NCBI RefSeq assembly: GCF_038003085.1
Contig: NZ_JBBOOM010000001.1
Span: forward strand, 1,302,001 to 1,366,000
Direction: 5' to 3'
From: Psychrobacillus sp. FSL K6-2836
Lineage (GTDB): Bacteria; Bacillota; Bacilli; Bacillales_A; Planococcaceae
Length of the DNA stretch: 64,000 nucleotides
This document shows, piece after piece, positions 1 through 64,000 of this stretch. Within the stretch, counting starts at the first letter, position 1; each line of letters begins with the position of its first letter. Made by a program: the position numbers and the translations under genes. The notes under the pieces were generated by a model. That model saw only the letters and a program-made list of their open reading frames with translations. It had not been told where the DNA came from and searched no databases.

Positions 1-310
1 ATAATCCTATCGTATTGGTTAGATGAAACGTATAATGCACAGTCGGCTTACGCATATCTGCGTCAATCAGAACTACCTTTTTGCCTTCCTGCGCAAATAA
101 ACAGGCTAAATTTGCGGATACTGTAGACTTCCCCTCTGCCTGTAAAGAAGACGTTATTAAAAGTGTTGATAACTCTCCATCAGGCTTTGAGAAATTTATA
201 TTTGTACGTGCTGTACGAAATTGCTCCGATACAACAGATTTCGGATTTGTTATTACTACTAGTTTACGTGCTACATCTTTTAAACTATTTGTTTTTTTCT
301 TTTTAGCCAT
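1..310 (-). CDS. CpsD/YwqD-type bacterial tyrosine kinase, 5' part only
   Basis: The gene runs off the left edge; only the first ~103 residues are visible, starting at an ATG at 310. It reads MAKKKKTNSLKDVARKL, then a substrate-like SVVSEQFRTARTNI segment, a Walker A motif (SSLQAEGKST, Lys about residue 61) and a Walker A' motif (VVLIDADMRKP, residues about 79-89). This order is that of BY-kinases such as CpsD, YwqD and EpsB, which autophosphorylate on a C-terminal tyrosine cluster and control capsule or exopolysaccharide chain length with a membrane partner. The usual GEGKST of Walker A is AEGKST here. The start lies 2 nt after the stop of the Wzz-like gene, so the two are co-transcribed and probably translationally coupled. 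The tyrosine-rich tail lies outside the window. The family call is firm, the exact polymer unknown. Confidence 0.9.
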   Translation of the reverse strand, partial: MAKKKKTNSLKDVARKLVVITNPKSVVSEQFRTARTNINFSKPDGELSTLLITSSLQAEGKSTVSANLACLFAQEGKKVVLIDADMRKPTVHYTFHLTNTIGL

Positions 311-312
311 GT

Positions 313-1044
313 TTACACCTTCTTTCGTCGCGATTTTACATTCGTCATAAGATCCACGTCATTGTTATCTGGGAATGGACTTATCAAGCCTAGTATCGGT
401 AACTGGAGGAGTTCTTCTACATCTTGTTCCTTCCTAATAGTCGTATCTAGGTATTCTAGTAAAAAGGCAATTCCTACTCCAAGCATTAACCCAATCACTC
501 CGGCAATTGCCATATTAAGCATTTTGTTTGGCTTCACTGGTGATGGCTTTTCCGGTTGAATTGCTGGAGATAAAATATTCACATTGTCGACATTCATTAG
601 GGTTTTAATCTCTTGTTGAAAAACTTCTGCAGTCGTATTTGCAATATCTACTGCTTTAAAAGATTCGGGATCCTGTACGCTGATTGTTACTACTTGTGAA
701 TTTTGTTCACTCGTAACGGTGATTTTGTTTGTAAGTAAAGCTGGGGTTGTATCCAAATCTAAGTTTTGAATTACTTTGGATAGAATTGCTGGACTTTTAA
801 TAATCACGTTATATGTATTGATCAATTGAAGATTCGTTTGTATGTCTTGGGAATTATATTGTTGTTGCTGTTCGACTTTTTGTTGATTGACAAGAATTTG
901 TGTTGAAGATTGATAGATTGGTGTGATAAAGAAATAACTTATAACTCCTGCAATAATTACTGCTAGTAGAGTTAACCCGATAATTAAAGAAATTCTTTTC
1001 TTTATCGTTTTAAATAAATCTTGTAAACTAATAGTTTCTTCCAT
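313..1044 (-). CDS. Wzz/YveK/CpsC-type polysaccharide chain-length modulator and kinase activator
   Basis: About 243 residues. There is an N-terminal cytoplasmic stub (MEETISLQDLFKTIKKR), a membrane helix (ISLIIGLTLLAVIIAGVISYFF), an extracellular Wzz-type region with coiled-coil character (QQKVEQQQQYNSQDIQ), the proline-rich PEKPSPVKPNKMLN motif just before a second membrane helix, and a short C-terminal cytoplasmic tail that in this family activates the kinase. A GTG at 1065 would add seven residues, but I chose the ATG at 1044 because AAGGGG lies 12 nt upstream of it and the GTG has no ribosome site. An extended -10 box lies at 1097. Together with the following kinase it forms a classic two-gene module that controls export and length of a surface polysaccharide, fitting the wall-glycan theme of the window. 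Confidence 0.9.
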   Translation of the reverse strand: MEETISLQDLFKTIKKRISLIIGLTLLAVIIAGVISYFFITPIYQSSTQILVNQQKVEQQQQYNSQDIQTNLQLINTYNVIIKSPAILSKVIQNLDLDTTPALLTNKITVTSEQNSQVVTISVQDPESFKAVDIANTTAEVFQQEIKTLMNVDNVNILSPAIQPEKPSPVKPNKMLNMAIAGVIGLMLGVGIAFLLEYLDTTIRKEQDVEELLQLPILGLISPFPDNNDVDLMTNVKSRRKKV

Positions 1045-1096
1045 ATTTACTTGTTTCCCCTTCACTTACCAATTGGTTTGTATACTAATTGTTTCC

Positions 1097-1106
1097 ATTA
1101 TAGCAT
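1097..1106 (-). promoter_or_regulatory. Extended -10 promoter of the Wzz/kinase operon
   Basis: On the minus strand the sequence reads ATGCTATAAT, a perfect -10 hexamer with an upstream TG dinucleotide. It predicts a start near 1090 and a leader of about 45 nt before the ATG at 1044. No good -35 box is seen. The same TATGCTATAAT string occurs before the GtrII-like gene at 43265. Confidence 0.5.
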
Positions 1107-1214
1107 AAATACTACCTATTACATTACAAATTCTCACAATTTTCGAGGGAATATATATATTTTCGACTATTTTATGAAAATGATATTCTACTCAATATGT
1201 GGTACTATTTTAGT

Positions 1215-1679
1215 ATGAAAAAACTAATTTTTTTACTTTTACTCATGACTATTTTGTTTTTCTCTTCTAGTCAAACATACGAGCAACAGTCTCTAATACC
1301 TTTATTTGAGGACTTTCTAGCTGCGAAACCTTTAGAAGCTCAGCTAAAAAAATTGGAAATACCTTATTGGGGTCGTACAATCTCCGTGGAGGAACGAGGC
1401 TATTATCATTTTGTCGAGTTCATTATTCGAAAAAGCGCCCATTTCTTTTTATTTGGTTTAGCAGCATTAGGCTTTTACGCTATCTTGCCTAAGATCAGAT
1501 ATCGTTTTTTGTTAGCAATGCTGTCCACACTTGTATTGGCGATTGCCGATGAATACCACCAACAGCTGACAGGAGGTCGAACTCCCTCTTGGCAGGATAT
1601 ATTTCTAGATATGTGTGGTGCTTTAACGTTTTTAAGTGTTTACATATGTATAAAAGGAATGAGACAAAAAATCCGATAG
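1215..1679 (+). CDS. VanZ-like integral membrane protein
   Basis: About 154 residues. An N-terminal helix (KKLIFLLLLMTILFFSSSQ) is followed by the two VanZ family signatures: RKSAHFFLFGLAALGF and ADEYHQQLTGGRTPSWQDIF, the latter matching the usual DExxQ..R..s..D pattern. Family members are small polytopic membrane proteins; the founding member gives low-level teicoplanin resistance, but most copies in Bacillales are of unknown role near envelope genes. An in-frame ATG at 1197 would add six residues; I prefer 1215 because the membrane helix begins there and family members usually start this way. Neither start has a clear Shine-Dalgarno. It is divergent from the Wzz/kinase operon and ends in a strong terminator. 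Confidence 0.85.
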   Translation: MKKLIFLLLLMTILFFSSSQTYEQQSLIPLFEDFLAAKPLEAQLKKLEIPYWGRTISVEERGYYHFVEFIIRKSAHFFLFGLAALGFYAILPKIRYRFLLAMLSTLVLAIADEYHQQLTGGRTPSWQDIFLDMCGALTFLSVYICIKGMRQKIR

Positions 1680-1707
1680 GCCCCAAATGGGTCCTATCGG
1701 ATTTTTT
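1665..1707 (+). terminator. Rho-independent terminator after the VanZ-like gene
   Basis: Long inverted repeat AAAAAATCCGATAGG / CCTATCGGATTTTTT with a 12-nt loop and a T-run. It overlaps the stop codon of the VanZ-like gene and its stem is nearly symmetric, so it may act in both directions. Confidence 0.9.
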
Positions 1708-1710
1708 GAT

Positions 1711-1840
1711 TGATTTTCGCTCTAGGCGGACGCTTTCCGTGGGGGGAGCGATAAGCCATCACCGTCGCTATCGCGTCGTTTGTGATGTCTTATCTGCCTC
1801 CCTCATCCCACTGAAGTCGCCGCCTGCCGCTACAATTAAC
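1711..1840 (-). repeat. Bacillales GC-rich dispersed repeat, degenerate copy
   Basis: A GC-rich island in AT-rich DNA. It contains GGCGGACGCTTTCCGTGGGG near 1735-1753 and a tail GAAGTCGCCGCCTGCC near 1813. These are the conserved ends of a short, non-coding, hairpin-forming repeat found many times in Bacillus and relatives. The copy at about 5308-5396 is in the opposite orientation. The open frame across it is without coding support. There is no gene between 1680 and 1934. Confidence 0.6.
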
Positions 1841-1934
1841 GAAGTGATAAATATTTGGAATGATTCACTTAATCTTTAAGACAGGATGTTGCGAACTTAG
1901 ACTGACTTCCAAAGTATAAGAACTTGCGCTTTTC

Positions 1935-2675
1935 TTATCTTCCAAGTGCTTTACTAAGAATACTATCTCTTCTTGCTTTTTTGGTAGCTTCGTATTCATC
2001 TTTGAAGCTTTTTGCATAGGACTTGTCAAAGCCATTTGCCTCTAAGTCTTTTTCCACTGCTGCGAGAACTCCATTAAAAATGGTATCCGTATTTGCTTCT
2101 AAGCCTTCTGCTGCTGCCATGTATTTGTTATAAAAGTAACCGAAATCGATTCCTTCACCATTTGCTTTTTTATTTGTGTACTCTGTTTTGGCCCGACCAA
2201 TTAATGCGTTTATTTTTGCATCTGCTTGACCTTCAAGTGCGGTAAAAGCAGGAATATACTTTTCTTTTATAGATCCAACCGTTGGCTCTGTTTGAGAACT
2301 GCCGGATGAAACTGGTGGAGTTGTCGAACCAGCTGATCCTTCAGTAGTTGAAGTATCATTGGAATCTGTAGAGCTTCCTTGGCCTGAAGTTGCTATTTGT
2401 TCAGATGATCCACCGTCAGTAGTTGAAGTGCTCTCATTGGAAGCAGTTTGCGTTGAAGAATAGTCCTCTACCACATTTCCATCTTTGTCCATAGTGATCT
2501 TGCTACCATCTGGTAATTCCAAAACATATGGATCTTCCACAATCTCCGAAACCTCATCGTCTGCTACATCGTATGTTTTAAATTTGAATTCATATAGTAA
2601 GTAACCTACAGCTCCTAGGATAATAACTAAAGATACCAATAGGAAGATTTTCAGTTTTTTTCTCTTTTTCTTCAT
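1935..2675 (-). CDS. Membrane-anchored protein with Ser/Thr/Gly-rich stalk, function unknown
   Basis: 246 residues, not recognised as a named family. A very basic start (MKKKRKKLK) precedes a single membrane helix (IFLLVSLVIILGAVGYLLYEF, about 10-30). An acidic stretch with PYVLELPDGSKITMDKDGNVVEDY follows, then a low-complexity Ser/Thr/Gly/Gln stalk (about 75-130), and last a compact, probably helical C-terminal domain (about 135-246) with KYIPAFTALEGQADAKINALIGRAK. The topology predicts a cytoplasmic N-terminus and an extracellular C-terminal domain held away from the membrane. The start has AAAGGAG nine nt upstream. It stands alone between the VanZ-like gene and an SLH gene. A role in the envelope is inferred only from topology and neighbours. 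Confidence 0.8.
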   Translation of the reverse strand: MKKKRKKLKIFLLVSLVIILGAVGYLLYEFKFKTYDVADDEVSEIVEDPYVLELPDGSKITMDKDGNVVEDYSSTQTASNESTSTTDGGSSEQIATSGQGSSTDSNDTSTTEGSAGSTTPPVSSGSSQTEPTVGSIKEKYIPAFTALEGQADAKINALIGRAKTEYTNKKANGEGIDFGYFYNKYMAAAEGLEANTDTIFNGVLAAVEKDLEANGFDKSYAKSFKDEYEATKKARRDSILSKALGR

Positions 2676-2814
2676 GGAATTCTCCTTTTGTTGAAAATAG
2701 TATATTATCTATAGTTTAGCATGAGATTAGGTAGTTCGTATAGAAAATTGTGGGAATTTGGCGGATATAGAAAAATACTAGCGCTTGAGCAAGAATAATA
2801 TATATTTTAGAACG

Positions 2815-2852
2815 CAAAAAGAACAACCATCCTTTATAGGAATGGTTGTTCT
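2815..2852 (-). terminator. Terminator of the SLH protein gene
   Basis: Inverted repeat AGAACAACCAT ... ATGGTTGTTCT at 2820-2851, followed on the minus strand by a T-run. It lies about 20 nt past the stop at 2872. Confidence 0.85.
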
Positions 2853-2871
2853 GTATAATCGATCAAGTCTA

Positions 2872-4905
2872 TTAATTAAATGTAAATGAATATTGTTTTG
2901 ATGCACCACCATCTTTTAATGTCCCAGTGATTACGAAAGAGATATTAAAGGTTGAAAGTGTCGATAATTTTGAAGTTCCATCTACAGTGAAGTTCATACC
3001 AGTTATACCTAATTCATCAGCTTTTTCAACTAATGCAGCATTAAGTTTAGCTAGAGTTTTAGTATATGCAGTATCAAAATCATAGTTATTACTGTCAATT
3101 GGTTCTGACAACAGCTCTTTCCCATTGAAATTGACAGAAACATTTGTAATTAGTGCATCTGATTTAAAAGTATTATAAATTGTTGATAAAGAAGAAGAAT
3201 AGAAAGTATCAAGCGTTGCAGTTCGATCTATAATATTTACACTAATTACCCCACTAGATTTGTTAAGTGAAGCACTTATTTTGTCATCAGAAGATGCTGT
3301 TAATTGATCTTGAATTTTATTATTCAATATGTCAGTAGGAGTTAAAACATTTCCGCCATCACCATTTCCACCGCCGCTGTTTCCGCCACCGGAACCACCG
3401 CCGCCTGCTGCTGGAGGTGTTACTGGTGCTGCGTCAGGGTTTGCTACTCCACCAATTTTTTCAATTTGACCTTTTATTGCATTAAAGTTACTAATTACAT
3501 CAGAAGCAGTTTTTCCTACTGGTAATACTAGATTCTCGATAGCCAAGCTAGTGCCTAGTGATAATTTTAAATCTGCCTTTACTAGTGTGATTGACTCGAT
3601 TTTAGCAGTACCATTTAATGCAAAGTTTAATGAATTTACTAAGAAATCTTTAGTTGCTGCATTTAGTGTTACTTCACTTGCACCAGTTCCAGCAGTTACA
3701 CGTGGAATAGTGATATTTTTGTCCGCTGTTACTGTAGCGTTTGAATCTACATTAATAGAAGTTACGGAACTAGTACCTGTTAAGTTTAGTGATGCATTTA
3801 GTTTGTTTAAAACAACTGTAGACAGTGTTGAATTGGCGAAACTAATTTTTGCAGCCACTGGTAATGCTGCTGCAGATACACCTGTAGTTTTATTGGAAAG
3901 TTCTGTGTTCCCTTTAACTACAATTTTTTCTGCTAGAAAGCTAGTTTCTACACCTTTACCAATTGCTAAGTCGCCATTGATCGTAAGGTTTTTAACTGTT
4001 ACGTAGTCCCCGTTTACTTTTACATTACCTGCAACAGAAGAACTTGCTCCGTCTAGTACGATATTAGCTGACGCGGTTCCATCAGCAGTAATCTCAAGAG
4101 ATTTCACTGCAACGATTTGACCGTCTTTTTCAGTGAACTTAATGTTTGCGTTTTTTAGCGCTGCTGCATTTGTTGCATTAAAAACTTTTTTCAAATCTTC
4201 TGCAATTGTGTAAGTACCAGTTGAAGTTTCTACTGAGTTATCTGACACACTAATAACTGTTACTGGTTTTGCAGCTGCTTCAGCACGCACTACGAACGAT
4301 GCCATTTGACCACGTTTCACGTTTGCATATGGAGAAAAAGTAGTGGCAGTTGTTCCAGTTGTAATTTCATTGTCTAATAGCGTTTGAAGGTATCCATTGT
4401 ACCAATCAGTTGCTTTTACATCTTTAAACTTTGTATCTGTTAACTTTCCTTCTTCAAATCCAAATGCTAATGTGATAATTTTTGCCATTTGGCTACGTGT
4501 TAGTTTTTCGCCCGGTGCGTATGTACCATCTTCTTTACCAGTTACAATACCTTTAGCTACAAGTGCAGCAATTGGGCCATAGTATTCATTGTCTGTTTTA
4601 ATATCTTTGAAATTTGGATTTACAACATTTTTCGTATCTAAGTCTAATGTTAATGCAATAATTTTCGCAGCTTGTCCACGAGTAACCGAAGCTTCCGGTT
4701 TAAATGTACCGTCTTTAAAACCTTTTAGGACACCTCTATCAGTTAAATCTATTACTGAGCTATAATGTACATGCGTAGAATTTAAATCTGAGAAACCTGC
4801 AGCCTCTGTATTAAATGGAGCTACAGTTACCACTGCTCCTGCTGCTACTGATGTTGCTAATGCTGCTTTAAATAATTTTTGGTATGCTTTTTTGTTATTC
4901 TTCAT
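2872..4905 (-). CDS. S-layer-homology protein with beta-rich body, function unknown
   Basis: 677 residues. A signal peptide ends near residue 35 (NTEAAG). Three SLH domains follow, at about 38-90, 99-150 and 160-210, with the motifs VTRGQAAKII, LTRSQMAKII and VKRGQMASFV. SLH domains bind pyruvylated secondary cell-wall polysaccharide, so the protein should sit on the wall surface. Residues about 215-480 are beta-rich with repeated VKNLTINGDLAIGKG-like segments, reminiscent of a right-handed beta helix. A Gly-rich linker (about 495-516) leads to a C-terminal domain without a family I recognise. Residues 215-500, including the KIGGVANPDAAPVTPP linker, are closely paralogous to the same part of the 5'-nucleotidase at 37363. 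The start is supported by AAGGAGG. It is monocistronic. Confidence 0.9.
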   Translation of the reverse strand: MKNNKKAYQKLFKAALATSVAAGAVVTVAPFNTEAAGFSDLNSTHVHYSSVIDLTDRGVLKGFKDGTFKPEASVTRGQAAKIIALTLDLDTKNVVNPNFKDIKTDNEYYGPIAALVAKGIVTGKEDGTYAPGEKLTRSQMAKIITLAFGFEEGKLTDTKFKDVKATDWYNGYLQTLLDNEITTGTTATTFSPYANVKRGQMASFVVRAEAAAKPVTVISVSDNSVETSTGTYTIAEDLKKVFNATNAAALKNANIKFTEKDGQIVAVKSLEITADGTASANIVLDGASSSVAGNVKVNGDYVTVKNLTINGDLAIGKGVETSFLAEKIVVKGNTELSNKTTGVSAAALPVAAKISFANSTLSTVVLNKLNASLNLTGTSSVTSINVDSNATVTADKNITIPRVTAGTGASEVTLNAATKDFLVNSLNFALNGTAKIESITLVKADLKLSLGTSLAIENLVLPVGKTASDVISNFNAIKGQIEKIGGVANPDAAPVTPPAAGGGGSGGGNSGGGNGDGGNVLTPTDILNNKIQDQLTASSDDKISASLNKSSGVISVNIIDRTATLDTFYSSSLSTIYNTFKSDALITNVSVNFNGKELLSEPIDSNNYDFDTAYTKTLAKLNAALVEKADELGITGMNFTVDGTSKLSTLSTFNISFVITGTLKDGGASKQYSFTFN

Positions 4906-5227
4906 CCAATTTCCTCCTTGTTTGTTAAAACTATAATAATAATGTCCTATAGGGACAACTATACCATATTAAAAGATATTTCTAAAACAAAATATTCCAA
5001 AAAAATTTCCATTCACGTTAATCTCTGTCATATTGTGGCACAATTTGTAGTATTTTTAACATATTAATTTTACTATTAAAATGGTTACTATTACCCGTAA
5101 TATACAATAATTACTCGTTTTTAGAATAGATAATTATTCTACTTTTTATGACAATCTATTTAATACTTTTTTCATTTTATGATAGAAAGTGAGTTATAGT
5201 TAGCTCCCCTTTTAAAACAAAAATTTT
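4906..5227. other. AT-rich promoter region of the SLH gene
   Basis: No gene seen. On the minus strand TGGTATAGT near 4962-4970 could be an extended -10, and directly downstream lies the small palindrome TGTCC-TATAG-GGACA (4943-4957), which could be an operator or the start site. The rest (5000-5227) is AT-rich DNA without recognisable structure. Confidence 0.35.
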
Positions 5228-5466
5228 GGCTGGGACAGAAGTAGAAATCTTATTGGATAAGGAGAACCTTTACTAAATAATGGATATTTAATAGAATTGA
5301 TTGAAATGGAGGGGCGACTCCTACGGGAATAGCGTGACGCCTGAGACTACAGGCTCAGCCCACGCCCGTGGAAAGCGTCCCTGGAATGGAAGTCAATTTT
5401 GTGCACAGCAAAAAAACAGCATTTTTCTCACAGAGAAAAATGCTGTTTTGGGGTTCTGTCCCAGCC
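5228..5466. mobile_element. MITE-like 239-bp element with terminal inverted repeats
   Basis: Bounded by perfect 13-bp inverted repeats GGCTGGGACAGAA (5228-5240) and TTCTGTCCCAGCC (5454-5466). Inside are a copy of the Bacillales GC-rich dispersed repeat (about 5308-5396: GGCGACTCCTACGGGAATAG ... CCCGTGGAAAGCGTCC) and a 17-bp stem hairpin (5413-5449) with CAGCATTTTTCTC / GAGAAAAATGCTG arms. No transposase is present. The frame across it shows no coding character. The hairpin may stop transcription from either side between the SLH and transglutaminase-like genes. Confidence 0.6.
5413..5449 (+). terminator. Long hairpin inside the MITE-like element
   Basis: A 17-bp perfect stem (AAAACAGCATTTTTCTC with its complement) and a 3-nt loop, followed by TTTTG. 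It looks like a bidirectional terminator carried by the element. Confidence 0.45.
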
Positions 5467-5557
5467 TCTTATACTTTGATTGTTTTTTGCTATTGAAATA
5501 TTTTTACAACGTACTGCTGATAACTAATTTTGCAAGTGTAGTGAGCACGGGGATTAT

Positions 5558-6682
5558 CTATAATACTAATTTAAGATTCTTTTTCGATTTAATATCTTGA
5601 TAATAGAGAATATTATCTTTGATGAACCTTACTTCTGATTGGCTGGAATTGATTTGCATTTTTCCTTTTCCATCTAGTTTTACTTTATATAAATAGCCAC
5701 CGTTAGAGTAGTTGCTATAGTATAGCCATTGTCCTTGAATAGTAAAGTATGGCGCTCTGTCTGCAAGAACTTTTGTTTTCTTTAACGTTTTTTTATCCAT
5801 TTTATATAATAGATTGTCTTTGGAATCGGCATAATAATATTGTCCATCTTTTTCCACCATTGCATTCATATTATGAAAGTACTGGTATTTAGAACTAGTA
5901 GCTATTGGATATGCAGTTTCGTTCCATTGATGATTTACTTTTAGTTGTTTATTATTTTTTAAAAAGTAATTATAATGAACACTTTCAGGCTTGTTTGGGA
6001 TTGGATCATCCCATGTAGTGTCCACATGATAATATTGACCATCTATTTTCACCATATTCCAAGAATGGTTTCCGCCATTTCCACTCCCAGTAACTTGTAT
6101 AGTTTGTACACCAACCTTGTTAAGTAACAATGCCATTGACTTTGTATAACCGTCACAAACAGCAACCTTATTAATTAGTGCACCATAAGCTTCAAAGGAA
6201 TCATGAGAAACATTATTTATTAGAAAGTTATCATAGTCGTATGCAACCGATAATACGAGATGATCATGAATGGCCTTTACTTTTTCAAGGTCACTCATAT
6301 CTTTTTTTATCTTTTCCTTAATTATTTTATTTACTTCTGCGTTTACCTTCTTGTTTTTCTCTAAAATAGATTGTCGATCACCTTTATATTTAAAGTTTAT
6401 ATTTCCATTTGAAAATGCAGTTAACCCATTGTAGTAAGAAATAGAAGGATTATTTGCTACTGCCTTGTTCACCAGATTTCCAATCTCTTTATAACTAATT
6501 TTATTAGAATTAAATGTTGTACTAGATTCAACGTTTTGCAAGCTTTTTATGATATTGTCATAGGTTTTTTGTTCCTCGGACTTTATAACAGTCTTGGGAG
6601 AGGGAGTTGCTGCAAAAGTATACATTGGAGAAATAGTTAATATCAATACGATGGCAATAATTAACTTAAATATCTGGTTCAT
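5558..6682 (-). CDS. Secreted transglutaminase-like protein
   Basis: 374 residues. A signal peptide (MNQIFKLIIAIVLILTISPMYTFA) precedes a helical region, then a transglutaminase-like core with the order Cys176 (KVAVCDGYTKSMALLL), His206 (GNHSWNMVKIDGQYYHV) and Asp221 (HVDTTWDDP). This is the papain-like catalytic triad of the transglutaminase/protease superfamily. The preceding KAIHDHLVLSVAYDY segment is typical of bacterial members. The C-terminal ~120 residues carry repeated aromatic strands (GQYYYADSKDNLLYKM, GQWLYYSNYSNGGYLYKV), resembling the DUF5050-type beta repeats. Such proteins are usually secreted, with proteolytic or crosslinking activity not well defined. The start has GGAGGGG 8 nt upstream. 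Monocistronic. Confidence 0.85.
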   Translation of the reverse strand: MNQIFKLIIAIVLILTISPMYTFAATPSPKTVIKSEEQKTYDNIIKSLQNVESSTTFNSNKISYKEIGNLVNKAVANNPSISYYNGLTAFSNGNINFKYKGDRQSILEKNKKVNAEVNKIIKEKIKKDMSDLEKVKAIHDHLVLSVAYDYDNFLINNVSHDSFEAYGALINKVAVCDGYTKSMALLLNKVGVQTIQVTGSGNGGNHSWNMVKIDGQYYHVDTTWDDPIPNKPESVHYNYFLKNNKQLKVNHQWNETAYPIATSSKYQYFHNMNAMVEKDGQYYYADSKDNLLYKMDKKTLKKTKVLADRAPYFTIQGQWLYYSNYSNGGYLYKVKLDGKGKMQINSSQSEVRFIKDNILYYQDIKSKKNLKLVL

Positions 6683-6825
6683 CTTAACCCCTCCAGTTTT
6701 AAGCTAATTATAATAAATACTACTATAACTATCATCCACTATTAGTTCTAAGATTATATTTCAAGTTAATTAATTAATAGTAAAAAGACCTATTTTAATT
6801 TCGACTAGTAAACAGTTATACCTAA

Positions 6826-6876
6826 ATAAAAAAAGAGAGCTATTAGTGTTTGTCATAAACTACTAAAAGCTCTCTT
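6826..6876 (-). terminator. Terminator of the adhesin gene
   Basis: Minus-strand hairpin AGAGAGCTTTTAGTAG ... CTAATAGCTCTCT followed by a run of seven T, directly after the adhesin stop at 6882. Confidence 0.9.
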
Positions 6877-6881
6877 TATTA

Positions 6882-9800
6882 TTATGCTTGGAATGTTTTT
6901 CTTCTATTAAATGCTATCCACAGTCCAACTAGGATCGATGCAATACCCGCAAATAATGTACCTATTGGGTAGGCTTCACCTGTTTGTGGAAGATAATTTC
7001 CTTCATTGGTTTCAATTAAAGTAATTGAATCATTTGGATTTTTGTCTTTCTCGGGTAAGCTAGGTTGCCCTGGAACAACTGGGTTACCAGTATTATTTGG
7101 ATCTCCTGGGTTACTTGGATTTCCTGAATTGCCTGGAGTTTCTGGTATACCTGGTGTTCCTGGTGTTCCTGGTGTTCCCGGTGTGCCTGGTGTCCCTGGT
7201 GTCCCTGGGTTGCCCGGTGTTCCCGGTGTTCCCGGTGTTCCCGGTGTTCCCGGTGTGCCTGGTGTGCCTGGTGTTCCCGGTGTTCCTGGTGTGCCTGGTG
7301 TCCCTGGTGTCCCTGGTGTGCCTGGGTTACCCGGAATGTTTGGCTCTCCCGGTGTACCAGGATCGGTCGGCGGTACATATGGGTTATATCTATTTATTTT
7401 AATAACTTGGACCGGAACTGTTTGGCCTTTTATGATTTCAAAAGGAACTGCAGTTGGATCTAGTATATAGTTTGTTGGTGCTTTTGTTTCGACGAAGTAA
7501 TAATTACCTGGTTTTAAATTACTTACTACAATTTTACCTGTGTTATTTGTCGTTAAACCTTCTTGCAATATGTTTCCTGCTGCATCTTCAAGTTTAAAGA
7601 TTGCTCCTGCAAGGTTTAGATTACCGTTATGCTTTGCTAGTTTTGTAAGTTCGACAGAGCCAGTTGATAATTCATTGAAAGCTTCTACTGTTTTAACGGA
7701 AGTTGGTCCGAGAACTATAGTAAACTTCAATGGCGTTGAATCTAGTTTATATCCAAATGGCGCTTTCGTTTCTACAAATTGATAGTTGCCAGGTTTTAAA
7801 TTTTCTACAAGGATTTTGCCATCATTATCTGTTACTAAAAGTTCTTGAAGCATGTTTCCATTTTCATCTTGCAATGCAAACTCTACATTTGCTAAAACAG
7901 CATTGCTATTGTCTTTGTCGCGTTTCGTCAATTCGACAGAGCCTTTTATGATTGTATTAGGAAATTCTAGAACACGCGCTTCTGTTTGACCTTTGTTAAT
8001 AGTGAAGTCGATGGCTGTTTCGTTTAGTTCGTACCCGAATGGGGCTTCCGTTTCTACGAATTGATAGTTACCAGGCTTCAAGTCATCTACAACTAATTTG
8101 CCTTCTTCATCTGTTATGAGATTTTCTTTAACTGTATTGCCTTTTTCATCTAAAAGTTTAAACTGCGCTCCTGCTAATGTTACTTTATTGTTTTCGCTGT
8201 CTACTTTTAGAAGCTCCACGGAACCAAGTGTCAGGCTATTATTAGTTGAAATCTTCAGCATTCCAGACTGACCTTTATCAATCGTAAAAGTAACCGGCGT
8301 CTCATCAAGATCATATCCAAATGGTGCTTTCGTTTCAACGAATTGATAGTTACCAGGTTTTAAATCTGAAACAACTATTTTACCAACTTCATCTGTTTTC
8401 AAATCTTTTTTAATCATTTCACCTTTTGCGTCCTGCAATTCAAATACCGCACCATCCAAGGTGATTGTTGGATCTTCATTATCTACCTTCGTTAGTTCCA
8501 CTGATCCAGTCGTCAATTCATTTTCCGCTGTGACTTTAACTACTTTTACATCTGCTTTTGTTTCGCTTCTTTCGATTGTAAATGTGATCGGTGTTTGATC
8601 TAAATCGTAACCGAATGGGGCTTCCGTTTCTACCAATTGATAGCTACCAGGTTTTAGATTATCAACAATTAGTTTACCATCTTCCTCGGTTTTTAAATTT
8701 GACTGAAGCGTATTCCCATTTACATCTTGCAATTCAAATATTGCTCCTACTAATGCTAAATTAACGTTATCTTTATCAAATTTCGTCAATTCAACTGTAC
8801 CAGTTATCAATTTGTTTGGAGCTTCGATTAAAGTTGTTTGCGAAGTCTCTCCCATCTGAATACTAAATTCGATAGGTTCGTTGTTTAGTTGATAATAGGC
8901 AGGTGCTTCTGTTTCAACAAACTGATACTTTCCTGGTTTTAAGTTAGTAACAGTGATTGTACCTTCTTCACTAGTAGAAAGTCCTGCTTGGAGCGTTTTC
9001 CCTGTCTCATCTTGTAATTTAAAAATCGCACCTTTTAACTTAATTTCTGAGTCATCTTCATCTACTTTTGATAGTACGACGGAGCCTAAAATCATTTCAT
9101 TTGTTGCCGTCAATTCAAGAATCGTATTTTGCGATGCCACAATAGTAAATGAGATTGGCGTTGATTCTAATTTATATCCAAAAGGTGCTTTCGTTTCAAC
9201 TAACTGATACTTCCCCGGATTTAAATTATTTACGATGAATTTTCCATTTTCATCTGTTATTAATCCTTCTTGAATTGTCCTTCCATTTGCATCTTGTAAT
9301 TCAAAGATTGCACCTGGCAATGTCTTTTTCTGGTTGTCTTTATCAACTTTCTTAAGTTCAACGGCCCCTTTAATTATTTCATTTGTTATCGGGCCTAGTT
9401 TAATAACTTCCAATTGGTTTTCTTTAATCGTAAAAGGAATCGGTGTATCATCTTTAACGTATCCTTCTGGAGCAATATTTTCAAAGAATCGGTACTCCCC
9501 AGGTAAAAGATTCTTTAAATAAATAATTCCTTCTTCATTCGTAACATAATATCCAATGGCTTTATACGTATCCCCTTCTTTTTTCTCTATTATGAAGTTT
9601 GCTCCCTGTAATTTCTTAGAAGCATTTTCGCTATCTACTTTTTCTAATTGCACATCGTGGATAAGTTTATTATTTGTAACAGTTATTTCATTTCCGGTCT
9701 GAACCGTATCTTTTGTATATGCCTTGTCAATTTTAATCGGAGTTTCCTCAGTATTTTTTAGATATCCTTCCGGTGCTTCTGTTTCTACTAAAAGATAGTC

Positions 9801-12800
9801 ACCAAATAGCAATTTATCAAACTGGATAATTCCTTCTTCTGTTGTCCCTGTTTTTATAATAGCTCCTGAATCTTTATCTATTAATTCGAATTTGGCACCT
9901 GAAAGTAACTCCGATGTAGCTGCATCCGTTTTCGTAATGAGTAGGCCGCCTAATTCTCCCGTGCCGTCACCCATTCCCGTAGTTCTCCTTACAGCTACTT
10001 CTGTAGGTTTTTTATCTGTAATTTCTTGCACATCAGTACCATTGAATAGAACTTCATTTGTAATCTTAGCTGGAGCCTTTAGAATGAAGGATTGATACTC
10101 CAAAATATACGGCTTATGGATTTCTTCCTTTTTAAATGAAAGTTTGAATCCATAAGGAGTTTGACTTTCTTGGAAATCAAGCTCATAGTCTTCACCTTTT
10201 ACAAGTTTCCCTGCTTTTTTAACACTTCCATTTGCTTCAATAGTTGTAGCGTACAATTTAATAGAATCTTCTAAAATGGCTTGATCAGCACTTGGTATAT
10301 CTGTCACGGTTGCATTTGTGACTTTTGCTTGTGCAAAATTGATATCGACTGACCAATCAATAATTTTACCATTCTGAGCACCTGTCTTTGTCGTATAATC
10401 CCCACCATTTGGAATAGATACAGATGCACCTAAATCTGTTTCTTTTTTGTCTCCATCATATAGGGTTGCGGTATTTTTATATTCTTTTTCGACAAAGCTT
10501 AAATCCTCCAAGCTAGTTTTATACGTAATCATATACGGTGAATTAATTTCTTTTTTGAATTCGACTAGGAATCCCGGATTATTATTGTTATCTTTAATCC
10601 AACTAGTGGAATAATCTATTCCTTCATTTAATTCCTCTACTTTGGTACCATTCGCTCCTCCAGTAAGGCTCATTTTATTAACTACTAATGATTCTTTTAA
10701 TAGTTTTTGATTTCCTATAATGAAATCTTTTACAGTGGCTTTCGAAAGAGTTTTTAGATTGTAGTTTACTCCCACATTCCAAGTGATTTCTTGTGTGACA
10801 GCATTATAGGAACCGTTTTTAAAACCGTTGGATTGTGTGTAATTATCTGGAGTGAAGTTAAATATTGCATCCTTTGATTTTTCTTTATCATTTTCGTCTA
10901 TCCAAGTTAGTGTTGCTTTGTTTTGCAAGAATTTGTTTTCTTTGACATCGCGCATTTCATACTCGAATATAGTTGTGTAAGTGATGGTATGCAGTGTATT
11001 TATCGTATTTTGAAACTCGATGACAAACTCATCTTTTTCATTTTTCGTTAACTTATAATCAACATCTAATTCTAAAGTTGTATTGCCAGTATTAATCTTA
11101 ATCGTATTCGGTTTTAGAGTAAGTCCTCCATTAGTAAATACATCTGTTAATATGACTTTTTTCATTTCTTTGCGGTCATGGTTAAATGTAATAGTCCAAT
11201 CTACCGTTTTGTCTTTGTAATTTGCATTTTGATTGGATTTGAACAGTATACGTTGATCGATGTCTTCCGTTCCTGTTATTGTTTTACCACCCGTTGTTAC
11301 TTCATTCACTATTGTTTCCTTATCATATACTCGGTTAGTTGCTTTTGTTTTGTACACTATTTTATAAGCGGAATTGATGTCCTTTTCAAATTGGAGCTCG
11401 AACCCGTTTTTACCCTCCGCAGATGTTGGTGTTACTGTGTAGTCCGTTGTTGGGATATCGTCCGTTGCAATTTCTTCTCCATTTTGATCTATTGTTACTT
11501 TTTGAACTGTAAAAGAATTTATCAATAGTTCCTGGGAATCATTGAAAAAGTCTTTTAGCAATGCTTCTGGTTTTGCAATACTTTTTTCGTTGTAATTGTA
11601 TTTAATCTCCCATGTAACTGTTTGACTATCTTTATCATACTCGAGTGCTTCTTTCGCTAGTGGAATTCCCCGTTTGACAGCGACCGAAGCGGTTGCCTCG
11701 CCTATAGTTTTGTTATTTGATAGTAAAGTAGCTGTATTATTAAATACAGTTTGATCTTCATTTGTGATATTTGTTGTATAGACTAGTCGGTAAGCTGACT
11801 TAATGTCTCCCACAAAGTTGACGGTGAAATCTTTTTCACCTGCTGTTTTCCCGATAGTAAATCCAGACGTTACTTCCGATCCTAGAGATACATTTCCATT
11901 TAAATGCGTATTCAAATGATAGAGCTTAATAGAACCTTCTACTAATGCTTGCCCATCTTGAACTGGATCACTAAGTATTGCATTTTGAATCGATTCTAGC
12001 TTCTTATTGAAATCCACCGTCCATTCGATCGTTTCGGCATTATAAGCTCTGTTCGGAACACCTTTTTTACCTACAGCTGGACCACTAGGAGTAAAATTAA
12101 TTTGAACAGTTATAGAAGCTCCACCGGTAATTGGTGTAATTATGATTGTTTTTTCCTCTGTTATAATGATTTCTTTATTTAGTTCCGTTATAACTTCAAG
12201 ATTACCACTAATATTAGAGTGTTCCTCAATATACTCCGTAAACGTTACAGTACCTTGACCAGCTTTTGTGAAAGAAAAGTTTCCTATAATATTCCCATTG
12301 CCATCTTCCATAGGTAAATTATCTGCTTCACTATATACTACTAGTTCCTCCGGAAGGTTAAATGTAAATGTTGAACCAGCTTTGTAGCCATGATTATTTT
12401 GTAAAGCCCACGTATATTTTACGGAAATAATAGAATCTAAACTTGGGTTTTCTACTACATTTCCATCGCTATCCGCATAGATCAAGGTTGCACTCGTCAA
12501 TATATTTTCAGAAATAACGGACGGGGACAGCTGGATTTTTACTTCATCGAGTTGCGTTACACATTCAGTCTGTTTTTCCTCTGTAGATTGCTCTTCGCAA
12601 GCTCCTTCTGTTTTTTCTTCTACAGGTTCTGTGACTGTTTCATTTCCAGTCTCTTTTTCCTCATCTATTACTTCAGGTTCTTCACCTTCCACTGGATCCG
12701 TTTCTTCTTCTCCAGGATCTAGTATTACAGATTCTCCATTTTCAACTGCTGGAGGTGGTGTCTCTGCACCTTCTTCAATTTCGTTTGCTTCTTCAGTTAT

Positions 12801-12902
12801 TGGCTCTTCACTAGCAAACCCATCAGCGCTTGCCGCTATCGGTCCTATAAAACTTTGCAAGACTAATAGACATATTAGCGCTATAAAACTTATCTTCTTC
12901 AT
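6882..12902 (-). CDS. Giant LPQTG cell-wall adhesin with Cna-type and nine SpaA-type domains
   Basis: 2006 residues. A signal peptide (about 1-27) is followed by an acidic Glu/Pro-rich segment (to about 115), an MSCRAMM-like N-terminal domain, and five collagen-binding-type (Cna-like) repeats at about 275-970, each with an EWTVDFN/TWEIKYN-like strand and a YxxxYxT strand. Nine SpaA/Cna-B repeats follow (about 984-1837). Most show the lysine motif VELTKVD and the E-box VETxAP that catalyse internal Lys-Asn isopeptide bonds. A collagen-like Gly-Thr-Pro tract (about 1846-1921) then leads to LPQTG at 1971, a membrane helix and the RRK tail. The protein should be sortase-linked to peptidoglycan as a long, stable stalked adhesin. 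It starts 15 nt after the sortase stop, with AGGGGG before the ATG. Confidence 0.95.
7139..7331. repeat. 9-bp tandem repeat encoding Gly-Thr-Pro triplets
   Basis: About 21 copies of a 9-bp unit (GGTGTTCCT and variants with GTGCCT, GTCCCT, GTTCCC) within the adhesin gene. Copies differ mostly at third codon positions, so the peptide (GTP)n is conserved while the DNA varies. Since the period is a multiple of three, several other frames are open here too; those frames are shadows. Confidence 0.9.
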
Positions 12903-12917
12903 AGCTTCCCCCTGTTA

Positions 12918-13520
12918 TCAATTGTTTTTCAACTTTGCTTGAACGATTAATCTGTCCGTTGGATTTTTTTTGCCGAGGGGGGTGCAAGTTACTAATGTCA
13001 AGAGGGGTTCATCCCCATCTTTTAGAACTTCTATTTCTGATTGATCTACAACAAAGGTTCGGACAATTTCAAATTCGTAGTTGCCTGACTCAGTTTGTAT
13101 GTCCACATTGTCATGAAGTGTGAGCTCATCTAATCGATTGAATTGTTTTCCACTCGTTGTTGATCGATGTCCTGCAAGCCCAATATTATGAATGCCAATT
13201 TTTTTGTAAGGCTCTATCATGCCAATTCCTTTTGTTAAAGAGTTTGGGGTTGCCCCGTCAAAGATCACCATTTCTAAATCTATTGTTGGAATTCGAATAA
13301 TTCCTCTTGCTCCATCTAATAAGCTTAGCTCCTGTTCATCTGAACTTGCTTGAACTTCTGTTGGTGAAACTGTTTCTCCATATGAACTTGTATCCCCCAG
13401 ATTTTCAAAAGCCTCCAAAAGCTGCTCTTGCTTAGTATCAAAAAACTTCTTCTCAATCTGTGGATAAAATAGTAGGCAGAAACCTAAAAGTATTAAGCAA
13501 AAACTGATGATTCTCCGCAA
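12918..13520 (-). CDS. Class D-like sortase
   Basis: About 200 residues. One N-terminal membrane helix (IISFCLILLGFCLLFY) anchors an extracellular sortase barrel. Visible catalytic residues are His about 118 (LAGHRSTTSGKQFNRL), Cys about 179 (TLVTCTPLGK) and Arg about 190 (TDRLIVQAKL). There is no C-terminal membrane helix or N-terminal lid, which argues against class C pilin polymerase. I chose the TTG at 13520 because AAAGGAG lies 8 nt upstream; a start at 13553 would put this ribosome site inside the gene. It is followed after 15 nt by the LPQTG adhesin, its obvious substrate, and may also act on the LPTTS protein at 52574. Confidence 0.9.
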   Translation of the reverse strand: MRRIISFCLILLGFCLLFYPQIEKKFFDTKQEQLLEAFENLGDTSSYGETVSPTEVQASSDEQELSLLDGARGIIRIPTIDLEMVIFDGATPNSLTKGIGMIEPYKKIGIHNIGLAGHRSTTSGKQFNRLDELTLHDNVDIQTESGNYEFEIVRTFVVDQSEIEVLKDGDEPLLTLVTCTPLGKKNPTDRLIVQAKLKNN

Positions 13521-13554
13521 AATTACATCTCCTTTCCAAATTAATACGTTCAAA

Positions 13555-13583
13555 TATATACCTAGGTATTGCTAAGTATTCAA
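13555..13583 (-). promoter_or_regulatory. Putative sigma-A promoter of the sortase-adhesin operon
   Basis: Minus strand: TTGAAT (13578-13583), 17-nt spacer, TATATA (13555-13560), about 35 nt before the TTG start. Box match and spacing are good, but this is unproven. Confidence 0.4.
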
Positions 13584-13683
13584 TGCTACTGTGAGCAGTC
13601 TATCTTAAGGTGTTTGAATTGTTTTCTCAGAAATACCCATTTCACAATAACTTTTTAGTACTGAACAAATTCTGAACAATAAT

Positions 13684-13722
13684 AAAACACCTATCTCCCT
13701 TGGCATGGGAAATAAGTGTCTG
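13684..13722 (-). terminator. Terminator of the SARP-like regulator operon
   Basis: Minus-strand hairpin AACACTTATTTCCC-type stem (GACACTTATTTCCC / GGGAGATAGGTGT) followed by TTTTATTATT, immediately after the stop at 13724. Confidence 0.8.
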
Positions 13723-13723
13723 T

Positions 13724-14833
13724 TTATTTTTCGAGCATATGTTGCTCATATAGTTTTTTCATATGAGATGGAATTTCAATGCCTAAGTCATCTCTTAAGG
13801 TTGCTCCAATGTTTTTATAAATTTTATCCAACTGATGAGTATTTTTCAACTGGTCGTACAAAGTCAAAAGTTTGTACATATAGGTTTCATTATAACAATC
13901 GATCTCCAGCATTTTTAACAAACATTTCTCTAGCAAAGGAGTGCTTATATCATCTTTTGTAATTATCTGTTCTAAATACTGCAGTACAGATTGCCTTAAA
14001 CGCAGTTGAGTCGGAATAGCCCAACTAAGATCCTCCTCTTCTAAATAATCCGCTTCGTATAATTCAAGTATTTGTTCTACCTCAGAAGTTTCACGTTTCT
14101 TTGCGTTTAATAAACCTTCTAATACTATATAGTCACTGTCAATAGATACACCTAATGCATAGTGATCGTTTATGAACTGTATGGCATTTTCCATCCCATT
14201 CTCTTTAAATGTTTTCCTAAGCTGGTACACCGTTGTATGTAGGTGGGTTACAGCTTTATCTACATGTATTTCTGGCCAGAGCTGTTCCATTACTATCGCT
14301 TTATGGACAGGGACCCCTTTATGCTGCAAAAGAAACAGAAGAAGCTCTTTTACTTTCTTCGTACGCCATTTGACTATATTTTGCTGATTGTCTAATAGGT
14401 AGAAGCTTCCTAAGGTTTTTGCGTAGAAAGAGATTTTTTTATGGGCTACTCGTTTTTTACTTTCCCTATATAAATCTAACTTGTTTTGTGTTTTCTCTAT
14501 CGCTTTTTTTAGACGATTCTTATTTAAAGGTTTCAATAAATAATCGATTGCATTCACTTCGAAAGCTTCTAATGCATACTGGGGGTGGGCAGTTACAAAC
14601 AAAATTTCTACATGACTATACTTACTCATAATCACTTCTGCCAGTTCAAGTCCATGTATTTCGCCCATTTCCATATCTAAAAAGATAACTTCAGCATCCA
14701 TTACTTCTATTTGTTCTAAAGCTATAGATGGGTTTGTAAATTTGCCCACCACTTCGACGCCGCCCAACTCTTGAAGCATAATTTCATTGACGTCTAAAGC
14801 TATTTCTTCGTCATCAATTATTAATACTCTCAT
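13724..14833 (-). CDS. Response regulator with SARP-like DNA-binding and BTAD domains
   Basis: 369 residues. The receiver domain (1-120) has acidic DDEE at 7-10, phospho-acceptor Asp53 (VIFLDMEMGE) and Lys101 (YLLKPLNKN). Residues about 135-235 form an OmpR-like winged helix (KVKELLLFLLQHKG, LHTTVYQLRKTF). Residues about 235-365 form a helical bacterial transcriptional activator domain (BTAD) with TPR-like helices (NETYMYKLLTLYDQL), as in SARP/DnrI regulators. The arrangement receiver-wHTH-BTAD is less common than plain OmpR regulators. The start overlaps the kinase stop by 4 nt (ATGA), so the two are translationally coupled and a cognate pair. Regulated targets are unknown; the nearby sortase-adhesin operon is a reasonable guess by position only. 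Confidence 0.9.
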   Translation of the reverse strand: MRVLIIDDEEIALDVNEIMLQELGGVEVVGKFTNPSIALEQIEVMDAEVIFLDMEMGEIHGLELAEVIMSKYSHVEILFVTAHPQYALEAFEVNAIDYLLKPLNKNRLKKAIEKTQNKLDLYRESKKRVAHKKISFYAKTLGSFYLLDNQQNIVKWRTKKVKELLLFLLQHKGVPVHKAIVMEQLWPEIHVDKAVTHLHTTVYQLRKTFKENGMENAIQFINDHYALGVSIDSDYIVLEGLLNAKKRETSEVEQILELYEADYLEEEDLSWAIPTQLRLRQSVLQYLEQIITKDDISTPLLEKCLLKMLEIDCYNETYMYKLLTLYDQLKNTHQLDKIYKNIGATLRDDLGIEIPSHMKKLYEQHMLEK

Positions 14834-17800
14834 TTTTTTACCTCAGGCAATCGTATTATTATTTTTGTTCCCTTACCTTCTAAACTATCTAGTTGGAAAG
14901 TTGCTCCCTTTATAAGGGTTAGTTTTTTCAATGGGTTAGTAAATCCAATTCTATTATTTTTACCTTCTAGTAGTTCTTGTTGTTTTTCAGTTGGAATGCC
15001 AACACCGTTATCCTCAATCGTTATTTTAATGTGAGACCGCTCTCGATCAATTGCCAACCGTAAAGTGCCTCCAAGCTTTTGTTTGGAAATACCATGCTGT
15101 ACGGCATTTTCCACTAGCGGTTGTATCGTCATTGATGGAATATACGCTTCGATTGTTTCATCGATATCGTATTCTATCGTTAGTCTGTCTCCAAAGCGCA
15201 TTTTTTCAATTGCTAAATATGATTGAACTAGTTCTATCTCATCTTCTAACGTTACGAGTGAATGATGTCCCTTGAAATCTAATTTCGCTCTGAAATAGAT
15301 GGCTAAATGCTGTAGGGCTTCGCGTGTTTTTTCTTCATCGTCGTAGGTTAAACCAATAATCGTGTTTAGAGTATTATATAAAAAATGCGGCGCTATTTGT
15401 GCATAATAGAAACTTAACTCGTGATTTAAGGCATCCTGGGCAGACTTTTTCATCAGTAGCAGTGATTCCACACGGGCTTTTAACTCATCTAAATTTACAG
15501 GTTTTTGTAAAAAGTCATTTGCTCCCATCTGAAGTGAAACAACTAAATCGGATAATTGTCCAGCAGCTGTTAATATAATAACTGGCAACTCAACAAGACC
15601 ATAATCTTTCCGTATCTCTTGGCATAAATCGTATCCTGACATATTTGGCATTATTAAATCCATGATAACCAGATCGATTGTTTCTGTTTTTAGAATAGCA
15701 ATCGCTTCCTCACCGCTGCTTGCAGCAATAACATTATATTGCAAGGATTGAATCATATGGATAAGTACTTTTAAATTTGTAGGTTCATCATCTACAACTA
15801 GAATCGTATAAGATTTTGTACCTGTACTTTTTGTGGATACAATGGTCGCTGCTACCTGAAGCTGTTCCTCCCCTTTTCTTCCTGTGAAAGATGCTCTATT
15901 TAATAGCTTCTCGCTTTGCCGTTCTATTACTTCCCCAATTTGTTGCGTAGTTGCAAGCGGGACTGTGAAAGTGAAACGAGAACCCTTCCCGATTTGAGAG
16001 TTAACCCAAATATGTCCCCCAAAGCTTTCTATAATATTTTTCGTGATACTTAATCCCAATCCGAGTCCTGTTGAATCTCCCAATCTGCTACTTTCAATTT
16101 GATAAAAAGAGGAGAAGATCAACTCCATATGCTCTTTCTCTATCCCTCTTCCTGTATCTGTTATAGAGACGTGCAGCCCTTCTTCTTTTACTTCTGCATC
16201 AATGGTTATGCTTCCTTGCCTTGTGTATTTTATGGCATTATATATCAGATTAAAAAATACCTGCTTGAGCTTTTGTTCATCTATAAAGATGAGGGGGAGG
16301 TCCCTTGCCACGTTATTGATAAGCGTCAACTGCTGCACTGGCGAGATTAAGTAATTCATCTCTGCAAGTACTTCTTCTACTATATTAATATTCACCGGAC
16401 GTGCAGCTATACGAACTTCACCTTTTTTAATATTAGATACAAATAATAGATCTTCTACTAAGCTTGCTAATCGTTTTCCTACATTGTGTATTAAAATAAC
16501 ATTTTCTTGCTGCTGACGTTTTAAGGGTCCCTCGATTCCTTCCATTAAAGACTTCGAAAGATTTATAATCCCATGCAATGGCGTGCTTAGTTCGTGCGAG
16601 GTCTTGACTAAAAACTCATCTTTTAGTCGATCGTATAAAAGAAGCTCTTCTGAGAGTCCTTCCACTCTATTAAAAGCAGCTTGATAACGATGACCCATTA
16701 GTAAGGACAAACTAAAAATCATGAGTAAACACAAAATAGATAACATACTTTTAACTTCTATTTCAAAAAGGAATTCCAACCCTAGTAACAATCCATAACA
16801 CATAAAGGTAGTCACGGTTAACAATAAATACTCTGTATCCTCTTTCTTTTTTATAAAAGCTTTCATAAGAACGATAAAAATATAAGCAAAGCTTGCGGCT
16901 AAAAGGGAAACAATTAATATTTGTCGTGTGGTTAAAGAAAAGTATCTAACTAACAGTAGAACTGGATTGTTAGTACTGTAAATAAATATTTGTATGCAGA
17001 GCAAGCCGCTTAAAACAATCACTATTTTTTTCTTTGCATACTGCCTAAACAGATAGTATACAAACAACAAGAAAAACAAAACAACTAAATGGATGATTAA
17101 CAACTGTAATTTAGTCTGTTCTTTTGCATCAAAGCCAGGGAAAATGAGAAAAAATAAATATTCATTTAGCATGGAAGTATATAAACCAAGTGCAATACAA
17201 AATAACGCAAAGAATAATTCGTATATATATTTTTTCCTTTGTATAAAGGTGAAAAAGTATATTATTCCCATCAGTATATATCCAGAAATGATCATCATTT
17301 CAATAAGCCTATCCAATTCATGTTTGGCCATTATATTCTCAGCTGTACCAAACTTCAGTGGATGAACAATTCCACCGGTATAATAGGTTAAATTAGCGAC
17401 TTGCACAACAATCTCTAGCTGTCTATTTTCACTTTCCCCATAAACAGTATATTTTCTATTATCATATTTAAAATCTTCTATACTATCTGTGGGATTTCCC
17501 GCTCCTCCTACTGCTTTACCATTTATATAAATTTTGCTGGAATTACGAATAGAATTTACTTTTAACCCATAGGTTCCTTCCTCTGGCACATCTATAATCA
17601 GGCGATATGTACCTATTCCATGTGGACCTCCATCTTCTAAACGACCATCCCACTCTCCCGGTACTGTTATTTGCTCTCGTATTTCATGATACATAGTAAA
17701 TACATCATAATCAGGATTTGGAACGATTAATTCATCCGGATAAATTTCCCACTTCCCATTAAGCTCAATCACAGGATTTTCTTCTTCATCCCAATCTTGT

Positions 17801-17925
17801 AAAGATAGAATCCCATTTTGCATAGGGCTAGAATTAGAATCTAGCAAATAGAATGACTTAACTATACTTGCTATTGTTAAGAGAAAAATACTTATAGATA
17901 GCAGTATAAAGATTTTTCTTTTCAA
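14830..17925 (-). CDS. Hybrid double sensor kinase: 7TMR-DISM receptor, HisKA kinase, receiver and LytS-type kinase
   Basis: 1031 residues. The N-terminal helix is followed by an extracellular galactose-binding-like 7TMR-DISM sensor (about 45-195) and seven membrane helices (about 205-412). A HisKA domain has His444 (KTSHELSTPLHGIINLSKSL), and its HATPase_c domain (about 535-658) has NAIKYT, DTGRGIE and GLGLGLSITKN. A receiver domain (705-825) carries Asp756 (DLVIMDLIMPNMSG) and Lys808. A second, LytS/His_kinase-type transmitter has His847 (APHFLYNTLNTI) and a second HATPase_c (PLVENAVQHG, EDNGVGIP). A phosphorelay within one chain is likely. The TTG start has AGGAGGT 8 nt upstream. The stop overlaps the start of the regulator gene. 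Confidence 0.9.
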   Translation of the reverse strand: MKRKIFILLSISIFLLTIASIVKSFYLLDSNSSPMQNGILSLQDWDEEENPVIELNGKWEIYPDELIVPNPDYDVFTMYHEIREQITVPGEWDGRLEDGGPHGIGTYRLIIDVPEEGTYGLKVNSIRNSSKIYINGKAVGGAGNPTDSIEDFKYDNRKYTVYGESENRQLEIVVQVANLTYYTGGIVHPLKFGTAENIMAKHELDRLIEMMIISGYILMGIIYFFTFIQRKKYIYELFFALFCIALGLYTSMLNEYLFFLIFPGFDAKEQTKLQLLIIHLVVLFFLLFVYYLFRQYAKKKIVIVLSGLLCIQIFIYSTNNPVLLLVRYFSLTTRQILIVSLLAASFAYIFIVLMKAFIKKKEDTEYLLLTVTTFMCYGLLLGLEFLFEIEVKSMLSILCLLMIFSLSLLMGHRYQAAFNRVEGLSEELLLYDRLKDEFLVKTSHELSTPLHGIINLSKSLMEGIEGPLKRQQQENVILIHNVGKRLASLVEDLLFVSNIKKGEVRIAARPVNINIVEEVLAEMNYLISPVQQLTLINNVARDLPLIFIDEQKLKQVFFNLIYNAIKYTRQGSITIDAEVKEEGLHVSITDTGRGIEKEHMELIFSSFYQIESSRLGDSTGLGLGLSITKNIIESFGGHIWVNSQIGKGSRFTFTVPLATTQQIGEVIERQSEKLLNRASFTGRKGEEQLQVAATIVSTKSTGTKSYTILVVDDEPTNLKVLIHMIQSLQYNVIAASSGEEAIAILKTETIDLVIMDLIMPNMSGYDLCQEIRKDYGLVELPVIILTAAGQLSDLVVSLQMGANDFLQKPVNLDELKARVESLLLMKKSAQDALNHELSFYYAQIAPHFLYNTLNTIIGLTYDDEEKTREALQHLAIYFRAKLDFKGHHSLVTLEDEIELVQSYLAIEKMRFGDRLTIEYDIDETIEAYIPSMTIQPLVENAVQHGISKQKLGGTLRLAIDRERSHIKITIEDNGVGIPTEKQQELLEGKNNRIGFTNPLKKLTLIKGATFQLDSLEGKGTKIIIRLPEVKK

Positions 17926-17997
17926 CGCGGAACACCTCCTTTACCAAAATAATCCTCTTTTTAATGTACACTGAAAGCAATAATATTTACAATCCTA

Positions 17998-18029
17998 TTT
18001 TACAGATCGCTCCTGTGTGATCTGTAAAA
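17998..18029. promoter_or_regulatory. Perfect 11-bp inverted repeat upstream of the hybrid kinase
   Basis: TTTTACAGATC - 10 nt - GATCTGTAAAA, centred about 90 nt before the kinase start and 75 nt after the stop of the preceding operon. It is either an operator/leader hairpin of the kinase operon or an extra terminator. No T-run longer than four follows on the minus strand. Confidence 0.4.
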
Positions 18030-18065
18030 ACGATTTTTTAGTTACTTAGATGTTATTAAACAAAA

Positions 18066-18101
18066 AGAAAGAGCCATCTGTAACTAACCAGATGACTCTG
18101 T
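18066..18101 (-). terminator. Terminator of the NarL-type two-component operon
   Basis: Minus-strand stem AGAGTCATCTG / CAGATGGCTCT with a 9-nt loop, then TTTCTTTTTG, adjoining the stop at 18101. Confidence 0.85.
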
Positions 18102-18745
18102 TAAGAGTTTATAACGTATTTGACGAGACCTTTTGCGTTAGCGTATAAAGCCGCTTGGGTTCTATCTGCAAGTCCTAGCTTGGCAAATACTTGACTGACG
18201 TGCTTTTTCACCGTGAATTCGGTTATATAGAGGGTTTTAGAAATTTCCTTGTTGGAATGTCCTTTGCCGAGCTCAACAAGGATTTCCCTTTCCTTTGGTG
18301 TGAGCTGTTCAAAATGACCACTCTCATCTAACTGGTTTTTCTCTTTCATCATTAAATCTAAAACGGTTGGATCGTAGTATTTACGACCTTTCCTAATCAT
18401 TTGCAGTGCATGCATGAGTTCTTCTGGCAGTGCTTCCTTCAGCAAATAACCAGCAACTCCTATTTCTTTTGCTTTTTTAAAGTCTTCCTCGTTGGTGGAG
18501 GATGTAAGTATGACAAATTTGCTCTTAATACCTAAGCGAATTGCTTCTGTTATTAGTTCGATCCCTGATTCCTCTCCTAGACGAAGATCTACTATTGCTA
18601 TATCTGGTTTTACTGCATTTAATAGTTCGATAGCTTCTCTCCTATTAGTAGCTTCTCCAAGTACTTTCAAAGATCCGCTTAAGGAAAATAGTGAATTCAA
18701 CCCTCTCCGAATTAATGGATGATCGTCAATTATAACAACTGTCAT
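18101..18745 (-). CDS. NarL/FixJ-family response regulator (LiaR/DegU-like)
   Basis: 214 residues. The receiver domain has DDH at 7-9, phospho-acceptor Asp53 (IAIVDLRLGEESG), Thr81 and Lys103 (GYLLKEAL). The C-terminal LuxR-type helix-turn-helix (about 147-205) reads LTPKEREILVELGKGHSNKEISKTLYITEFTVKKHVSQVFAKL, the usual signature (shown here in two joined parts, scaffold and recognition helix). The start overlaps the kinase stop by one base (TAATG), so translation is coupled. It is the output of the sensor at 18745. LiaR and DegU relatives respond to envelope stress or control secreted enzymes and biofilm; the neighbourhood fits, but the target genes cannot be read from the sequence. Confidence 0.93.
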   Translation of the reverse strand: MTVVIIDDHPLIRRGLNSLFSLSGSLKVLGEATNRREAIELLNAVKPDIAIVDLRLGEESGIELITEAIRLGIKSKFVILTSSTNEEDFKKAKEIGVAGYLLKEALPEELMHALQMIRKGRKYYDPTVLDLMMKEKNQLDESGHFEQLTPKEREILVELGKGHSNKEISKTLYITEFTVKKHVSQVFAKLGLADRTQAALYANAKGLVKYVINS

Positions 18746-20403
18746 TATCCAAACACCTCTTGTTTTTTGTGTGATTTTATATGTGGAATATCAATCTGTA
18801 TGGTAGTTCCCATTTTATAAGGTGTCCCTATTTCAAATGTACCACCTAAGGAATGTACAATATTTTGCATATTAGATAATCCAATTCCTTGTTCTTTCAT
18901 AGACCTAGTCTTCGTCTGAATACCTATTCCATTATCCTTAATGACTAGGTAGGTTCTCTCTTCCTCCAAAGCTAGCGTTACTTCGATAAGTGTACACCTA
19001 CCGTGTCGAACCGCATTTCCACATGCTTCACAAATGATTCGATATAGCCCATTCTTTGTATTTGCTGAAATAGATGATTCATTGCCTGTAATATCGTAAG
19101 CAATGCGTATGTCATTTAACTTTGCGTATTCCACCAAATAATTTTCGATAAGGACAAGAAATGGTTCCTCTCCTTTTTTTACTGTACTTAATCGATAAAT
19201 AGAGGCTCGCAGCTCTTTCATCGTCGTATTAGCTGTCTGTGACAAAAATTCAAATTCCTGCTCTAATTCGTTAGTTGTAATATTCCGACTCTTAACTCGT
19301 AAACTATGCAATGAATAGACAATTCCAAATAATCGCTGTGATACGCTATCATGCATTTCATTGGCAATTCGGTTCTGCTCTTCGCTAATCGTCAGCTGAT
19401 CCATCATATGATCCATATGAATTCTCTCTAGCATCATTTCACTAAGCTCCACGAGAAATTCGAATGTGCGGTGGAGTAAGAATGTGTTTTGTATTTCTGT
19501 ATTAGAAGTAACTTTTACACCTATTACTCCTATATATTTGGTTGTCCTAATAACCTTCATCCAATACTGTTCGTTATGGTACGTATGGGTAAAAGCATCC
19601 TTTTGTTTTCGTAGATGATCCCAATCTTTTGTTAAATCCATTTCTAGATTTCTATTGGTTGTTTCATTTGATATATAGCTTTTTTGAAAGGCATGATCCG
19701 TTATCCAAAAGAAGGCGGTATGCTTTTGCAAGCATTTCATCAATGTCATCGTCATGGCGTCTGTTAGCTTTTTTGGACTTTTATGGGACGAAAAATTTTC
19801 TAACATATGGTAAAGGGACATGATATGCTCTAATGTCTCCTGGTATTTTTCATTCGTATTCGCTAGTTTCCCATTTACTTGAAGTAGTTCCTTCGTTAGT
19901 CCCGAAAATAAACTAGCAAGTAATGTGATCAATATACAAACGAGATAAAAATAGGATTGGTCTTCTAAAACGACGATTATGCTATCATTCCGATTAGCGA
20001 TAAATGTAGCAGTCGCAAGATAAAACGTTAATGTCATCCAACTAAATCTAGGGGTTAAAAGGATAGCAGCTACAAGAACGGGATTCAATGCATACCAGAT
20101 AAATGGGCTTGAAATGCCACCAGTTGGGATGAGCAGCAATGTCACACCAAGCGTCTCTATTAAAACAATCATTTTCACTATATTCGTATGCTCCAAATAT
20201 CGCCGCTGTAAATCTGTTAAAATCCATGCAGCTACGCCTAATGCCGCAACAACACCGGCTTTAAAAACAAGCGAAGGCTGATGTCCAACTAAATAGAAAA
20301 ACGAAGTCAATATTAGGGAAATATAGCGGTAAAGTAATAATAAGTTCAAATTACTCGATGGATTCTTTTTTAAAAATGTATAAACCAGATTAGCTATTCG
20401 CAT
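18745..20403 (-). CDS. NarL/LiaS-type sensor histidine kinase
   Basis: About 552 residues. The N-terminal third holds about six membrane helices (for example LNLLLLYRYISLILTSFFYL and AAILLTPRFSWMTLTFYLAT), with a short coiled coil after them (VNGKLANTNEKYQETLEHI). A GAF-like domain probably spans about 195-325. The HisKA_3 dimerisation motif is EMHDSVSQRLFGIVYSL, with the phospho-His near residue 351. The HATPase_c domain follows (ACGNAVRHG, DNGIGIQ, GIGLSNMQNIVHSLGG). I took the ATG at 20403, which overlaps the upstream small gene by 14 nt; an in-frame TTG at 20427 is also possible and neither has a clear ribosome site, so coupling to the upstream gene is likely. The ligand is unknown. Confidence 0.9.
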   Translation of the reverse strand: MRIANLVYTFLKKNPSSNLNLLLLYRYISLILTSFFYLVGHQPSLVFKAGVVAALGVAAWILTDLQRRYLEHTNIVKMIVLIETLGVTLLLIPTGGISSPFIWYALNPVLVAAILLTPRFSWMTLTFYLATATFIANRNDSIIVVLEDQSYFYLVCILITLLASLFSGLTKELLQVNGKLANTNEKYQETLEHIMSLYHMLENFSSHKSPKKLTDAMTMTLMKCLQKHTAFFWITDHAFQKSYISNETTNRNLEMDLTKDWDHLRKQKDAFTHTYHNEQYWMKVIRTTKYIGVIGVKVTSNTEIQNTFLLHRTFEFLVELSEMMLERIHMDHMMDQLTISEEQNRIANEMHDSVSQRLFGIVYSLHSLRVKSRNITTNELEQEFEFLSQTANTTMKELRASIYRLSTVKKGEEPFLVLIENYLVEYAKLNDIRIAYDITGNESSISANTKNGLYRIICEACGNAVRHGRCTLIEVTLALEEERTYLVIKDNGIGIQTKTRSMKEQGIGLSNMQNIVHSLGGTFEIGTPYKMGTTIQIDIPHIKSHKKQEVFG

Positions 20404-20674
20404 ATGCACTACTATTGGCTGGTTCAATTGTAGTATTCCGTACTAGCTCTCTACTCGCAGTCTCATAATTATATATACAATCGCCATCTACTATAAAAAA
20501 TACCGGACGTCCCTCTTCACGATTCTTGTTTAAAAATATCGGAAGCTCCTTATCATCAGCCAATTGAAGAATCGATCTAAACGAATTCAACCTAATAACC
20601 GCTCTCGGTGCACCTTTGATGTCCTGCGTCACTGTAATAATTCGTTTTCCATATTTTTTATTGATAGTGTCCAC
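20390..20674 (-). CDS. Small conserved-looking protein, first gene of the sensor operon, function unknown
   Basis: 94 residues as read from a GTG at 20674. It starts DTINKKYGKRIITVTQDIKGAPRAVIRLNSF and looks like a small alpha/beta protein (alternating GRPVFFIVDGDCIYNYE strands and helices). I do not recognise a family. It overlaps the kinase start, so it belongs to the operon and may modulate the kinase. The start is odd: a strong GGAGGT overlaps the GTG itself, which is too close for use. At the correct distance from GGAGG lies an ATC codon (fourth codon), and the next in-frame GTG is at about codon 15. The true start is therefore uncertain. Confidence 0.6.
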   Translation of the reverse strand: MDTINKKYGKRIITVTQDIKGAPRAVIRLNSFRSILQLADDKELPIFLNKNREEGRPVFFIVDGDCIYNYETASRELVRNTTIEPANSSAYANS

Positions 20675-21284
20675 CTCCGATTTAAATGGTTTTACTCTAT
20701 TGTTTATAGTGCAGTGTAGTGGGAAGTACCTCTACTAATGAAGTCGTTTTGTTGATAGTTCCACTCTATCTATTACGATATTATTTCTCGTTTTTTTGGT
20801 GATTATGATATTTTTTCTTCATTATACTTATTCGGATTACTGCATCTTTCTCTTCTGTTATTGCCTTAACGCTGTATCCCTTTCTAGTTGGACAGTTGAG
20901 GATGAGCCTGACACAGCAACTAGCGTTTTGATGATAAATCTTTTTTTCAACCTGTCACCTCCATCTCATAATAAAGACCCAATTAAATCGAGCTCACGCT
21001 CAAGTTTAATCAGGTCGGTTGCACCAATTACTCCATACTTCTTAGGTGCCCAAATACAAGAAGTATTTCACAGTATCCTTGTTAAAATATGCTATTTCTT
21101 ATGCCATTATAACCAAGTTTCATCAAAAAAATACGTCATTTCATGCGGTTATGAAGGTTCTATTTTTGTCTAATAACAATATGTCGTGTCTCATCCTGTT
21201 TACCACTTCACATTATATGTTTGAAAATCCATTCTATGTATCGTAAAGCTGTCGTTTAGTATTATTATTTAATTTGAGTTCCGG
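20675..21284. other. Upstream region of the sensor operon, no large gene
   Basis: Besides the 30-codon frame above I find no gene. On the minus strand, 20955-21055 carries a partly gene-like stretch (WAPKKYGVIGATDLIKLERE then ELDLIGSLL and a stop) without a usable start, which may be decayed coding sequence. Related GAGTGGAAC / AGTGGGAAG motifs lie near 20720 and 20760 on opposite strands and could be operator halves. Confidence 0.3.
20858..20950 (-). CDS. Possible 30-residue small ORF with strong ribosome site
   Basis: A TTG at 20950 lies 7 nt after a perfect GGAGG (GGAGGTGACAGG on the minus strand). It opens a 30-codon frame beginning MKKRFIIKTLVAVSGSSS and ending LERDTALRQ. The start is basic and hydrophobic, like a peptide precursor or a lone leader. 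It lies about 185 nt upstream of the sensor operon start and on the same strand. It could be a signalling peptide, a leader peptide or the surviving 5' end of a decayed gene. Only the ribosome site and the frame support it. Confidence 0.35.
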   Translation of the reverse strand: MKKRFIIKTLVAVSGSSSTVQLERDTALRQ

Positions 21285-22435
21285 TTTGACCGGTACTTGC
21301 TCTCGCTTGTTGGATACTTGCTCTCCATGGGGGACGGTACTTGGGGTTTGATGGTGTTTACTTGCGGTTCTACTTGGGTTACTTGCGCTCGAGGGGGATT
21401 TACTTGCGAAACGGGGATTTATTCCATTTTTAAAGATCTAGGGAATAGGATTTCTATGTAATTAGCAATTTGACCGGTACTTGCTCTCGCTTGTTGGATA
21501 CTTGCTCTCGATGGGACGGTACTTGCGGTTTGGTCGGGTTTACTTGTGGTTCTACTTGGGTTACTTGCGCTCATAGGGATTTACTTGCGGAACGGGAATT
21601 TATTCCATTGTTAAAGATCTAGGGAAAAGGATTTCGATATAATTTGCAGTTTGACCGGTACTTGCTCTCGCTTGTTGGATACTTGCTCTCCATGGGTTGG
21701 TACTTGCGGTTTGATGGTGTTTACTTGCGGTTCTACTTGGGTTACTTGCGCTCGAGGGGGATTTACTTGCGGAACGAGAATTTATTACATTTTGTAATTA
21801 GCAATTTAACCGGTACTTGCTCTCCATGGGACGGTACTTGCGGTTTGGCGGTGTTTACTTGCGGTTCTACTTGGGTTACTTGCGCTCGATAGGGATTTAC
21901 TTGCGGAACGGGAATTTATTGCATTTTTAAAGATCTAGGGAAAAGGATTTCGATATAATTAGCAATTTGACCGGTAACTTGCTCTCGATTGTTGGATACT
22001 TGCTCTCGATGTGGTTGTATTTGCGGTTTGGTGGTGTTTACTTGCGGTTCTACTTGGGTTACTTGCGCTCGAGGGGGATTTACTTGCGGAACGGGAATTT
22101 ATTCCATTTTTAAAGATCTGGGAAAAAGGATTTCGATATAATTAGCAATTAGACCGGTACTTGCTCTCGGTTGTTGGATACTTGCTCTCGATGGGCTTGT
22201 ACTTGCGGTTTGGCGGTGTTTACTTGCGGTTCTTCTTGGGTTACTTGCGCTCGATAGGGATTTACTTGCGGTATGGGAATTTAAACCATTTTTAATGATC
22301 TGGGAAAAAGGATTTCGATATAATTAGCAATTTGGCCGTTATTTGCGCTCGCTTGTTGGATACTTGCTCTCCATGGGTTGGTACTTGCGGTTTGGTGGTG
22401 TTTACTTGCGGAACGGGAATTTATTCCATTTTTAT
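21285..22435. repeat. Seven-copy tandem array of a ~182-bp unit built from 21-bp TACTTGC repeats
   Basis: Units begin near 21294, 21478, 21659, 21814, 21975, 22158 and 22340 (spacing 184, 181, 155, 161, 183 and 182). A full unit has six sub-repeats, each TACTTGC plus 14 variable bases, followed by a ~55-bp spacer containing GGGAATTTATTCCA, AAAGATCTAGGGAAAAGG and TTCGATATAATTAGCAATTT. Sub-repeat starts in the first unit are 21294, 21315, 21338, 21359, 21380 and 21401, so the spacing is 21 (one is 23). Copies 3 and 4 have lost part of a unit and the last is truncated. No convincing gene lies inside. A single further copy stands at 52269. Confidence 0.9.
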
Positions 22436-22445
22436 TATTAAAAGT

Positions 22446-22486
22446 TTAACTCTCCTCCCGTCCAATCGGACAGAAGGAGAGTTTTT
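22446..22486. terminator. Bidirectional terminator beside the first subtilase gene
   Basis: Stem AACTCTCCT / AGGAGAGTT enclosing a second small stem GTCC-AATC-GGAC. T-runs lie on the plus side (TTTTTT) and, more weakly, on the minus side. It follows the subtilase stop at 22494. Confidence 0.75.
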
Positions 22487-22493
22487 TAGTTCA

Positions 22494-25400
22494 TTATTTT
22501 AAGCCACCCATAAAGTTTGTGAAGATTTTTGCAGCTTGAGCACGAGTTGTTGGATTTGATGGGTTAAATTTACCGTCAGATCCATCTACTACTTGTAGCT
22601 CATATAGCATAGAGATTGCATTGATCGTTTCTTCGTCATAGGCAGCGATATCTGAGAATGGTGCTATTTTAGTAGCCGTGTACTTTTTGCCTGTTTTGAA
22701 TGCATATGCGCGTTCAATCATTAATGCAAGCTGTGCACGCGTTACTTTTTCAGAAGGCTTAAATTTACCATTATCTCCTTTGATAATGCCGTATTTATAG
22801 CCTGCAGCAATTTCTGATTTTGTTTCAGCTGCATAATTAGTGATATCTTCAAACGGTGCTACTTCTTGTGTTTCTAATTTTAATGCACGAACGATTAATG
22901 AAGCCGCTTGAGCACGTGTTAGAGATTGCTCTGGTCTGAATGAGCCATCTGGGTATCCTTTCATATAGCCAAATTGTGCAGCTTTTTGGATATAATCTGC
23001 TGCCCAATGTTTAGCAGGTACGTCTGTAAATATAATTGGTGCTGGCGTTGGTGTCACTGGTGGTGTAGGTTTTACTGGATCTGGTTTAGTTGGACTTGGA
23101 TTCGATGTGCCTGGGTTAGATGGGCCAGAGCCTCCACCACCATCTCCACCTCCAGGATTTCCTGGGTTTGTTGGTGGATTTGTAACTGTAACGTTTACAG
23201 TTTTTTCATTGTCACCATATTTTACAGTAATAGTTGTTTGACCTGCTGCTTTAGCAGTAACTAAACCTTCTGTTACAGTAACCACTTTTGGATCCGCTAC
23301 TGTATACGTAGCTTCTTTTGTTACATCCTTAACTGTGTCTGACTCGAATGTACCGTAGCTTGGCGGACCGTCTGTAATGTTGTTATTATACGGAACTGGC
23401 TCGATAGCTGGTGCTGAATTTTCATATGGTGATACAAGTGTTAGTTTAGAAAGTTCTTTTGACTCAAAAGAAGCAATACTTACAGTTTTAGCCGAATTAA
23501 GCACCGGTTCTGCTGGATCTTCAGGTACTACAGGTTCTTCTGGCGTTGTTGGTTCTTCAGGAGCTACTGGCTCTTCTGGTGTTGTTCCTTCTTCAGGAGC
23601 TGTTGGTTCTTCTGGTGTTGTTCCTTCTTCAGGTGCTACTGGTTCTTCTGTTTTTGCTGGTTCAGTTTGTAGGGCAAAACCTTCAATAACTTGCTCCCCT
23701 TTGTTACCAGCTGCATCTTCAATAATTACTTTTACTGATTCTGTTTCAGCTGTCACTGGGAATGAGAAGCTTCCATCTTGATTCAGATTAAAGTCAACTG
23801 CTGCTGTTTCTTCACCAGCTACTGTAGCAACATACGAAGCATTTAATTTTTCATTCAGATCGTACTCTAAACCATATAAATATAATTCTTCATTATAATC
23901 GATATATTTGTCTGTTACTTGACCTGTTACTGTTCCTTCAGCTACTGATCCAGTAATTTCAGGGTCAGTAGTTTTCACGATAATTGGTCCCACATAGTCA
24001 CCTATGACACCTGTAGTAGCCAAACCAGTGAAGTCAATCGTATATAAACCATCTGGAATCGTTGTTGCCGGCGCTCCGCTCCAAGGTTGGTACTCACCAT
24101 CAACTGGTAGCCTCCAAGACCCTGCTCCTAGTGAAGTCCCTGCATGTAAATATCCGATGTAGCCATCCCCGTATTCTCCACCTTCAGGGTCCATGATGTC
24201 CCAAACCTCGATATAGTTTGTTGTAACTGGGCCTGTCAATGTGAATGTCAACTCTGCTATGTCTTGCACACCGTCACCATCAAACGACAAGTCTGTTTCT
24301 GTGATTGCCATATCTTTGATTGCCGTTACAGTAGGTCCACCAAAGTCTGCAGCGAATGGCAATGAAATTTCTGTGTATTCACTTTCTACTGGTGTTGTTG
24401 TTTCTGTTACATTCAGTTGAAGTTTGTCTCCTGTCTTCATGTTCAATTCTGTTTTGTCTACAGAAAGGGAGGTTTCAGTTTTAGTTCCTTCTGCTGAAGT
24501 AATGTGAATATAACCTAGAATTTCATCGCCTGCTTTTGCAGCAGTATTTTTGGACGCAGTCAACGTCACTGTTAACAATTCTTCTCCAGCTAATGTAAAG
24601 GTAGGTTTATCAACAGTTACAGTCGCGTCGCTAAATCCTTTTGTAACATCTACTGTTACGTTATAATCTCCACCGATACCTTTAATATCTTTGACTAGTA
24701 TTTCCTTTGTAACTGTAATATCTTTCTCTAAAGATTGTGGACCAAATGTAACAGTCCCTTTTAAGTTTTCAACAATTTCACCACTTGAGTCTAGCACAGC
24801 TTCGTCAACTGCATATGCAAGCGCTGCAGGATAAGCTGCCGCATATGCATCTACACGACCAGCACCTTGTGCGAATACATCGTATTTTGCTGTATTCAAG
24901 ACTTTTGCTGTATTAGAAAGGGCTACCTTTACGTCAAATGCATTCCAATCTGGATTTGCTTGTTTGACAAGTGCTGCGATACCAGCAATATGTGGTGTTG
25001 CCATTGATGTTCCAGTTTTGCGATCAAATGCTTCATCGTAAACAACTTCTGGGAAATCTGCTTTGTACATTGGAATGGTAGACATAATATTCGTTCCAGG
25101 TGCACTTACATCTGGTTTAATGTCAAAGTTTGGAGTAGATGGGCCACGTGAACTTGAATCGTTTACATCATCGCCAAGCGTTTTTGCGGAGTCAAAATTA
25201 CCAAAAGTAACTTTTCCTTCTCCACCATTTAACGCTGCACGAATTGCATCGCCATCTGTTTGGGACATATCATAGGTTGGAATAAATGCAAAGGAATCCC
25301 CTAAGAATGTTCCAGATGCGTTCGGTGCATTCGTACCGCCTGCAAAGTTATGGATAATTGCTGCTACTGCTCCATTTTCTTTGGCATATGCAATTTTATC

Positions 25401-26846
25401 AACAAATGCAATACTACCACGTGAGATCAATGCAACTTTACCGTCTACATCAATGCCTTGGTAATCTTTTGCTTCACCGTTTCCAGGAACGGCTACTAAG
25501 TCAAACTCTCCTTGAAGTTGTGTTGCTAAGTCTTTACCGAAAGTAGACCCCATTAGTTGAAGTTGTTTCGTCAAGTTGTAGTCTCCAACAGTAACTTTTA
25601 CTTCTCCGTTATACATCGTTTCTGGATTTGTTGTGTTACCAACTGCAATCCCTAAACGAGCTGTACCTGGAGTACCCATCGTTCCGCGATTAGGACCATC
25701 ATTACCAGTGGCAATAACCCCGATTGTACCAGCAATCATTGCATTATTAATCGCAAATGATCCCGCATCAGTTTCTGAGTTAGCCCCTCCACCAAGTGAT
25801 AGGTTGATAACATCCATTCCCTCAATTACAGCTGTGTCAATTGCTTTCACAATGCCTGAACTAGATCCACTGCCGTATGCGCCAAGTACACGGTAAGCGT
25901 ATAGGTCTACTTTTGGAGCAATCCCTTTAATACCATATTCATTCGCTCCGATTGCAGCGATTGTTCCCGCTACATGCGTACCGTGTGATGTATAGAACGC
26001 ACTTCCAGTAGTAGGATGAAATTCAGCTGTCCCCTCTGGTCGTTCTACAGGTGAAGTTTCAGATGCATCATCATCTGCACGAGTTCTCGTATAAGTGGAC
26101 GAGTTCGGGATGAAGTTCTTTCCACCTTTATAAATTCCTGCAAATTCAGGGTGATCTGCATCGATACCTGTATCAAGTACCGCTACTTTAACCCCTTGTC
26201 CTTCAATTCCTTCATTCCAAAGCTTTTCGATTCCTAGAAAAGAAATACTAGTATTCATCGCTGCATCAACTGTTGTGTCATTTTCAACTGGTTCTAATGA
26301 GCTTGAATCTTCCATTGCATACACAGTTGTGTCTGGCTCAACCAATGTAACGCCATTGACATTAAGTAGCTTAACAAGATCACTAGCTTTTATGTTAGCT
26401 GCAAATCCGTTTAATACTGTGTCATACGAGAAAATTTCTTTATAAGAAATCATATTATTGTTCATCTCTTTTTTTACAGATGCCTGCTGTGAAATTACTT
26501 TCGCTTTCACGGCACTTGCCTCTGATTTCGAGAAACTTTTGCCCGCTAACTCTCTTATACCTTTTTCAAGTGCAACAGGTTTTTCCGAAAGATGAACGAT
26601 TACCGCTACTTCTTCATCCCCAGTTAATCCTTGTAAATCTTTGTGAAGTGTTGGACCATTATTTGTCAGACTAAGTTGTTCAGCGATAGCCGCTTTCATT
26701 GCTAATGTGCTTTCGCTTGGCTCCTGTGATTTGAATGGTGTCTTATCCGTGTTAGCAAACGCACTTGTTGGAGCTAATAGTGCAAAGACCATCATAAAGA
26801 TTAGAAACGCACTAAAGGCTTTGTTAAACATTTTTTTCTTCTTCAT
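22494..26846 (-). CDS. SLH-anchored subtilisin-like serine protease (Vpr-like, S8)
   Basis: 1450 residues. Signal peptide (1-31), I9-type inhibitor propeptide (about 75-178), then the S8 catalytic domain with Asp225 (VAVLDTGIDADHPEF), His288 (SHGTHVAGTIAA), oxyanion Asn382 (ATGNDGP) and Ser614 (GTSMATPHIAGIAAL). A protease-associated (PA) domain is inserted at about 435-545 (VALISRGSIAFVDKIAYAKE). Beyond the catalytic domain come beta-sandwich domains, a Glu/Pro/Thr repeat stalk (about 1070-1110), a Big_2-like Ig domain (ADPKVVTVTEGLVTAKAAG), a Gly/Pro linker and three C-terminal SLH domains (about 1270-1450; LTRAQAASLI, VTRAQLALMI, TTRAQAAKIF). It should be a wall-bound extracellular protease. 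Its SLH block is closely similar to that of the GDSL enzyme at 50480. All catalytic residues are present. Confidence 0.95.
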   Translation of the reverse strand: MKKKKMFNKAFSAFLIFMMVFALLAPTSAFANTDKTPFKSQEPSESTLAMKAAIAEQLSLTNNGPTLHKDLQGLTGDEEVAVIVHLSEKPVALEKGIRELAGKSFSKSEASAVKAKVISQQASVKKEMNNNMISYKEIFSYDTVLNGFAANIKASDLVKLLNVNGVTLVEPDTTVYAMEDSSSLEPVENDTTVDAAMNTSISFLGIEKLWNEGIEGQGVKVAVLDTGIDADHPEFAGIYKGGKNFIPNSSTYTRTRADDDASETSPVERPEGTAEFHPTTGSAFYTSHGTHVAGTIAAIGANEYGIKGIAPKVDLYAYRVLGAYGSGSSSGIVKAIDTAVIEGMDVINLSLGGGANSETDAGSFAINNAMIAGTIGVIATGNDGPNRGTMGTPGTARLGIAVGNTTNPETMYNGEVKVTVGDYNLTKQLQLMGSTFGKDLATQLQGEFDLVAVPGNGEAKDYQGIDVDGKVALISRGSIAFVDKIAYAKENGAVAAIIHNFAGGTNAPNASGTFLGDSFAFIPTYDMSQTDGDAIRAALNGGEGKVTFGNFDSAKTLGDDVNDSSSRGPSTPNFDIKPDVSAPGTNIMSTIPMYKADFPEVVYDEAFDRKTGTSMATPHIAGIAALVKQANPDWNAFDVKVALSNTAKVLNTAKYDVFAQGAGRVDAYAAAYPAALAYAVDEAVLDSSGEIVENLKGTVTFGPQSLEKDITVTKEILVKDIKGIGGDYNVTVDVTKGFSDATVTVDKPTFTLAGEELLTVTLTASKNTAAKAGDEILGYIHITSAEGTKTETSLSVDKTELNMKTGDKLQLNVTETTTPVESEYTEISLPFAADFGGPTVTAIKDMAITETDLSFDGDGVQDIAELTFTLTGPVTTNYIEVWDIMDPEGGEYGDGYIGYLHAGTSLGAGSWRLPVDGEYQPWSGAPATTIPDGLYTIDFTGLATTGVIGDYVGPIIVKTTDPEITGSVAEGTVTGQVTDKYIDYNEELYLYGLEYDLNEKLNASYVATVAGEETAAVDFNLNQDGSFSFPVTAETESVKVIIEDAAGNKGEQVIEGFALQTEPAKTEEPVAPEEGTTPEEPTAPEEGTTPEEPVAPEEPTTPEEPVVPEDPAEPVLNSAKTVSIASFESKELSKLTLVSPYENSAPAIEPVPYNNNITDGPPSYGTFESDTVKDVTKEATYTVADPKVVTVTEGLVTAKAAGQTTITVKYGDNEKTVNVTVTNPPTNPGNPGGGDGGGGSGPSNPGTSNPSPTKPDPVKPTPPVTPTPAPIIFTDVPAKHWAADYIQKAAQFGYMKGYPDGSFRPEQSLTRAQAASLIVRALKLETQEVAPFEDITNYAAETKSEIAAGYKYGIIKGDNGKFKPSEKVTRAQLALMIERAYAFKTGKKYTATKIAPFSDIAAYDEETINAISMLYELQVVDGSDGKFNPSNPTTRAQAAKIFTNFMGGLK

Positions 26847-27108
26847 TAGATTTCCCCCTGTTCAGCAAATTTGTGCAAAATCATTTCTGCATGGTTATTC
26901 AAGACCGCATCCTTTCTACATGTATCATTAGGATTTTTGTTAAAGCATCTGTTTCACCGATGTTTAACGTGATACTCATACATTGTATGAATAGATGGGC
27001 CATGCTATGAAAAAATTAAGTGATTGATATTTTGGGTGGGGGATTGGTTTGGTTGAGTTCTGGGGGTTGGGGTTCTGGGGGTAACTTTCGTATGCGATGG
27101 TGGGGCTC
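26847..27108. other. Upstream region of the first subtilase gene
   Basis: Ribosome site CAGGGGGAAAT before the ATG at 26846, then AT-rich promoter-like DNA and a G-rich stretch (GGGGGTTGGGGTTCTGGGGG near 27059-27080) that leads into the CTCTCGT array. A similar GAGTTCTGGGGATGGGG stretch (about 40622) borders the array at 40645, so the flank is shared. No gene seen. Confidence 0.5.
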
Positions 27109-27262
27109 TCGTATAGAGGACAATCTCTCTCGTATGGGCGTTGATCTCTCTCGTTAGCGGGGTGGTCTCTCGTATAGGGGCGAATCGCTCTCATATGAGT
27201 GGTAATCTCTCTCGTTCGGGGTGTGTTCCCTCGTAATAGCCTGATCTCTCTCATACAGAAAG
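27109..27262. repeat. 21-bp CTCTCGT array, copy 1
   Basis: About eight units of CTCTCGTATAG/CTCTCGTTCG followed by a G-rich tail, spaced mostly 21 bp. It lies between the terminator of the second subtilase gene and the promoter of the first. Because 21 is a multiple of three, a 92-codon minus-strand frame is open through it (RERD/YERD-like residues), which I do not regard as a gene. Confidence 0.85.
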
Positions 27263-27280
27263 GATGACAGGTACATATAA

Positions 27281-27314
27281 AAAGTCCTGCAGAGAGGACT
27301 CTCTACAGGACTTT
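27281..27314 (-). terminator. Terminator of the second subtilase gene
   Basis: Minus-strand stem AAAGTCCTGTAGAGAG / CTCTCTGCAGGACTTT with a tiny loop and T-run, 14 nt after the stop at 27328. Confidence 0.92.
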
Positions 27315-27327
27315 AATTTAGCTGTTA

Positions 27328-30300
27328 TTAAAAGTTTTCTAATAGGAAGTAAAGCATTTTAGAAGCTTGTGCACGTGTTGCATTTTCTAGTGGTGCAAAA
27401 ATTTGTTTGCCATTCACTTCTTTCCCACTGATAATGCCAAGCTCTGCTGCTAAAGCAACATTTTCTTTTGCATAGTCTCCGATAGAAACTTCATCCGCAA
27501 ATTTGACTTTACCGGTTGCTGCTTTTAATGCCGAATCATCGTTGTATTTGATAGCACGGACAATCATGGTAGCCATTTGTTGACGTGTGATTTTTTCATT
27601 TGGATTAAATTTACCCTCACTGCCTACGATAATGCCTGCACGGTTTGCTGCTTCGATTTCGTATACACTCCAAGTCATATCTTCTGTTACATCAGAGAAA
27701 ATCCCTTGGTATTCTTCTTTAGGAAGGTTTAGTGAACGAGTTAACAATAAAGCAAATTGCGCTCGAGTAATTTGATCGTTCGGTGCGAAAGTATCTTCCG
27801 TTTTCCCATTAATGATCGTTTTAGAAGCAAGGGACTCAATATAGTCTATTGCCCATGAGTTTTCTAGATCTTTAAATGTTTTATTGTTTTCTACTACTAC
27901 AAATTTCGAGAAGTGATTTGTTTTGAATGTCACTTTTCCATTTGCGTATTTACTGCCTACGTACTCTAAAGTATTCGTTGTTTCATTCACATAGTATGCC
28001 GCAACTTTATCTGCATTTTTTACTGCAGATGCATTCACAGGCAATGAAACCTCAATAGGTTTCGAGAATGTAGATACTGTAGATGTTTTACCATCTTTTT
28101 CTACCGTGATTTCGAAATCATATACAGATGATACAGTTGTTCCGTTACCAGGAACTTTTGCATCTTTGTCTAGGTTGATAGCGAAGTTTGTTTTGCCGTT
28201 ACCATTTTTAGAGATTTCTTTTAATACTTCAGTTGGTACAGTTAAACTTGTTTCTCCAGCTTTAAGCGAGAAAGACTTACCTGAGTCTGCAATTGCCTTC
28301 AAAGCTATTGCAGAAACTTCTGCCTTAACTTTTGGCTTATCTGCTGTAGGCGCAGGAACAGTTACTTCCACACTAGTAGTCTTCGTATCTTTTACTTGCT
28401 CGTCCACTTTTTTGTCGTCCACTACTACATTACCAGGATCTGCTGGTGCTGTTGTAGGTGGTGTACCACCACCATTACCAGGATTAGATGTGCCTGGGTT
28501 TCCACCTCCAGGATTACCTGGATTGCTTCCACCGTTTCCTGGTTCTTCTACTACAACATCAGACTTGTTAATCGTAATAGTTTCAGTTGTTTTATGACCG
28601 ACTAAATCTTCTACTTCAAATGTAAATTCGTTGTTGCCATCAACAAGGGCAAGATCTACTTCAATTTCCTTACTAAAGCCATCCATTTTGTAAGGTTCAG
28701 AAAGTGCTTGAGCAAATCTCTCATCACCATTCACATATAGACTAATTTCATCAAAATTATCTTCTACTGTAACATTTACTTTTACTGTTTCCGATTTGGT
28801 ATTTTTCGGATAATTATTTTTAACTTGTACTCTTGGTACTTGTGTGTCTACAAAGATTTTACGTGTAATCTGCATTGGGTTTTGGAACTCATCTACTGCA
28901 GCTACTGAAATATCTTGTACTCCATCTTCTAATGTTAAAGTATGCGTAAAGTTAACTCCATCAAACTCCGCTTCTTCCCCGTTAACTGTTACAGAAAGGA
29001 TTTTTGAAGCGTCATCTACACGTCCAGTTACTACTATTTCATTGTTATCGAAAGCATCAAAGAATTCAGGAGTGTCGATAAAGATTACTGGATGTTCTGT
29101 TTCTTCTTCACTATCAACTTGGAAAGGAATATCTGTAAAGTTTCCGGCAGCATCCCAAACTCTTACTGTTCCAATATCTTTGTTAGTTATGGAATCTATC
29201 AGTATTTCGCTATCATCGACAGATAGTTCATCTGCTACAACTTCTCCATTAACTAAAACTTGCCAATAATCCGCTCCTGTGCCTACTTCGTTATCTATAA
29301 AGTTAGCAATTGAAACTGTGTTTGTTTCTTCTACAAAAGTTACTTCAGCTGTTGGTGCTACTGTATCAACTTTCACTGGGAATTGAATTGATTGCCATTC
29401 AGCCCCTTCAAAGTCAATGACACCACTTAGTTGGATAAAGTAATCCCCATCAGCAGCAGCCTTGTTATTTATTTTCCCATCCCAACCGTAGCTCGTATTA
29501 TATGTGAAGGGATTAGTAGTAGCGCTAGATATATAATGCTTTGTTAAATCTTTTGAAGTTTTAATAGTGCGTAGCTTATTTCCTCCGCTATCTAATACTT
29601 CAACTTTAAATCCTTTTGCGTTACGGAATAGAGAGAATACGGGAATTGCTTTGTCTCGTACTCCGTCACCGTTTGGAGAGAATCCAAATCGGGAAGTATC
29701 AAAATCCCCACCACCATCAATGAAATTCCCTTGCTCATCTGCTAGTGCAGAGTAACCCCAATAAGTCATTGGATCCCAAGCAAAGTAATCAAAGATAGGT
29801 GCATCATCCCATTCACCGTTAAATCCAAAGAATGGTACTGTAAGTGGAACGTTTCCTGTTACATCTTCTTCTGAATCAGTAAGTGTTACGAAACCATCCA
29901 CGAAGAACCCGTTCGTATAAATCGAATTAAACATTTCAGCCATAAATGTAACGTCAACTGAAACAGAAATGTCAGCTGTACCATTAGCCGGAATAGTTAC
30001 ACTTTCTGGGGCTATAATCTCTACCTCTTCCTCTTCTTTCAAAACAAACTGACCATCATTATTAGGATCGTTTACAAATAAACCTCCTCCTGCAGGAGCA
30101 GGTACGTCCATTTGAACTTGTGTATTTACATTGTATGTTTTCTCCTCATCAGAGAAGTTTTTAGCCTTTAATGTAAATGTGAATTTATTATCCTTAATTT
30201 CTTTTAGGGCAACTTTAGCTTCTCCAGTTGTTGTTTCGGTTACAACTACATCCGTGTTCAGTGCGTTCGCAAGTTGCATAAGTCCAGAACCTTGTCGTCT

Positions 30301-32244
30301 CGGAGAAACATATTCAATTGTTCCGTTTTCATATTCATCAAATACAACAGGTTTCGCTGTATTCATCAACAAGTTTTTAGCTAATCGAACGCGTTCACTG
30401 CCAGTTACTCCAAAATCACCATCTACTCGTTCTAAAATTAGTGCTGCTCCTCCTGAAACGTGTGGTGCTGCCATAGAAGTTCCACTCATTAAACCGTATT
30501 TATCATCGTTTAATGTGGAGAATATATTTCCACCTGGTGCAGTAATTTCAGGTTTAAAATCAAGATTTGGTGTTGGTCCCCATGATGAAAATGCACTCAT
30601 AGATCCATCTTCGGGATTTTGAGTATTTGCGAACTGTCCATCATATGAAATTGTTACAGTTTTATTTGCATCATACGCCGCTTTCATAGCTAGTCCATCC
30701 TGTTGAAGTATAGACATAAAAGGAATCTGGATAGCAGGATCAGAAGCCATATTAATAGTACCTGCCGTATTATTATATACAATAACCCCAGCAGCACCTG
30801 CCGCTTGAGCAGCTAGCCCTTTTTCAACAAATGATATACTACCACGAGAAATTAGGGCAATTTTCCCTTCAAAGTTTTTATCTTTAAACTCTTCTACCGT
30901 ACCAAATCCAGCATCTACTATTTCTATTGGACCATTAAATACATTCAAAGGATCCGCATTATTCGCCAATAAATATAGAGCACGACCACCATCTTCACCT
31001 TCTAGATCAATTGTGAAGCTATACGCTGTTAACATACTATTTTCTAATGACGCTACTCCTAATGAATCGTATGAAACACTTGGTGCTCCCGTTAAACCAT
31101 AATCTTGGTTTTCAGCGTATGGATAGAAATATCCATCCCCGTATAGAGCTGAGTTACCTGCAGAGATTGATACAAGCACCCCATTTTCTGTTGCTCTTTT
31201 TACTGCTTGTTGTTCTGGATTGTTTGCATCAACATATCCTGCTGTTGAGCCTAGTGACATATTGATAACATCTACACCTAATTTTAGAGAGTCATCAATT
31301 GCTTTCACATAAATATCACCATATGTCGAAGCAAAACCTGGATCGTTACCGAAAACCTTTAATGCTAAAAGCTGTGCTTCCGGTGCAACACCTTGAATAC
31401 CTCCATTTGCTTCATTACCATTTGCACCAACAGTTCCAGCAACATGCATACCATGCATAGATGCATCTGGTCCAAGATCTAATATTTCATTGTTTCCATC
31501 CATGTAATTCCAACCAAATGGAACTTTAGGCGTGAAATACTTACCATTTTCAATTGAACCATCTGCTAATAGGGCATTAACTTCTGACTCAGTAATATCA
31601 CCAGTGGAATCTTCTGTTAATACCATATCCTTATGGTGAGGATCAATTCCAGTATCAATGATACCAACTACCATGCCTATCCCTTTTTTCCCATATTCGT
31701 TCCAAGCTTCATGAGCTTGTACCAATTCCTTCGAATAAACCATTTCAGGTTTTTCAGTTGGACGTGCATATTCAGTAGATTCATAGACAGCTTTAACACC
31801 CGCAGTGTCTGCTATTTCATCGACATATTTCGCTTCTACTTCAGCTGAAAATCCATTGAATACTGTTGTGAAGTTTTCCAAGTATTCTATAGAAGGTGCA
31901 GTATCTGTGATAGAATCTTGTACATCTATTTGTTCATCTGTAACAGTTGCTTCTAAACTTTCACGTTCTGATGAGTCTAATTGTTTATAAAGAACTCCTT
32001 TTTCTGTAGCTTTTTCAATCGTTGGTGCTTGTTCAAGCTCAACGATAATTCGTACTGTTTCATCCGGGTTTTCCGGATTTACTAATCTCTCTGGTAGATT
32101 CAGTTCAGGTTTTTGTAGTTCTAACGAAGGTAAGTTTGACTTACTCGCTATACTAGAACCAGAACCTGTCATACCGAATGCAGCAGGACTAAATGACAAC
32201 ATAAAAATAGTTGTCATTAGCAATGTTCTTTTCAATTTCAACAA
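27328..32244 (-). CDS. SLH-anchored lactocepin/C5a-peptidase-like subtilase
   Basis: 1638 residues. Signal peptide, I9-like propeptide (about 64-160), S8 domain with Asp197 (VVGIIDTGIDPHH), His264 (MHGMHVAGTVGAN), Asn364 (SAGNSA) and Ser590 (SGTSMAAPHVSGG). A PA domain (about 445-535; IALISRGSISFVEKGLAAQA) is inserted. An Fn3_5-type domain follows (about 630-760), then a FlgD-like segment (FGFSPNGDGVRDKAIPVFSLF, YGWDGKINNKAAADGDYFIQ), Ig-like domains, a Gly/Pro/Asn-rich linker (about 1235-1270), a strand-rich domain and three C-terminal SLH domains (about 1445-1638; ITRAQFALLL, ITRQQMATMI, ATRAQASKML). This is the cell-envelope proteinase layout, with SLH replacing an LPxTG anchor. Its 3' end has a dead copy at 43132. 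The start has a GGGGGAAAT site. Confidence 0.95.
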   Translation of the reverse strand: MLKLKRTLLMTTIFMLSFSPAAFGMTGSGSSIASKSNLPSLELQKPELNLPERLVNPENPDETVRIIVELEQAPTIEKATEKGVLYKQLDSSERESLEATVTDEQIDVQDSITDTAPSIEYLENFTTVFNGFSAEVEAKYVDEIADTAGVKAVYESTEYARPTEKPEMVYSKELVQAHEAWNEYGKKGIGMVVGIIDTGIDPHHKDMVLTEDSTGDITESEVNALLADGSIENGKYFTPKVPFGWNYMDGNNEILDLGPDASMHGMHVAGTVGANGNEANGGIQGVAPEAQLLALKVFGNDPGFASTYGDIYVKAIDDSLKLGVDVINMSLGSTAGYVDANNPEQQAVKRATENGVLVSISAGNSALYGDGYFYPYAENQDYGLTGAPSVSYDSLGVASLENSMLTAYSFTIDLEGEDGGRALYLLANNADPLNVFNGPIEIVDAGFGTVEEFKDKNFEGKIALISRGSISFVEKGLAAQAAGAAGVIVYNNTAGTINMASDPAIQIPFMSILQQDGLAMKAAYDANKTVTISYDGQFANTQNPEDGSMSAFSSWGPTPNLDFKPEITAPGGNIFSTLNDDKYGLMSGTSMAAPHVSGGAALILERVDGDFGVTGSERVRLAKNLLMNTAKPVVFDEYENGTIEYVSPRRQGSGLMQLANALNTDVVVTETTTGEAKVALKEIKDNKFTFTLKAKNFSDEEKTYNVNTQVQMDVPAPAGGGLFVNDPNNDGQFVLKEEEEVEIIAPESVTIPANGTADISVSVDVTFMAEMFNSIYTNGFFVDGFVTLTDSEEDVTGNVPLTVPFFGFNGEWDDAPIFDYFAWDPMTYWGYSALADEQGNFIDGGGDFDTSRFGFSPNGDGVRDKAIPVFSLFRNAKGFKVEVLDSGGNKLRTIKTSKDLTKHYISSATTNPFTYNTSYGWDGKINNKAAADGDYFIQLSGVIDFEGAEWQSIQFPVKVDTVAPTAEVTFVEETNTVSIANFIDNEVGTGADYWQVLVNGEVVADELSVDDSEILIDSITNKDIGTVRVWDAAGNFTDIPFQVDSEEETEHPVIFIDTPEFFDAFDNNEIVVTGRVDDASKILSVTVNGEEAEFDGVNFTHTLTLEDGVQDISVAAVDEFQNPMQITRKIFVDTQVPRVQVKNNYPKNTKSETVKVNVTVEDNFDEISLYVNGDERFAQALSEPYKMDGFSKEIEVDLALVDGNNEFTFEVEDLVGHKTTETITINKSDVVVEEPGNGGSNPGNPGGGNPGTSNPGNGGGTPPTTAPADPGNVVVDDKKVDEQVKDTKTTSVEVTVPAPTADKPKVKAEVSAIALKAIADSGKSFSLKAGETSLTVPTEVLKEISKNGNGKTNFAINLDKDAKVPGNGTTVSSVYDFEITVEKDGKTSTVSTFSKPIEVSLPVNASAVKNADKVAAYYVNETTNTLEYVGSKYANGKVTFKTNHFSKFVVVENNKTFKDLENSWAIDYIESLASKTIINGKTEDTFAPNDQITRAQFALLLTRSLNLPKEEYQGIFSDVTEDMTWSVYEIEAANRAGIIVGSEGKFNPNEKITRQQMATMIVRAIKYNDDSALKAATGKVKFADEVSIGDYAKENVALAAELGIISGKEVNGKQIFAPLENATRAQASKMLYFLLENF

Positions 32245-32540
32245 ATTATTTCCCCCTATAAATTTATTACACTACTAAAGAGACAAAATAATTCAAATAG
32301 TGTGTCAATAATGAATTTACCATATTATGAGATTATTTCAAATGTTAAAAACGAATTTATTATATTACAAATATATTACAATTTTAGAGGACTATACTAT
32401 CAACACCTTACTATGAAGCTTGCTATATCTTGAAACAAAAAGAATATAATTAAACTTCTTGTTGAAAGAATTTGTCATATATAAGAGAAGTTATGTACTT
32501 TTAATCTATAACCCATAGGTTTCAATAGTTTTATTAACAA
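32245..32540. other. AT-rich promoter region of the second subtilase gene
   Basis: No gene seen. On the minus strand a perfect TTGACA occurs near 32305-32310 but no good -10 box stands at 16-18 nt from it. The rest is AT-rich with no repeat family. Confidence 0.4.
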
Positions 32541-32577
32541 AAAAATGTAACAGGAATCAAGCTCCTGTTACATTTTT
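32541..32577 (-). terminator. Terminator of the nuclease gene
   Basis: Perfect stem AAAAATGTAACAGGA / TCCTGTTACATTTTT with a 7-nt loop; T-runs on both sides. It ends 5 nt before the stop codon at 32582. Confidence 0.95.
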
Positions 32578-32581
32578 TCAT

Positions 32582-35500
32582 TTAGTTCCAGATTGATGTT
32601 ACCCATTCTGGGTGGTCGATGAATGGGTTGCGGTTTCCTTGCCATTTTTGAATGATGTTATTGCGATTGCGTTCGAATTCATCGACTGGGTCTTGCTCGT
32701 GCCATTTTAGTAGGGTTGAAAGCTTTCCGTGGTAGGGTGCGCTTCCATTGCCGAGTTTTTCGTTTAGTTCTAAGTCTACTTTATCGCCTTTTTCATAGCG
32801 TGTTGCCATGTAGAAGAGGATACGTGCTACATCGCCTTTGACCCGATTTGGTGGCTCAAAGGAGTTAGAAGCTCGTTTACATTCGTCGCAATTGTTTATC
32901 GGACTACCACCGTTATCAAAATCTAAGTTTCCTCTTGAGCTATTCACTTGAACGTCTGTAGGTCTAAGATGGTGGACATCAGTCCCTGGTCCTTTACTTG
33001 TACCGAAGTTTCCATGGGATTTTGCCCATGTGTGCTCACGGTTCCAATCCCCTACATTGCCTCCGTTACTGCTTTTAGAACGAGATTTTCCAGAGTAGAA
33101 AAGGATAACATTATTTTTATTATTTGGATCTTCATCTGTCTCTTTAAGCGCATCCCATACTTGTGAATACGAAAGTTCGGTATGGTCGTCAATTATTTCA
33201 TGTAATGCAGTCTTTAACGCTAGGCCTTCTTTACCAATAGCATCTTTGTAATAGTCATCAGTAGGTGAGCTAGCGGAAGTTACAAGGACACTGAAGCTTG
33301 TTGTTACACTTTTCTCACCATCTGAAGCAGTAACTCCTACAATATAGCTTCCTTCTGGTAGCGTTAGTTTTAATGTAGCGCCTTCTATCGTTCCTAATGT
33401 GGAAGTAAAGGTTAGAGCTTGGTTTTCTGGGTCTGTGAAATGATCTGTCAATAAGATCGAAATGGAATCTCCAGTTTTAACAGATTGGTTAGGAATATTT
33501 TTTTTTACCACTGGTGCTTGGTTTTCACCAGGTAAAGAAGGAACCACAATGGGTTCCCCTTTTGAATTTGTAATTTTAATGTTTTTGCTATCTGCACCAT
33601 TAATAAATTCAAATTCTTGAATATTTTCAGCGCCTCTTATTTCTTTTACGTTTGGCCCATCAATGATTACTTTTTTAACATTTGTGCCTTTGAAATCCAT
33701 AATTGCATCAGCTTGGTCTGGTTTAATCGTTACAGTTTGCTCTGCAAAGCCTTCTCCATGGAATTCTGCATAAGCACTCGTTAACTGAATGCCTTCTGTG
33801 ATTTCTGATGCATCGTCAAGTGTGATGGAAACGCTAGGTTTACCGATAGTTAGTTTCTTTGTTTGAAGATTTTTGATGTTGTATATTTTTTCAGCTGTAA
33901 TCGGTGTAACAACATCTTCTCCAAATAGATCAATTTGGACCATTACTGGATCGTGGTCACTAGCACGTCCTGCCATATCGGTAAAGTCTGCATTAATATG
34001 AAGAATGTCGATTTTCGTTTTATTTTCTAAGTTTTTAGTGACTAAAATATGATCTAGTACTTGCGAGTTTCCTTGGTATAGGTATGTGTATCGATCTGAC
34101 GTTTCCACTTTGTTAATCATGTTTGTCATATGATCACCTTCGTGAATTAAAAGGGCATCGGCAAATTGATAATCGTTAAAGTCACCTAGGGATACAACAT
34201 TTGCTTCTGGATTTTTCGTTTTAATATCTACAACAAAGTCAGAAACGATTTTTGCAATTTTTTTACGTTGGATTTCACTGTCGTATTTTGGTGGTTGAAT
34301 GGATCCGAATAATGGTGTATCACCAGATTTGGAATTCCAATGATTCGCAATGACGACGACACTTTCACCTTTAAAGTCAAATTGTGCAGCTAATGGTTTA
34401 CGGCTACTATCAAATGCGTTATTTGTTGGATCGATACGGCCTGGGTTAAGCGTTAGCTTTCCATCTTTGTAACCAACCGCAGTAGTCGCAGTTCCTGCAT
34501 CAATACCTTCTGTCAATTTTACTCGGTCTGGATTGTATAGGAATCCAACACGGATATTTGCATTTGGTGCACCGCCATCTTGGTTATTTACTGGGTCAAT
34601 ATTCACGTATTCGTAGTCTGCTCCTCCAGCATTCTTAATCGCAGCAATAAGTCTTGCATAGCTTTGATCTGCCTTTGAGTCTCCAGAGCTTTCTCCGTTA
34701 TTATCTTGTACTTCTGTGACACCTACAATATCAGGACTCTGCATATCCGTAGCAATTGCTCTTGCTAATTTACGTGCTTTGTCGTCCGTAGTGGATGTTT
34801 TGTTATTCGAGAAGTTTTCTAAGTTATAAGAAGCAATTGTTAATTTATCCTCTTCTTTCACAATTGTTGTTTTTTCAGGTGTTGCAGTTCCTTTTGTATG
34901 AGCAGCTTTCATGTCATTTAAAGCGACATAGATTTTAAAGTTTTGGAATGAATAGCCTACCACTCCAGTAATCGGCCCTGTAAATTTGTCGCCAGTTGCT
35001 ACTTCAAAATCACGACCAGGTCCATTTGGTTCTAATCGGAATTGCACGCGATTTGGATTTTGATTGTCCTTTTCATATAAAACTCCGCCATGAAGGGAGT
35101 TTGTTGGAGCGTTTTCCAAAACGGTAATCAAGTCGCCATGCTCTTGAGGTGCCACCGCTTTTACATTCCCAACTTGCACGCGCATTCCTTCGATACTTTC
35201 CCAAAAATCGATTGCGTCCACAGTTGGATTGAAAACTGTAAGATTGTCGCTATCAATTATAGTTAGAGACATTTTGGATTCATCGATTAAGATTGGAGCT
35301 GGTAAAGCTACGCCACTTTTAATGACTTCCACTTTTCCACCTTGGTCATTTCGAACATTGATTTGAGTTGTTTTCAAATCTGTTGTTTGACGATCAGCAT
35401 ACCCATCGTATGCATATTCACTTACTTTACCAGTGACTGATACTAAATCTCCTACTTTGATCGGCCATGTGTTTGTTCCGCTGTATAGTACAATGGCTTC

Positions 35501-37300
35501 AGAAGTATTAGGATTTGTATCCGCTAGCTCATCCGGTGTTTGGATATGATAGTAGGTTGCACCATTTAATAAGAATGAGTAAGTAACTACTCCTTGAATG
35601 CCTTCGACTGTTTTATTGTCAAAAGAAGTGAAGTGTCCTGCCCCTTGGATATCATGAATTTGAAGACTGTCCGTAATTGTATAATCGAATGATTTTACTT
35701 CACTAAAAGTACCATCTTCTGTTTTTACGACTGCTTTAAGTGTTGAATTTTTTGTGATAGTAATTGGAGATTCATATTTTGCACCAAATTCAATTGGATC
35801 TTTTCCATCCACTGTGTAAAAAATCTCCGAATTTGCCGTAGATGTGGATAATGTTACTGTTGTGCTTCCAACAAAAGTTCCACTTCCCGGGTTGGCTGTA
35901 ACAGGCTGTATGATGGAGCTATCCGCCACAATATCTGAAACAAAGCGCGGGATAATTTGATAAGCTGCATCAAACTGTTGAACAATACCAGTAACGGATT
36001 CGTACGTATTCCCTACTATTAAACCTAATGAGTTGTTCTCATCACGAACGATGAACTCTGTAGTACCATCTGTTGCTGTATAGTTTCCAGCATTTACTGA
36101 AGTTAAGGTAATTTGTTTTGCTTGAACAAGAAGTGATTCATTGTTTTCATTTACTTCTGCTCCTGTAACAACCTTAGGAGTTGGAGCTCCTACATTTTCA
36201 GACTTCTCAACAATCGTTGCACCGTCTAGTTGAAGAAGACCACGGAAATCTGCTAATTTACCAGTAAGTGTTACCTCATCACCTACAGTTGCAGCTAAAC
36301 TTGTCGGACGTATTGCAATACCGCCAGTTGCATCTTGAACTGAAATTGTATTTTTCAAGTTTGCAGCTACTATCCCTTTAACAGTAACGGTTTGACCAAG
36401 AGCTGTATTGCGTGCTTCTGCAATGGACAACGCCCCAGTTTCACTAATCACTGTATAAGAGAATGTAGAAATTTGACTGTTTACAAAGCCCTCTTTTATT
36501 GCAATTGCTTTTATCGTCATGTCTTGGTCGATAACAATTGGATTTTCATATCTCATACTTGAATCAGATGGATCAGTTCCATCTGTCGTATAGTAGATGG
36601 AAGCTTCTTCCGTGTTAGTAGCTAATGAAACTTTCGTGCCTACAGGAACAGACGATGATGGTATTGAAACTGTTACAGCTTCTACCTGAGTTTCTCCAGG
36701 ATCAGGGTTACCAATGTCCATTGTATGAGAGCCTAAGTTTGAAGAATCGTCTTTTGGTAATGTCGTCCATTCTGCTGGATTAAAGGCGTCATCGATAATT
36801 GTGTCTCCAGCAACAATATTACTGTTTCGGACAAGTGTTACATCTTTTCCATAGTCTGCAGACGAACCAACTTGCCCAAGGGAATCAATGATTGTACCTG
36901 ATTTTTTTAATACGACAGGGTCATTTCCATTGAAATTAATGACGGTATTGTTTGCCTGGTCTCCCTTACTTTGAATATCTGCATTTGCATCATTATGATA
37001 TAAAACATACGTATCATTATTAGCTAAAGTACCGGTTAACGAGACTTTATTGGCTGATGCAGCTGCTCCATTTGTATGAAGTTCTAGTGAATAAGCGCTT
37101 AAATCCACTGTAGCCCCTGTTCCGTTGTAAATCTCAATTGCCTTATTAAAACTGCTACCTTCTATATACTCTGAAATTATCAAATCGGATGCATTCGTAG
37201 CTGCCACTGCAACTGGTGGTAATGCGGGAGCAACGATTCCTGCTACTAAACTTGCGGATAAGAAGGTATTTATTTGCCTTTTCCATTTCCTTTTTCTCAT
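32582..37300 (-). CDS. Secreted double nuclease: LTD, chitobiase-like and OB-fold modules, EEP nuclease, EndA-type endonuclease
   Basis: 1572 residues. After the signal peptide come a lamin-tail domain (about 38-150; IISEYIEGSSFNKAIEIYNG), chitobiase-C-like repeats (YYTTDGTDPSDSSMRYENP; FYTVDGKDPIEF) and OB-fold domains. An endonuclease/exonuclease/phosphatase domain follows (about 818-1122) with ASYNLENF, VTEVQDNNG, NHWNSKSGD, LGDFNDYQFADA and SDHDP. Next is an unrecognised ~115-residue module (about 1135-1255; KKVIIDGPNVKEIRGAENIQ), an Ig-like domain, and an EndA/endonuclease I domain (about 1350-1572) with REHTWAKSHGNFG and HHLRPTDVQVNSSRGNLDFD. It resembles B. subtilis YhcR in spirit but has neither LPxTG nor SLH. 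It starts 62 nt after the 5'-nucleotidase stop with AAAGGAG, probably in one operon. Likely role: degradation of extracellular DNA. Confidence 0.93.
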   Translation of the reverse strand: MRKRKWKRQINTFLSASLVAGIVAPALPPVAVAATNASDLIISEYIEGSSFNKAIEIYNGTGATVDLSAYSLELHTNGAAASANKVSLTGTLANNDTYVLYHNDANADIQSKGDQANNTVINFNGNDPVVLKKSGTIIDSLGQVGSSADYGKDVTLVRNSNIVAGDTIIDDAFNPAEWTTLPKDDSSNLGSHTMDIGNPDPGETQVEAVTVSIPSSSVPVGTKVSLATNTEEASIYYTTDGTDPSDSSMRYENPIVIDQDMTIKAIAIKEGFVNSQISTFSYTVISETGALSIAEARNTALGQTVTVKGIVAANLKNTISVQDATGGIAIRPTSLAATVGDEVTLTGKLADFRGLLQLDGATIVEKSENVGAPTPKVVTGAEVNENNESLLVQAKQITLTSVNAGNYTATDGTTEFIVRDENNSLGLIVGNTYESVTGIVQQFDAAYQIIPRFVSDIVADSSIIQPVTANPGSGTFVGSTTVTLSTSTANSEIFYTVDGKDPIEFGAKYESPITITKNSTLKAVVKTEDGTFSEVKSFDYTITDSLQIHDIQGAGHFTSFDNKTVEGIQGVVTYSFLLNGATYYHIQTPDELADTNPNTSEAIVLYSGTNTWPIKVGDLVSVTGKVSEYAYDGYADRQTTDLKTTQINVRNDQGGKVEVIKSGVALPAPILIDESKMSLTIIDSDNLTVFNPTVDAIDFWESIEGMRVQVGNVKAVAPQEHGDLITVLENAPTNSLHGGVLYEKDNQNPNRVQFRLEPNGPGRDFEVATGDKFTGPITGVVGYSFQNFKIYVALNDMKAAHTKGTATPEKTTIVKEEDKLTIASYNLENFSNNKTSTTDDKARKLARAIATDMQSPDIVGVTEVQDNNGESSGDSKADQSYARLIAAIKNAGGADYEYVNIDPVNNQDGGAPNANIRVGFLYNPDRVKLTEGIDAGTATTAVGYKDGKLTLNPGRIDPTNNAFDSSRKPLAAQFDFKGESVVVIANHWNSKSGDTPLFGSIQPPKYDSEIQRKKIAKIVSDFVVDIKTKNPEANVVSLGDFNDYQFADALLIHEGDHMTNMINKVETSDRYTYLYQGNSQVLDHILVTKNLENKTKIDILHINADFTDMAGRASDHDPVMVQIDLFGEDVVTPITAEKIYNIKNLQTKKLTIGKPSVSITLDDASEITEGIQLTSAYAEFHGEGFAEQTVTIKPDQADAIMDFKGTNVKKVIIDGPNVKEIRGAENIQEFEFINGADSKNIKITNSKGEPIVVPSLPGENQAPVVKKNIPNQSVKTGDSISILLTDHFTDPENQALTFTSTLGTIEGATLKLTLPEGSYIVGVTASDGEKSVTTSFSVLVTSASSPTDDYYKDAIGKEGLALKTALHEIIDDHTELSYSQVWDALKETDEDPNNKNNVILFYSGKSRSKSSNGGNVGDWNREHTWAKSHGNFGTSKGPGTDVHHLRPTDVQVNSSRGNLDFDNGGSPINNCDECKRASNSFEPPNRVKGDVARILFYMATRYEKGDKVDLELNEKLGNGSAPYHGKLSTLLKWHEQDPVDEFERNRNNIIQKWQGNRNPFIDHPEWVTSIWN

Positions 37301-37362
37301 CTACATAATTCTCCTTTGTATTTTAGCAATTTTCATAGAAGTTAAGTTGAGTATTAATACGA

Positions 37363-40300
37363 TTAAAATATCGTATCACCAGAAACTGTGACGCCGTCGA
37401 AAGATATATTTTTCGAATTTATTTCTGAAAGGTCTAGATTGCCTTCCACTGTTATATTAACGAATGACAGACTTTCAGTTGATGTTCCTTTTATTGTTAA
37501 ATTTCCTTTTATCACTGCATTACCTAGACTTGCAATATCTGCAACCGTTATAGTCACGTCGCCATTGTAGACTTTTGGTGCTTCAATAGTGCCTGAGAAA
37601 TCATCCTCATCAATATCTCCACCAGGGTATTCATTGTTTGGGTCTTCATCTTTCACGTCGACAATGCGTCCTTCAACTATTGGATCAACGTTGACTAGAC
37701 TTACAAGGTGGTCACGGAAATTTTCCCAATCGGATAGACCTAGATCCGTTACTCTACCTTCTGCGTAGGCTTTTGCTAATACCGTATATCCATCTCCGCC
37801 TTTAGCAGTGAAAGCGTTTGTAGCAATGGTATACTTCTCAGCATCTTGGATTTCAGTGTAGTCACCTTCTGCATTTTTATAAGCAATGGATACAACACGT
37901 TGTCCAACCGGCTTAGACGAATCATACTTTACTTTTGCACCTGATACATGAAGGAATCCTCCATTTTCACGTGGAAGTTCTTTGAAGCTAATTTCAAATG
38001 TTGCTTTTATTTCTGCTCCTGTTAATTCCATCGTTGCTAATGTATTTCCGAATGGAAGCACCGTAATTACTTCACCTACTGTAATAGGTCCCTGATCAAT
38101 CGCTGATCTAATCCCTCCACCATTTTGGAATGCCATAACTACATTTTTGTTGTACACTTTTGCTTTACTAAGCATGCCATCTGTAATTACATTTCCTAGT
38201 GGTGTTTCGTTGCTACGAACGCTCACATTACTATTTGCGTTAGAACGTGGATTTTCTAAAGCATTTACAGCAATTGCACCAGTTTCTTCGTCAGATATTT
38301 CGGCAATTCTATCGGAGTATTTCTTTAATATTTCCGCTGCTGCAGGGTCTGCTGCTTTATCCGCAACTTTTATTAACTTTCCTGCATGTCCAACAATAAC
38401 TCCGTTTTTGTCGAAAGTGACATCCAATGTTCCAAGGAAATCAGCGTATTGGTAAGCTTGCACAATAATTGTAGGCTGAGCATTTTTGCTTACTAAAACT
38501 GGTTTGTCTAGTTGTGTATGACTATGTCCACCGACAATAACATCGATGCCTTCGACTGCTTTAGCAAGTTCCATATCATTGTCCACTGCTGGATTGTCAT
38601 CATAGCCTATATGTGTGATGGCAACGATTTTGTTAACGCCCATTTTTTCAAACTCAGCGACCATCTTTTTCGCATCGTCAATATAGTTAGAGAAGGTAAT
38701 ATTTCCTGGGCTTGAAATGTCTTTCGTTTCGGCAGTTGTTAAACCGAAGATCCCGACTTTCTCTCCATTTACTTCCTTAACTATTCCTGAATAAATATTG
38801 GCTTTCTCAGGTTTTTCTGCAATTTTCGTATTGAACAAACCTGTAAACAGCTCGTCTTTAGAGAAGTCAACGTTTGCAGATACAAATGGGAAGTTTGCTG
38901 CTTTGATGAAATCTGCTAATGCCTTGTGACCTTCAGGAGATGAACCAAGATCGAACTCGTGATTACCAAACGTCATTGCATCGACTTTCATTAAATTCAT
39001 AAATTCTAAGTCGGCCTGTCCTTTAAATTCATTAAAATAGAGTGTTCCTGAGAAAACATCCCCTGCATCCAATAGCAGTGAGTTCGGTTTAGTGGCACGT
39101 ACTTCATTTACCGCTGTCACACGTTTTGCAGCATTATCCAAGTGAGCATGTGTGTCATTGAAATGCATGATGGATAATTCGAAGTTTTTATCGTCTGGTT
39201 TTGTTGGTGGAGTGGTGTTACCGCCTCCACTTCCACCTCCGCCAGTGGATGGTGGTGTTACTGGTTTAGCATCCGGGTTCGCAACCCCATTAATCTTTGC
39301 GATATTTGCCTTTACTTTGTCATAGTTTGAAATGATATCTTTTGCTTTTGTTCCAGTAGGTAGAAGAAGATCGCCGATTTTAGCATTTGTGCCGAGTGTG
39401 ACTTTTGTATTTTTTGAATGGACTTTAAGTTTTTCAACTATAGCGTCTACTGTGACTGAGGTAGTTCCCTGTTTTATCTGGAGTGATGTTAATGTTATGT
39501 TTTTAATCGTGATGAAATTGCCATTAGTTGAAAGTTCACCGTTAAACTTATCGCCTTTTCCATCCAGAACGAGGTAATTGTTAGTCGTACCGCTCGCTTG
39601 CATTTCAATGTCGCTAATATTTTCGATTCCCTTGTCTTTCACTGTGTATTTTATATGTGACCCTTTCAATATTGCTAAATTGGATTCACTTAAGATGTTA
39701 GCGAAGCTTTTAGGTATTGCGTATGTTCCATCTGAGACTGTTAGTGCATTATTAGATATGTTTTGTATTATAATTGCTTCTTGTTTTTTGGTAAGTTCCG
39801 TTCGGTAAATAAAGGAAGCTGCTTGTCCACGTGTAATATTTGCATTTGGATCATACTTGCTTGCCGTCTTACCGGTTGTGATTTTATTGGCAAATAAAGT
39901 TTGAATATAATTCGCATGCCATTCATTGTTTTTCACATCATCAAATGGTAAATTACTATATTTCTCTTCTTCAAACTTAAAACCTTTTACTAGTATCTTA
40001 GCCATTTGAGCTCGAGTTAAATTTCCATCAGGATTGAATGTATTATTTTCATAGCCTTTTAAAACGCCAGCCTCGACAAGCGCAGCAATCGCCTCATAGT
40101 TTGGATGGCTCTTGCTTACATCTTTGAATCCAGGATTTTTTACGTTTTTTGTATCTAATCCTAAAGCAAGCGCCATTATTTTGGCTGCATGTGCTCTGCT
40201 AATGTTTTCAGACGGTCTAAACGTGCCATCTTCATAACCGGAAATTATTCCTCTGGCTGTTAAATTCTTCACAGCTTCATAGAAATGCTGAGATGCTTGT

Positions 40301-40437
40301 ACATCGGAGAAGGATTTTTCATTCACATCCGCTGCTAATGCATTAGGTGGTGACAATGTTACTAGTGATCCAGTTGCTAAAGCCATTGCCAGCGCTGCTT
40401 TATACGTCCGTTTTCTTAGCTTTCTTCTTTCTTTCAT
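37363..40437 (-). CDS. SLH-anchored 5'-nucleotidase (UshA/YfkN-type)
   Basis: 1024 residues. Signal peptide, three N-terminal SLH domains (about 40-215; ISRAHAAKIM, LTRAQMAKIL, ITRGQAASFI), a beta-rich region, a Gly-rich linker (about 392-407), then a calcineurin-like metallophosphoesterase (about 417-700) with metal motifs HFNDTHAH, LLDAGDVFSG, FGNHEFDLG, ITHIGYD and VGGHSHTQ. The 5'-nucleotidase C-terminal domain (about 725-930) has SNETPLGNVITDGM, FQNGGGIRS and FTAKGGDGYTVL. A short C-terminal strand-rich tail (VIKGNLTIKGTSTESLSF) may form a beta-helix cap. The enzyme should release phosphate and nucleosides at the cell surface, working after the nuclease encoded next. The ATG has AGGAGG upstream. 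Residues 215-400 are paralogous to the SLH protein at 2872. Confidence 0.95.
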   Translation of the reverse strand: MKERRKLRKRTYKAALAMALATGSLVTLSPPNALAADVNEKSFSDVQASQHFYEAVKNLTARGIISGYEDGTFRPSENISRAHAAKIMALALGLDTKNVKNPGFKDVSKSHPNYEAIAALVEAGVLKGYENNTFNPDGNLTRAQMAKILVKGFKFEEEKYSNLPFDDVKNNEWHANYIQTLFANKITTGKTASKYDPNANITRGQAASFIYRTELTKKQEAIIIQNISNNALTVSDGTYAIPKSFANILSESNLAILKGSHIKYTVKDKGIENISDIEMQASGTTNNYLVLDGKGDKFNGELSTNGNFITIKNITLTSLQIKQGTTSVTVDAIVEKLKVHSKNTKVTLGTNAKIGDLLLPTGTKAKDIISNYDKVKANIAKINGVANPDAKPVTPPSTGGGGSGGGNTTPPTKPDDKNFELSIMHFNDTHAHLDNAAKRVTAVNEVRATKPNSLLLDAGDVFSGTLYFNEFKGQADLEFMNLMKVDAMTFGNHEFDLGSSPEGHKALADFIKAANFPFVSANVDFSKDELFTGLFNTKIAEKPEKANIYSGIVKEVNGEKVGIFGLTTAETKDISSPGNITFSNYIDDAKKMVAEFEKMGVNKIVAITHIGYDDNPAVDNDMELAKAVEGIDVIVGGHSHTQLDKPVLVSKNAQPTIIVQAYQYADFLGTLDVTFDKNGVIVGHAGKLIKVADKAADPAAAEILKKYSDRIAEISDEETGAIAVNALENPRSNANSNVSVRSNETPLGNVITDGMLSKAKVYNKNVVMAFQNGGGIRSAIDQGPITVGEVITVLPFGNTLATMELTGAEIKATFEISFKELPRENGGFLHVSGAKVKYDSSKPVGQRVVSIAYKNAEGDYTEIQDAEKYTIATNAFTAKGGDGYTVLAKAYAEGRVTDLGLSDWENFRDHLVSLVNVDPIVEGRIVDVKDEDPNNEYPGGDIDEDDFSGTIEAPKVYNGDVTITVADIASLGNAVIKGNLTIKGTSTESLSFVNITVEGNLDLSEINSKNISFDGVTVSGDTIF

Positions 40438-40644
40438 AAACTAGCCTCCTATTAATCTATAGTCGCATTGAGGGACTGCCAAATTTCCTATACCGTCCAC
40501 TATATGTTAGGTATTAGAGAAAGATTCCAAAATACTTGTGAGATAGATTCTTCGTTTCTACTTCTAGGAGTTGTTGAGATTTTGCAGGTATTCTATTTAA
40601 TTTTCATTTCTTGAATTGGTTGAGTTCTGGGGATGGGGAATTTT
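40438..40644. other. Upstream region of the 5'-nucleotidase operon
   Basis: Promoter-bearing AT-rich DNA followed by GAGTTCTGGGGATGGGG near 40622, a flank also seen beside the array at 27109. No gene seen. Confidence 0.4.
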
Positions 40645-40915
40645 GTGGGGTGGTCTCTCGTATGGGGGGCATGCTCTCTCGTATAGAGGTGGATTGCTCT
40701 CGTATCAAGGGCTATCTCTCTCGTTCAAGAGATGCTCTCTCGCATAGAGGTGGATCGCTCTCGTATAGGTGGTGATCTCTCTCGTATGGGGGGCAAGCTC
40801 TCTCGTTCAGGAAATGTTCTCTCGGATAGAGGCGGATCACTCTCGTATGCTGGGGTATCTCTCTCGTTCAGGAGATGCTCTCGTATAGAGGAGGATCGCT
40901 CTCGTATAGAGCTGC
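40645..40915. repeat. 21-bp CTCTCGT array, copy 2
   Basis: About thirteen units. Most CTCTCGT starts are 21 bp apart; the TTCAGGA/TTCAAGA-type units are 17-19 bp. Unit types recur in the order TATAGAGG, TATGGGGG or TATGCTGG, TTCAGGA, so there is a higher-order period of three to four units. Many units contain CTCTCGTATAGAG, a small inverted repeat (CTCT/AGAG). The 70-codon plus-strand frame across it is a shadow of the 21-bp period. Confidence 0.88.
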
Positions 40916-40925
40916 GGATCCATAT

Positions 40926-40958
40926 AAAAAAAAGAATCGATTAGATCGATTCTTTTCC
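40926..40958 (-). terminator. Terminator of the amidotransferase-like SLH gene
   Basis: Stem AAAGAATCGAT / ATCGATTCTTT with a 3-nt loop and T/A runs on both sides, just after the stop at 40965. Confidence 0.88.
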
Positions 40959-40964
40959 TATTTG

Positions 40965-42791
40965 TTAGTGTAGTGCTCGGTTGATAAAGGATGCGAATTG
41001 TTGTCTGGTTACGGTGTTATTTGGACGATACGTATTATCTATCGTGAAACCAGTCGTGATTCCTCGGGTATATAGTGTATTAATTTCTTTATAGTATGGA
41101 TGGGTTGGGCTGATATCTTTAAATTTATGTTCGGTAATGCCTTGCAGCTTAAATCCATTTACGATTGCTTTTGCCATGACGTCGCGTTTCATCGGTTGGA
41201 AGGCATTGATTTTTCCATTTTGTGGTTCAATTATGCCATATCGGATTCCGGTTGCAAGTACTGCGTAGCCATAGTCTCCTTTTTTCATATCGGAGACGTT
41301 CATTGTAGCTGACGCTGATGCATTAATTCCTAGTGATCGTAAAATCATCTCCGTTGCTTGTACACGCGAGAGTGTTCCAGTTGGATAGAATTTACCTTTG
41401 GATCCTTTAATAACTCCTAGTTTATAAAGAGATAACATATCTTGATAGGCTGCATTTGACTTACTGACATCTGGAAAGAATGGCACCTCTCCGATGATGG
41501 CATAGTTGGAAGCAGACGTCTTCTTAAATGTCTTAGTTGAGGCTACGACGGGAATCTGCTCGGCAATACCAGTTTGATCCTTTCTACCTTCTGTGAATAT
41601 TGCTCTAATTGTATACGTTCCATTCGCTAGCTTTTTAGGCAATGAAAGCTGGAACTTTTCATTGCGTATTCTATAACTAGATTTGTCAGGAGATAGTCCA
41701 GGTATATATATTTTTTGGCTAGTAGCGATTGTTTTTTCATTCGAATCTAGAACTTCGATATGGACTGTACCCCGTGCTGGAACATTGCCTTTATTTTCGG
41801 CAGTAACTGTACTGTACACAACAAAATCATTTGCTCTTTGATACGCTGAGACATTACTTTGCGTAAGGGAGACATTATACGTTCGTTTTACTTCGGTTGT
41901 ATGTGGCTCTGTAACCCAGTTTAGGGAATGTTTTAAGAATACTTGTCCATCCTGGTCCCCGGTTGTCTTATCCCAGCTCTTTAAATTTCCACCTGTTATG
42001 TGGTCATACATTTTAAATCCGCTATATACCATTCTACCTTTGCCATATTCTACTGCATATGCAGCTCCTGTTGATCCTTTTTTAACAGTATTAGGTTTGT
42101 CAGTTGCTGAGTAATTTGTATATGTTAGTAGTGGTGAAATGGCTTTGTTCCATGGTTCAATTACTTCAACCCAATCCCCAGCTGGTCTTGTATTAGTAAA
42201 GGATAGACTGATTTTACCAAGTTCTTTATATGTGTTTGTTAAAATAGGATGTTTGTTTGAAGTATTTTTAACTGTAAAATTCGTTAACTGGACATCATCT
42301 ATAAAACGGGAAGCAAAAACTTCAGTTAGATTATCCCATTCCCATATCCAGGTCAATGTGTCGTAGATAAGAGGTGTTCGATCATTTTTTAGGACGGTGT
42401 CCATATGAGCGGACTCGTTACGGGCAGTTCCAAATGCGAAGATAGCTCCTCCACCATCTTGTATATATAATTTCACGTTTTCACGCTCTTTTACATTCAT
42501 CATGACCGTATATGGGAATACTATCGCATCATATTTACGTAACTCACTTAAACTCTTTAACTCCGTTTCCGTAATTTTAGAAACTTGGAATCCCTGAGAT
42601 TCGTACAGATGATAGAGTTTATCTGCCTTATCACTTGTGAGACTCCATTTTTTAATTTTTGTATATGTATCGCTTTGTCCGTGATACAGAATTCCTATCT
42701 TCTGTGGATTTGTTTCTGCAGCAGCTTCCTGTGTAGCTGTCATCCATCCGAATGAAAGGACAAGTATGAATGTAATGATATATTTCATCAT
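40965..42791 (-). CDS. SLH protein with ThuA/glutamine-amidotransferase-like domain
   Basis: 608 residues. After the signal peptide (ends near 25, AAAE) there is an alpha/beta domain (about 30-285): QKIGILYHGQS, YDAIVFPYTVMM, VKLYIQDGGGAIFAFGTAR, and YGKGRMVYSGFKMYDHITGG. This layout is that of class I glutamine-amidotransferase-like/ThuA folds found in secreted proteins. The nucleophile elbow Cys of true amidotransferases is replaced by GGGAIFAFG, so transferase activity is unlikely. An Ig-like domain follows (about 300-410; VHIEVLDSNEKTIATSQKIY), then three C-terminal SLH domains (about 430-608; LSRVQATEMI, MKRDVMAKAI, VTRQQFASFI). It should be displayed on the wall; a binding role is possible. 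AAAGAGG precedes tandem ATGs. Confidence 0.85.
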   Translation of the reverse strand: MMKYIITFILVLSFGWMTATQEAAAETNPQKIGILYHGQSDTYTKIKKWSLTSDKADKLYHLYESQGFQVSKITETELKSLSELRKYDAIVFPYTVMMNVKERENVKLYIQDGGGAIFAFGTARNESAHMDTVLKNDRTPLIYDTLTWIWEWDNLTEVFASRFIDDVQLTNFTVKNTSNKHPILTNTYKELGKISLSFTNTRPAGDWVEVIEPWNKAISPLLTYTNYSATDKPNTVKKGSTGAAYAVEYGKGRMVYSGFKMYDHITGGNLKSWDKTTGDQDGQVFLKHSLNWVTEPHTTEVKRTYNVSLTQSNVSAYQRANDFVVYSTVTAENKGNVPARGTVHIEVLDSNEKTIATSQKIYIPGLSPDKSSYRIRNEKFQLSLPKKLANGTYTIRAIFTEGRKDQTGIAEQIPVVASTKTFKKTSASNYAIIGEVPFFPDVSKSNAAYQDMLSLYKLGVIKGSKGKFYPTGTLSRVQATEMILRSLGINASASATMNVSDMKKGDYGYAVLATGIRYGIIEPQNGKINAFQPMKRDVMAKAIVNGFKLQGITEHKFKDISPTHPYYKEINTLYTRGITTGFTIDNTYRPNNTVTRQQFASFINRALH

Positions 42792-42897
42792 AAAACCTCT
42801 TTCTTTTGCAAGTCGTTTGCCTTTCTTCTATTATACATTGTAACTAGTGAAAGTTAGCAGGTTAACATTGAGTTTTGAATTGCGCAGAAATTCCTGG

Positions 42898-43122
42898 CTC
42901 TCGACGTCTCGGCTTTCGTATGCTGGGGTGGCTCTCTCGTATAGAAGTAGATCTCTCTCGTATGAGCGGTGACCTCTCTCGCATAGAGGCGGAGCTCTCT
43001 CGTATGAGTGGCAAACTCTCTCGTTCGGGAGATTCTCTCTCGTATAGAAGTAGATTGCTCTCGTATGAGCGGCGATCTCTCTCATATAGAGGTGGATCGC
43101 TCTCGTATAGAAAGTGTGGCGG
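42898..43122. repeat. 21-bp CTCTCGT array, copy 3
   Basis: About eleven units with the same CTCTCGTATAG(A/G)(A/G)G and CTCTCGTATGAGCGG types as copies 1 and 2, spacing mostly 21 (one TTCGGGAGATT-type unit is 19). It lies in the gap between the divergent SLH gene at 40965 and the GtrII-like gene. Its right end (GTATAGAAAGTGTGGCGGGTAC) matches the right end of copy 1 (CATACAGAAAGGATGACAGG) and runs into a dead SLH gene end. Frames across it (84-89 codons on either strand) are not regarded as genes. Confidence 0.88.
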
Positions 43123-43131
43123 GTACTTTTA

Positions 43132-43231
43132 TTAAGTTTCTAATAGGAAGTAAAGTATTTTGGAAGCTGATGCGCTTGTTGCATTTGCTTGAGGTGCAAA
43201 AACTTGTTGATTTCCATTCAATACGTCCATT
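43132..43231 (-). pseudogene. Dead 3' end of an SLH-domain gene
   Basis: On the minus strand it encodes NGNQQVFAPQANATSASASK followed by ILYFLLET and a stop. This aligns closely with the last residues of the living subtilase at 27328 (NGKQIFAPLENATRAQASKMLYFLLENF in two parts). No start and no upstream coding frame remain; the DNA beyond 43231 is the promoter region of the plus-strand operon. The terminator found after the living gene is missing here. Confidence 0.8.
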
Positions 43232-43264
43232 TCCCTACTCGACTACTTTTCAACTGTGTAGCTA

Positions 43265-43273
43265 TGCTATAAT
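43265..43273 (+). promoter_or_regulatory. Extended -10 promoter of the GtrII-gtaB-acyltransferase operon
   Basis: TATGCTATAAT at 43263-43273: perfect -10 with the upstream TG. It predicts a start near 43280, about 28 nt before the ATG at 43309. No strong -35 box is seen. Confidence 0.5.
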
Positions 43274-43308
43274 TTGAAGGGATTAATATGATTAAAAGGA
43301 GTACATAT

Positions 43309-44832
43309 ATGCCAGAACAAATTTTTGAGAAATTCAAGCAGTGGCTTCGCCCAGAGTGGAAGTCTGCATTTATGGCCAGTATTGTTATTGGCTTTTTGAT
43401 TCATCTATACGCATTTGTCAATTATTTACCTAATCATGATGGACTTATTAATATTCATAATACGCAATTGAAATTTCAATTAGGGCGTTTTTTCCTCGGT
43501 CCCTTTAGTGGAATTAGCTCCTATTTTGATCTGCCGTTTGTTATCGGTGTATTGTCTATCCTATATTTAGCGGTAACAGTCGTGCTGATTGTAGAGATTT
43601 TAAAGCTTCGGAAAACCTTGTCCATTTGGTTAACAGCTGGTTTGGTTGTAAGCTTTCCAACGATTGCTTCGACGTTTTCTTATATGTTCACTGCTGATGG
43701 GTATATGATGGGCTTTTTACTTGCTGCCCTAGCTATTCTAGTGACACAGAAGTTTAGATATGGCTTTATAGCAGGAGCTTTCATCTTCTATTTGTCGGTC
43801 GGAATTTATCAGGCCAATCTTCCACTTGCACTAACTTTAATCGCGTTAGTATGGTTACAGGATCTTTTATATGGGAATAAAAAGATGAAAGTAATTCTTA
43901 GTAAGTGGATTAGCTATGTATTAACGATTGGTGTCGGTATGATTCTTTATGCAATTACATTTAAAATCTATCAAACCTACTTTGCAGGAGAGATTTCCGA
44001 TTATCAGGGTTTAAGTGAAATTGGGGCCGGATCCTTGAGCCTGTCATCGGCTTTTGTAGCTATAAAGAATTCCATGGTGGCCTTTTTCTTTGGAGGTTTC
44101 CAGGCAGATACAGCAATGACTTTCTTGGATGTATTGAATGTCTTCTTAGTAGTTGTAACTATTGCCGGTTTTATATGGGCATTACGTAAACGACCAATTG
44201 TGCATATTATACTTGCTGTTGGCATTTTCGTTATGATGCCAGTGCTTTCTTATTGTATGTATTTCGTCTCGCCTGGTGTGGAATATCACATGCTGATGGT
44301 GATGGGACTTGTTAGTTTTTATGTGCTCCCGATTTTATTTTACGATCGAATGGTTCGTGAAAAAGGATTTGGACAAGGGGTAGCTTGGGCTACTGTTATC
44401 GTACTTGGGTTGACCGTGTTTAACTTTGGACTAATCGCGAATATTTCTTATTTTAATACGACACTGAAGTATGAGAAATCCATTTCCTACGCTAATCGAG
44501 TGTTGGACCGTATAGAACAAACTGCTGGTTATGAAAACGTAACGAAGCTTGCGATATTTGGAACATATTATTTGAAATCTGAGTTGGGCTCTTCGACAAT
44601 ACCCGATAGACTTCCATCAATGACGGGTGTTATTGGCGAAACTATGCTTGCTCAGCCTTATCATTATCAGTATTTATTTGCCAATGAGTTTGGTGAATCG
44701 TTCCACTTAGCGAGTCCAGAGGAGAAACAGACTATTCAAGAGACCGAATGGTTTGCTGGCATGCCTACTTGGCCGCATCCCGCTTCGGTTCGAGTCGAAG
44801 GTGATATTATAGTGATAAAGTTAAATAAATAA
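43309..44832 (+). CDS. GtrII-type membrane glucosyltransferase-domain protein
   Basis: About 507 residues with some ten to twelve membrane helices (for example [52 protein letters not shown]). An early loop has [22 protein letters not shown], the conserved acidic region of GtrII-like proteins, which transfer glucosyl groups from a lipid carrier to a surface glycan outside the membrane. I chose the ATG at 43309 because AAAGGAG lies 7 nt upstream; the ATG at 43288 would place this site inside the gene. It is followed after 14 nt by gtaB, whose UDP-glucose product would feed such glucosylation. The acceptor may be teichoic acid or the secondary cell-wall polymer; this is inference. Confidence 0.75.
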
Positions 44833-44846
44833 AGGACGTGGATTCA

Positions 44847-45725
44847 ATGGGTACTATAAAAAAAGCAATTATTCCAGCGGCAGGTCTAGGCACACGGTTC
44901 CTTCCTGCCACAAAGGCGATGCCGAAAGAAATGCTTCCAATAGTAGATAAGCCAACCATTCAATATATAGTAGAAGAAGCAATTGCATCAGGTATTGAAG
45001 ATATTATTATCGTAACGGGAAAGCATAAACGCGCCATCGAGGATCACTTTGACAACGCATATGAGCTAGAAGCAAACTTGTTGGAGCATGAAAAATTCGA
45101 CCTGTTAAATAAAGTACAAGCTCCATCCACTGTGGATATCCATTATATTCGTCAAAAAGAACCGCTGGGGCTAGGACATGCCATATGGTGTGCACGTAAA
45201 TTTATAGGCGATGAACCATTTGCAGTGTTACTGGGAGATGATATCGTGTCCAGTGAAGTGCCTTGTCTTGCCCAGCTGATCAACCATTTTGATGAAGTAC
45301 AAAGTAGTGTTATCGGTGTGCAAAAAGTGCCTTTAGAGGATGTTCATCGATACGGTATTATAGACCCGATCAATGCAGACGACCGTTTGATGAGGGTTCG
45401 TCAATTTGTGGAGAAGCCTAAACAAGCGGACGCACCTTCCCAATTTGGAATTGTCGGCAGATATATTTTAACACCAGCTATTTTCTCTCTATTAGAAGAC
45501 CAGAAAATAGGAGCTGGTGGAGAAATTCAATTGACCGATGCTATTGAGCGATTGAATAGAAGTGAACCAGTGTATGCCTATAACTTTGAAGGTAAACGCT
45601 ATGATATTGGTGAACAACTTGGTTTCATCGATACGACTATTGCTTTTGCTTTAGAAAGACCAGATTTGCGTCAAGGTGTAGAGGATATTTTGAAGAAATA
45701 TGTGAAATCACTAGTGTCTCATTAA
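44847..45725 (+). CDS. gtaB: UTP-glucose-1-phosphate uridylyltransferase
   Basis: About 292 residues. It makes UDP-glucose from UTP and glucose-1-phosphate in the cytoplasm. The nucleotide-binding start [20 protein letters not shown], the [20 protein letters not shown] motif, [22 protein letters not shown], the [10 protein letters not shown] segment and GEIQLTDAI are all present, and the length matches the bacterial GalU/GtaB family. The ATG at 44847 has AAAGGA at a good distance; a GTG at 44838 would overlap that site. The gene follows the GtrII-like gene closely and precedes an acyltransferase, so UDP-glucose is probably supplied for a surface polymer. The symbol gtaB follows the Bacillus name; a paralogue (yngB, ytdA type) is equally possible. 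Confidence 0.93.
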
Positions 45726-45758
45726 TCTCTTTTTGTGAGCAAGATAAGGAGTATTTAA

Positions 45759-46799
45759 ATGGCTAAGAAACGCATTTTTTATATGGATTATGTAAGGGCT
45801 ATCGCAATTATTGGTGTTTTGGTAATCCATACAGCTGCACCATATGCAACAATGTACAACAAAGTCGACTTTTGGGTTTGGGAGTCTAGTATTATTTATA
45901 ACTCGCTAGTTCGATGGTGTGTTCCATTATTCTTAATGGTAAGTGGGGCTTTACTATTAGGTAGAAAAGAAGAATCCTTGACCGATTTCTTTACTAAACG
46001 GGCAAACAGGATTATTGTCCCTTTCCTGTTTTGGTCTGTTTTCTACTTTGCATGGAGGCACTTCCATTACGGCGCTGAACTTTCTATTACAAAGATGATC
46101 TCTCAAATGCTGAACAATGGTACGTATTATCATCTTTGGTATTTTGCCGCTTTGATCGGGATTTATTTATTAGTTCCTATTTTTAATGTATTTGTGAATC
46201 ATGCATCTCGTACTTTAGTAGGATACCTCGTACTTTTGTGGATAGTCGTATATGGAGGATTCCGCTATTATTCGTTTATCGTTATCAATGAAGTCAGTAC
46301 TTATTTCCCATTAACGGAGTTTATCGGCATGTTTTTAATGGGCTATTACTTTTCTAAATTCGAACAACCTTTAAAAGCACGAATCATTATTTATCTACTA
46401 GGTATCATTGGTGGAATTGGCACTATTTTACGAACAAACTCTTTCGCACACGATCAAGGAGGCTTTTCTAGCTACGCCTTTTCGTACTCCAGTCCAGGAG
46501 TCATCGCCATGTCGATTGCATTGTTTGTTTTCATCAAATATGCCATCACACGTTGGAGTGAAAAAAATACTGATTTTCAAACCGGTAAGGTTATTAAACT
46601 CATCTCTGCAACAAGCTTCGGCATTTATTTGGTGCATCCGGTGATATTGGATTTGGTAAGACCTTACTTTCACGAAGGATTGGACATATACATCCACCCA
46701 GTTATAGGGATTCCGTTGCAGACCTTTATATTATTAGTGATTTCTGTAATTATTAGTTGGGTTATTGGTAAGATTCCTGTGTTGAATAGAACTATATGA
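45759..46799 (+). CDS. Acyltransferase 3 family membrane protein (O-acetyltransferase type)
   Basis: 346 residues with about ten membrane helices. The family signature near the start is RIFYMDYVRAIAIIGVLVIH, with the conserved Arg and His of acyltransferase 3 proteins, followed by RWCVPLFLMVSGALLLGRKE and FFTKRANRIIVPFLFWSVFY. The C-terminal LISATSFGIYLVHPVILDLV is also typical. Such proteins transfer acetyl or other acyl groups to extracellular sugars (OafA, PatA/WecH-like). It has AAGGAG before the ATG and lies 33 nt after gtaB, the last gene of the operon. A likely role is O-acylation of the glycan made by this operon; the true acceptor is unknown. Confidence 0.88.
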   Translation: MAKKRIFYMDYVRAIAIIGVLVIHTAAPYATMYNKVDFWVWESSIIYNSLVRWCVPLFLMVSGALLLGRKEESLTDFFTKRANRIIVPFLFWSVFYFAWRHFHYGAELSITKMISQMLNNGTYYHLWYFAALIGIYLLVPIFNVFVNHASRTLVGYLVLLWIVVYGGFRYYSFIVINEVSTYFPLTEFIGMFLMGYYFSKFEQPLKARIIIYLLGIIGGIGTILRTNSFAHDQGGFSSYAFSYSSPGVIAMSIALFVFIKYAITRWSEKNTDFQTGKVIKLISATSFGIYLVHPVILDLVRPYFHEGLDIYIHPVIGIPLQTFILLVISVIISWVIGKIPVLNRTI

Positions 46800-46809
46800 G
46801 ATTTTGGGG

Positions 46810-46845
46810 AAAGTGAGCGGTTTGTGCTCGCTTTTCTTTTTTTTG
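46810..46845 (+). terminator. Terminator of the gtaB operon
   Basis: Stem GAGCG / CGCTC-type (AAAGTGAGCG ... CTCGCTTTT) followed by CTTTTTTTTG, just after the acyltransferase stop. Confidence 0.8.
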
Positions 46846-46851
46846 TTTGAG

Positions 46852-47175
46852 TTATGTGGTGGTTCGATTGGGTTGTGTGGTGGTTGATCTGATTTATGTG
46901 GTAGTTAGAGAGATTTATGTGGTGGTTGGCTTAATTTATGTGGTAGTTTAACTGGTTTATGTGGTGGCTTCTCTTTTGTGTGGTGGTTGGATGCGGTTAT
47001 GTGGTGGTTAACTTGGTTTATGTGGTGGTTAGTTGAATTTATGTGGTAGCTTCTCTTTTGTGTGGTGGTTGAACTGGTTTATGTGGTAGCTGGAGAGATT
47101 TATATGGTGGTTAGTTGAATTTATAGGGTGGCTACTCGGTTGTGTGGTTGATGGATGTCGGTATGTGGTGGCTAT
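46852..47175. repeat. 21-bp TTATGTGGTGGTT array, copy 1
   Basis: About sixteen units of TTATGTGGTGGTT or TTGTGTGGTGGTT plus eight variable bases, each mostly 21 bp; the units ending in GGCTTCTCTT are 19 bp and one is 22. It fills the gap between the convergent gtaB operon and the S-layer gene. The plus strand is G/T-rich and almost free of C in the conserved part. No gene seen in 46800-47222. Confidence 0.9.
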
Positions 47176-47190
47176 ATTTCAAGCACACAA

Positions 47191-47219
47191 AAAAGTCCTC
47201 TCAGGTGAGAGGACTTTTT
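47191..47219 (-). terminator. Terminator of the S-layer protein gene
   Basis: Perfect stem AAAAAGTCCTCTCA / TGAGAGGACTTTTT with a 2-nt loop, directly after the stop at 47223; works on either strand. Confidence 0.92.
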
Positions 47220-47222
47220 GTT

Positions 47223-50177
47223 TTATTGGCCTACGATTACTTGTGTTGTTAAGATGTTGCCGTCTACGATGTAGGTTAGGTAGAATGTGTCGCCTTTTTC
47301 TACATCTTTGAATGTTAGTGTATTGGTTCCATTGCCTGTTACTGTTGGTGCTGTATTGTCCGCGTCTGCGTTAACTAGGTTGGTTGCTGTTAGTTTGATA
47401 CGGCTTGCTGCTGTTTTGGAAATATCTTCTCCGTATTGATCGGTGATTTTCAATACTGCTCTTAAATCGGCTGAAGCGATATTTACGGTTGCTGTTGTTG
47501 CTGGTACTTGTAAGCCTTGGTCAACAATTTTCAGGCCATTGGTTGGCTGGAGCTCAATGCTGCTTGCAAGTGGCTCTGACTTGGTCACGATAATCTCTTG
47601 GTCGAGCGTTACTGGCTGACGATCAGCATTTACAATTACTTTTACTGGAACAGTTTTATCTTCTTTATCTACAATATCTTTTGTTCCTCGAACGGATAGT
47701 TTTCCGTTTAATACATTATAAATGAGATCATTATGCCCAGTGATTACGGTATATTCTGCTTTTGGTACAACTAGTCTATTGCCATCTGATGTGATTCCGT
47801 AAACAATCAATTCTGTAGCATAGTTTTCTACTGATAGATTCGATGGGTTATCGTAAATTTGTGCAATAGGTTTCATTTCATAGGAAACGATACTTGCTTT
47901 ATCGATTACTCGTAGATTCATGTCAAATGCACTAGATTCTATGACCTGAGCGATACCTTTTGCATCTACTTTTTGTAAAGTCAGCTTGATCGCATCTGCA
48001 CCTTTTTTATTGCCCGTTACTGTTACTTCGTTTTTAGTTGAAATTACTTTGTTTGTTGAAATTTTCACTTTGTCATCCATTGCATCTACTTTAACTAAGT
48101 ATTTACCTGCGTTTGCTGTTGTTTCAGCTGTTGCTAGGTTTGAATCAGTCAATTTGAATTCTCTATCATACTGATCTAGCACAATAATTGACTCTTTGTT
48201 TAATGTAAATGCCCCGCCAACTAGTAGATTTGTTTCTAAGTCTTTTGTTGCTACAATCTGTTTTGCTTCTGCTTTCGCTTTAACTGTAACGAGAAGTGTT
48301 TCTGACCTTTTCGTTGCTGTTGTAGCGGATATTAGTACTTGACGATCTTTTGTTGATTTTGAGGAATCGGTTAATACTAATTTTGCTTTGCCCGTCAATG
48401 GATCGCTTTCAATCGTTGCCTTAACATTCGCATCATTTGTTGTTACAGTCACGCCATTTGGCTTATTTAAAGTTACTGCGCTTGTAATTTCATTGCCATC
48501 AATTCCTCGTATTTGGAAAGGAACTTCTGTCTTCTCATCTGCAACGACTAGATTTGGAGTATTGAGTGAAATCGTATCAGCTTTCACACCCTCTGCAACT
48601 ACCACTTCAAATTTAGCCGTTTTCCCGGTAGATTTTGAAGTAATTGAAATAGTTGCTTTACCAGTTTTCTTCGTTTTCGGCTGTTTTAGCTCAAGAACAG
48701 TCTGTTTTTGGCCATCTATTATCAATTGTGAAAAAGTAGGTAAGGTTACGCTTTTGTTCACATCAACGATCGATGAATCTGAAATCGAAACGGTAACGTC
48801 TTTTGCGATATCCTGGAATGGCACTTCAAGGCCATATTGATCGATTGCCTTTAAGACTAAATGAAAGTCTTCGTATGTTGCATCAGGATCTAGAGTCGCA
48901 CTAGGATCCAAATCGTTATACACATTTTTAATGCTCACTTCAGCTACTTTTGATAGTTCAGAAACGCGAACGGTTTTGGATTCTGAGATGGAAGTCTTTG
49001 TATCCAATAAAGTAACCGAAATTTTATCCCCTAGCTTAAAATTAGAGGATGCTGCAGCTTTCGTGATTTCTATAACACCTTCAGTTGGCTTTACAGTAAT
49101 GTCACTACCTGCTCCTGTTACATCTGTGTTTCCTACTAAATTATGACTTTGAGATGTCATATCTTCTCCGTATTGGTTTTCTACTTTATATGGAATACGT
49201 ACTTTATTTCCCGAAACATTTGGGATTGCAGCAGTCGTTGGAAACTTAATAGCAGTCACTATTTCATCCGTTACAGTTGTCGATTTCGATAGGTTTGTCT
49301 CTTGGGCTGCAGTTACAGAAATATCATACGTTCCTGCTGTTAATCTATCAGATAATAAAATCTTCGCTGATTTTTTATCTTTTGAAAATTCCATACTAGT
49401 AATCGCTACATCTGTAGTACCTTTTTTAACTGCAATTTTAGCAGAAGAATCTACTACTTTATTGAAATTTACCGTTAATGCAAAGGCGCCAGTAGCCTCA
49501 AATTTTGTTATTTCTACAGGCTTTGATTCAATGACTCTTTGAAGAAATGTCGCAAACTGACCGCGAGTAGTTGTGCTTTTAGGGTTAAATTTATCTAAAG
49601 CAGGATTTGTAATATCAAAATAATCAAGTACAGCGATATATGGACGTGCAGTCTCTTTGGCGTTCGCCAAATCTTTCACATCAGCTTTAAATGTTTCTTT
49701 TGCTACATAATCTTCTAAGTTAGTATCTTCTCCGATATTCATCAGACGAACCAAAGCAATAGCCATATCTTCTCGTGTCATTTTTTGTTGAGCTAAAAGT
49801 TTATCTTCAGTTCCCCAAAATACTCCGTTATCCTTGATCAAGGCTGCATATTTTAAAAGTTCATCATTATCTTTATTTAAAGCTATATCTGAAAAACGTG
49901 ATTTTGTCTTATAGTTGTCCGGTACTACAAAGCCTTCTGCCACTAAGTATTTGCCGATTAGTTTCACTACGTCGGAGCGTATCAATGTTTTATTTGGCTT
50001 GAACGAACCATCAGGATAGCCCGTGATAACACCAGCTTCCACCAATGCTAAAATCGCTTGTTCATGTGTGTTGCCGGTTGTATCTGAGAAACTTGCTGCA
50101 AAAGCCGTTGGTGCAATAGCTGTTGCTACTAAAGATATAGCTACAGAACTCGTTAGAAACTTATTTTGTTTTTTCAT
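47223..50177 (-). CDS. Probable S-layer protein with N-terminal SLH domains
   Basis: 984 residues. A signal peptide ends at AFAA (about 28). Three SLH domains follow (about 29-220): VITGYPDGSFKPNKTLIRSDVVKLI, then FWGTEDKLLAQQKMTREDMA, then KFNPKSTTTRGQFATFL. The long remainder is a chain of Ig-like beta-sandwich repeats, beginning with a Big-type domain (VEITKFEATGAFALTVNFNKVVDSS) and marked by repeated DQYG/NQYGED motifs (VENQYGEDMTS, AIDQYGLEVPF, VLDQYDREF, ITDQYGEDIS). No enzyme motif is visible and lysine content is high. Size, layout and composition match main S-layer proteins of Lysinibacillus-like bacteria, but expression cannot be judged and it could be a minor S-layer-like protein. 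AAGGGGG precedes the ATG. Confidence 0.85.
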   Translation of the reverse strand: MKKQNKFLTSSVAISLVATAIAPTAFAASFSDTTGNTHEQAILALVEAGVITGYPDGSFKPNKTLIRSDVVKLIGKYLVAEGFVVPDNYKTKSRFSDIALNKDNDELLKYAALIKDNGVFWGTEDKLLAQQKMTREDMAIALVRLMNIGEDTNLEDYVAKETFKADVKDLANAKETARPYIAVLDYFDITNPALDKFNPKSTTTRGQFATFLQRVIESKPVEITKFEATGAFALTVNFNKVVDSSAKIAVKKGTTDVAITSMEFSKDKKSAKILLSDRLTAGTYDISVTAAQETNLSKSTTVTDEIVTAIKFPTTAAIPNVSGNKVRIPYKVENQYGEDMTSQSHNLVGNTDVTGAGSDITVKPTEGVIEITKAAASSNFKLGDKISVTLLDTKTSISESKTVRVSELSKVAEVSIKNVYNDLDPSATLDPDATYEDFHLVLKAIDQYGLEVPFQDIAKDVTVSISDSSIVDVNKSVTLPTFSQLIIDGQKQTVLELKQPKTKKTGKATISITSKSTGKTAKFEVVVAEGVKADTISLNTPNLVVADEKTEVPFQIRGIDGNEITSAVTLNKPNGVTVTTNDANVKATIESDPLTGKAKLVLTDSSKSTKDRQVLISATTATKRSETLLVTVKAKAEAKQIVATKDLETNLLVGGAFTLNKESIIVLDQYDREFKLTDSNLATAETTANAGKYLVKVDAMDDKVKISTNKVISTKNEVTVTGNKKGADAIKLTLQKVDAKGIAQVIESSAFDMNLRVIDKASIVSYEMKPIAQIYDNPSNLSVENYATELIVYGITSDGNRLVVPKAEYTVITGHNDLIYNVLNGKLSVRGTKDIVDKEDKTVPVKVIVNADRQPVTLDQEIIVTKSEPLASSIELQPTNGLKIVDQGLQVPATTATVNIASADLRAVLKITDQYGEDISKTAASRIKLTATNLVNADADNTAPTVTGNGTNTLTFKDVEKGDTFYLTYIVDGNILTTQVIVGQ

Positions 50178-50308
50178 ATATGAATTTCCCCCTTTTTAAT
50201 GGTCATTACCGCATAAATTAGACGATATATACTGTTAATAGTTTCCCCTACTCCTAGTATATAACAATTTAGGTTGGATTGGGGTTCTATTTTGGGAAGT
50301 GTTGTGGG

Positions 50309-50403
50309 TTATGTGGTGGATATGATTGGTTATGTGGTGGTTGCCTGGTCTTATGTGGTGATTGGTACTGGTTATGTGGTGGTTGACCTGGCTTTTGTGG
50401 CAG
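50309..50403. repeat. 21-bp TTATGTGGTGG array, copy 2
   Basis: Four full units at 21-bp spacing (starts about 50309, 50330, 50351 and 50372) and a partial fifth (TTTTGTGGCAG). It lies upstream of the S-layer gene and downstream of the GDSL gene terminator. The TTATGTGGTGG core is the same as in the array at 46852, so the two copies flank the S-layer gene on both sides. Confidence 0.88.
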
Positions 50404-50436
50404 ACACCACTTGAAAGGGAAAGCCTTAACTAAAAG

Positions 50437-50466
50437 AAGCGGCTGATTGTCAACTATCAGCCGCTT
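50437..50466 (-). terminator. Terminator of the GDSL hydrolase gene
   Basis: Minus-strand stem AAGCGGCTGAT / ATCAGCCGCTT with an 8-nt loop, then CTTTTAG. Confidence 0.85.
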
Positions 50467-50479
50467 TGGTAAGTCTATT

Positions 50480-52111
50480 TTATTTTAAATATGTTAGTGA
50501 ATTGATTAGGATTTTAGCTGCTTGGCCGCGCTTTGCTGTGTCTTCTGGCATGAATTTGCCGCCCGAACCACTTACAATTTTGAATGTAGCTAGCATGGAT
50601 ATAGCAGCTTTTGTTTCATCGTCGTAGTGGGCAATATCCGAAAATGGTGCTGGAGTTGCTGCAGTATATGGATTTCCTGTAACGGATTCCACTGTTCGTT
50701 TCAGCATAAGTGCCAGCTGCGCACGTGTGATATATTCGGTTGGACGAAACTTCCCGTCGCTTCCTTTAATAATGCCATATTGATAAGCAGCTGCAATTTC
50801 TGCTTGTGTTTCTGCAGCGTAAATTTCAATATCTTCGAATGGTGCAGTCTTATCTGTTTTTAGTTTTAATGCATTTACGATAATTGAAGCTGCTTGTGCA
50901 CGTGTAATTTTATGTTCTGGTTTAAATGTACCATCTGGATAACCCTTTACTACTCCAGCAGCAACGGCTTGTGTAATATAATCCTTTGCCCAGTGTTGTT
51001 GGATATCTGGGAAAATTACAGGTGTTACTCCAGTAGTAATTGCAGCAGTCGGGTTAACTACACTCGCATTGCCCGAAGCATCTACAGCTACAACTGTAAA
51101 CGTATATGCTTTATTTTCTTCTAGATTTCCTATTTCATATTTGAGTATATTCCCTGTTACTTGCCCTACTACTTCTTTCCCATTATAGATTGCGTAACCA
51201 GCTACTCCTGTATTATCGGTAGCAGGCTTCCATGTCAATGTTGCAGTTGTTTTGTTGGAGACTACTGCAGTTAGCGTATCCTTTGAAACCCATGGATAGT
51301 TCTCTACTAGTTTTTGATTAAATAAGTCCGAAACTACCTTATAGCCTGCTTCACTTAAATGGATATTCTTTGGATTTGGTAGGTTAGCTGCATAATTTTC
51401 TGCTATTTTTTCAGCAGTTGGGATGAAGGCTGCAGTTGTTCCAGTCAATCCAGTTTTAATTGCTCCATTTAGCCCATCCATCAACTGAGCAATCTGAGTT
51501 TGGTACGTCGCATCCATTTGTGGGAATGGATTATAATAGCCCATTACATATACTTGAACATCTGGATTAATCATATAGATAGTTTTTAATATTTGGCTAT
51601 AATTAACGCCAACTTGTTGGATAGAAGCCATGATTTTTGCTAAATCCACAGTTGGAACACCAGTAGCAGCATCTACTTTAAAGTATGGTAGTACATCATT
51701 TGCTCCGGCACTAATAGTGATAATATCTGCAGCTGCGATAGACTTATGCAGCTCAGCTGTATCGCCTTGATTGCCAGTTCCAAAAACAGGTTTGGTTGCA
51801 TTTGCTTGAAGATCCTTTAAAATATCCGTGGTCGTATAACCTGGTAAACTAAAACCTTTGTTGAATGAGTTTAAAACATTTTGAGATTGCAAAGCTTCTG
51901 CGATGAAATCTGTATATCCGCTTCCCAGCTTACTATCTGGAGTAACACCAGTAGCTAACGAATCTCCAAGCGCTAAATAATTTACCGGAGTAACCCAAGT
52001 CGGCGCCTCTGTATCCGTTTCAGCTGCAAATGAAAGTCCTGGAATGGCTACTAGCTGTAGTACAAGTGCAAATACAAACAATAAGCTGAGTTTCTTCATT
52101 GCTTTTTTCAA
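50480..52111 (-). CDS. SLH-anchored SGNH/GDSL hydrolase
   Basis: 543 residues. Signal peptide (1-30). SGNH hydrolase domain (about 42-265) with the block I nucleophile Ser51 (YLALGDSLATG), block III Asn138 (ITISAGANDV) and block V His251 (PKNIHLSEAGYKVV). The Asp expected three residues before the His is Lys248, so catalysis may use a Ser-His dyad or an Asp placed elsewhere. A fibronectin type III domain follows (about 278-365; ATLTWKPATDNTGVAGYAIY), then three SLH domains (about 368-543; ITRAQAASII, ITRAQLALML, AKRGQAAKIL). It should be a wall-bound esterase, perhaps acting on acylated glycans or lipids. The TTG start has GGAGG 7 nt upstream; an ATG four codons later is possible. Confidence 0.9.
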   Translation of the reverse strand: MKKAMKKLSLLFVFALVLQLVAIPGLSFAAETDTEAPTWVTPVNYLALGDSLATGVTPDSKLGSGYTDFIAEALQSQNVLNSFNKGFSLPGYTTTDILKDLQANATKPVFGTGNQGDTAELHKSIAAADIITISAGANDVLPYFKVDAATGVPTVDLAKIMASIQQVGVNYSQILKTIYMINPDVQVYVMGYYNPFPQMDATYQTQIAQLMDGLNGAIKTGLTGTTAAFIPTAEKIAENYAANLPNPKNIHLSEAGYKVVSDLFNQKLVENYPWVSKDTLTAVVSNKTTATLTWKPATDNTGVAGYAIYNGKEVVGQVTGNILKYEIGNLEENKAYTFTVVAVDASGNASVVNPTAAITTGVTPVIFPDIQQHWAKDYITQAVAAGVVKGYPDGTFKPEHKITRAQAASIIVNALKLKTDKTAPFEDIEIYAAETQAEIAAAYQYGIIKGSDGKFRPTEYITRAQLALMLKRTVESVTGNPYTAATPAPFSDIAHYDDETKAAISMLATFKIVSGSGGKFMPEDTAKRGQAAKILINSLTYLK

Positions 52112-52268
52112 TTCTCTTCCTCCCTTTTCCTAACTATCCTACAAATAATTATATTCTAGTTTAGGGGTTTATTATCCTCTATCCTTTCCTATGAAAATCT
52201 CCCTGGGTAATACAGAGAACTAATACTAATATAATGAGTGCATATTGTTTATTTTACTCACAACACGA
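52112..52268. other. Promoter region of the GDSL hydrolase gene
   Basis: AT-rich upstream DNA of the GDSL gene, no gene seen. It leads into the single TACTTGC unit at 52269. Confidence 0.4.
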
Positions 52269-52400
52269 TACTTGCGTTCACCTGGTGGATACTTGCTCAT
52301 GATGGTGTGGTACTTGCTGTATGGTGGTGTTTACTTGCTGTTCTGATTAGGTTACTTGCGCTCAGTGGAGATTTACTTGCAGAACGGGAATTTATTCCAC
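52269..52400. repeat. Single TACTTGC unit, six sub-repeats at exact 21-bp spacing
   Basis: TACTTGC begins at 52269, 52290, 52311, 52332, 52353 and 52374: six sub-repeats with five intervals of exactly 21 bp. It ends in GAACGGGAATTTATTCCA like the units of the tandem array at 21285, about 30 kb away. It lies between the biofilm operon terminator and the GDSL gene promoter. Confidence 0.9.
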
Positions 52401-52505
52401 TTTTTTGCAAGGACTGAGGAATAGAATTTCGGGTATCCGACTGTAAAAGTTATATAGGATGTTTTTATCCATCTTGTATTCACCGAAAGTCTTCACGAAA
52501 AACGA

Positions 52506-52547
52506 AAAAGCTGGCAATGCATGATACGCCATGCATTGCCAGCTTTT
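52506..52547 (-). terminator. Terminator of the tasA operon
   Basis: 18-bp stem AAAAGCTGGCAATGCATG / CATGCATTGCCAGCTTTT with a 6-nt loop, 27 nt after the last stop of the operon. Confidence 0.93.
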
Positions 52548-52573
52548 CAAAAGTCCCTCTATAACTGATTGGT

Positions 52574-53233
52574 CTATTGAGCTATCTTCATCCGTCTGTA
52601 ATGTCTGATGAAAATCAACACGATTCCACCTGCCACAAGTAAAGTACCAGCTAATATTAGAATAAATACATTTGACGAAGTGGTAGGAAGGTTAGATCCG
52701 CCTGGTGTTGGACCTACGCTGGCAACCTGTCCTGCTGTCATGACTTGAACAGTCGTGTTATCTTTTCCTTCCGCCGTAAAGGTGAAAACGAAAGCAGACT
52801 CAAGTCCTTGAAAATCATTTCCAAGATGCTCTGGAAAACGAATAGTGATATCTAAGTTTTCTTCAGTGCCGCTTGTAAGCTTTCTTTCTGGCAATGAATT
52901 AAATGCTGCTAAATTCCCTTGATACAATTCTGTATCACCTGCTTTAATTTCCAGCAAGAGCTCATTGAAAAGTTTGTTATCTCCACTATTTTGCAACTGC
53001 ATTTGGTAGACAAAATCTTTGCTTCCGGAATTCTGTACTGCAACGGTCCGTGGCGCCCAATCACCAGGCTTCATGTTGCTAATATCAAATAAATTCTCTT
53101 CTGTGGATAGACTGATGTCTAGTTCATTCTCAGCCGTGCCGCTTCCATCATCTGCAAATACACTCGTCATAGGATAAAAACAGATCACGCTAATTAATAG
53201 AAGAAACGGGAATAACCGAAATAATTTGGTCAT
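52574..53233 (-). CDS. TasA-domain-like surface protein with LPTTS sorting-type C-terminus
   Basis: 219 residues. A signal peptide (about 1-27) precedes a beta-sandwich domain whose FDISNMKPGDWAPRTVAVQN segment resembles the NLKPGD strand of TasA/CalY. Near the C-terminus GGSNLPTTSSNVFILILAGTL is followed by a membrane helix and the basic tail RHYRRMK. LPTTS in place of LPxTG, with helix and positive tail, looks like a sortase signal variant; otherwise it is a membrane anchor. As last gene of the tasA operon, 33 nt after sipW, it may tether TasA fibres to the cell, a role TapA has in Bacillus subtilis. The ATG has AAGGAGGT upstream. The link to the class D-like sortase at 12918 is a guess. 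Confidence 0.8.
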   Translation of the reverse strand: MTKLFRLFPFLLLISVICFYPMTSVFADDGSGTAENELDISLSTEENLFDISNMKPGDWAPRTVAVQNSGSKDFVYQMQLQNSGDNKLFNELLLEIKAGDTELYQGNLAAFNSLPERKLTSGTEENLDITIRFPEHLGNDFQGLESAFVFTFTAEGKDNTTVQVMTAGQVASVGPTPGGSNLPTTSSNVFILILAGTLLVAGGIVLIFIRHYRRMKIAQ

Positions 53234-53266
53234 CGTAATACCTCCTTACATATTCTATAAACCAAT

Positions 53267-53884
53267 TCAGGAAGTACTTTTCCCGCTATCTTCCCCTACT
53301 ACATCCACTTGCTTTTTCGGGCGCAATTCGATGATAGATAGCACTTTCCAAATCGTAAATGCGGAGTAAATCAGCAACATGAATCCAGGTATCAACAATA
53401 GCAATGCGCCATTTTTAGACTCAGCAAAATTAATGAAGTATCCGACGTAAGGTACTGTGAAACCGGTGTATTTCGCTACCACATTTTCGGCAAGAACCGG
53501 ATTCATATCCTCTGCATTGTTGTTATCGCCTTTTGTCCGATAAAGTACGGAGTCTCCAGTTCTAACTACCTCTGTTATTCTATGTGTAATTAAAATATCT
53601 TCTTCTGCTTGAAATGTAATGACATCGTCTTTTTCGAAACCAGTTTTAACTACAGCAGACTTGACAGCGATGATGGAGCCTGTTTGAATCCCCGGCTCCA
53701 TGGATCCCGACAGAACGGTTTTTAATTGGTATCCAAAAAATTCTGGTTCTCCGCCGGAGGCTTTAGATATAACAACTACGGTAGCTACACAGATTAGTAA
53801 GATCATTAATATGCCGGTGACAATGTTATTTATCCACTTCATTATCATTGTCTTTTTTGTATTCGTTTTCGGTTTAGTTCTCAT
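53267..53884 (-). CDS. sipW: Signal peptidase I of the ER/SipW type
   Basis: 205 residues. It is a membrane protease that removes signal peptides of TasA-like proteins. There is an N-terminal helix (IVTGILMILLICVATVVVIS), the catalytic Ser61 in VLSGSMEPGIQTGS, and His101 in ILITHRITEV where most bacterial signal peptidases have Lys; Ser/His is the mark of the SipW (archaeal/ER-like) class. RTKGDNNNAEDMNPV is the conserved third box. A C-terminal helix (GALLLLIPGFMLLIYSAFTIW) is also typical. It sits between the tapA-like gene and the LPTTS protein, so its substrates are surely TasA and the tapA-like product, whose signals end in TYAYF and TSAYF. Confidence 0.94.
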   Translation of the reverse strand: MRTKPKTNTKKTMIMKWINNIVTGILMILLICVATVVVISKASGGEPEFFGYQLKTVLSGSMEPGIQTGSIIAVKSAVVKTGFEKDDVITFQAEEDILITHRITEVVRTGDSVLYRTKGDNNNAEDMNPVLAENVVAKYTGFTVPYVGYFINFAESKNGALLLLIPGFMLLIYSAFTIWKVLSIIELRPKKQVDVVGEDSGKSTS

Positions 53885-53917
53885 TTAAATCACCTTCCGC
53901 TTTCTTTATGTTTTTAC

Positions 53918-54802
53918 TTATTTTACGGCGTCGGTTATTTCATCGTCTTTCTTAGTGTCGATACTACTTTCTGAAGTTTCATCTTTTGCGGAATCTTTTT
54001 CTATTGGGTTCTCTTCTTTCGATTCGATTACAGATGCATCCTTGTCGTCCGGTTGTTTTGCACTTTCATCGTTAGTTTTCTGAGGTTCTTCCTCTTTGCT
54101 ATCAACCACATCTGTTTTATCCGCATTTTCTTTCTCGGTTTCAATATCTCCATCTTTTAATTCAACTTGTTTCTCCATAATCGGTTCAGTAGTTTCTACG
54201 TCCGTTGGTGCTTTTTCTTTTTCGTTTTCTTTATTAGGTTCTTCATCTTTACTCGGACACTCGGTCTTGACTTCCTCACTTGTAGTGGCATCTTCTTCAT
54301 TTTCTTCTACAAGGTTTTCATCTTTGCCCTCGCATTCTAGCTCTTCTGTAGCATCTGTTTCATCTGTTTCGTTAGATGCGTCTTCTATATCCTCACAGTC
54401 AATCTCATTTTCGCTGTTTGACAGTTCATCTTTTTCTGTTTCTTCTATAGGATTACCATCTTTGCCTTCGTGTTCGCCATTGATATCCTCGCCGGGTAAT
54501 GGATCTATCCCGGTTTCTTCAGAAGTTTCACCTTTATCTTCCAAGTTAACTTCAGTTTCCTCGTTCGATACATCATCAATTGTATCTTCCTCGCCACATC
54601 CATTAACAATCTCTTTCGGAACCTCCCATATACCGGCAGTGATCGTCTGTGAGATCTCCGATTGGCTACTGAAATATGCGGATGTGTCGGATGACATATA
54701 ACCGACGCCAAAGATGGCTAAGTAACAAATGAGTGCAATTTTTGAAATCAGGAAAAGATCGTATTTCCTTTTCTTATATCTGCGTCTACGCTTGCTTCTC
54801 AA
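53918..54802 (-). CDS. TapA-like fibre assembly protein with long acidic tail
   Basis: 294 residues. After a very basic start (MRSKRRRRYKKRK) comes a membrane/signal helix and the motif SSDTSAYFSSQSEISQTITAGIW, a SipW-type cleavage region also found at the start of TapA (YqxM) and TasA-like proteins. The rest (about 65-294) is extremely Glu/Asp/Lys-rich with repeated EGKDGNPIEE, EGKDENLVEE and KDEEPNKENE-like segments and no visible fold; B. subtilis TapA also has an acidic, disordered C-terminus. The folded middle domain of TapA is hardly present, so this may be a reduced or different accessory protein. TTG start after AAAGG; the gene is 34 nt before sipW. Confidence 0.7.
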   Translation of the reverse strand: MRSKRRRRYKKRKYDLFLISKIALICYLAIFGVGYMSSDTSAYFSSQSEISQTITAGIWEVPKEIVNGCGEEDTIDDVSNEETEVNLEDKGETSEETGIDPLPGEDINGEHEGKDGNPIEETEKDELSNSENEIDCEDIEDASNETDETDATEELECEGKDENLVEENEEDATTSEEVKTECPSKDEEPNKENEKEKAPTDVETTEPIMEKQVELKDGDIETEKENADKTDVVDSKEEEPQKTNDESAKQPDDKDASVIESKEENPIEKDSAKDETSESSIDTKKDDEITDAVK

Positions 54803-54917
54803 TCCGATTCCGCCTTTCTAATTTTTTATTTTGAAATTTCCTTAAGTATATTCCTCAAAACACAAAATAATTTTATATGTTCAGAAATATATATATGGAA
54901 TGGCACCGACGGATTGG

Positions 54918-54953
54918 TTAAATAAAATAAGGGAGGAGAAGGGCTCTCCTCCC
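54918..54953 (-). terminator. Partial terminator between tasA and the tapA-like gene
   Basis: Minus-strand stem GGGAGGAG / CTCCTCCC with a 7-nt loop, followed by TTATTTTATTT. The interrupted T-run suggests some read-through, which would give more tasA than downstream transcripts. Confidence 0.75.
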
Positions 54954-54969
54954 AGACTATATGATAGTA

Positions 54970-55572
54970 TTATTTTGCTGTTCCATTAGTCTGTTTTGCA
55001 TCAAATGTCCATTCAAGACTTAAAGAATCCCCTTGGAAGGTATTTTGATCCTTTTTATTGTCAACAAATTCAAACAATACAGTAAGATCATCAGATGTAC
55101 CTGCTTTTAGTCCGTCCCTTTCCCCACCAAATATAGCTCCTAATAGATTTCTATCTACAACGTCTGTTTTAGACAATTCACTTAAGGTAGTTTCCCAAAT
55201 AACCGGTGACTCTTTATCGTTATTGGTAAGGAATTTAACCTTAATATGGTCACCAAAGTCTGCGCTTGCATTGTTGCCATTTGCATCGGAAACAGTGTAT
55301 TTTGAAGTTAATAATACTTTGGATACATCTAGGGTACCAGTGTTATTTAGCTTAAAGTTACGTAGCATTACATCACCTGGTTTAAGATTGCTTACATTAA
55401 TAATGGCATTTGCTGCGTCATTACCTGCAACATTAATATCCAACGTACCTGCTGCAAAACTGCTGTTATTTACTTCTACATCATTGAAATAAGCATAAGT
55501 TCCTCCACCGATCATGCTAATAGCCAATCCACCAGTTAAGATACCCATTGCTAGCTTTTGTTTAATACTCAT
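54970..55572 (-). CDS. tasA: TasA/CalY-family amyloid matrix protein
   Basis: 200 residues. It is the main fibre protein of the biofilm matrix in the TasA family (camelysin, M73). The signal region MSIKQKLAMGILTGGLAISM ends in GGGTYAYFNDVEV, the SipW cleavage type. The mature protein begins with NSSFAAGTLDINVAGNDA, then NVSNLKPGDVMLRNFKLNNTGTLDVSKV, the core TasA strand pair, and closes with LSLEWTFDAKQ. No HExxH protease motif is seen, as usual for TasA. GGAGG precedes the ATG. It is first in an operon tasA, tapA-like, sipW, LPTTS protein, which differs from the tapA-sipW-tasA order of B. subtilis. A family paralogue (calY) would be an equal name. Confidence 0.92.
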   Translation of the reverse strand: MSIKQKLAMGILTGGLAISMIGGGTYAYFNDVEVNNSSFAAGTLDINVAGNDAANAIINVSNLKPGDVMLRNFKLNNTGTLDVSKVLLTSKYTVSDANGNNASADFGDHIKVKFLTNNDKESPVIWETTLSELSKTDVVDRNLLGAIFGGERDGLKAGTSDDLTVLFEFVDNKKDQNTFQGDSLSLEWTFDAKQTNGTAK

Positions 55573-55627
55573 TTTTAATTTCCTCCAATTAGTTTTAGTT
55601 TAGTTTTGTTATTACTCATTTGCTCTT

Positions 55628-55865
55628 TCAAGCTTTGTTTCGAAGTTTGCTTTTGTATAAGATAGACTTGGTTCCATGCACCATTTCATAGTCCGAAAGC
55701 TTTTTTACTTCGAATGTTGCATTTTGTTCTAAGTAGTTTATTACACCACTTTAGAGAATTCTTTGGCTAAATCCCTCAAGGTATACTTGGTTTCTCAGCC
55801 TGTAAAAGCGATAGATAATAGAATTATAATGCCACGTTTTGCTTGATATCCATTTCTAGATTTAA
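55628..55865 (-). pseudogene. Possible decayed coding remnant upstream of tasA
   Basis: On the minus strand there are gene-like frames broken by stops and a frameshift: ETKYTLRDLAKEFSKV in one frame, then GVINYLEQNATFEVKKLSDY and EMVHGTKSILYKSKLRNKA to a stop at 55628 in the next. An earlier part (SRNGYQAKRGIIILLSIAFTG) precedes an in-frame TGA. I do not recognise the family. The amino-acid pattern looks coding, but only composition supports it. Confidence 0.25.
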
Positions 55866-56315
55866 GCTCCTCTTTTTATGTCATTCACTGCCTCCTTAGA
55901 CTTCGTTTTCGTTTTGATCATCATGCAATGGAACTAACTTCAGTATATACAGTGCAAAACAATCCAGCCTCCCTCAAACGGGTAGTTTTTGACTATTCAG
56001 TATTCTTCTTTTGGATAGTTTCCTTGGTATACTTTCGTACCATTCAATTTATTTTGGAAGAGTGTAATAAACTAAAAACTTATAAAAAAGTGTTTGCTGA
56101 CAATGTCTATGGAACATTCATGACATCCTACAAAAAGATAAAAATACAAAAGGAAGCCAGTGGGTAATAGCTATTGATTGGCTTCCTTTTATTTGTAATG
56201 CAATTGTAGCTTGTTGTAGCTGAGTTAGCTTTCATACAAGCATCTTGGATTTCGGTTGGAAGACCACCATGAAATGTTGAGAGGAAATAGTAAGAGTACA
56301 CAGTAATATAAATAA
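55866..56315. other. Gap without convincing genes
   Basis: AT-rich. A 79-codon plus-strand frame (55928-56167) and a 72-codon minus-strand frame have no ribosome site and no family signature. A hairpin AAAAGGAAGCCA / TGGCTTCCTTTT-type (AAGGAAGCCA ... TTGGCTTCCTT, about 56149-56190) could be a terminator. Confidence 0.4.
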
Positions 56316-56360
56316 AAAAAGAAAAGCCCTGTAGAGATCTCTCCACAGACTTTCCATCCT
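56316..56360 (-). terminator. Terminator after the phosphatase gene remnant
   Basis: Minus-strand stem AGTCTGTGGAGAGA / TCTCTACAGGGCT followed by TTTCTTTTTTT. It lies 130 nt past the present phosphatase stop, so the transcript once, or still, extends that far. Confidence 0.75.
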
Positions 56361-56380
56361 TCTATTACTCTATTTAAATT

Positions 56381-56490
56381 GCGTTAGCAGTATTAGCGTC
56401 TACAACATGGATATATGCCGGAGTTGATACAGTAGCAATCACCAGTGTAATTTTTGCGAAACCCAGGGACACTTCGCCAAATCGGCTCAG
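56381..56490 (-). pseudogene. Coding relic directly after the phosphatase stop
   Basis: The frame of the phosphatase gene stays open after its TAG: LSRFGEVSLGFAKITLVIAT, then VSTPAYIHVVDANTANAI and a TAA. The first part at DNA level (ACTTCGCCAAATCGGCTCAGC, plus strand, 56471-56491) matches the 3' end of the nuclease gene at 60318 (ACTTCACCAAATAAGCTCAGC), 18 of 21 bases, with a two-base shift. This looks like a scar of a lost nuclease domain. Confidence 0.45.
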
Positions 56491-59400
56491 CTAGAAAGAA
56501 GGAACCACAATGGGTTCCCCTTTTGTATTTGTAAGTGTTAATGAATCTATTGTTGCCCCGTTGATGTATTCAATTGCTTGAATATTTTCAGCACCACGAA
56601 TTTCTTTTACGTTTGTGCCATCTATGATTACTTTTTGGACTTTTGTACCTCTGAAGTCGATGATTGCATTTGCTTCAGATGGTTTTAATGTCACAGTTGT
56701 GTTCGCAAAGCCTGTTCCAAGGAATTCAGCATATTTCGCTCCAGTAAATACAATTCCGTCTGAAATTATGGATTCCACATCTAGTGTGACAGAAACACTT
56801 GGCTTGCTTAGTGTTAATTTGTTTGTTTTAAGATCATTGATGTTATATGTTTTTTCTGCTGTTATTCCTTCTGGTACTTCTTCTGCAGTTTTTTCAATTT
56901 CAAAAGAGTCCACAAGTTCATTCTCCATAGAATATACTTCACCTTTTAATATATTTCCTTCTATTGAAATTGAGGTAAAGACTTGTGTGTCTGTATCAAA
57001 TTGAACATCCACATAATCATTATGTTCTACTGGATAGAATTTTGGTCCAGCAGAACCACCAATTACGTAAACAGTTCCATCGCCATTTGCTTGTACTTGT
57101 CCATGTTTCATAGCGTGTGTTCTCATATAAGAATGATCGTGCCCGTTTAAAACGACATCCACACCTAGTTCCTCTAACAATGGAGCAAATGTTGTTGCTG
57201 TTGCGTTAACTCCTGTTAGTGGATTGCTTTTGTAAGCTGGTCGGTGGAACACCGCGATAGTCCATTCTTTATCTGAAGTTTCTACTTCTTGGCGAATCCA
57301 TTCTTGTTGTTCTTCCATATCTTTAATGCCAAATTCGGAATTCAGCATGATAAATTTAGCGTTACTATATTCAAAGGAATAAACAAATCCTTCCTTTCCT
57401 TTAGGTCCATTTTGTGGATAGGAGAATAAAGATTTGTATACTGATTCACCATTTCCATATACATCATGATTACCTAAAACTGTCATGACAGGAATTGTTG
57501 ATGACAATCCTTTTGAAGCTTGTAGAAACAACTCCCACTGGCTCATAACACTTCCATCCTCCACAATATCTCCACTATGAAGCGCAAATTTTGTATTTGG
57601 ATACTTTTCTAAACCTAATTCGTATAGTTTTGTCCAAATGGAAAAACCTGCTGCATCTTGTGATTGAGTATCAGTGAAAAATAAAAAGTTAAAGGGTTCT
57701 ACTTCATTCGATTCAGTTATAAATGAACCTATTTCACTCCACCCCTGCTCAGTACCATCCCCTACACGGTACTTATAATCAGTTCCAGGAGTTAATCCGC
57801 TTGCATTTGTTTTATGAATTGTCATTTCCCCTTTATTGTCCGCATAAAATTCATGGTTTCCTTCAGCACGAATTACTGCAGTAGACTCAAAGCCTTTTTC
57901 ATCCGATTGAGCGACTACTTCTACAATAGAGTTAGTAAAAGCTGTTCCTGTGCGCCAGGTGAAATGCTGGGACGTTTTAGGATCTTGTGTCCATGTTAAT
58001 GTAATATTTTCTGGTGTATGTGTTCCTAGTTGAGGTACTACCGTAAATGTTTCTACTTGACTCACTTGTCCATTTTTATCCGCTTGCATACTTATAGGTA
58101 TTTGAGAAAGCGTTACGTTATCGGTAGTAATTTCTCCATTTTCATCGGTAAGATCAAATAAACTGTTCCAATCAACTATTTCTGCATCCGCTCCAGGAAC
58201 ATGGTAATAACGAACTTGTCCATTTGGAATATAAACTCGATAAAAGTCGAAACTAGAAGTAGGTGGATTTGTGAAGGGCATATAAGTTCCTGCGTTCACA
58301 GTTTCGTATGGATCACCCTGTATTCCACTTCCTCCTTTATAAATAGTCGTGTCGTTCTTTATTTTCAATAGTTTTGTTCCGTTCGTAATCGCTATTTTAG
58401 CACCTTCAACTGGATTTCCATCAAGATCTGTTACTGTAATTTTAGTTGTTGTTCCTACTGATTTTCCTTCAACCGTTAGTAAATATGGCTGAGAAATTAC
58501 TGCTTCAAATGGAACTGTAGAAAAAGGTAAGGTTCCAATTAATGAGTCTGTGAATGTTAAGCTACCTTCTGTAAGGGCAAGGTTTGCAATACCAGTTGCA
58601 TTATTTCCTAAAGAGAAAGATACTGTCCCTAAAACTTCATTTTCATTTGTTTCGATATTATTTAATCCTTCAAATTTTAATGAAATTTCGCCTGTTGATT
58701 CATTTGCATGATTAATGGTTGCTGTGCTTTTGAATTTGTCTTGAATTTTTACTTGAAGTCCATCTATCGTATGGTCACCATCTTGAAGTGTCATTAAAGA
58801 TGGTTCATAAGCGAATTTTAGTTCTGTACCACTTAAACTATTAATATTATCCATAGTTAGTTGAACTTCAAAAGTTGCTCCGGCTAATGCAACGTCTGGT
58901 CCTGCCCATTTAAATTCTGGTCCACCAGAAGAAATGGAGAGATTATATGTATCAAATTTGTGGTTTCCTGCTATATCGAAAACTTCTACATAGACTTGGT
59001 GTAATCCATCCACTAATGGAGTTGCAGGTGTATAAGAGACAATGCCTGTTTCTGCATTGAATGCTGGTTCAACATCTTTTCCATCAATCTTCATATAGAT
59101 TTTATTGGAATCGATTCCTGACCCACCTTCGTTATCTGCTGCTATAATACTAATTTCGGGTCTATTTGTTGAAGAGATATCCGAAGGGTAAAAATTAGTT
59201 ATCTCTGGATTCGTTACATCATCATCAAATTCACCGTAAACAGCTTGTATATTATCCACATAAATGGTTCCTGCTGTTTTTGCCTCATCTTTTGTAGCCA
59301 TATATCGAACAGCCTGGTCTATTTGAAATGGTGCTACCCAGTTGTTAGGAATAGTAGCCTCTACGTACTTCCACCCCTTCCAAGTTACGCCGTTTGGATA

Positions 59401-60042
59401 GTCACCAGTGAAATCGATATTGAAGCTCTGTCCATTCGCATCATACATTAGCTGTCTTAACCATTGCTTATTTCCATCACCATAAACCCACATACCAATT
59501 TTCTCTGGATGTCCAGGGACATCAATTCTTGTATCTTGACTTGCATATACTCCTGAAGTCCCTTGTTGTTTAAGGAAATCATAATCTAATTGCAGTGCAT
59601 GTCCACCAAATCGTACTTTCTCATTTGAAATTTCAGCTGCAATAGAATTATATTTAGATCCCGTTGCTTTCCAATTATTACTTGTCTCAAAATCCTCTAA
59701 AACAATATACGGTTGCTCTAATTCACTTGGTATTTCACTTGGTATTTCACTTGGTATTTCACTTGGTGTTTCATTTGGTATTTCACTTGGTGTTTCATTT
59801 GGTGTTTCATTTGGTGTTTCATTTGGTGTTTCATTTGGTGTTTCATTTGGTGTTTCACTTGGTGTTTCATTTGGTGTTTCACTTGGTGTTTCACTTGGTG
59901 TTTCATTTGGTGTTTCACTTGGTGTTTCAGGTTCCAATTCGGCAGCTATAGCAGATTGAGTATTAATCGGTGTTACTAAACTAAATAGCAAAAGAAAAGT
60001 TAAATAAATCGTAAGGGTTTTCTTCATAAAATTCATCAACAT
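56491..60042 (-). CDS. Secreted purple-acid-phosphatase-like metallophosphoesterase with cohesin-like domain
   Basis: 1183 residues. Signal peptide, a Glu-Thr-Pro/Ser repeat stalk (about 36-107), a carbohydrate-binding-like beta domain (about 110-275; GKIGMWVYGDG-type, TIYVDNIQAVYGE), an Ig-like domain, a cohesin-like domain (about 374-516; VQLTMDNINSLSGTELKFAY), a purple-acid-phosphatase N-terminal Fn3 domain (about 680-775; ITLTWTQDPKT) and a metallophosphoesterase domain (about 781-997). Metal motifs are FFTDTQ, LHSGDIVEDG, VLGNHDVYGNG, VFHRPAY and NGHDHSYMR; the first has Gln where DxH is usual. The protein ends in the same ~115-residue module found in the two nucleases. It has no SLH. 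Likely role: release of phosphate outside the cell. GGAGGAG precedes the ATG. Confidence 0.92.
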   Translation of the reverse strand: MLMNFMKKTLTIYLTFLLLFSLVTPINTQSAIAAELEPETPSETPNETPSETPSETPNETPSETPNETPNETPNETPNETPNETPSEIPNETPSEIPSEIPSEIPSELEQPYIVLEDFETSNNWKATGSKYNSIAAEISNEKVRFGGHALQLDYDFLKQQGTSGVYASQDTRIDVPGHPEKIGMWVYGDGNKQWLRQLMYDANGQSFNIDFTGDYPNGVTWKGWKYVEATIPNNWVAPFQIDQAVRYMATKDEAKTAGTIYVDNIQAVYGEFDDDVTNPEITNFYPSDISSTNRPEISIIAADNEGGSGIDSNKIYMKIDGKDVEPAFNAETGIVSYTPATPLVDGLHQVYVEVFDIAGNHKFDTYNLSISSGGPEFKWAGPDVALAGATFEVQLTMDNINSLSGTELKFAYEPSLMTLQDGDHTIDGLQVKIQDKFKSTATINHANESTGEISLKFEGLNNIETNENEVLGTVSFSLGNNATGIANLALTEGSLTFTDSLIGTLPFSTVPFEAVISQPYLLTVEGKSVGTTTKITVTDLDGNPVEGAKIAITNGTKLLKIKNDTTIYKGGSGIQGDPYETVNAGTYMPFTNPPTSSFDFYRVYIPNGQVRYYHVPGADAEIVDWNSLFDLTDENGEITTDNVTLSQIPISMQADKNGQVSQVETFTVVPQLGTHTPENITLTWTQDPKTSQHFTWRTGTAFTNSIVEVVAQSDEKGFESTAVIRAEGNHEFYADNKGEMTIHKTNASGLTPGTDYKYRVGDGTEQGWSEIGSFITESNEVEPFNFLFFTDTQSQDAAGFSIWTKLYELGLEKYPNTKFALHSGDIVEDGSVMSQWELFLQASKGLSSTIPVMTVLGNHDVYGNGESVYKSLFSYPQNGPKGKEGFVYSFEYSNAKFIMLNSEFGIKDMEEQQEWIRQEVETSDKEWTIAVFHRPAYKSNPLTGVNATATTFAPLLEELGVDVVLNGHDHSYMRTHAMKHGQVQANGDGTVYVIGGSAGPKFYPVEHNDYVDVQFDTDTQVFTSISIEGNILKGEVYSMENELVDSFEIEKTAEEVPEGITAEKTYNINDLKTNKLTLSKPSVSVTLDVESIISDGIVFTGAKYAEFLGTGFANTTVTLKPSEANAIIDFRGTKVQKVIIDGTNVKEIRGAENIQAIEYINGATIDSLTLTNTKGEPIVVPSF
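59722..59934. repeat. 12-bp tandem repeat encoding Glu-Thr-Pro-Ser/Asn
   Basis: About 18 copies of a 12-bp unit (TTTCATTTGGTG and variants with CACTTGG and GGTATT) inside the phosphatase gene, encoding the ETPN/ETPS/EIPS stalk. The plus-strand 95-codon frame (FHLV repeats) is a shadow. Confidence 0.9.
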
Positions 60043-60152
60043 TTATCTCCTCCTTGGGTGCCAGTCAACGGTAGCACCAGTAGCACTGAAAAGTTTAATA
60101 GCCTTTTTAAAACTTCCAACTTCAATATTCTCCAAAAACCTTGTAAGGACCA
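60043..60152 (-). pseudogene. Relic of the N-terminal lamin-tail domain of a nuclease gene
   Basis: A minus-strand frame reads LENIEVGSFKKAIKLFSATG followed by ATVDWHP, clearly similar to EYIEGSSFNKAIEIYNGTG and ATVDLSA in the lamin-tail domain of the nuclease at 32582. The upstream part is unlike and the frame runs into the ribosome site of the phosphatase gene, so the rest of the gene is lost. Confidence 0.7.
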
Positions 60153-60189
60153 CAAGAACAGCTATTAAGCGAGCTGATAAGGAATGATG

Positions 60190-60246
60190 CGAAAAGCCCC
60201 TTATGTTAGCCCCGACTAGCGCTAAAGAAACTTGAAGGGGCATTTG
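60190..60246 (-). terminator. Probable terminator of the second nuclease gene
   Basis: Minus-strand arms GCCCCTT / AAGGGGC spaced by about 34 nt that contain the palindrome TAGCGCTA, followed by TTTTCG. It lies 72 nt after the stop at 60318. Confidence 0.5.
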
Positions 60247-60317
60247 GCATAAAGAAGGAAAAAATTGGTTGCTTTTCAAATTTCATTTTTCCAATTTGTG
60301 TTGGCAACAATGGTACT

Positions 60318-63300
60318 TCACCAAATAAGCTCAGCGAATTCGGGGTGGTCGATGAATGGGTTTCGATTGCCTTGCCACTCTTGGATGACGTTGTTACGGT
60401 TTCTTTCGAATTCGTCTACTGGATCTTGTTCATGCCATTGTAGTAGGACGGATAGTTTGCCATGGAAAGGATCTTTTCCATTATTAACTTTTTCGTTTAG
60501 TTCTAAATCTACTCTATCCCCCGCTTCATAACGTGTTGCCATATAGAAGAGGATTCTTGCAACGTCGCCTTTTACATAGTTTGGTGGTTCAAATGAATCG
60601 GAGTCGCCTTTACATTGAGCACAATTGATAACTCTGCTTCCTCCGTTATCAAAGTCTAAATTCCCTCGAGACCCATTTACTTGTACATCAGTTGGGCGAA
60701 GGTGATGAATATCAGTACCTGGTCCATTACTTGTTCCGAAATCACCATGGGATTTTGCCCATGTATGTTCGCGGTTCCAGTCACCATTATTACCACCATT
60801 AAGTGTTTTACTTCTTGACTGACCAGAGTAGAATAAGATTACATTGTTAGGATTACCCGGGTCCTCATCTGTTTCTCGAAGAGCTTCCCAAACTTGGCTA
60901 TATGATAGTTCCGTATGGTCATCGATAATTTCATGTAATGCTGTTTTTAATGCTTTCCCTTCTTTACCTAATGCATCTTTGTAATATGATTCTAGTTCTA
61001 TATCTTCATCGTCTAAAGAAGGAACCACAATGGGTTCCCCTTTTGTATTTGTGAATGAAACTGTTTTTTCACTTGCTCCGTCGAGGTATTCAATTGCTTG
61101 AATATTTTCAGCACCGCGGATCTCTTTTATGTTCGTGCCATCAATGATTACTTTTTGGACATTTGTACCTTTGAAGTCGATGATTGCATTCGCTTCAGAT
61201 GGTTTTAATGTCACAGTGGTGTTGGCAAAGCCTGCTCCACGGAATTCAGCATATTTCGCTCCAGTAAATACAATACCATCTGTAATTACTGATTGATCAT
61301 CAAGTGTTACAGATACACTTGGCTTGCTTAGTGTTAGTTTTTTTGTTTTAAGGTTTTTAATATTGTATGTTTTTAACGCTACATCTTCTGCAGCTGCTAG
61401 ATCAATTTGTACTAGTACTGGGTCATGGTCAGATGCGCGACCTTGTGCTTCCGTAAAGTTCGCATTGATATGAATCATATCTACGACTGTGTTATTTACT
61501 AGATTGTTTGATACTAAAATATGGTCTAGTACTTGGTTGTTCCCTTGGAAGAAGTAAGAAAAACGGTCTTCTGCTGGTACTAAATCTACCATATTTGTTA
61601 ATTGATCGCCTTTTAGTTTATCCATAACAGGTGTAAATTCGAAGTCATTCATATCACCAGCTAGGACAACGTTTAAATTAGGATTTGTCGCTAGCCCATC
61701 TTGGATAAATTCGTTAATTGTTGTAGCTAGTCCAAGACGTTCTGCTTCTGAACCTAAGTATGGAGGTTGGTTTTTACCGAATAATGGTTCGTCTCCACCT
61801 TTTGAATTTAAGTGAGCTCCAATAACGACAACTCTCTCTCCTTTAAATTCGAATTCAGCTGCAATTGGTTTACGTGTATCCGTAAAATTAGCAGGTTCTA
61901 TTACTCCCGGATTAAGTACTAAGCTACCCTCTTCATCCCACGAGTTTGCTGCTGTTGGTGCTCCTTTAGTTCCTTCTACTAGAGTAACGCGTTTAGGATT
62001 GTACAAGTATCCTACACGGATATTAGCACCTGGTGCTCCGCCGTTTGTATTATCGACTGGTGCAACATCTGTCCAATTGTATGTTGGACCCCCATTTGCA
62101 GTGATTGCTGCAATAAGACGTTCATAGCTTCCAGTAGCATCACTGTTACCAGAATTTGTTTCCCCATCTGTATCTTGTACTTCTACTAATGTAATAATAT
62201 CTGGTGATTTCATGTTATCCACAAATGATTTAGCAATTTTCACTACTTTTTCATCTGGAGTGTTGTTTGTGTTTGTTGAGAAATTTTCTATATTGTATGC
62301 AGCTACTGTTAGTTGATCTTCTTTTGTTTCGATTGTTGTTACATCTTTTGTTCGCTCTAAACGAGTAATTTCAGGTAATTCGCTTTCTACTGCTAATACT
62401 TTGAAGTTGCTATTTCCATAAGAAATTACTCCGATAATATCGCCAGTGAAATAGTCACCAGAGTTTGTAATATAGTTGTTATTATTAATATCTAAAAATA
62501 CTTTTTCTGGGTTATAATCATCTTTTGCAATGTTCAATCCACCAAGTACATTGAAATCGTTGTTCGTTGTATTTTCAGCAACGATTGGGATATCTCCACT
62601 GTATGGTGTTCCGATTACTTTTGCATTTGGGAATGAAACTCGCATAAACTCTACCGATTCCCAGAAATCAATTCCATCCTCTGACGGATTGAATGAAGTG
62701 AGTTTATCGTTATCAATAATTTTGTTAGGTGGATTAATATCTACTCCAACTACTAATGGTTCAGGTAGTGCTGCTGTTCCATCTGCTGCTACAGTTGTTG
62801 CTTTAATACGAGTAGTTGTAAGATTTGTACCGGAACCATTTTCTTCTACTGTTCCTGCAACTGTTACTTTATCCCCTACTGTTACACCGTGAGATGATTT
62901 GTTTATTTGAATCGCTTCTGACGTAGTCATGTCTGCGTCAGCATTCTCGATGTCTTGCATAACAAAATTTGATCCATCAATTTTATGTGTTACAACACCT
63001 GTAATATTCTTCACGGATGCTCCAACATAAGGTGATCTATGATCATTTCCTTGAATATCACGGATAGTTACGTCTTCTGCTTTAATAATTGTGTATGTAA
63101 AGCTAAATGCGTCACTAGTCTTTTCATTTGTTACTGCAATTGCTTTAATTGTTGTCGTTTCCGTAAGAGTGATTGCCCCTACATATTTCGTGCTTGCTGT
63201 TGTTGGTTCAGAACCATCAATAGTGTAATAGATTTCAGCACCATCTAAGCCAGATGCAAGTTCAATTTGCGTATTAACTGGAACAGTTCCAGCATATTTG

Positions 63301-64000
63301 GATGCATAAACGGCAGGCTTGTTTACAAGGTCAAAACTTTTAAGGCCTAACGTTTTAAATTGGAACACATTGTTAAAAACTGCTGCTATTCCTGTTAAAT
63401 TTACTTTATCGCCTTCATTGAAATATTTAATGAATTCACTGTAATCCACACCTGTGCGGTTATCATGGCGAACAAGAACCTTTTCTCCATTTTCTGCTAG
63501 TGCTTGGAATTCAAATGTTCCATAATCTTTTTGTGATAAATCTGTGATTTCTATATTTTCTAAAGCTACTAGCTCCCCTTGAGTATCATCATTGACACCT
63601 GATGGAGTTACTACTTGGGCGTTTGGAATTTCATTGTCTGAAGAAATTACTTCAATATTCGTTGGTTCTATTTCTATTTCAGATGAATAGGTGATTACCT
63701 TCCCAGTTACACTGATTTTGTCTCCAGGTTGAACACTAGCTGAACCTGCGTAAATGTACATTCCTGCAGTTTCATCTTGCATATAGAATGCTTGACTTCC
63801 CCATGGTCCTGCTTCTGTTGTAACAATCCCTTCGATTTGAACTGTTTCGTTTAGAGCTTCACGAGCTTCTGAGATTGACTGGACAGCAAGTATTGTATAA
63901 GTAAGTGATGTTATATCACTATTATCTAGTCCATCCTTAATCGCAATTGCTTTAATGGTTGTATCTGCATTAATAATAATTGGGCTTGTGTATTCTATAC
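60318..64000 (-). CDS. Secreted double nuclease, second copy, 5' end outside the window
   Basis: At least 1227 residues; the frame stays open to the right edge, so a start at 63782 would be wrong. The visible part begins in a chitobiase-C-like repeat (EYTSPIIINADTTIKAIAIK), then an OB-fold (AREALNETVQIEGIV), more chitobiase-like and OB-fold modules, and an endonuclease/exonuclease/phosphatase domain with AAYNIENF, LVEVQDTDG, AHLNSKGGD, LAGDMNDFEF and SDHDP. Then follow the shared ~115-residue module (VQKVIIDGTNIKEIRGAENI) and the EndA-type domain with REHTWAKSHGDFG and HHLRPTDVQVNGSRGNLDFD. It is a close paralogue of the nuclease at 32582 but lacks the Ig-like domain before EndA. Nucleases and acid phosphatase lie next to each other here, as at 32-40 kb. 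Confidence 0.93.
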   Translation of the reverse strand, partial: IEYTSPIIINADTTIKAIAIKDGLDNSDITSLTYTILAVQSISEAREALNETVQIEGIVTTEAGPWGSQAFYMQDETAGMYIYAGSASVQPGDKISVTGKVITYSSEIEIEPTNIEVISSDNEIPNAQVVTPSGVNDDTQGELVALENIEITDLSQKDYGTFEFQALAENGEKVLVRHDNRTGVDYSEFIKYFNEGDKVNLTGIAAVFNNVFQFKTLGLKSFDLVNKPAVYASKYAGTVPVNTQIELASGLDGAEIYYTIDGSEPTTASTKYVGAITLTETTTIKAIAVTNEKTSDAFSFTYTIIKAEDVTIRDIQGNDHRSPYVGASVKNITGVVTHKIDGSNFVMQDIENADADMTTSEAIQINKSSHGVTVGDKVTVAGTVEENGSGTNLTTTRIKATTVAADGTAALPEPLVVGVDINPPNKIIDNDKLTSFNPSEDGIDFWESVEFMRVSFPNAKVIGTPYSGDIPIVAENTTNNDFNVLGGLNIAKDDYNPEKVFLDINNNNYITNSGDYFTGDIIGVISYGNSNFKVLAVESELPEITRLERTKDVTTIETKEDQLTVAAYNIENFSTNTNNTPDEKVVKIAKSFVDNMKSPDIITLVEVQDTDGETNSGNSDATGSYERLIAAITANGGPTYNWTDVAPVDNTNGGAPGANIRVGYLYNPKRVTLVEGTKGAPTAANSWDEEGSLVLNPGVIEPANFTDTRKPIAAEFEFKGERVVVIGAHLNSKGGDEPLFGKNQPPYLGSEAERLGLATTINEFIQDGLATNPNLNVVLAGDMNDFEFTPVMDKLKGDQLTNMVDLVPAEDRFSYFFQGNNQVLDHILVSNNLVNNTVVDMIHINANFTEAQGRASDHDPVLVQIDLAAAEDVALKTYNIKNLKTKKLTLSKPSVSVTLDDQSVITDGIVFTGAKYAEFRGAGFANTTVTLKPSEANAIIDFKGTNVQKVIIDGTNIKEIRGAENIQAIEYLDGASEKTVSFTNTKGEPIVVPSLDDEDIELESYYKDALGKEGKALKTALHEIIDDHTELSYSQVWEALRETDEDPGNPNNVILFYSGQSRSKTLNGGNNGDWNREHTWAKSHGDFGTSNGPGTDIHHLRPTDVQVNGSRGNLDFDNGGSRVINCAQCKGDSDSFEPPNYVKGDVARILFYMATRYEAGDRVDLELNEKVNNGKDPFHGKLSVLLQWHEQDPVDEFERNRNNVIQEWQGNRNPFIDHPEFAELIW

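What the first reader, a model, noticed from the sequence alone, without database searches (positions are those of the whole stretch)
21285..52400. Three unrelated repeat families share one 21-bp intergenic period
Arrays of TACTTGC (21285, 52269), CTCTCGT (27109, 40645, 42898) and TTATGTGGTGG (46852, 50309) have different sequences, yet in each the dominant spacing is 21 bp, counted directly (for example 52269, 52290, 52311, 52332, 52353, 52374). Exceptions are mainly 17, 19, 22 or 23. B-DNA has about 10.5 bp per turn, so 21 bp places each motif on the same face of the helix. All arrays lie only between genes, next to surface-protein genes. This suggests arrays of phased binding sites (nucleoid protein, transcription barrier, or sequences favouring recombination among SLH genes), but the function is inference. 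The families may alternatively be selfish repeats copied by slippage.
Basis: partly seen in the sequence, partly recalled or inferred. Interest (0 to 1): 0.8.

Follow-up and report, generated by a model that had tools for sequence, protein, structure and literature searches.

The report
Helically phased intergenic repeat arrays
Between the genes of this soil bacterium and its relatives lie many repeat arrays of different sequence that obey one spacing rule of about two DNA turns, which suggests they are docking rails for unknown DNA-binding proteins.

Summary
The window is from a Psychrobacillus genome (inferred). In an even sample of its chromosome (40 x 20 kb) identical 7-mers between genes pile up at 21 bp (25.6 per 10 kb; neighbouring lags about 2-5), not in genes. 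Three motif families explain it: A TTTACTTGC, B tCTCTCGTATAG, C TTATGTGGTGGTT. Sampled relatives carry further families with the same period. The exceptions are systematic: A mostly comes in six-unit blocks; B, C, E and H run 21,21,21,(21),19, so 29 long arrays keep phase at a median of 10.27 bp per turn. Between species the A core differs at 2.2% of sites, spacers at 20.3%, flanks at 11.0%: the core is constrained. For B and C this is not shown. The surface-gene link is local: elsewhere 2 of 40 scanned neighbours have SLH domains. No RNA fold. Best reading: rails of sites for head-to-tail binding proteins that coat or wrap intergenic DNA, renewed by unequal exchange. No binder is identified and no function is shown. 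Closest known: STAR elements and plasmid iterons; neither membership is met.

The parts
21285..22430 (+). Family A, seven successive blocks of mostly six TTACTTGC units at 21 bp, whole blocks repeated with a period of about 181 bp; most blocks end in a GGAATTTATTCC-like palindrome
52268..52400 (+). Family A, a single six-unit block (5 x 21 bp) with the terminal GGGAATTTATTCC; the collinear site in G007 also has six units
27084..27254 (+). Family B array, 9 units, spacings 21 21 21 19 21 21 19 18
40654..40920 (+). Family B array, 13 units, spacings 21 21 21 19 21 21 21 19 21 21 17 21
42898..43120 (+). Family B array, 10 units, 21 x5, 19, 21 x3, between divergent genes
46852..47184 (+). Family C array, 16 units, 21 x5, 19, 21 x3, 19, 21 x3, 19, 21, between convergent genes and between two terminator-like hairpins; the collinear G007 site has 10 units with different spacers
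50309..50400 (+). Family C array, 4 units at 21 bp; the collinear G007 site has 7 units

Best explanation
Each array is a rail of binding sites for a sequence-specific DNA-binding protein that binds one 8-13 bp non-palindromic core per two helical turns and packs head to tail with its neighbour. Different motif families would be read by different, fast-changing binders with the same packing geometry. In long arrays a 19-bp step (or 18, 17, or 29, which is 19 plus about one turn) every 3-5 units resets the phase, so that the sites face one side at about 10.27 bp per turn. A repeat below the 10.5 of free DNA is what left-handed wrapping on a protein surface would give (nucleosomal DNA is about 10.2; recalled). 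The likely role is architectural: to coat or wrap intergenic DNA, more often between convergent genes and away from divergent promoters, as a boundary between transcription units. Unequal exchange expands and replaces the arrays while selection keeps core and spacing. Shown here: period, grammar, common phase, constraint of the A core, intergenic placement, turnover, no RNA fold above shuffles. Inferred: the protein, cooperative packing, wrapping, boundary role.
For: 21-bp peak between genes in an even 19% sample of the chromosome, not in coding DNA. Same period with different motifs in five sampled relatives. 29 arrays of four motif families from three species share a best helical repeat of 10.27 (interquartile 10.24-10.31), reached by 0 of 500 random-offset controls; shuffled order gives lower coherence in 500 of 500. 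Four-unit blocks close with 19 (39 of 50) or 29 (7 of 50), five-unit blocks with 18 (6 of 12) or 19 (5 of 12), the one ten-unit block with 17. A core 8 of 360 changes, spacer 119 of 585, flank 438 of 3985 (p 3e-18 and 2e-9). Units do not sit in folded RNA. Arrays avoid divergent gaps (5 of 59 against 80 of 354) and favour convergent ones (20 of 59 against 69 of 354; p about 0.014 and 0.017). Six-unit blocks in family A: 18 of 35 in G000, 38 of 50 in G008.
Against: No binding protein is identified and nothing was tested at the bench. Units inside an array are copies of one another, so the common phase may be partly inherited from few ancestral blocks; the two controls treat loci as independent. 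Blocks of one or two units that close with 19 or 18 (9 of 90 blocks) break the phase rule, and array L200 fits 10.04. For B and C the core is slower than the spacer (15% against 30%; 10% against 28%) but not slower than the flanks (10%; 8%), where unit matching is unsafe. In 7 of 29 collinear comparisons the relative has no array, so single arrays are dispensable. Orientation against replication is weak (40 against 22, p 0.03), as is orientation against the neighbour gene (41 of 59; 33 of 59 if flipped).
Confidence: 0.55

Rival explanations
1. Selfish or neutral minisatellites: short direct repeats expanded by slippage and unequal exchange between genes, where they do little harm; the shared 21 bp is inherited from an ancestral unit and the higher-order repeats are copying footprints.
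For: Unit numbers differ and spacers turn over between species, families replace each other at one site, whole blocks are copied in tandem; higher-order repeats of 61-103 bp; arrays avoid divergent gaps as tolerated baggage would; A, B and D may share an ancestral motif.
Against: A core substitution nine times below the spacers and five times below the flanks; the same period and 19-bp resets in motifs without resemblance (E, H); narrow common helical repeat.
Confidence: 0.2
2. Non-autonomous mobile elements (MITE-like): the A element of six units plus terminal palindrome, and perhaps the other arrays, are moved by a transposase that binds the repeated units.
For: Fixed block size and recurrent terminal motif in A (40 of 85 block ends, 839 of 12200 random positions); 7 of 29 collinear sites empty in the relative, one with a fairly clean indel of about 200 bp; some A flanks share longer sequence with one another.
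Against: No target-site duplication or inverted ends recognised by eye; arrays of up to 37 units and 19-bp resets are not expected of transposon ends; no matching plasmid or phage element.
Confidence: 0.12
3. Chromosomal decoys of plasmid or phage iterons: arrays titrate foreign replication initiators, each family matching a different replicon.
For: Geometry of iterons (direct repeats two turns apart, recalled); several motif families per genome and fast turnover.
Against: No array-like match in plasmids or phages (B array only); blastn is weak for arrays with variable spacers; in the viral pattern scans 8 of 185 loci pass a loose test and by eye none is a clear copy of these arrays.
Confidence: 0.05
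4. RNA-level elements: terminators, processing sites or protein-binding tails in 3' untranslated regions.
For: Strand-specific cores and location beyond gene ends.
Against: Over 62 arrays mean folding z-scores lie between -0.79 and +0.45 by family and strand; no Rfam match on the arrays at gathering threshold; orientation against neighbours only weakly biased; helical phasing has no meaning in single-stranded RNA.
Confidence: 0.05

Closest known systems
STAR elements of Staphylococcus (PMC3532100, passages read)
   Same: Clustered intergenic direct repeats of a short conserved motif with spacers that are distinct at each locus; unit number expands and contracts; function unknown.
   Different: One 14-bp GC-rich motif with spacers of at least 40 bp (tandem period about 50); no two-turn period, no resets, no several motif families under one rule (none mentioned in the passages seen).
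Iterons of theta plasmids (recalled; PMC4980987 seen only in the listing)
   Same: Direct repeats of about 17-22 bp spaced near two helical turns, bound by initiator monomers on one face.
   Different: Here about a hundred dispersed chromosomal arrays per genome (estimated), beside ordinary genes, up to 37 units, with 19-bp resets; no rep gene or plasmid match found.
TAACTGA heptamer repeats of Beggiatoaceae (PMC4679880, abstract and passages)
   Same: Abundant intergenic direct repeats of one heptamer, up to 43 copies, suspected binding sites.
   Different: Heptamers follow directly on each other, mostly just upstream of start codons in the BOGUAY genome; one motif.
Alpha-satellite-like higher-order repeats (recalled)
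   Same: Diverged monomers arranged in 3-5 unit higher-order repeats, fast turnover, family replacement.
   Different: Far shorter, dispersed between genes of a bacterial chromosome; only a short core is conserved.
ParR-parC type centromeres with about 20-bp direct repeats (recalled)
   Same: Tandem sites two turns apart bound side by side, forming a superhelix.
   Different: Plasmid-borne and single; partition genes beside the arrays were not looked for and did not appear among the neighbours scanned.

Membership tests
STAR elements | 14-bp motif T(G/A/T)TGTTG(G/T)GGCCC(C/A) | tested here: not met
   Cores found are TTTACTTGC, CTCTCGTATAG, TTATGTGGTGGTT; motif definition
STAR elements | At least 40 bp of spacer between motifs | tested here: not met
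   Dominant unit spacing 21 bp in all three families
Iterons of a replication origin | Direct repeats spaced two helical turns | tested here: met
Iterons of a replication origin | Lie at an origin beside a rep gene | tested here: not met
   Dispersed over the chromosome; no initiator among the 40 neighbours scanned outside the window and 11 proteins scanned in it
CRISPR arrays | Near-identical repeats with unique spacers of about 26-40 bp and cas genes | tested here: not met
   Spacers of 8-13 bp, often repeated in blocks; no Cas domain among the neighbours scanned
MITE or other transposable element | Terminal inverted repeats and target-site duplication | tested here: inconclusive
   Seven empty sites aligned; boundaries ragged, no duplication recognised by eye; terminal palindrome at one end of A
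Head-to-tail protein-binding array | Sites on one helical face | tested here: met
   Common phase at 10.27 bp per turn in 29 arrays
Head-to-tail protein-binding array | Core under constraint relative to spacer | tested here: met
   Family A; for B and C inconclusive
Head-to-tail protein-binding array | A protein that binds the core with a two-turn footprint | not testable with these tools
   Needs pull-down, footprinting or ChIP

The most novel reading that the evidence does not exclude
Psychrobacillus and some relatives carry a bacterial counterpart of satellite chromatin: on the order of a hundred dispersed intergenic arrays per genome, in several unrelated and quickly replaced motif families, held together only by a geometric code (six units at 21 bp, or blocks of 3-5 units closed by 19 bp, about 10.27 bp per turn) that positions fast-evolving, paralogous DNA-binding proteins into left-handed, nucleosome-like spools or filaments acting as boundaries between transcription units.
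Probability: 0.22. Interest if true: 0.88.

Novelty: new variant of a known kind. Interest (0 to 1): 0.7.

Why it matters
Clustered intergenic direct repeats are known (STAR, TAACTGA), but the cases I saw are one motif with no common geometry. Here motifs without resemblance in several species obey one spacing grammar precise enough to give a helical repeat, and in family A the core is clearly constrained. That makes an unexplained class of bacterial repeats testable: which protein reads the rails, and does it wrap DNA the way histones do? If so, it would be a sequence-programmed chromatin element in ordinary soil bacteria.

Tried and rejected
Surface-gene or SLH recombination: rejected as a general rule by the neighbour scan (40 of the 93 non-window neighbour proteins listed were scanned, 4 of them without a family at 1e-8; plus 11 window proteins).

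Structured RNA: rejected (first 260 nt of each of 62 arrays, both strands; 8 of 124 folds below z -2). Coding repeats: 21 is a multiple of 3, but 19, 18, 20 and 29 break the frame, and coding DNA at lag 21 is in the range of other multiples of three.

Plasmid or phage iterons: no array-like match (plasmids; phages, B array only). Viral pattern scans: of the 185 loci they left, 8 pass a loose test for repeated cores: L388, L423, L449, L470 and L482 look like coding repeats by eye, L406 is irregular, L494 and L509 are short C-like arrays.

Breadth: the B motif occurs in 2 of 398 genomes of the class sample, both Psychrobacillus; Neobacillus (20 pairs) and Lederbergia (6 pairs) carry a related form. 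Four other genera of the family were sampled with 60 kb each: G019 shows the 21 peak (24 pairs, median 1), G020, G023 and G024 do not; two further contigs were short (one masked) and two class members (20 and 18 kb) showed no 21 peak. Four 10-kb stretches of Neobacillus gave one lag-21 stretch, apparently coding.

Shared flank elements: some A flanks resemble each other, and one B and one C array are followed by the same dispersed repeat, but no flank common to all arrays was found.

Literature: the searches (listings; several show only the top 12-20 rows) returned no description of these arrays; three more searches failed by time-out, so absence from print is not established. DNA-binding tandem-repeat proteins (PMC11417379, passages) gave no link.
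Full report
OBSERVATION. They lie on one strand each and dominate the tandem-repeat listing of the window, with periods of 21, 40, 61, 82, 103 and 181. The organism is a Psychrobacillus: 16 of 26 named stretches with a paired B core are P. antarcticus, P. psychrotolerans, P. vulpis or Psychrobacillus sp. OK028; one each is Neobacillus and Lederbergia, and eight lie in unrelated bacteria, probably by chance. The genus is an inference from these hits.

GENOME-WIDE TEST. I took 40 evenly spaced 20-kb stretches of the 4.23-Mb chromosome (19%). With ORFs of 100 codons or more masked, identical 7-mer pairs between genes number 364 at distance 21 and 351 at 42, with 139 at 40, 121 at 61 and 170 at 63; other lags are mostly 10-50. 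Coding DNA has 226 at 21, in the range of other multiples of three (117-236). With 20 further stretches chosen for arrays, autocorrelation arrays number 124 at lag 21 against 2-15 at lags outside the series. The even sample holds 16 arrays in 9 of 40 stretches, 11 of the 16 in the 11 stretches between 0.95 and 2.03 Mb; scaled up this is of the order of 85 arrays per chromosome. GC skew puts the origin near 2.17 Mb and the terminus near 0.05 Mb, so the rich region lies on the arm towards the origin. Why it is rich is not explained.

FAMILIES. Three motifs account for the recurrent 21-bp heptamers in G000: A TTTACTTGC(tcT), B tCTCTCGTATAG, C TTATGTGGTGGTTag, with cores of 8-13 bp and a variable rest. 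In 19 Psychrobacillus genomes exact pairs of A number 234 in G008, 96 in G000, 41 in G006, 39 in G007 and 0-2 elsewhere; B 99 in G000, 49 in G006, 21 in G007, 7 in G004, 4 in G014 and 0-2 elsewhere; C 70 in G000, 22 in G007, 6 in G009, 4 in G010, 0-1 elsewhere; a further family D, TTGGTTGCTCTC, 17 in G013, 12 in G009, 6 in G016, 3 in G010, with 5 in the window's own A array. In held stretches of G008, G007, G010, G012 and G013 the top lag is 21; only the G012 stretches and part of the G010 ones were not picked at array hits, and the G012 peak (41 pairs) rests on few arrays; in G000 the super-period 82 tops that count. New motifs appear there: CTTTGGGGAACTC (E, G013), AATCGGTCGAATA (F, G010), TTTAGGTGACA (G) and ATTGTCGTAATCC (H) in G012. 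A, B and D share CTCTCG and may be one lineage; C, E, F, G and H do not resemble them by eye.

GRAMMAR. A comes mostly in six-unit blocks, 5 x 21 bp: 18 of 35 blocks in G000 and 38 of 50 in G008; 40 of these 85 blocks end in a short GG-AT-rich-CC motif, against 839 of 12200 random positions (tandem copies of whole blocks are counted singly, so the blocks are not all independent). The F array and several D blocks also have six units. B and C run 21,21,21,19 (82 bp), with 61-, 102- and 103-bp variants and one array of 21,21,21,29 (92 bp). E and H, of other sequence and other species, run 21 x4, 19. Taking unit starts as phases, 29 arrays of 8 or more units have a best helical repeat with median 10.27, interquartile 10.24-10.31, range 10.04-10.38 bp per turn; mean coherence at 10.5 is 0.32 for B and 0.29 for C, against 0.84 and 0.88 at their best values. 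Shuffling the order of spacings lowers the coherence (0.820 against 0.896; 0 of 500 reach it), and drawing other offsets widens the spread of best values from 0.07 to 0.55 (0 of 500 as narrow). Block length and closing step go together: four-unit blocks close with 19 (39 of 50) or 29 (7), five-unit blocks with 18 (6 of 12) or 19 (5), the one ten-unit block with 17; against this, 9 of 90 blocks have one or two units and close with 18 or 19. Units inside one array are related by duplication, so loci, not units, are the independent items.

EVOLUTION. G008 and G007 are collinear with G000 at about 86-92% identity over most of the regions compared. At the same gene gap unit number changes, families swap (L188:16387 is B in G000 and G007, mostly A with bits of B in G008; L191:17692 is B in G000, A in G008) and in 7 of 29 comparisons the relative has no array. 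For family A, units aligned one to one (9 of 14 comparisons, 45 units; the large window array left out because its copies are not independent) differ at 8 of 360 core, 119 of 585 spacer and 438 of 3985 flank positions; with it in, 13 of 496, 168 of 806 and 489 of 4439. The A cores are therefore maintained where they stand. For B and C, cores (15%, 10%) are slower than spacers (30%, 28%) but not slower than flanks (10%, 8%); units there are often matched to the wrong copy.

SURROUNDINGS. Of 59 arrays with both neighbours called, 20 lie between convergent, 34 between tandem and 5 between divergent genes, against 69, 205 and 80 of 354 background gaps over 100 bp (p 0.017 for convergent, 0.014 for divergent). 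Arrays often abut terminator-like hairpins (by eye; scan of one region). Neighbours outside the window are mixed: nucleoside diphosphate kinase, arginyl-tRNA synthetase, EPSP synthase, GatB, pyrimidine nucleoside phosphorylase, ketoacyl synthase III, a Clp-type ATPase, and in L196 two SLH proteins and two subtilases. Inside the window they are SLH subtilases, a 5'-nucleotidase, a GDSL lipase, glycosyl- and acyltransferases. A B array also lies on the 70-kb contig C4. No secondary structure above shuffles on either strand.

MECHANISM. Non-palindromic cores, one orientation per array, a two-turn period, phase-keeping resets and constrained A cores together fit monomers binding side by side on one face of DNA. 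A repeat of 10.27 rather than 10.5 would fit left-handed wrapping on a protein surface; it could also be inherited spacing. Placement beyond gene ends suggests a boundary role, but avoiding promoters is also what tolerated baggage would do. I put the rail model at 0.55 and the full satellite-chromatin reading at 0.22.

KNOWN THINGS. STAR elements are the nearest in genomic habit, iterons (recalled) the nearest in geometry, TAACTGA repeats in abundance. None that I saw has several motif families under one spacing grammar. In the searches that completed I found no report of these arrays; three others timed out.

Noticed in passing
window 21004-21087, minus strand: c-di-GMP-II riboswitch aptamer (78.6 bits, gathering 53.5), upstream of a minus-strand gene with histidine-kinase domains (18745-20427).
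   Followed up: no
L181:2512-, L182:6216-, L186:14757+, L254:18221-, L290:3598-, L332:6834+: A separate dispersed repeat ('...GTGGCGCTCTTAGCCTTTGTTCCTTT...', in three of them preceded by '...AACAGGATGTTGGTCACGAAGGCGTTG...' or near it), found in G000, G008 and G010; it directly follows a C array in L181 and a B array in L332.
   Followed up: partly
L323 (G036:C1, 17,720-bp contig): Strong repeat signal at lag 73 between genes of another class member (355 pairs); unrelated period, not examined.
   Followed up: no
window 7132-7325 and 59722-59929: Tandem repeats of 9 bp (21.6 copies) and 12 bp (17.3 copies), inside long minus-strand ORFs, probably coding repeats.
   Followed up: no
L494:6416-6487 and L509 around 930 (viral contigs): Short C-like arrays (TTATGTGG with about 20-21 bp spacing) on contigs classed as viral; chance or real kinship not tested.
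   Followed up: no
G000 chromosome 0.95-2.03 Mb: 11 of the 16 arrays of the even sample lie in 11 of 40 stretches here, on the arm towards the origin; cause unknown.
   Followed up: partly
L309:1981-2065, L309:4623-4709, L310:18145-18233 (G019): In another genus of the family a small dispersed element with about three GGGTAGAATAAAT units at 21 bp, several copies within 60 kb.
   Followed up: no
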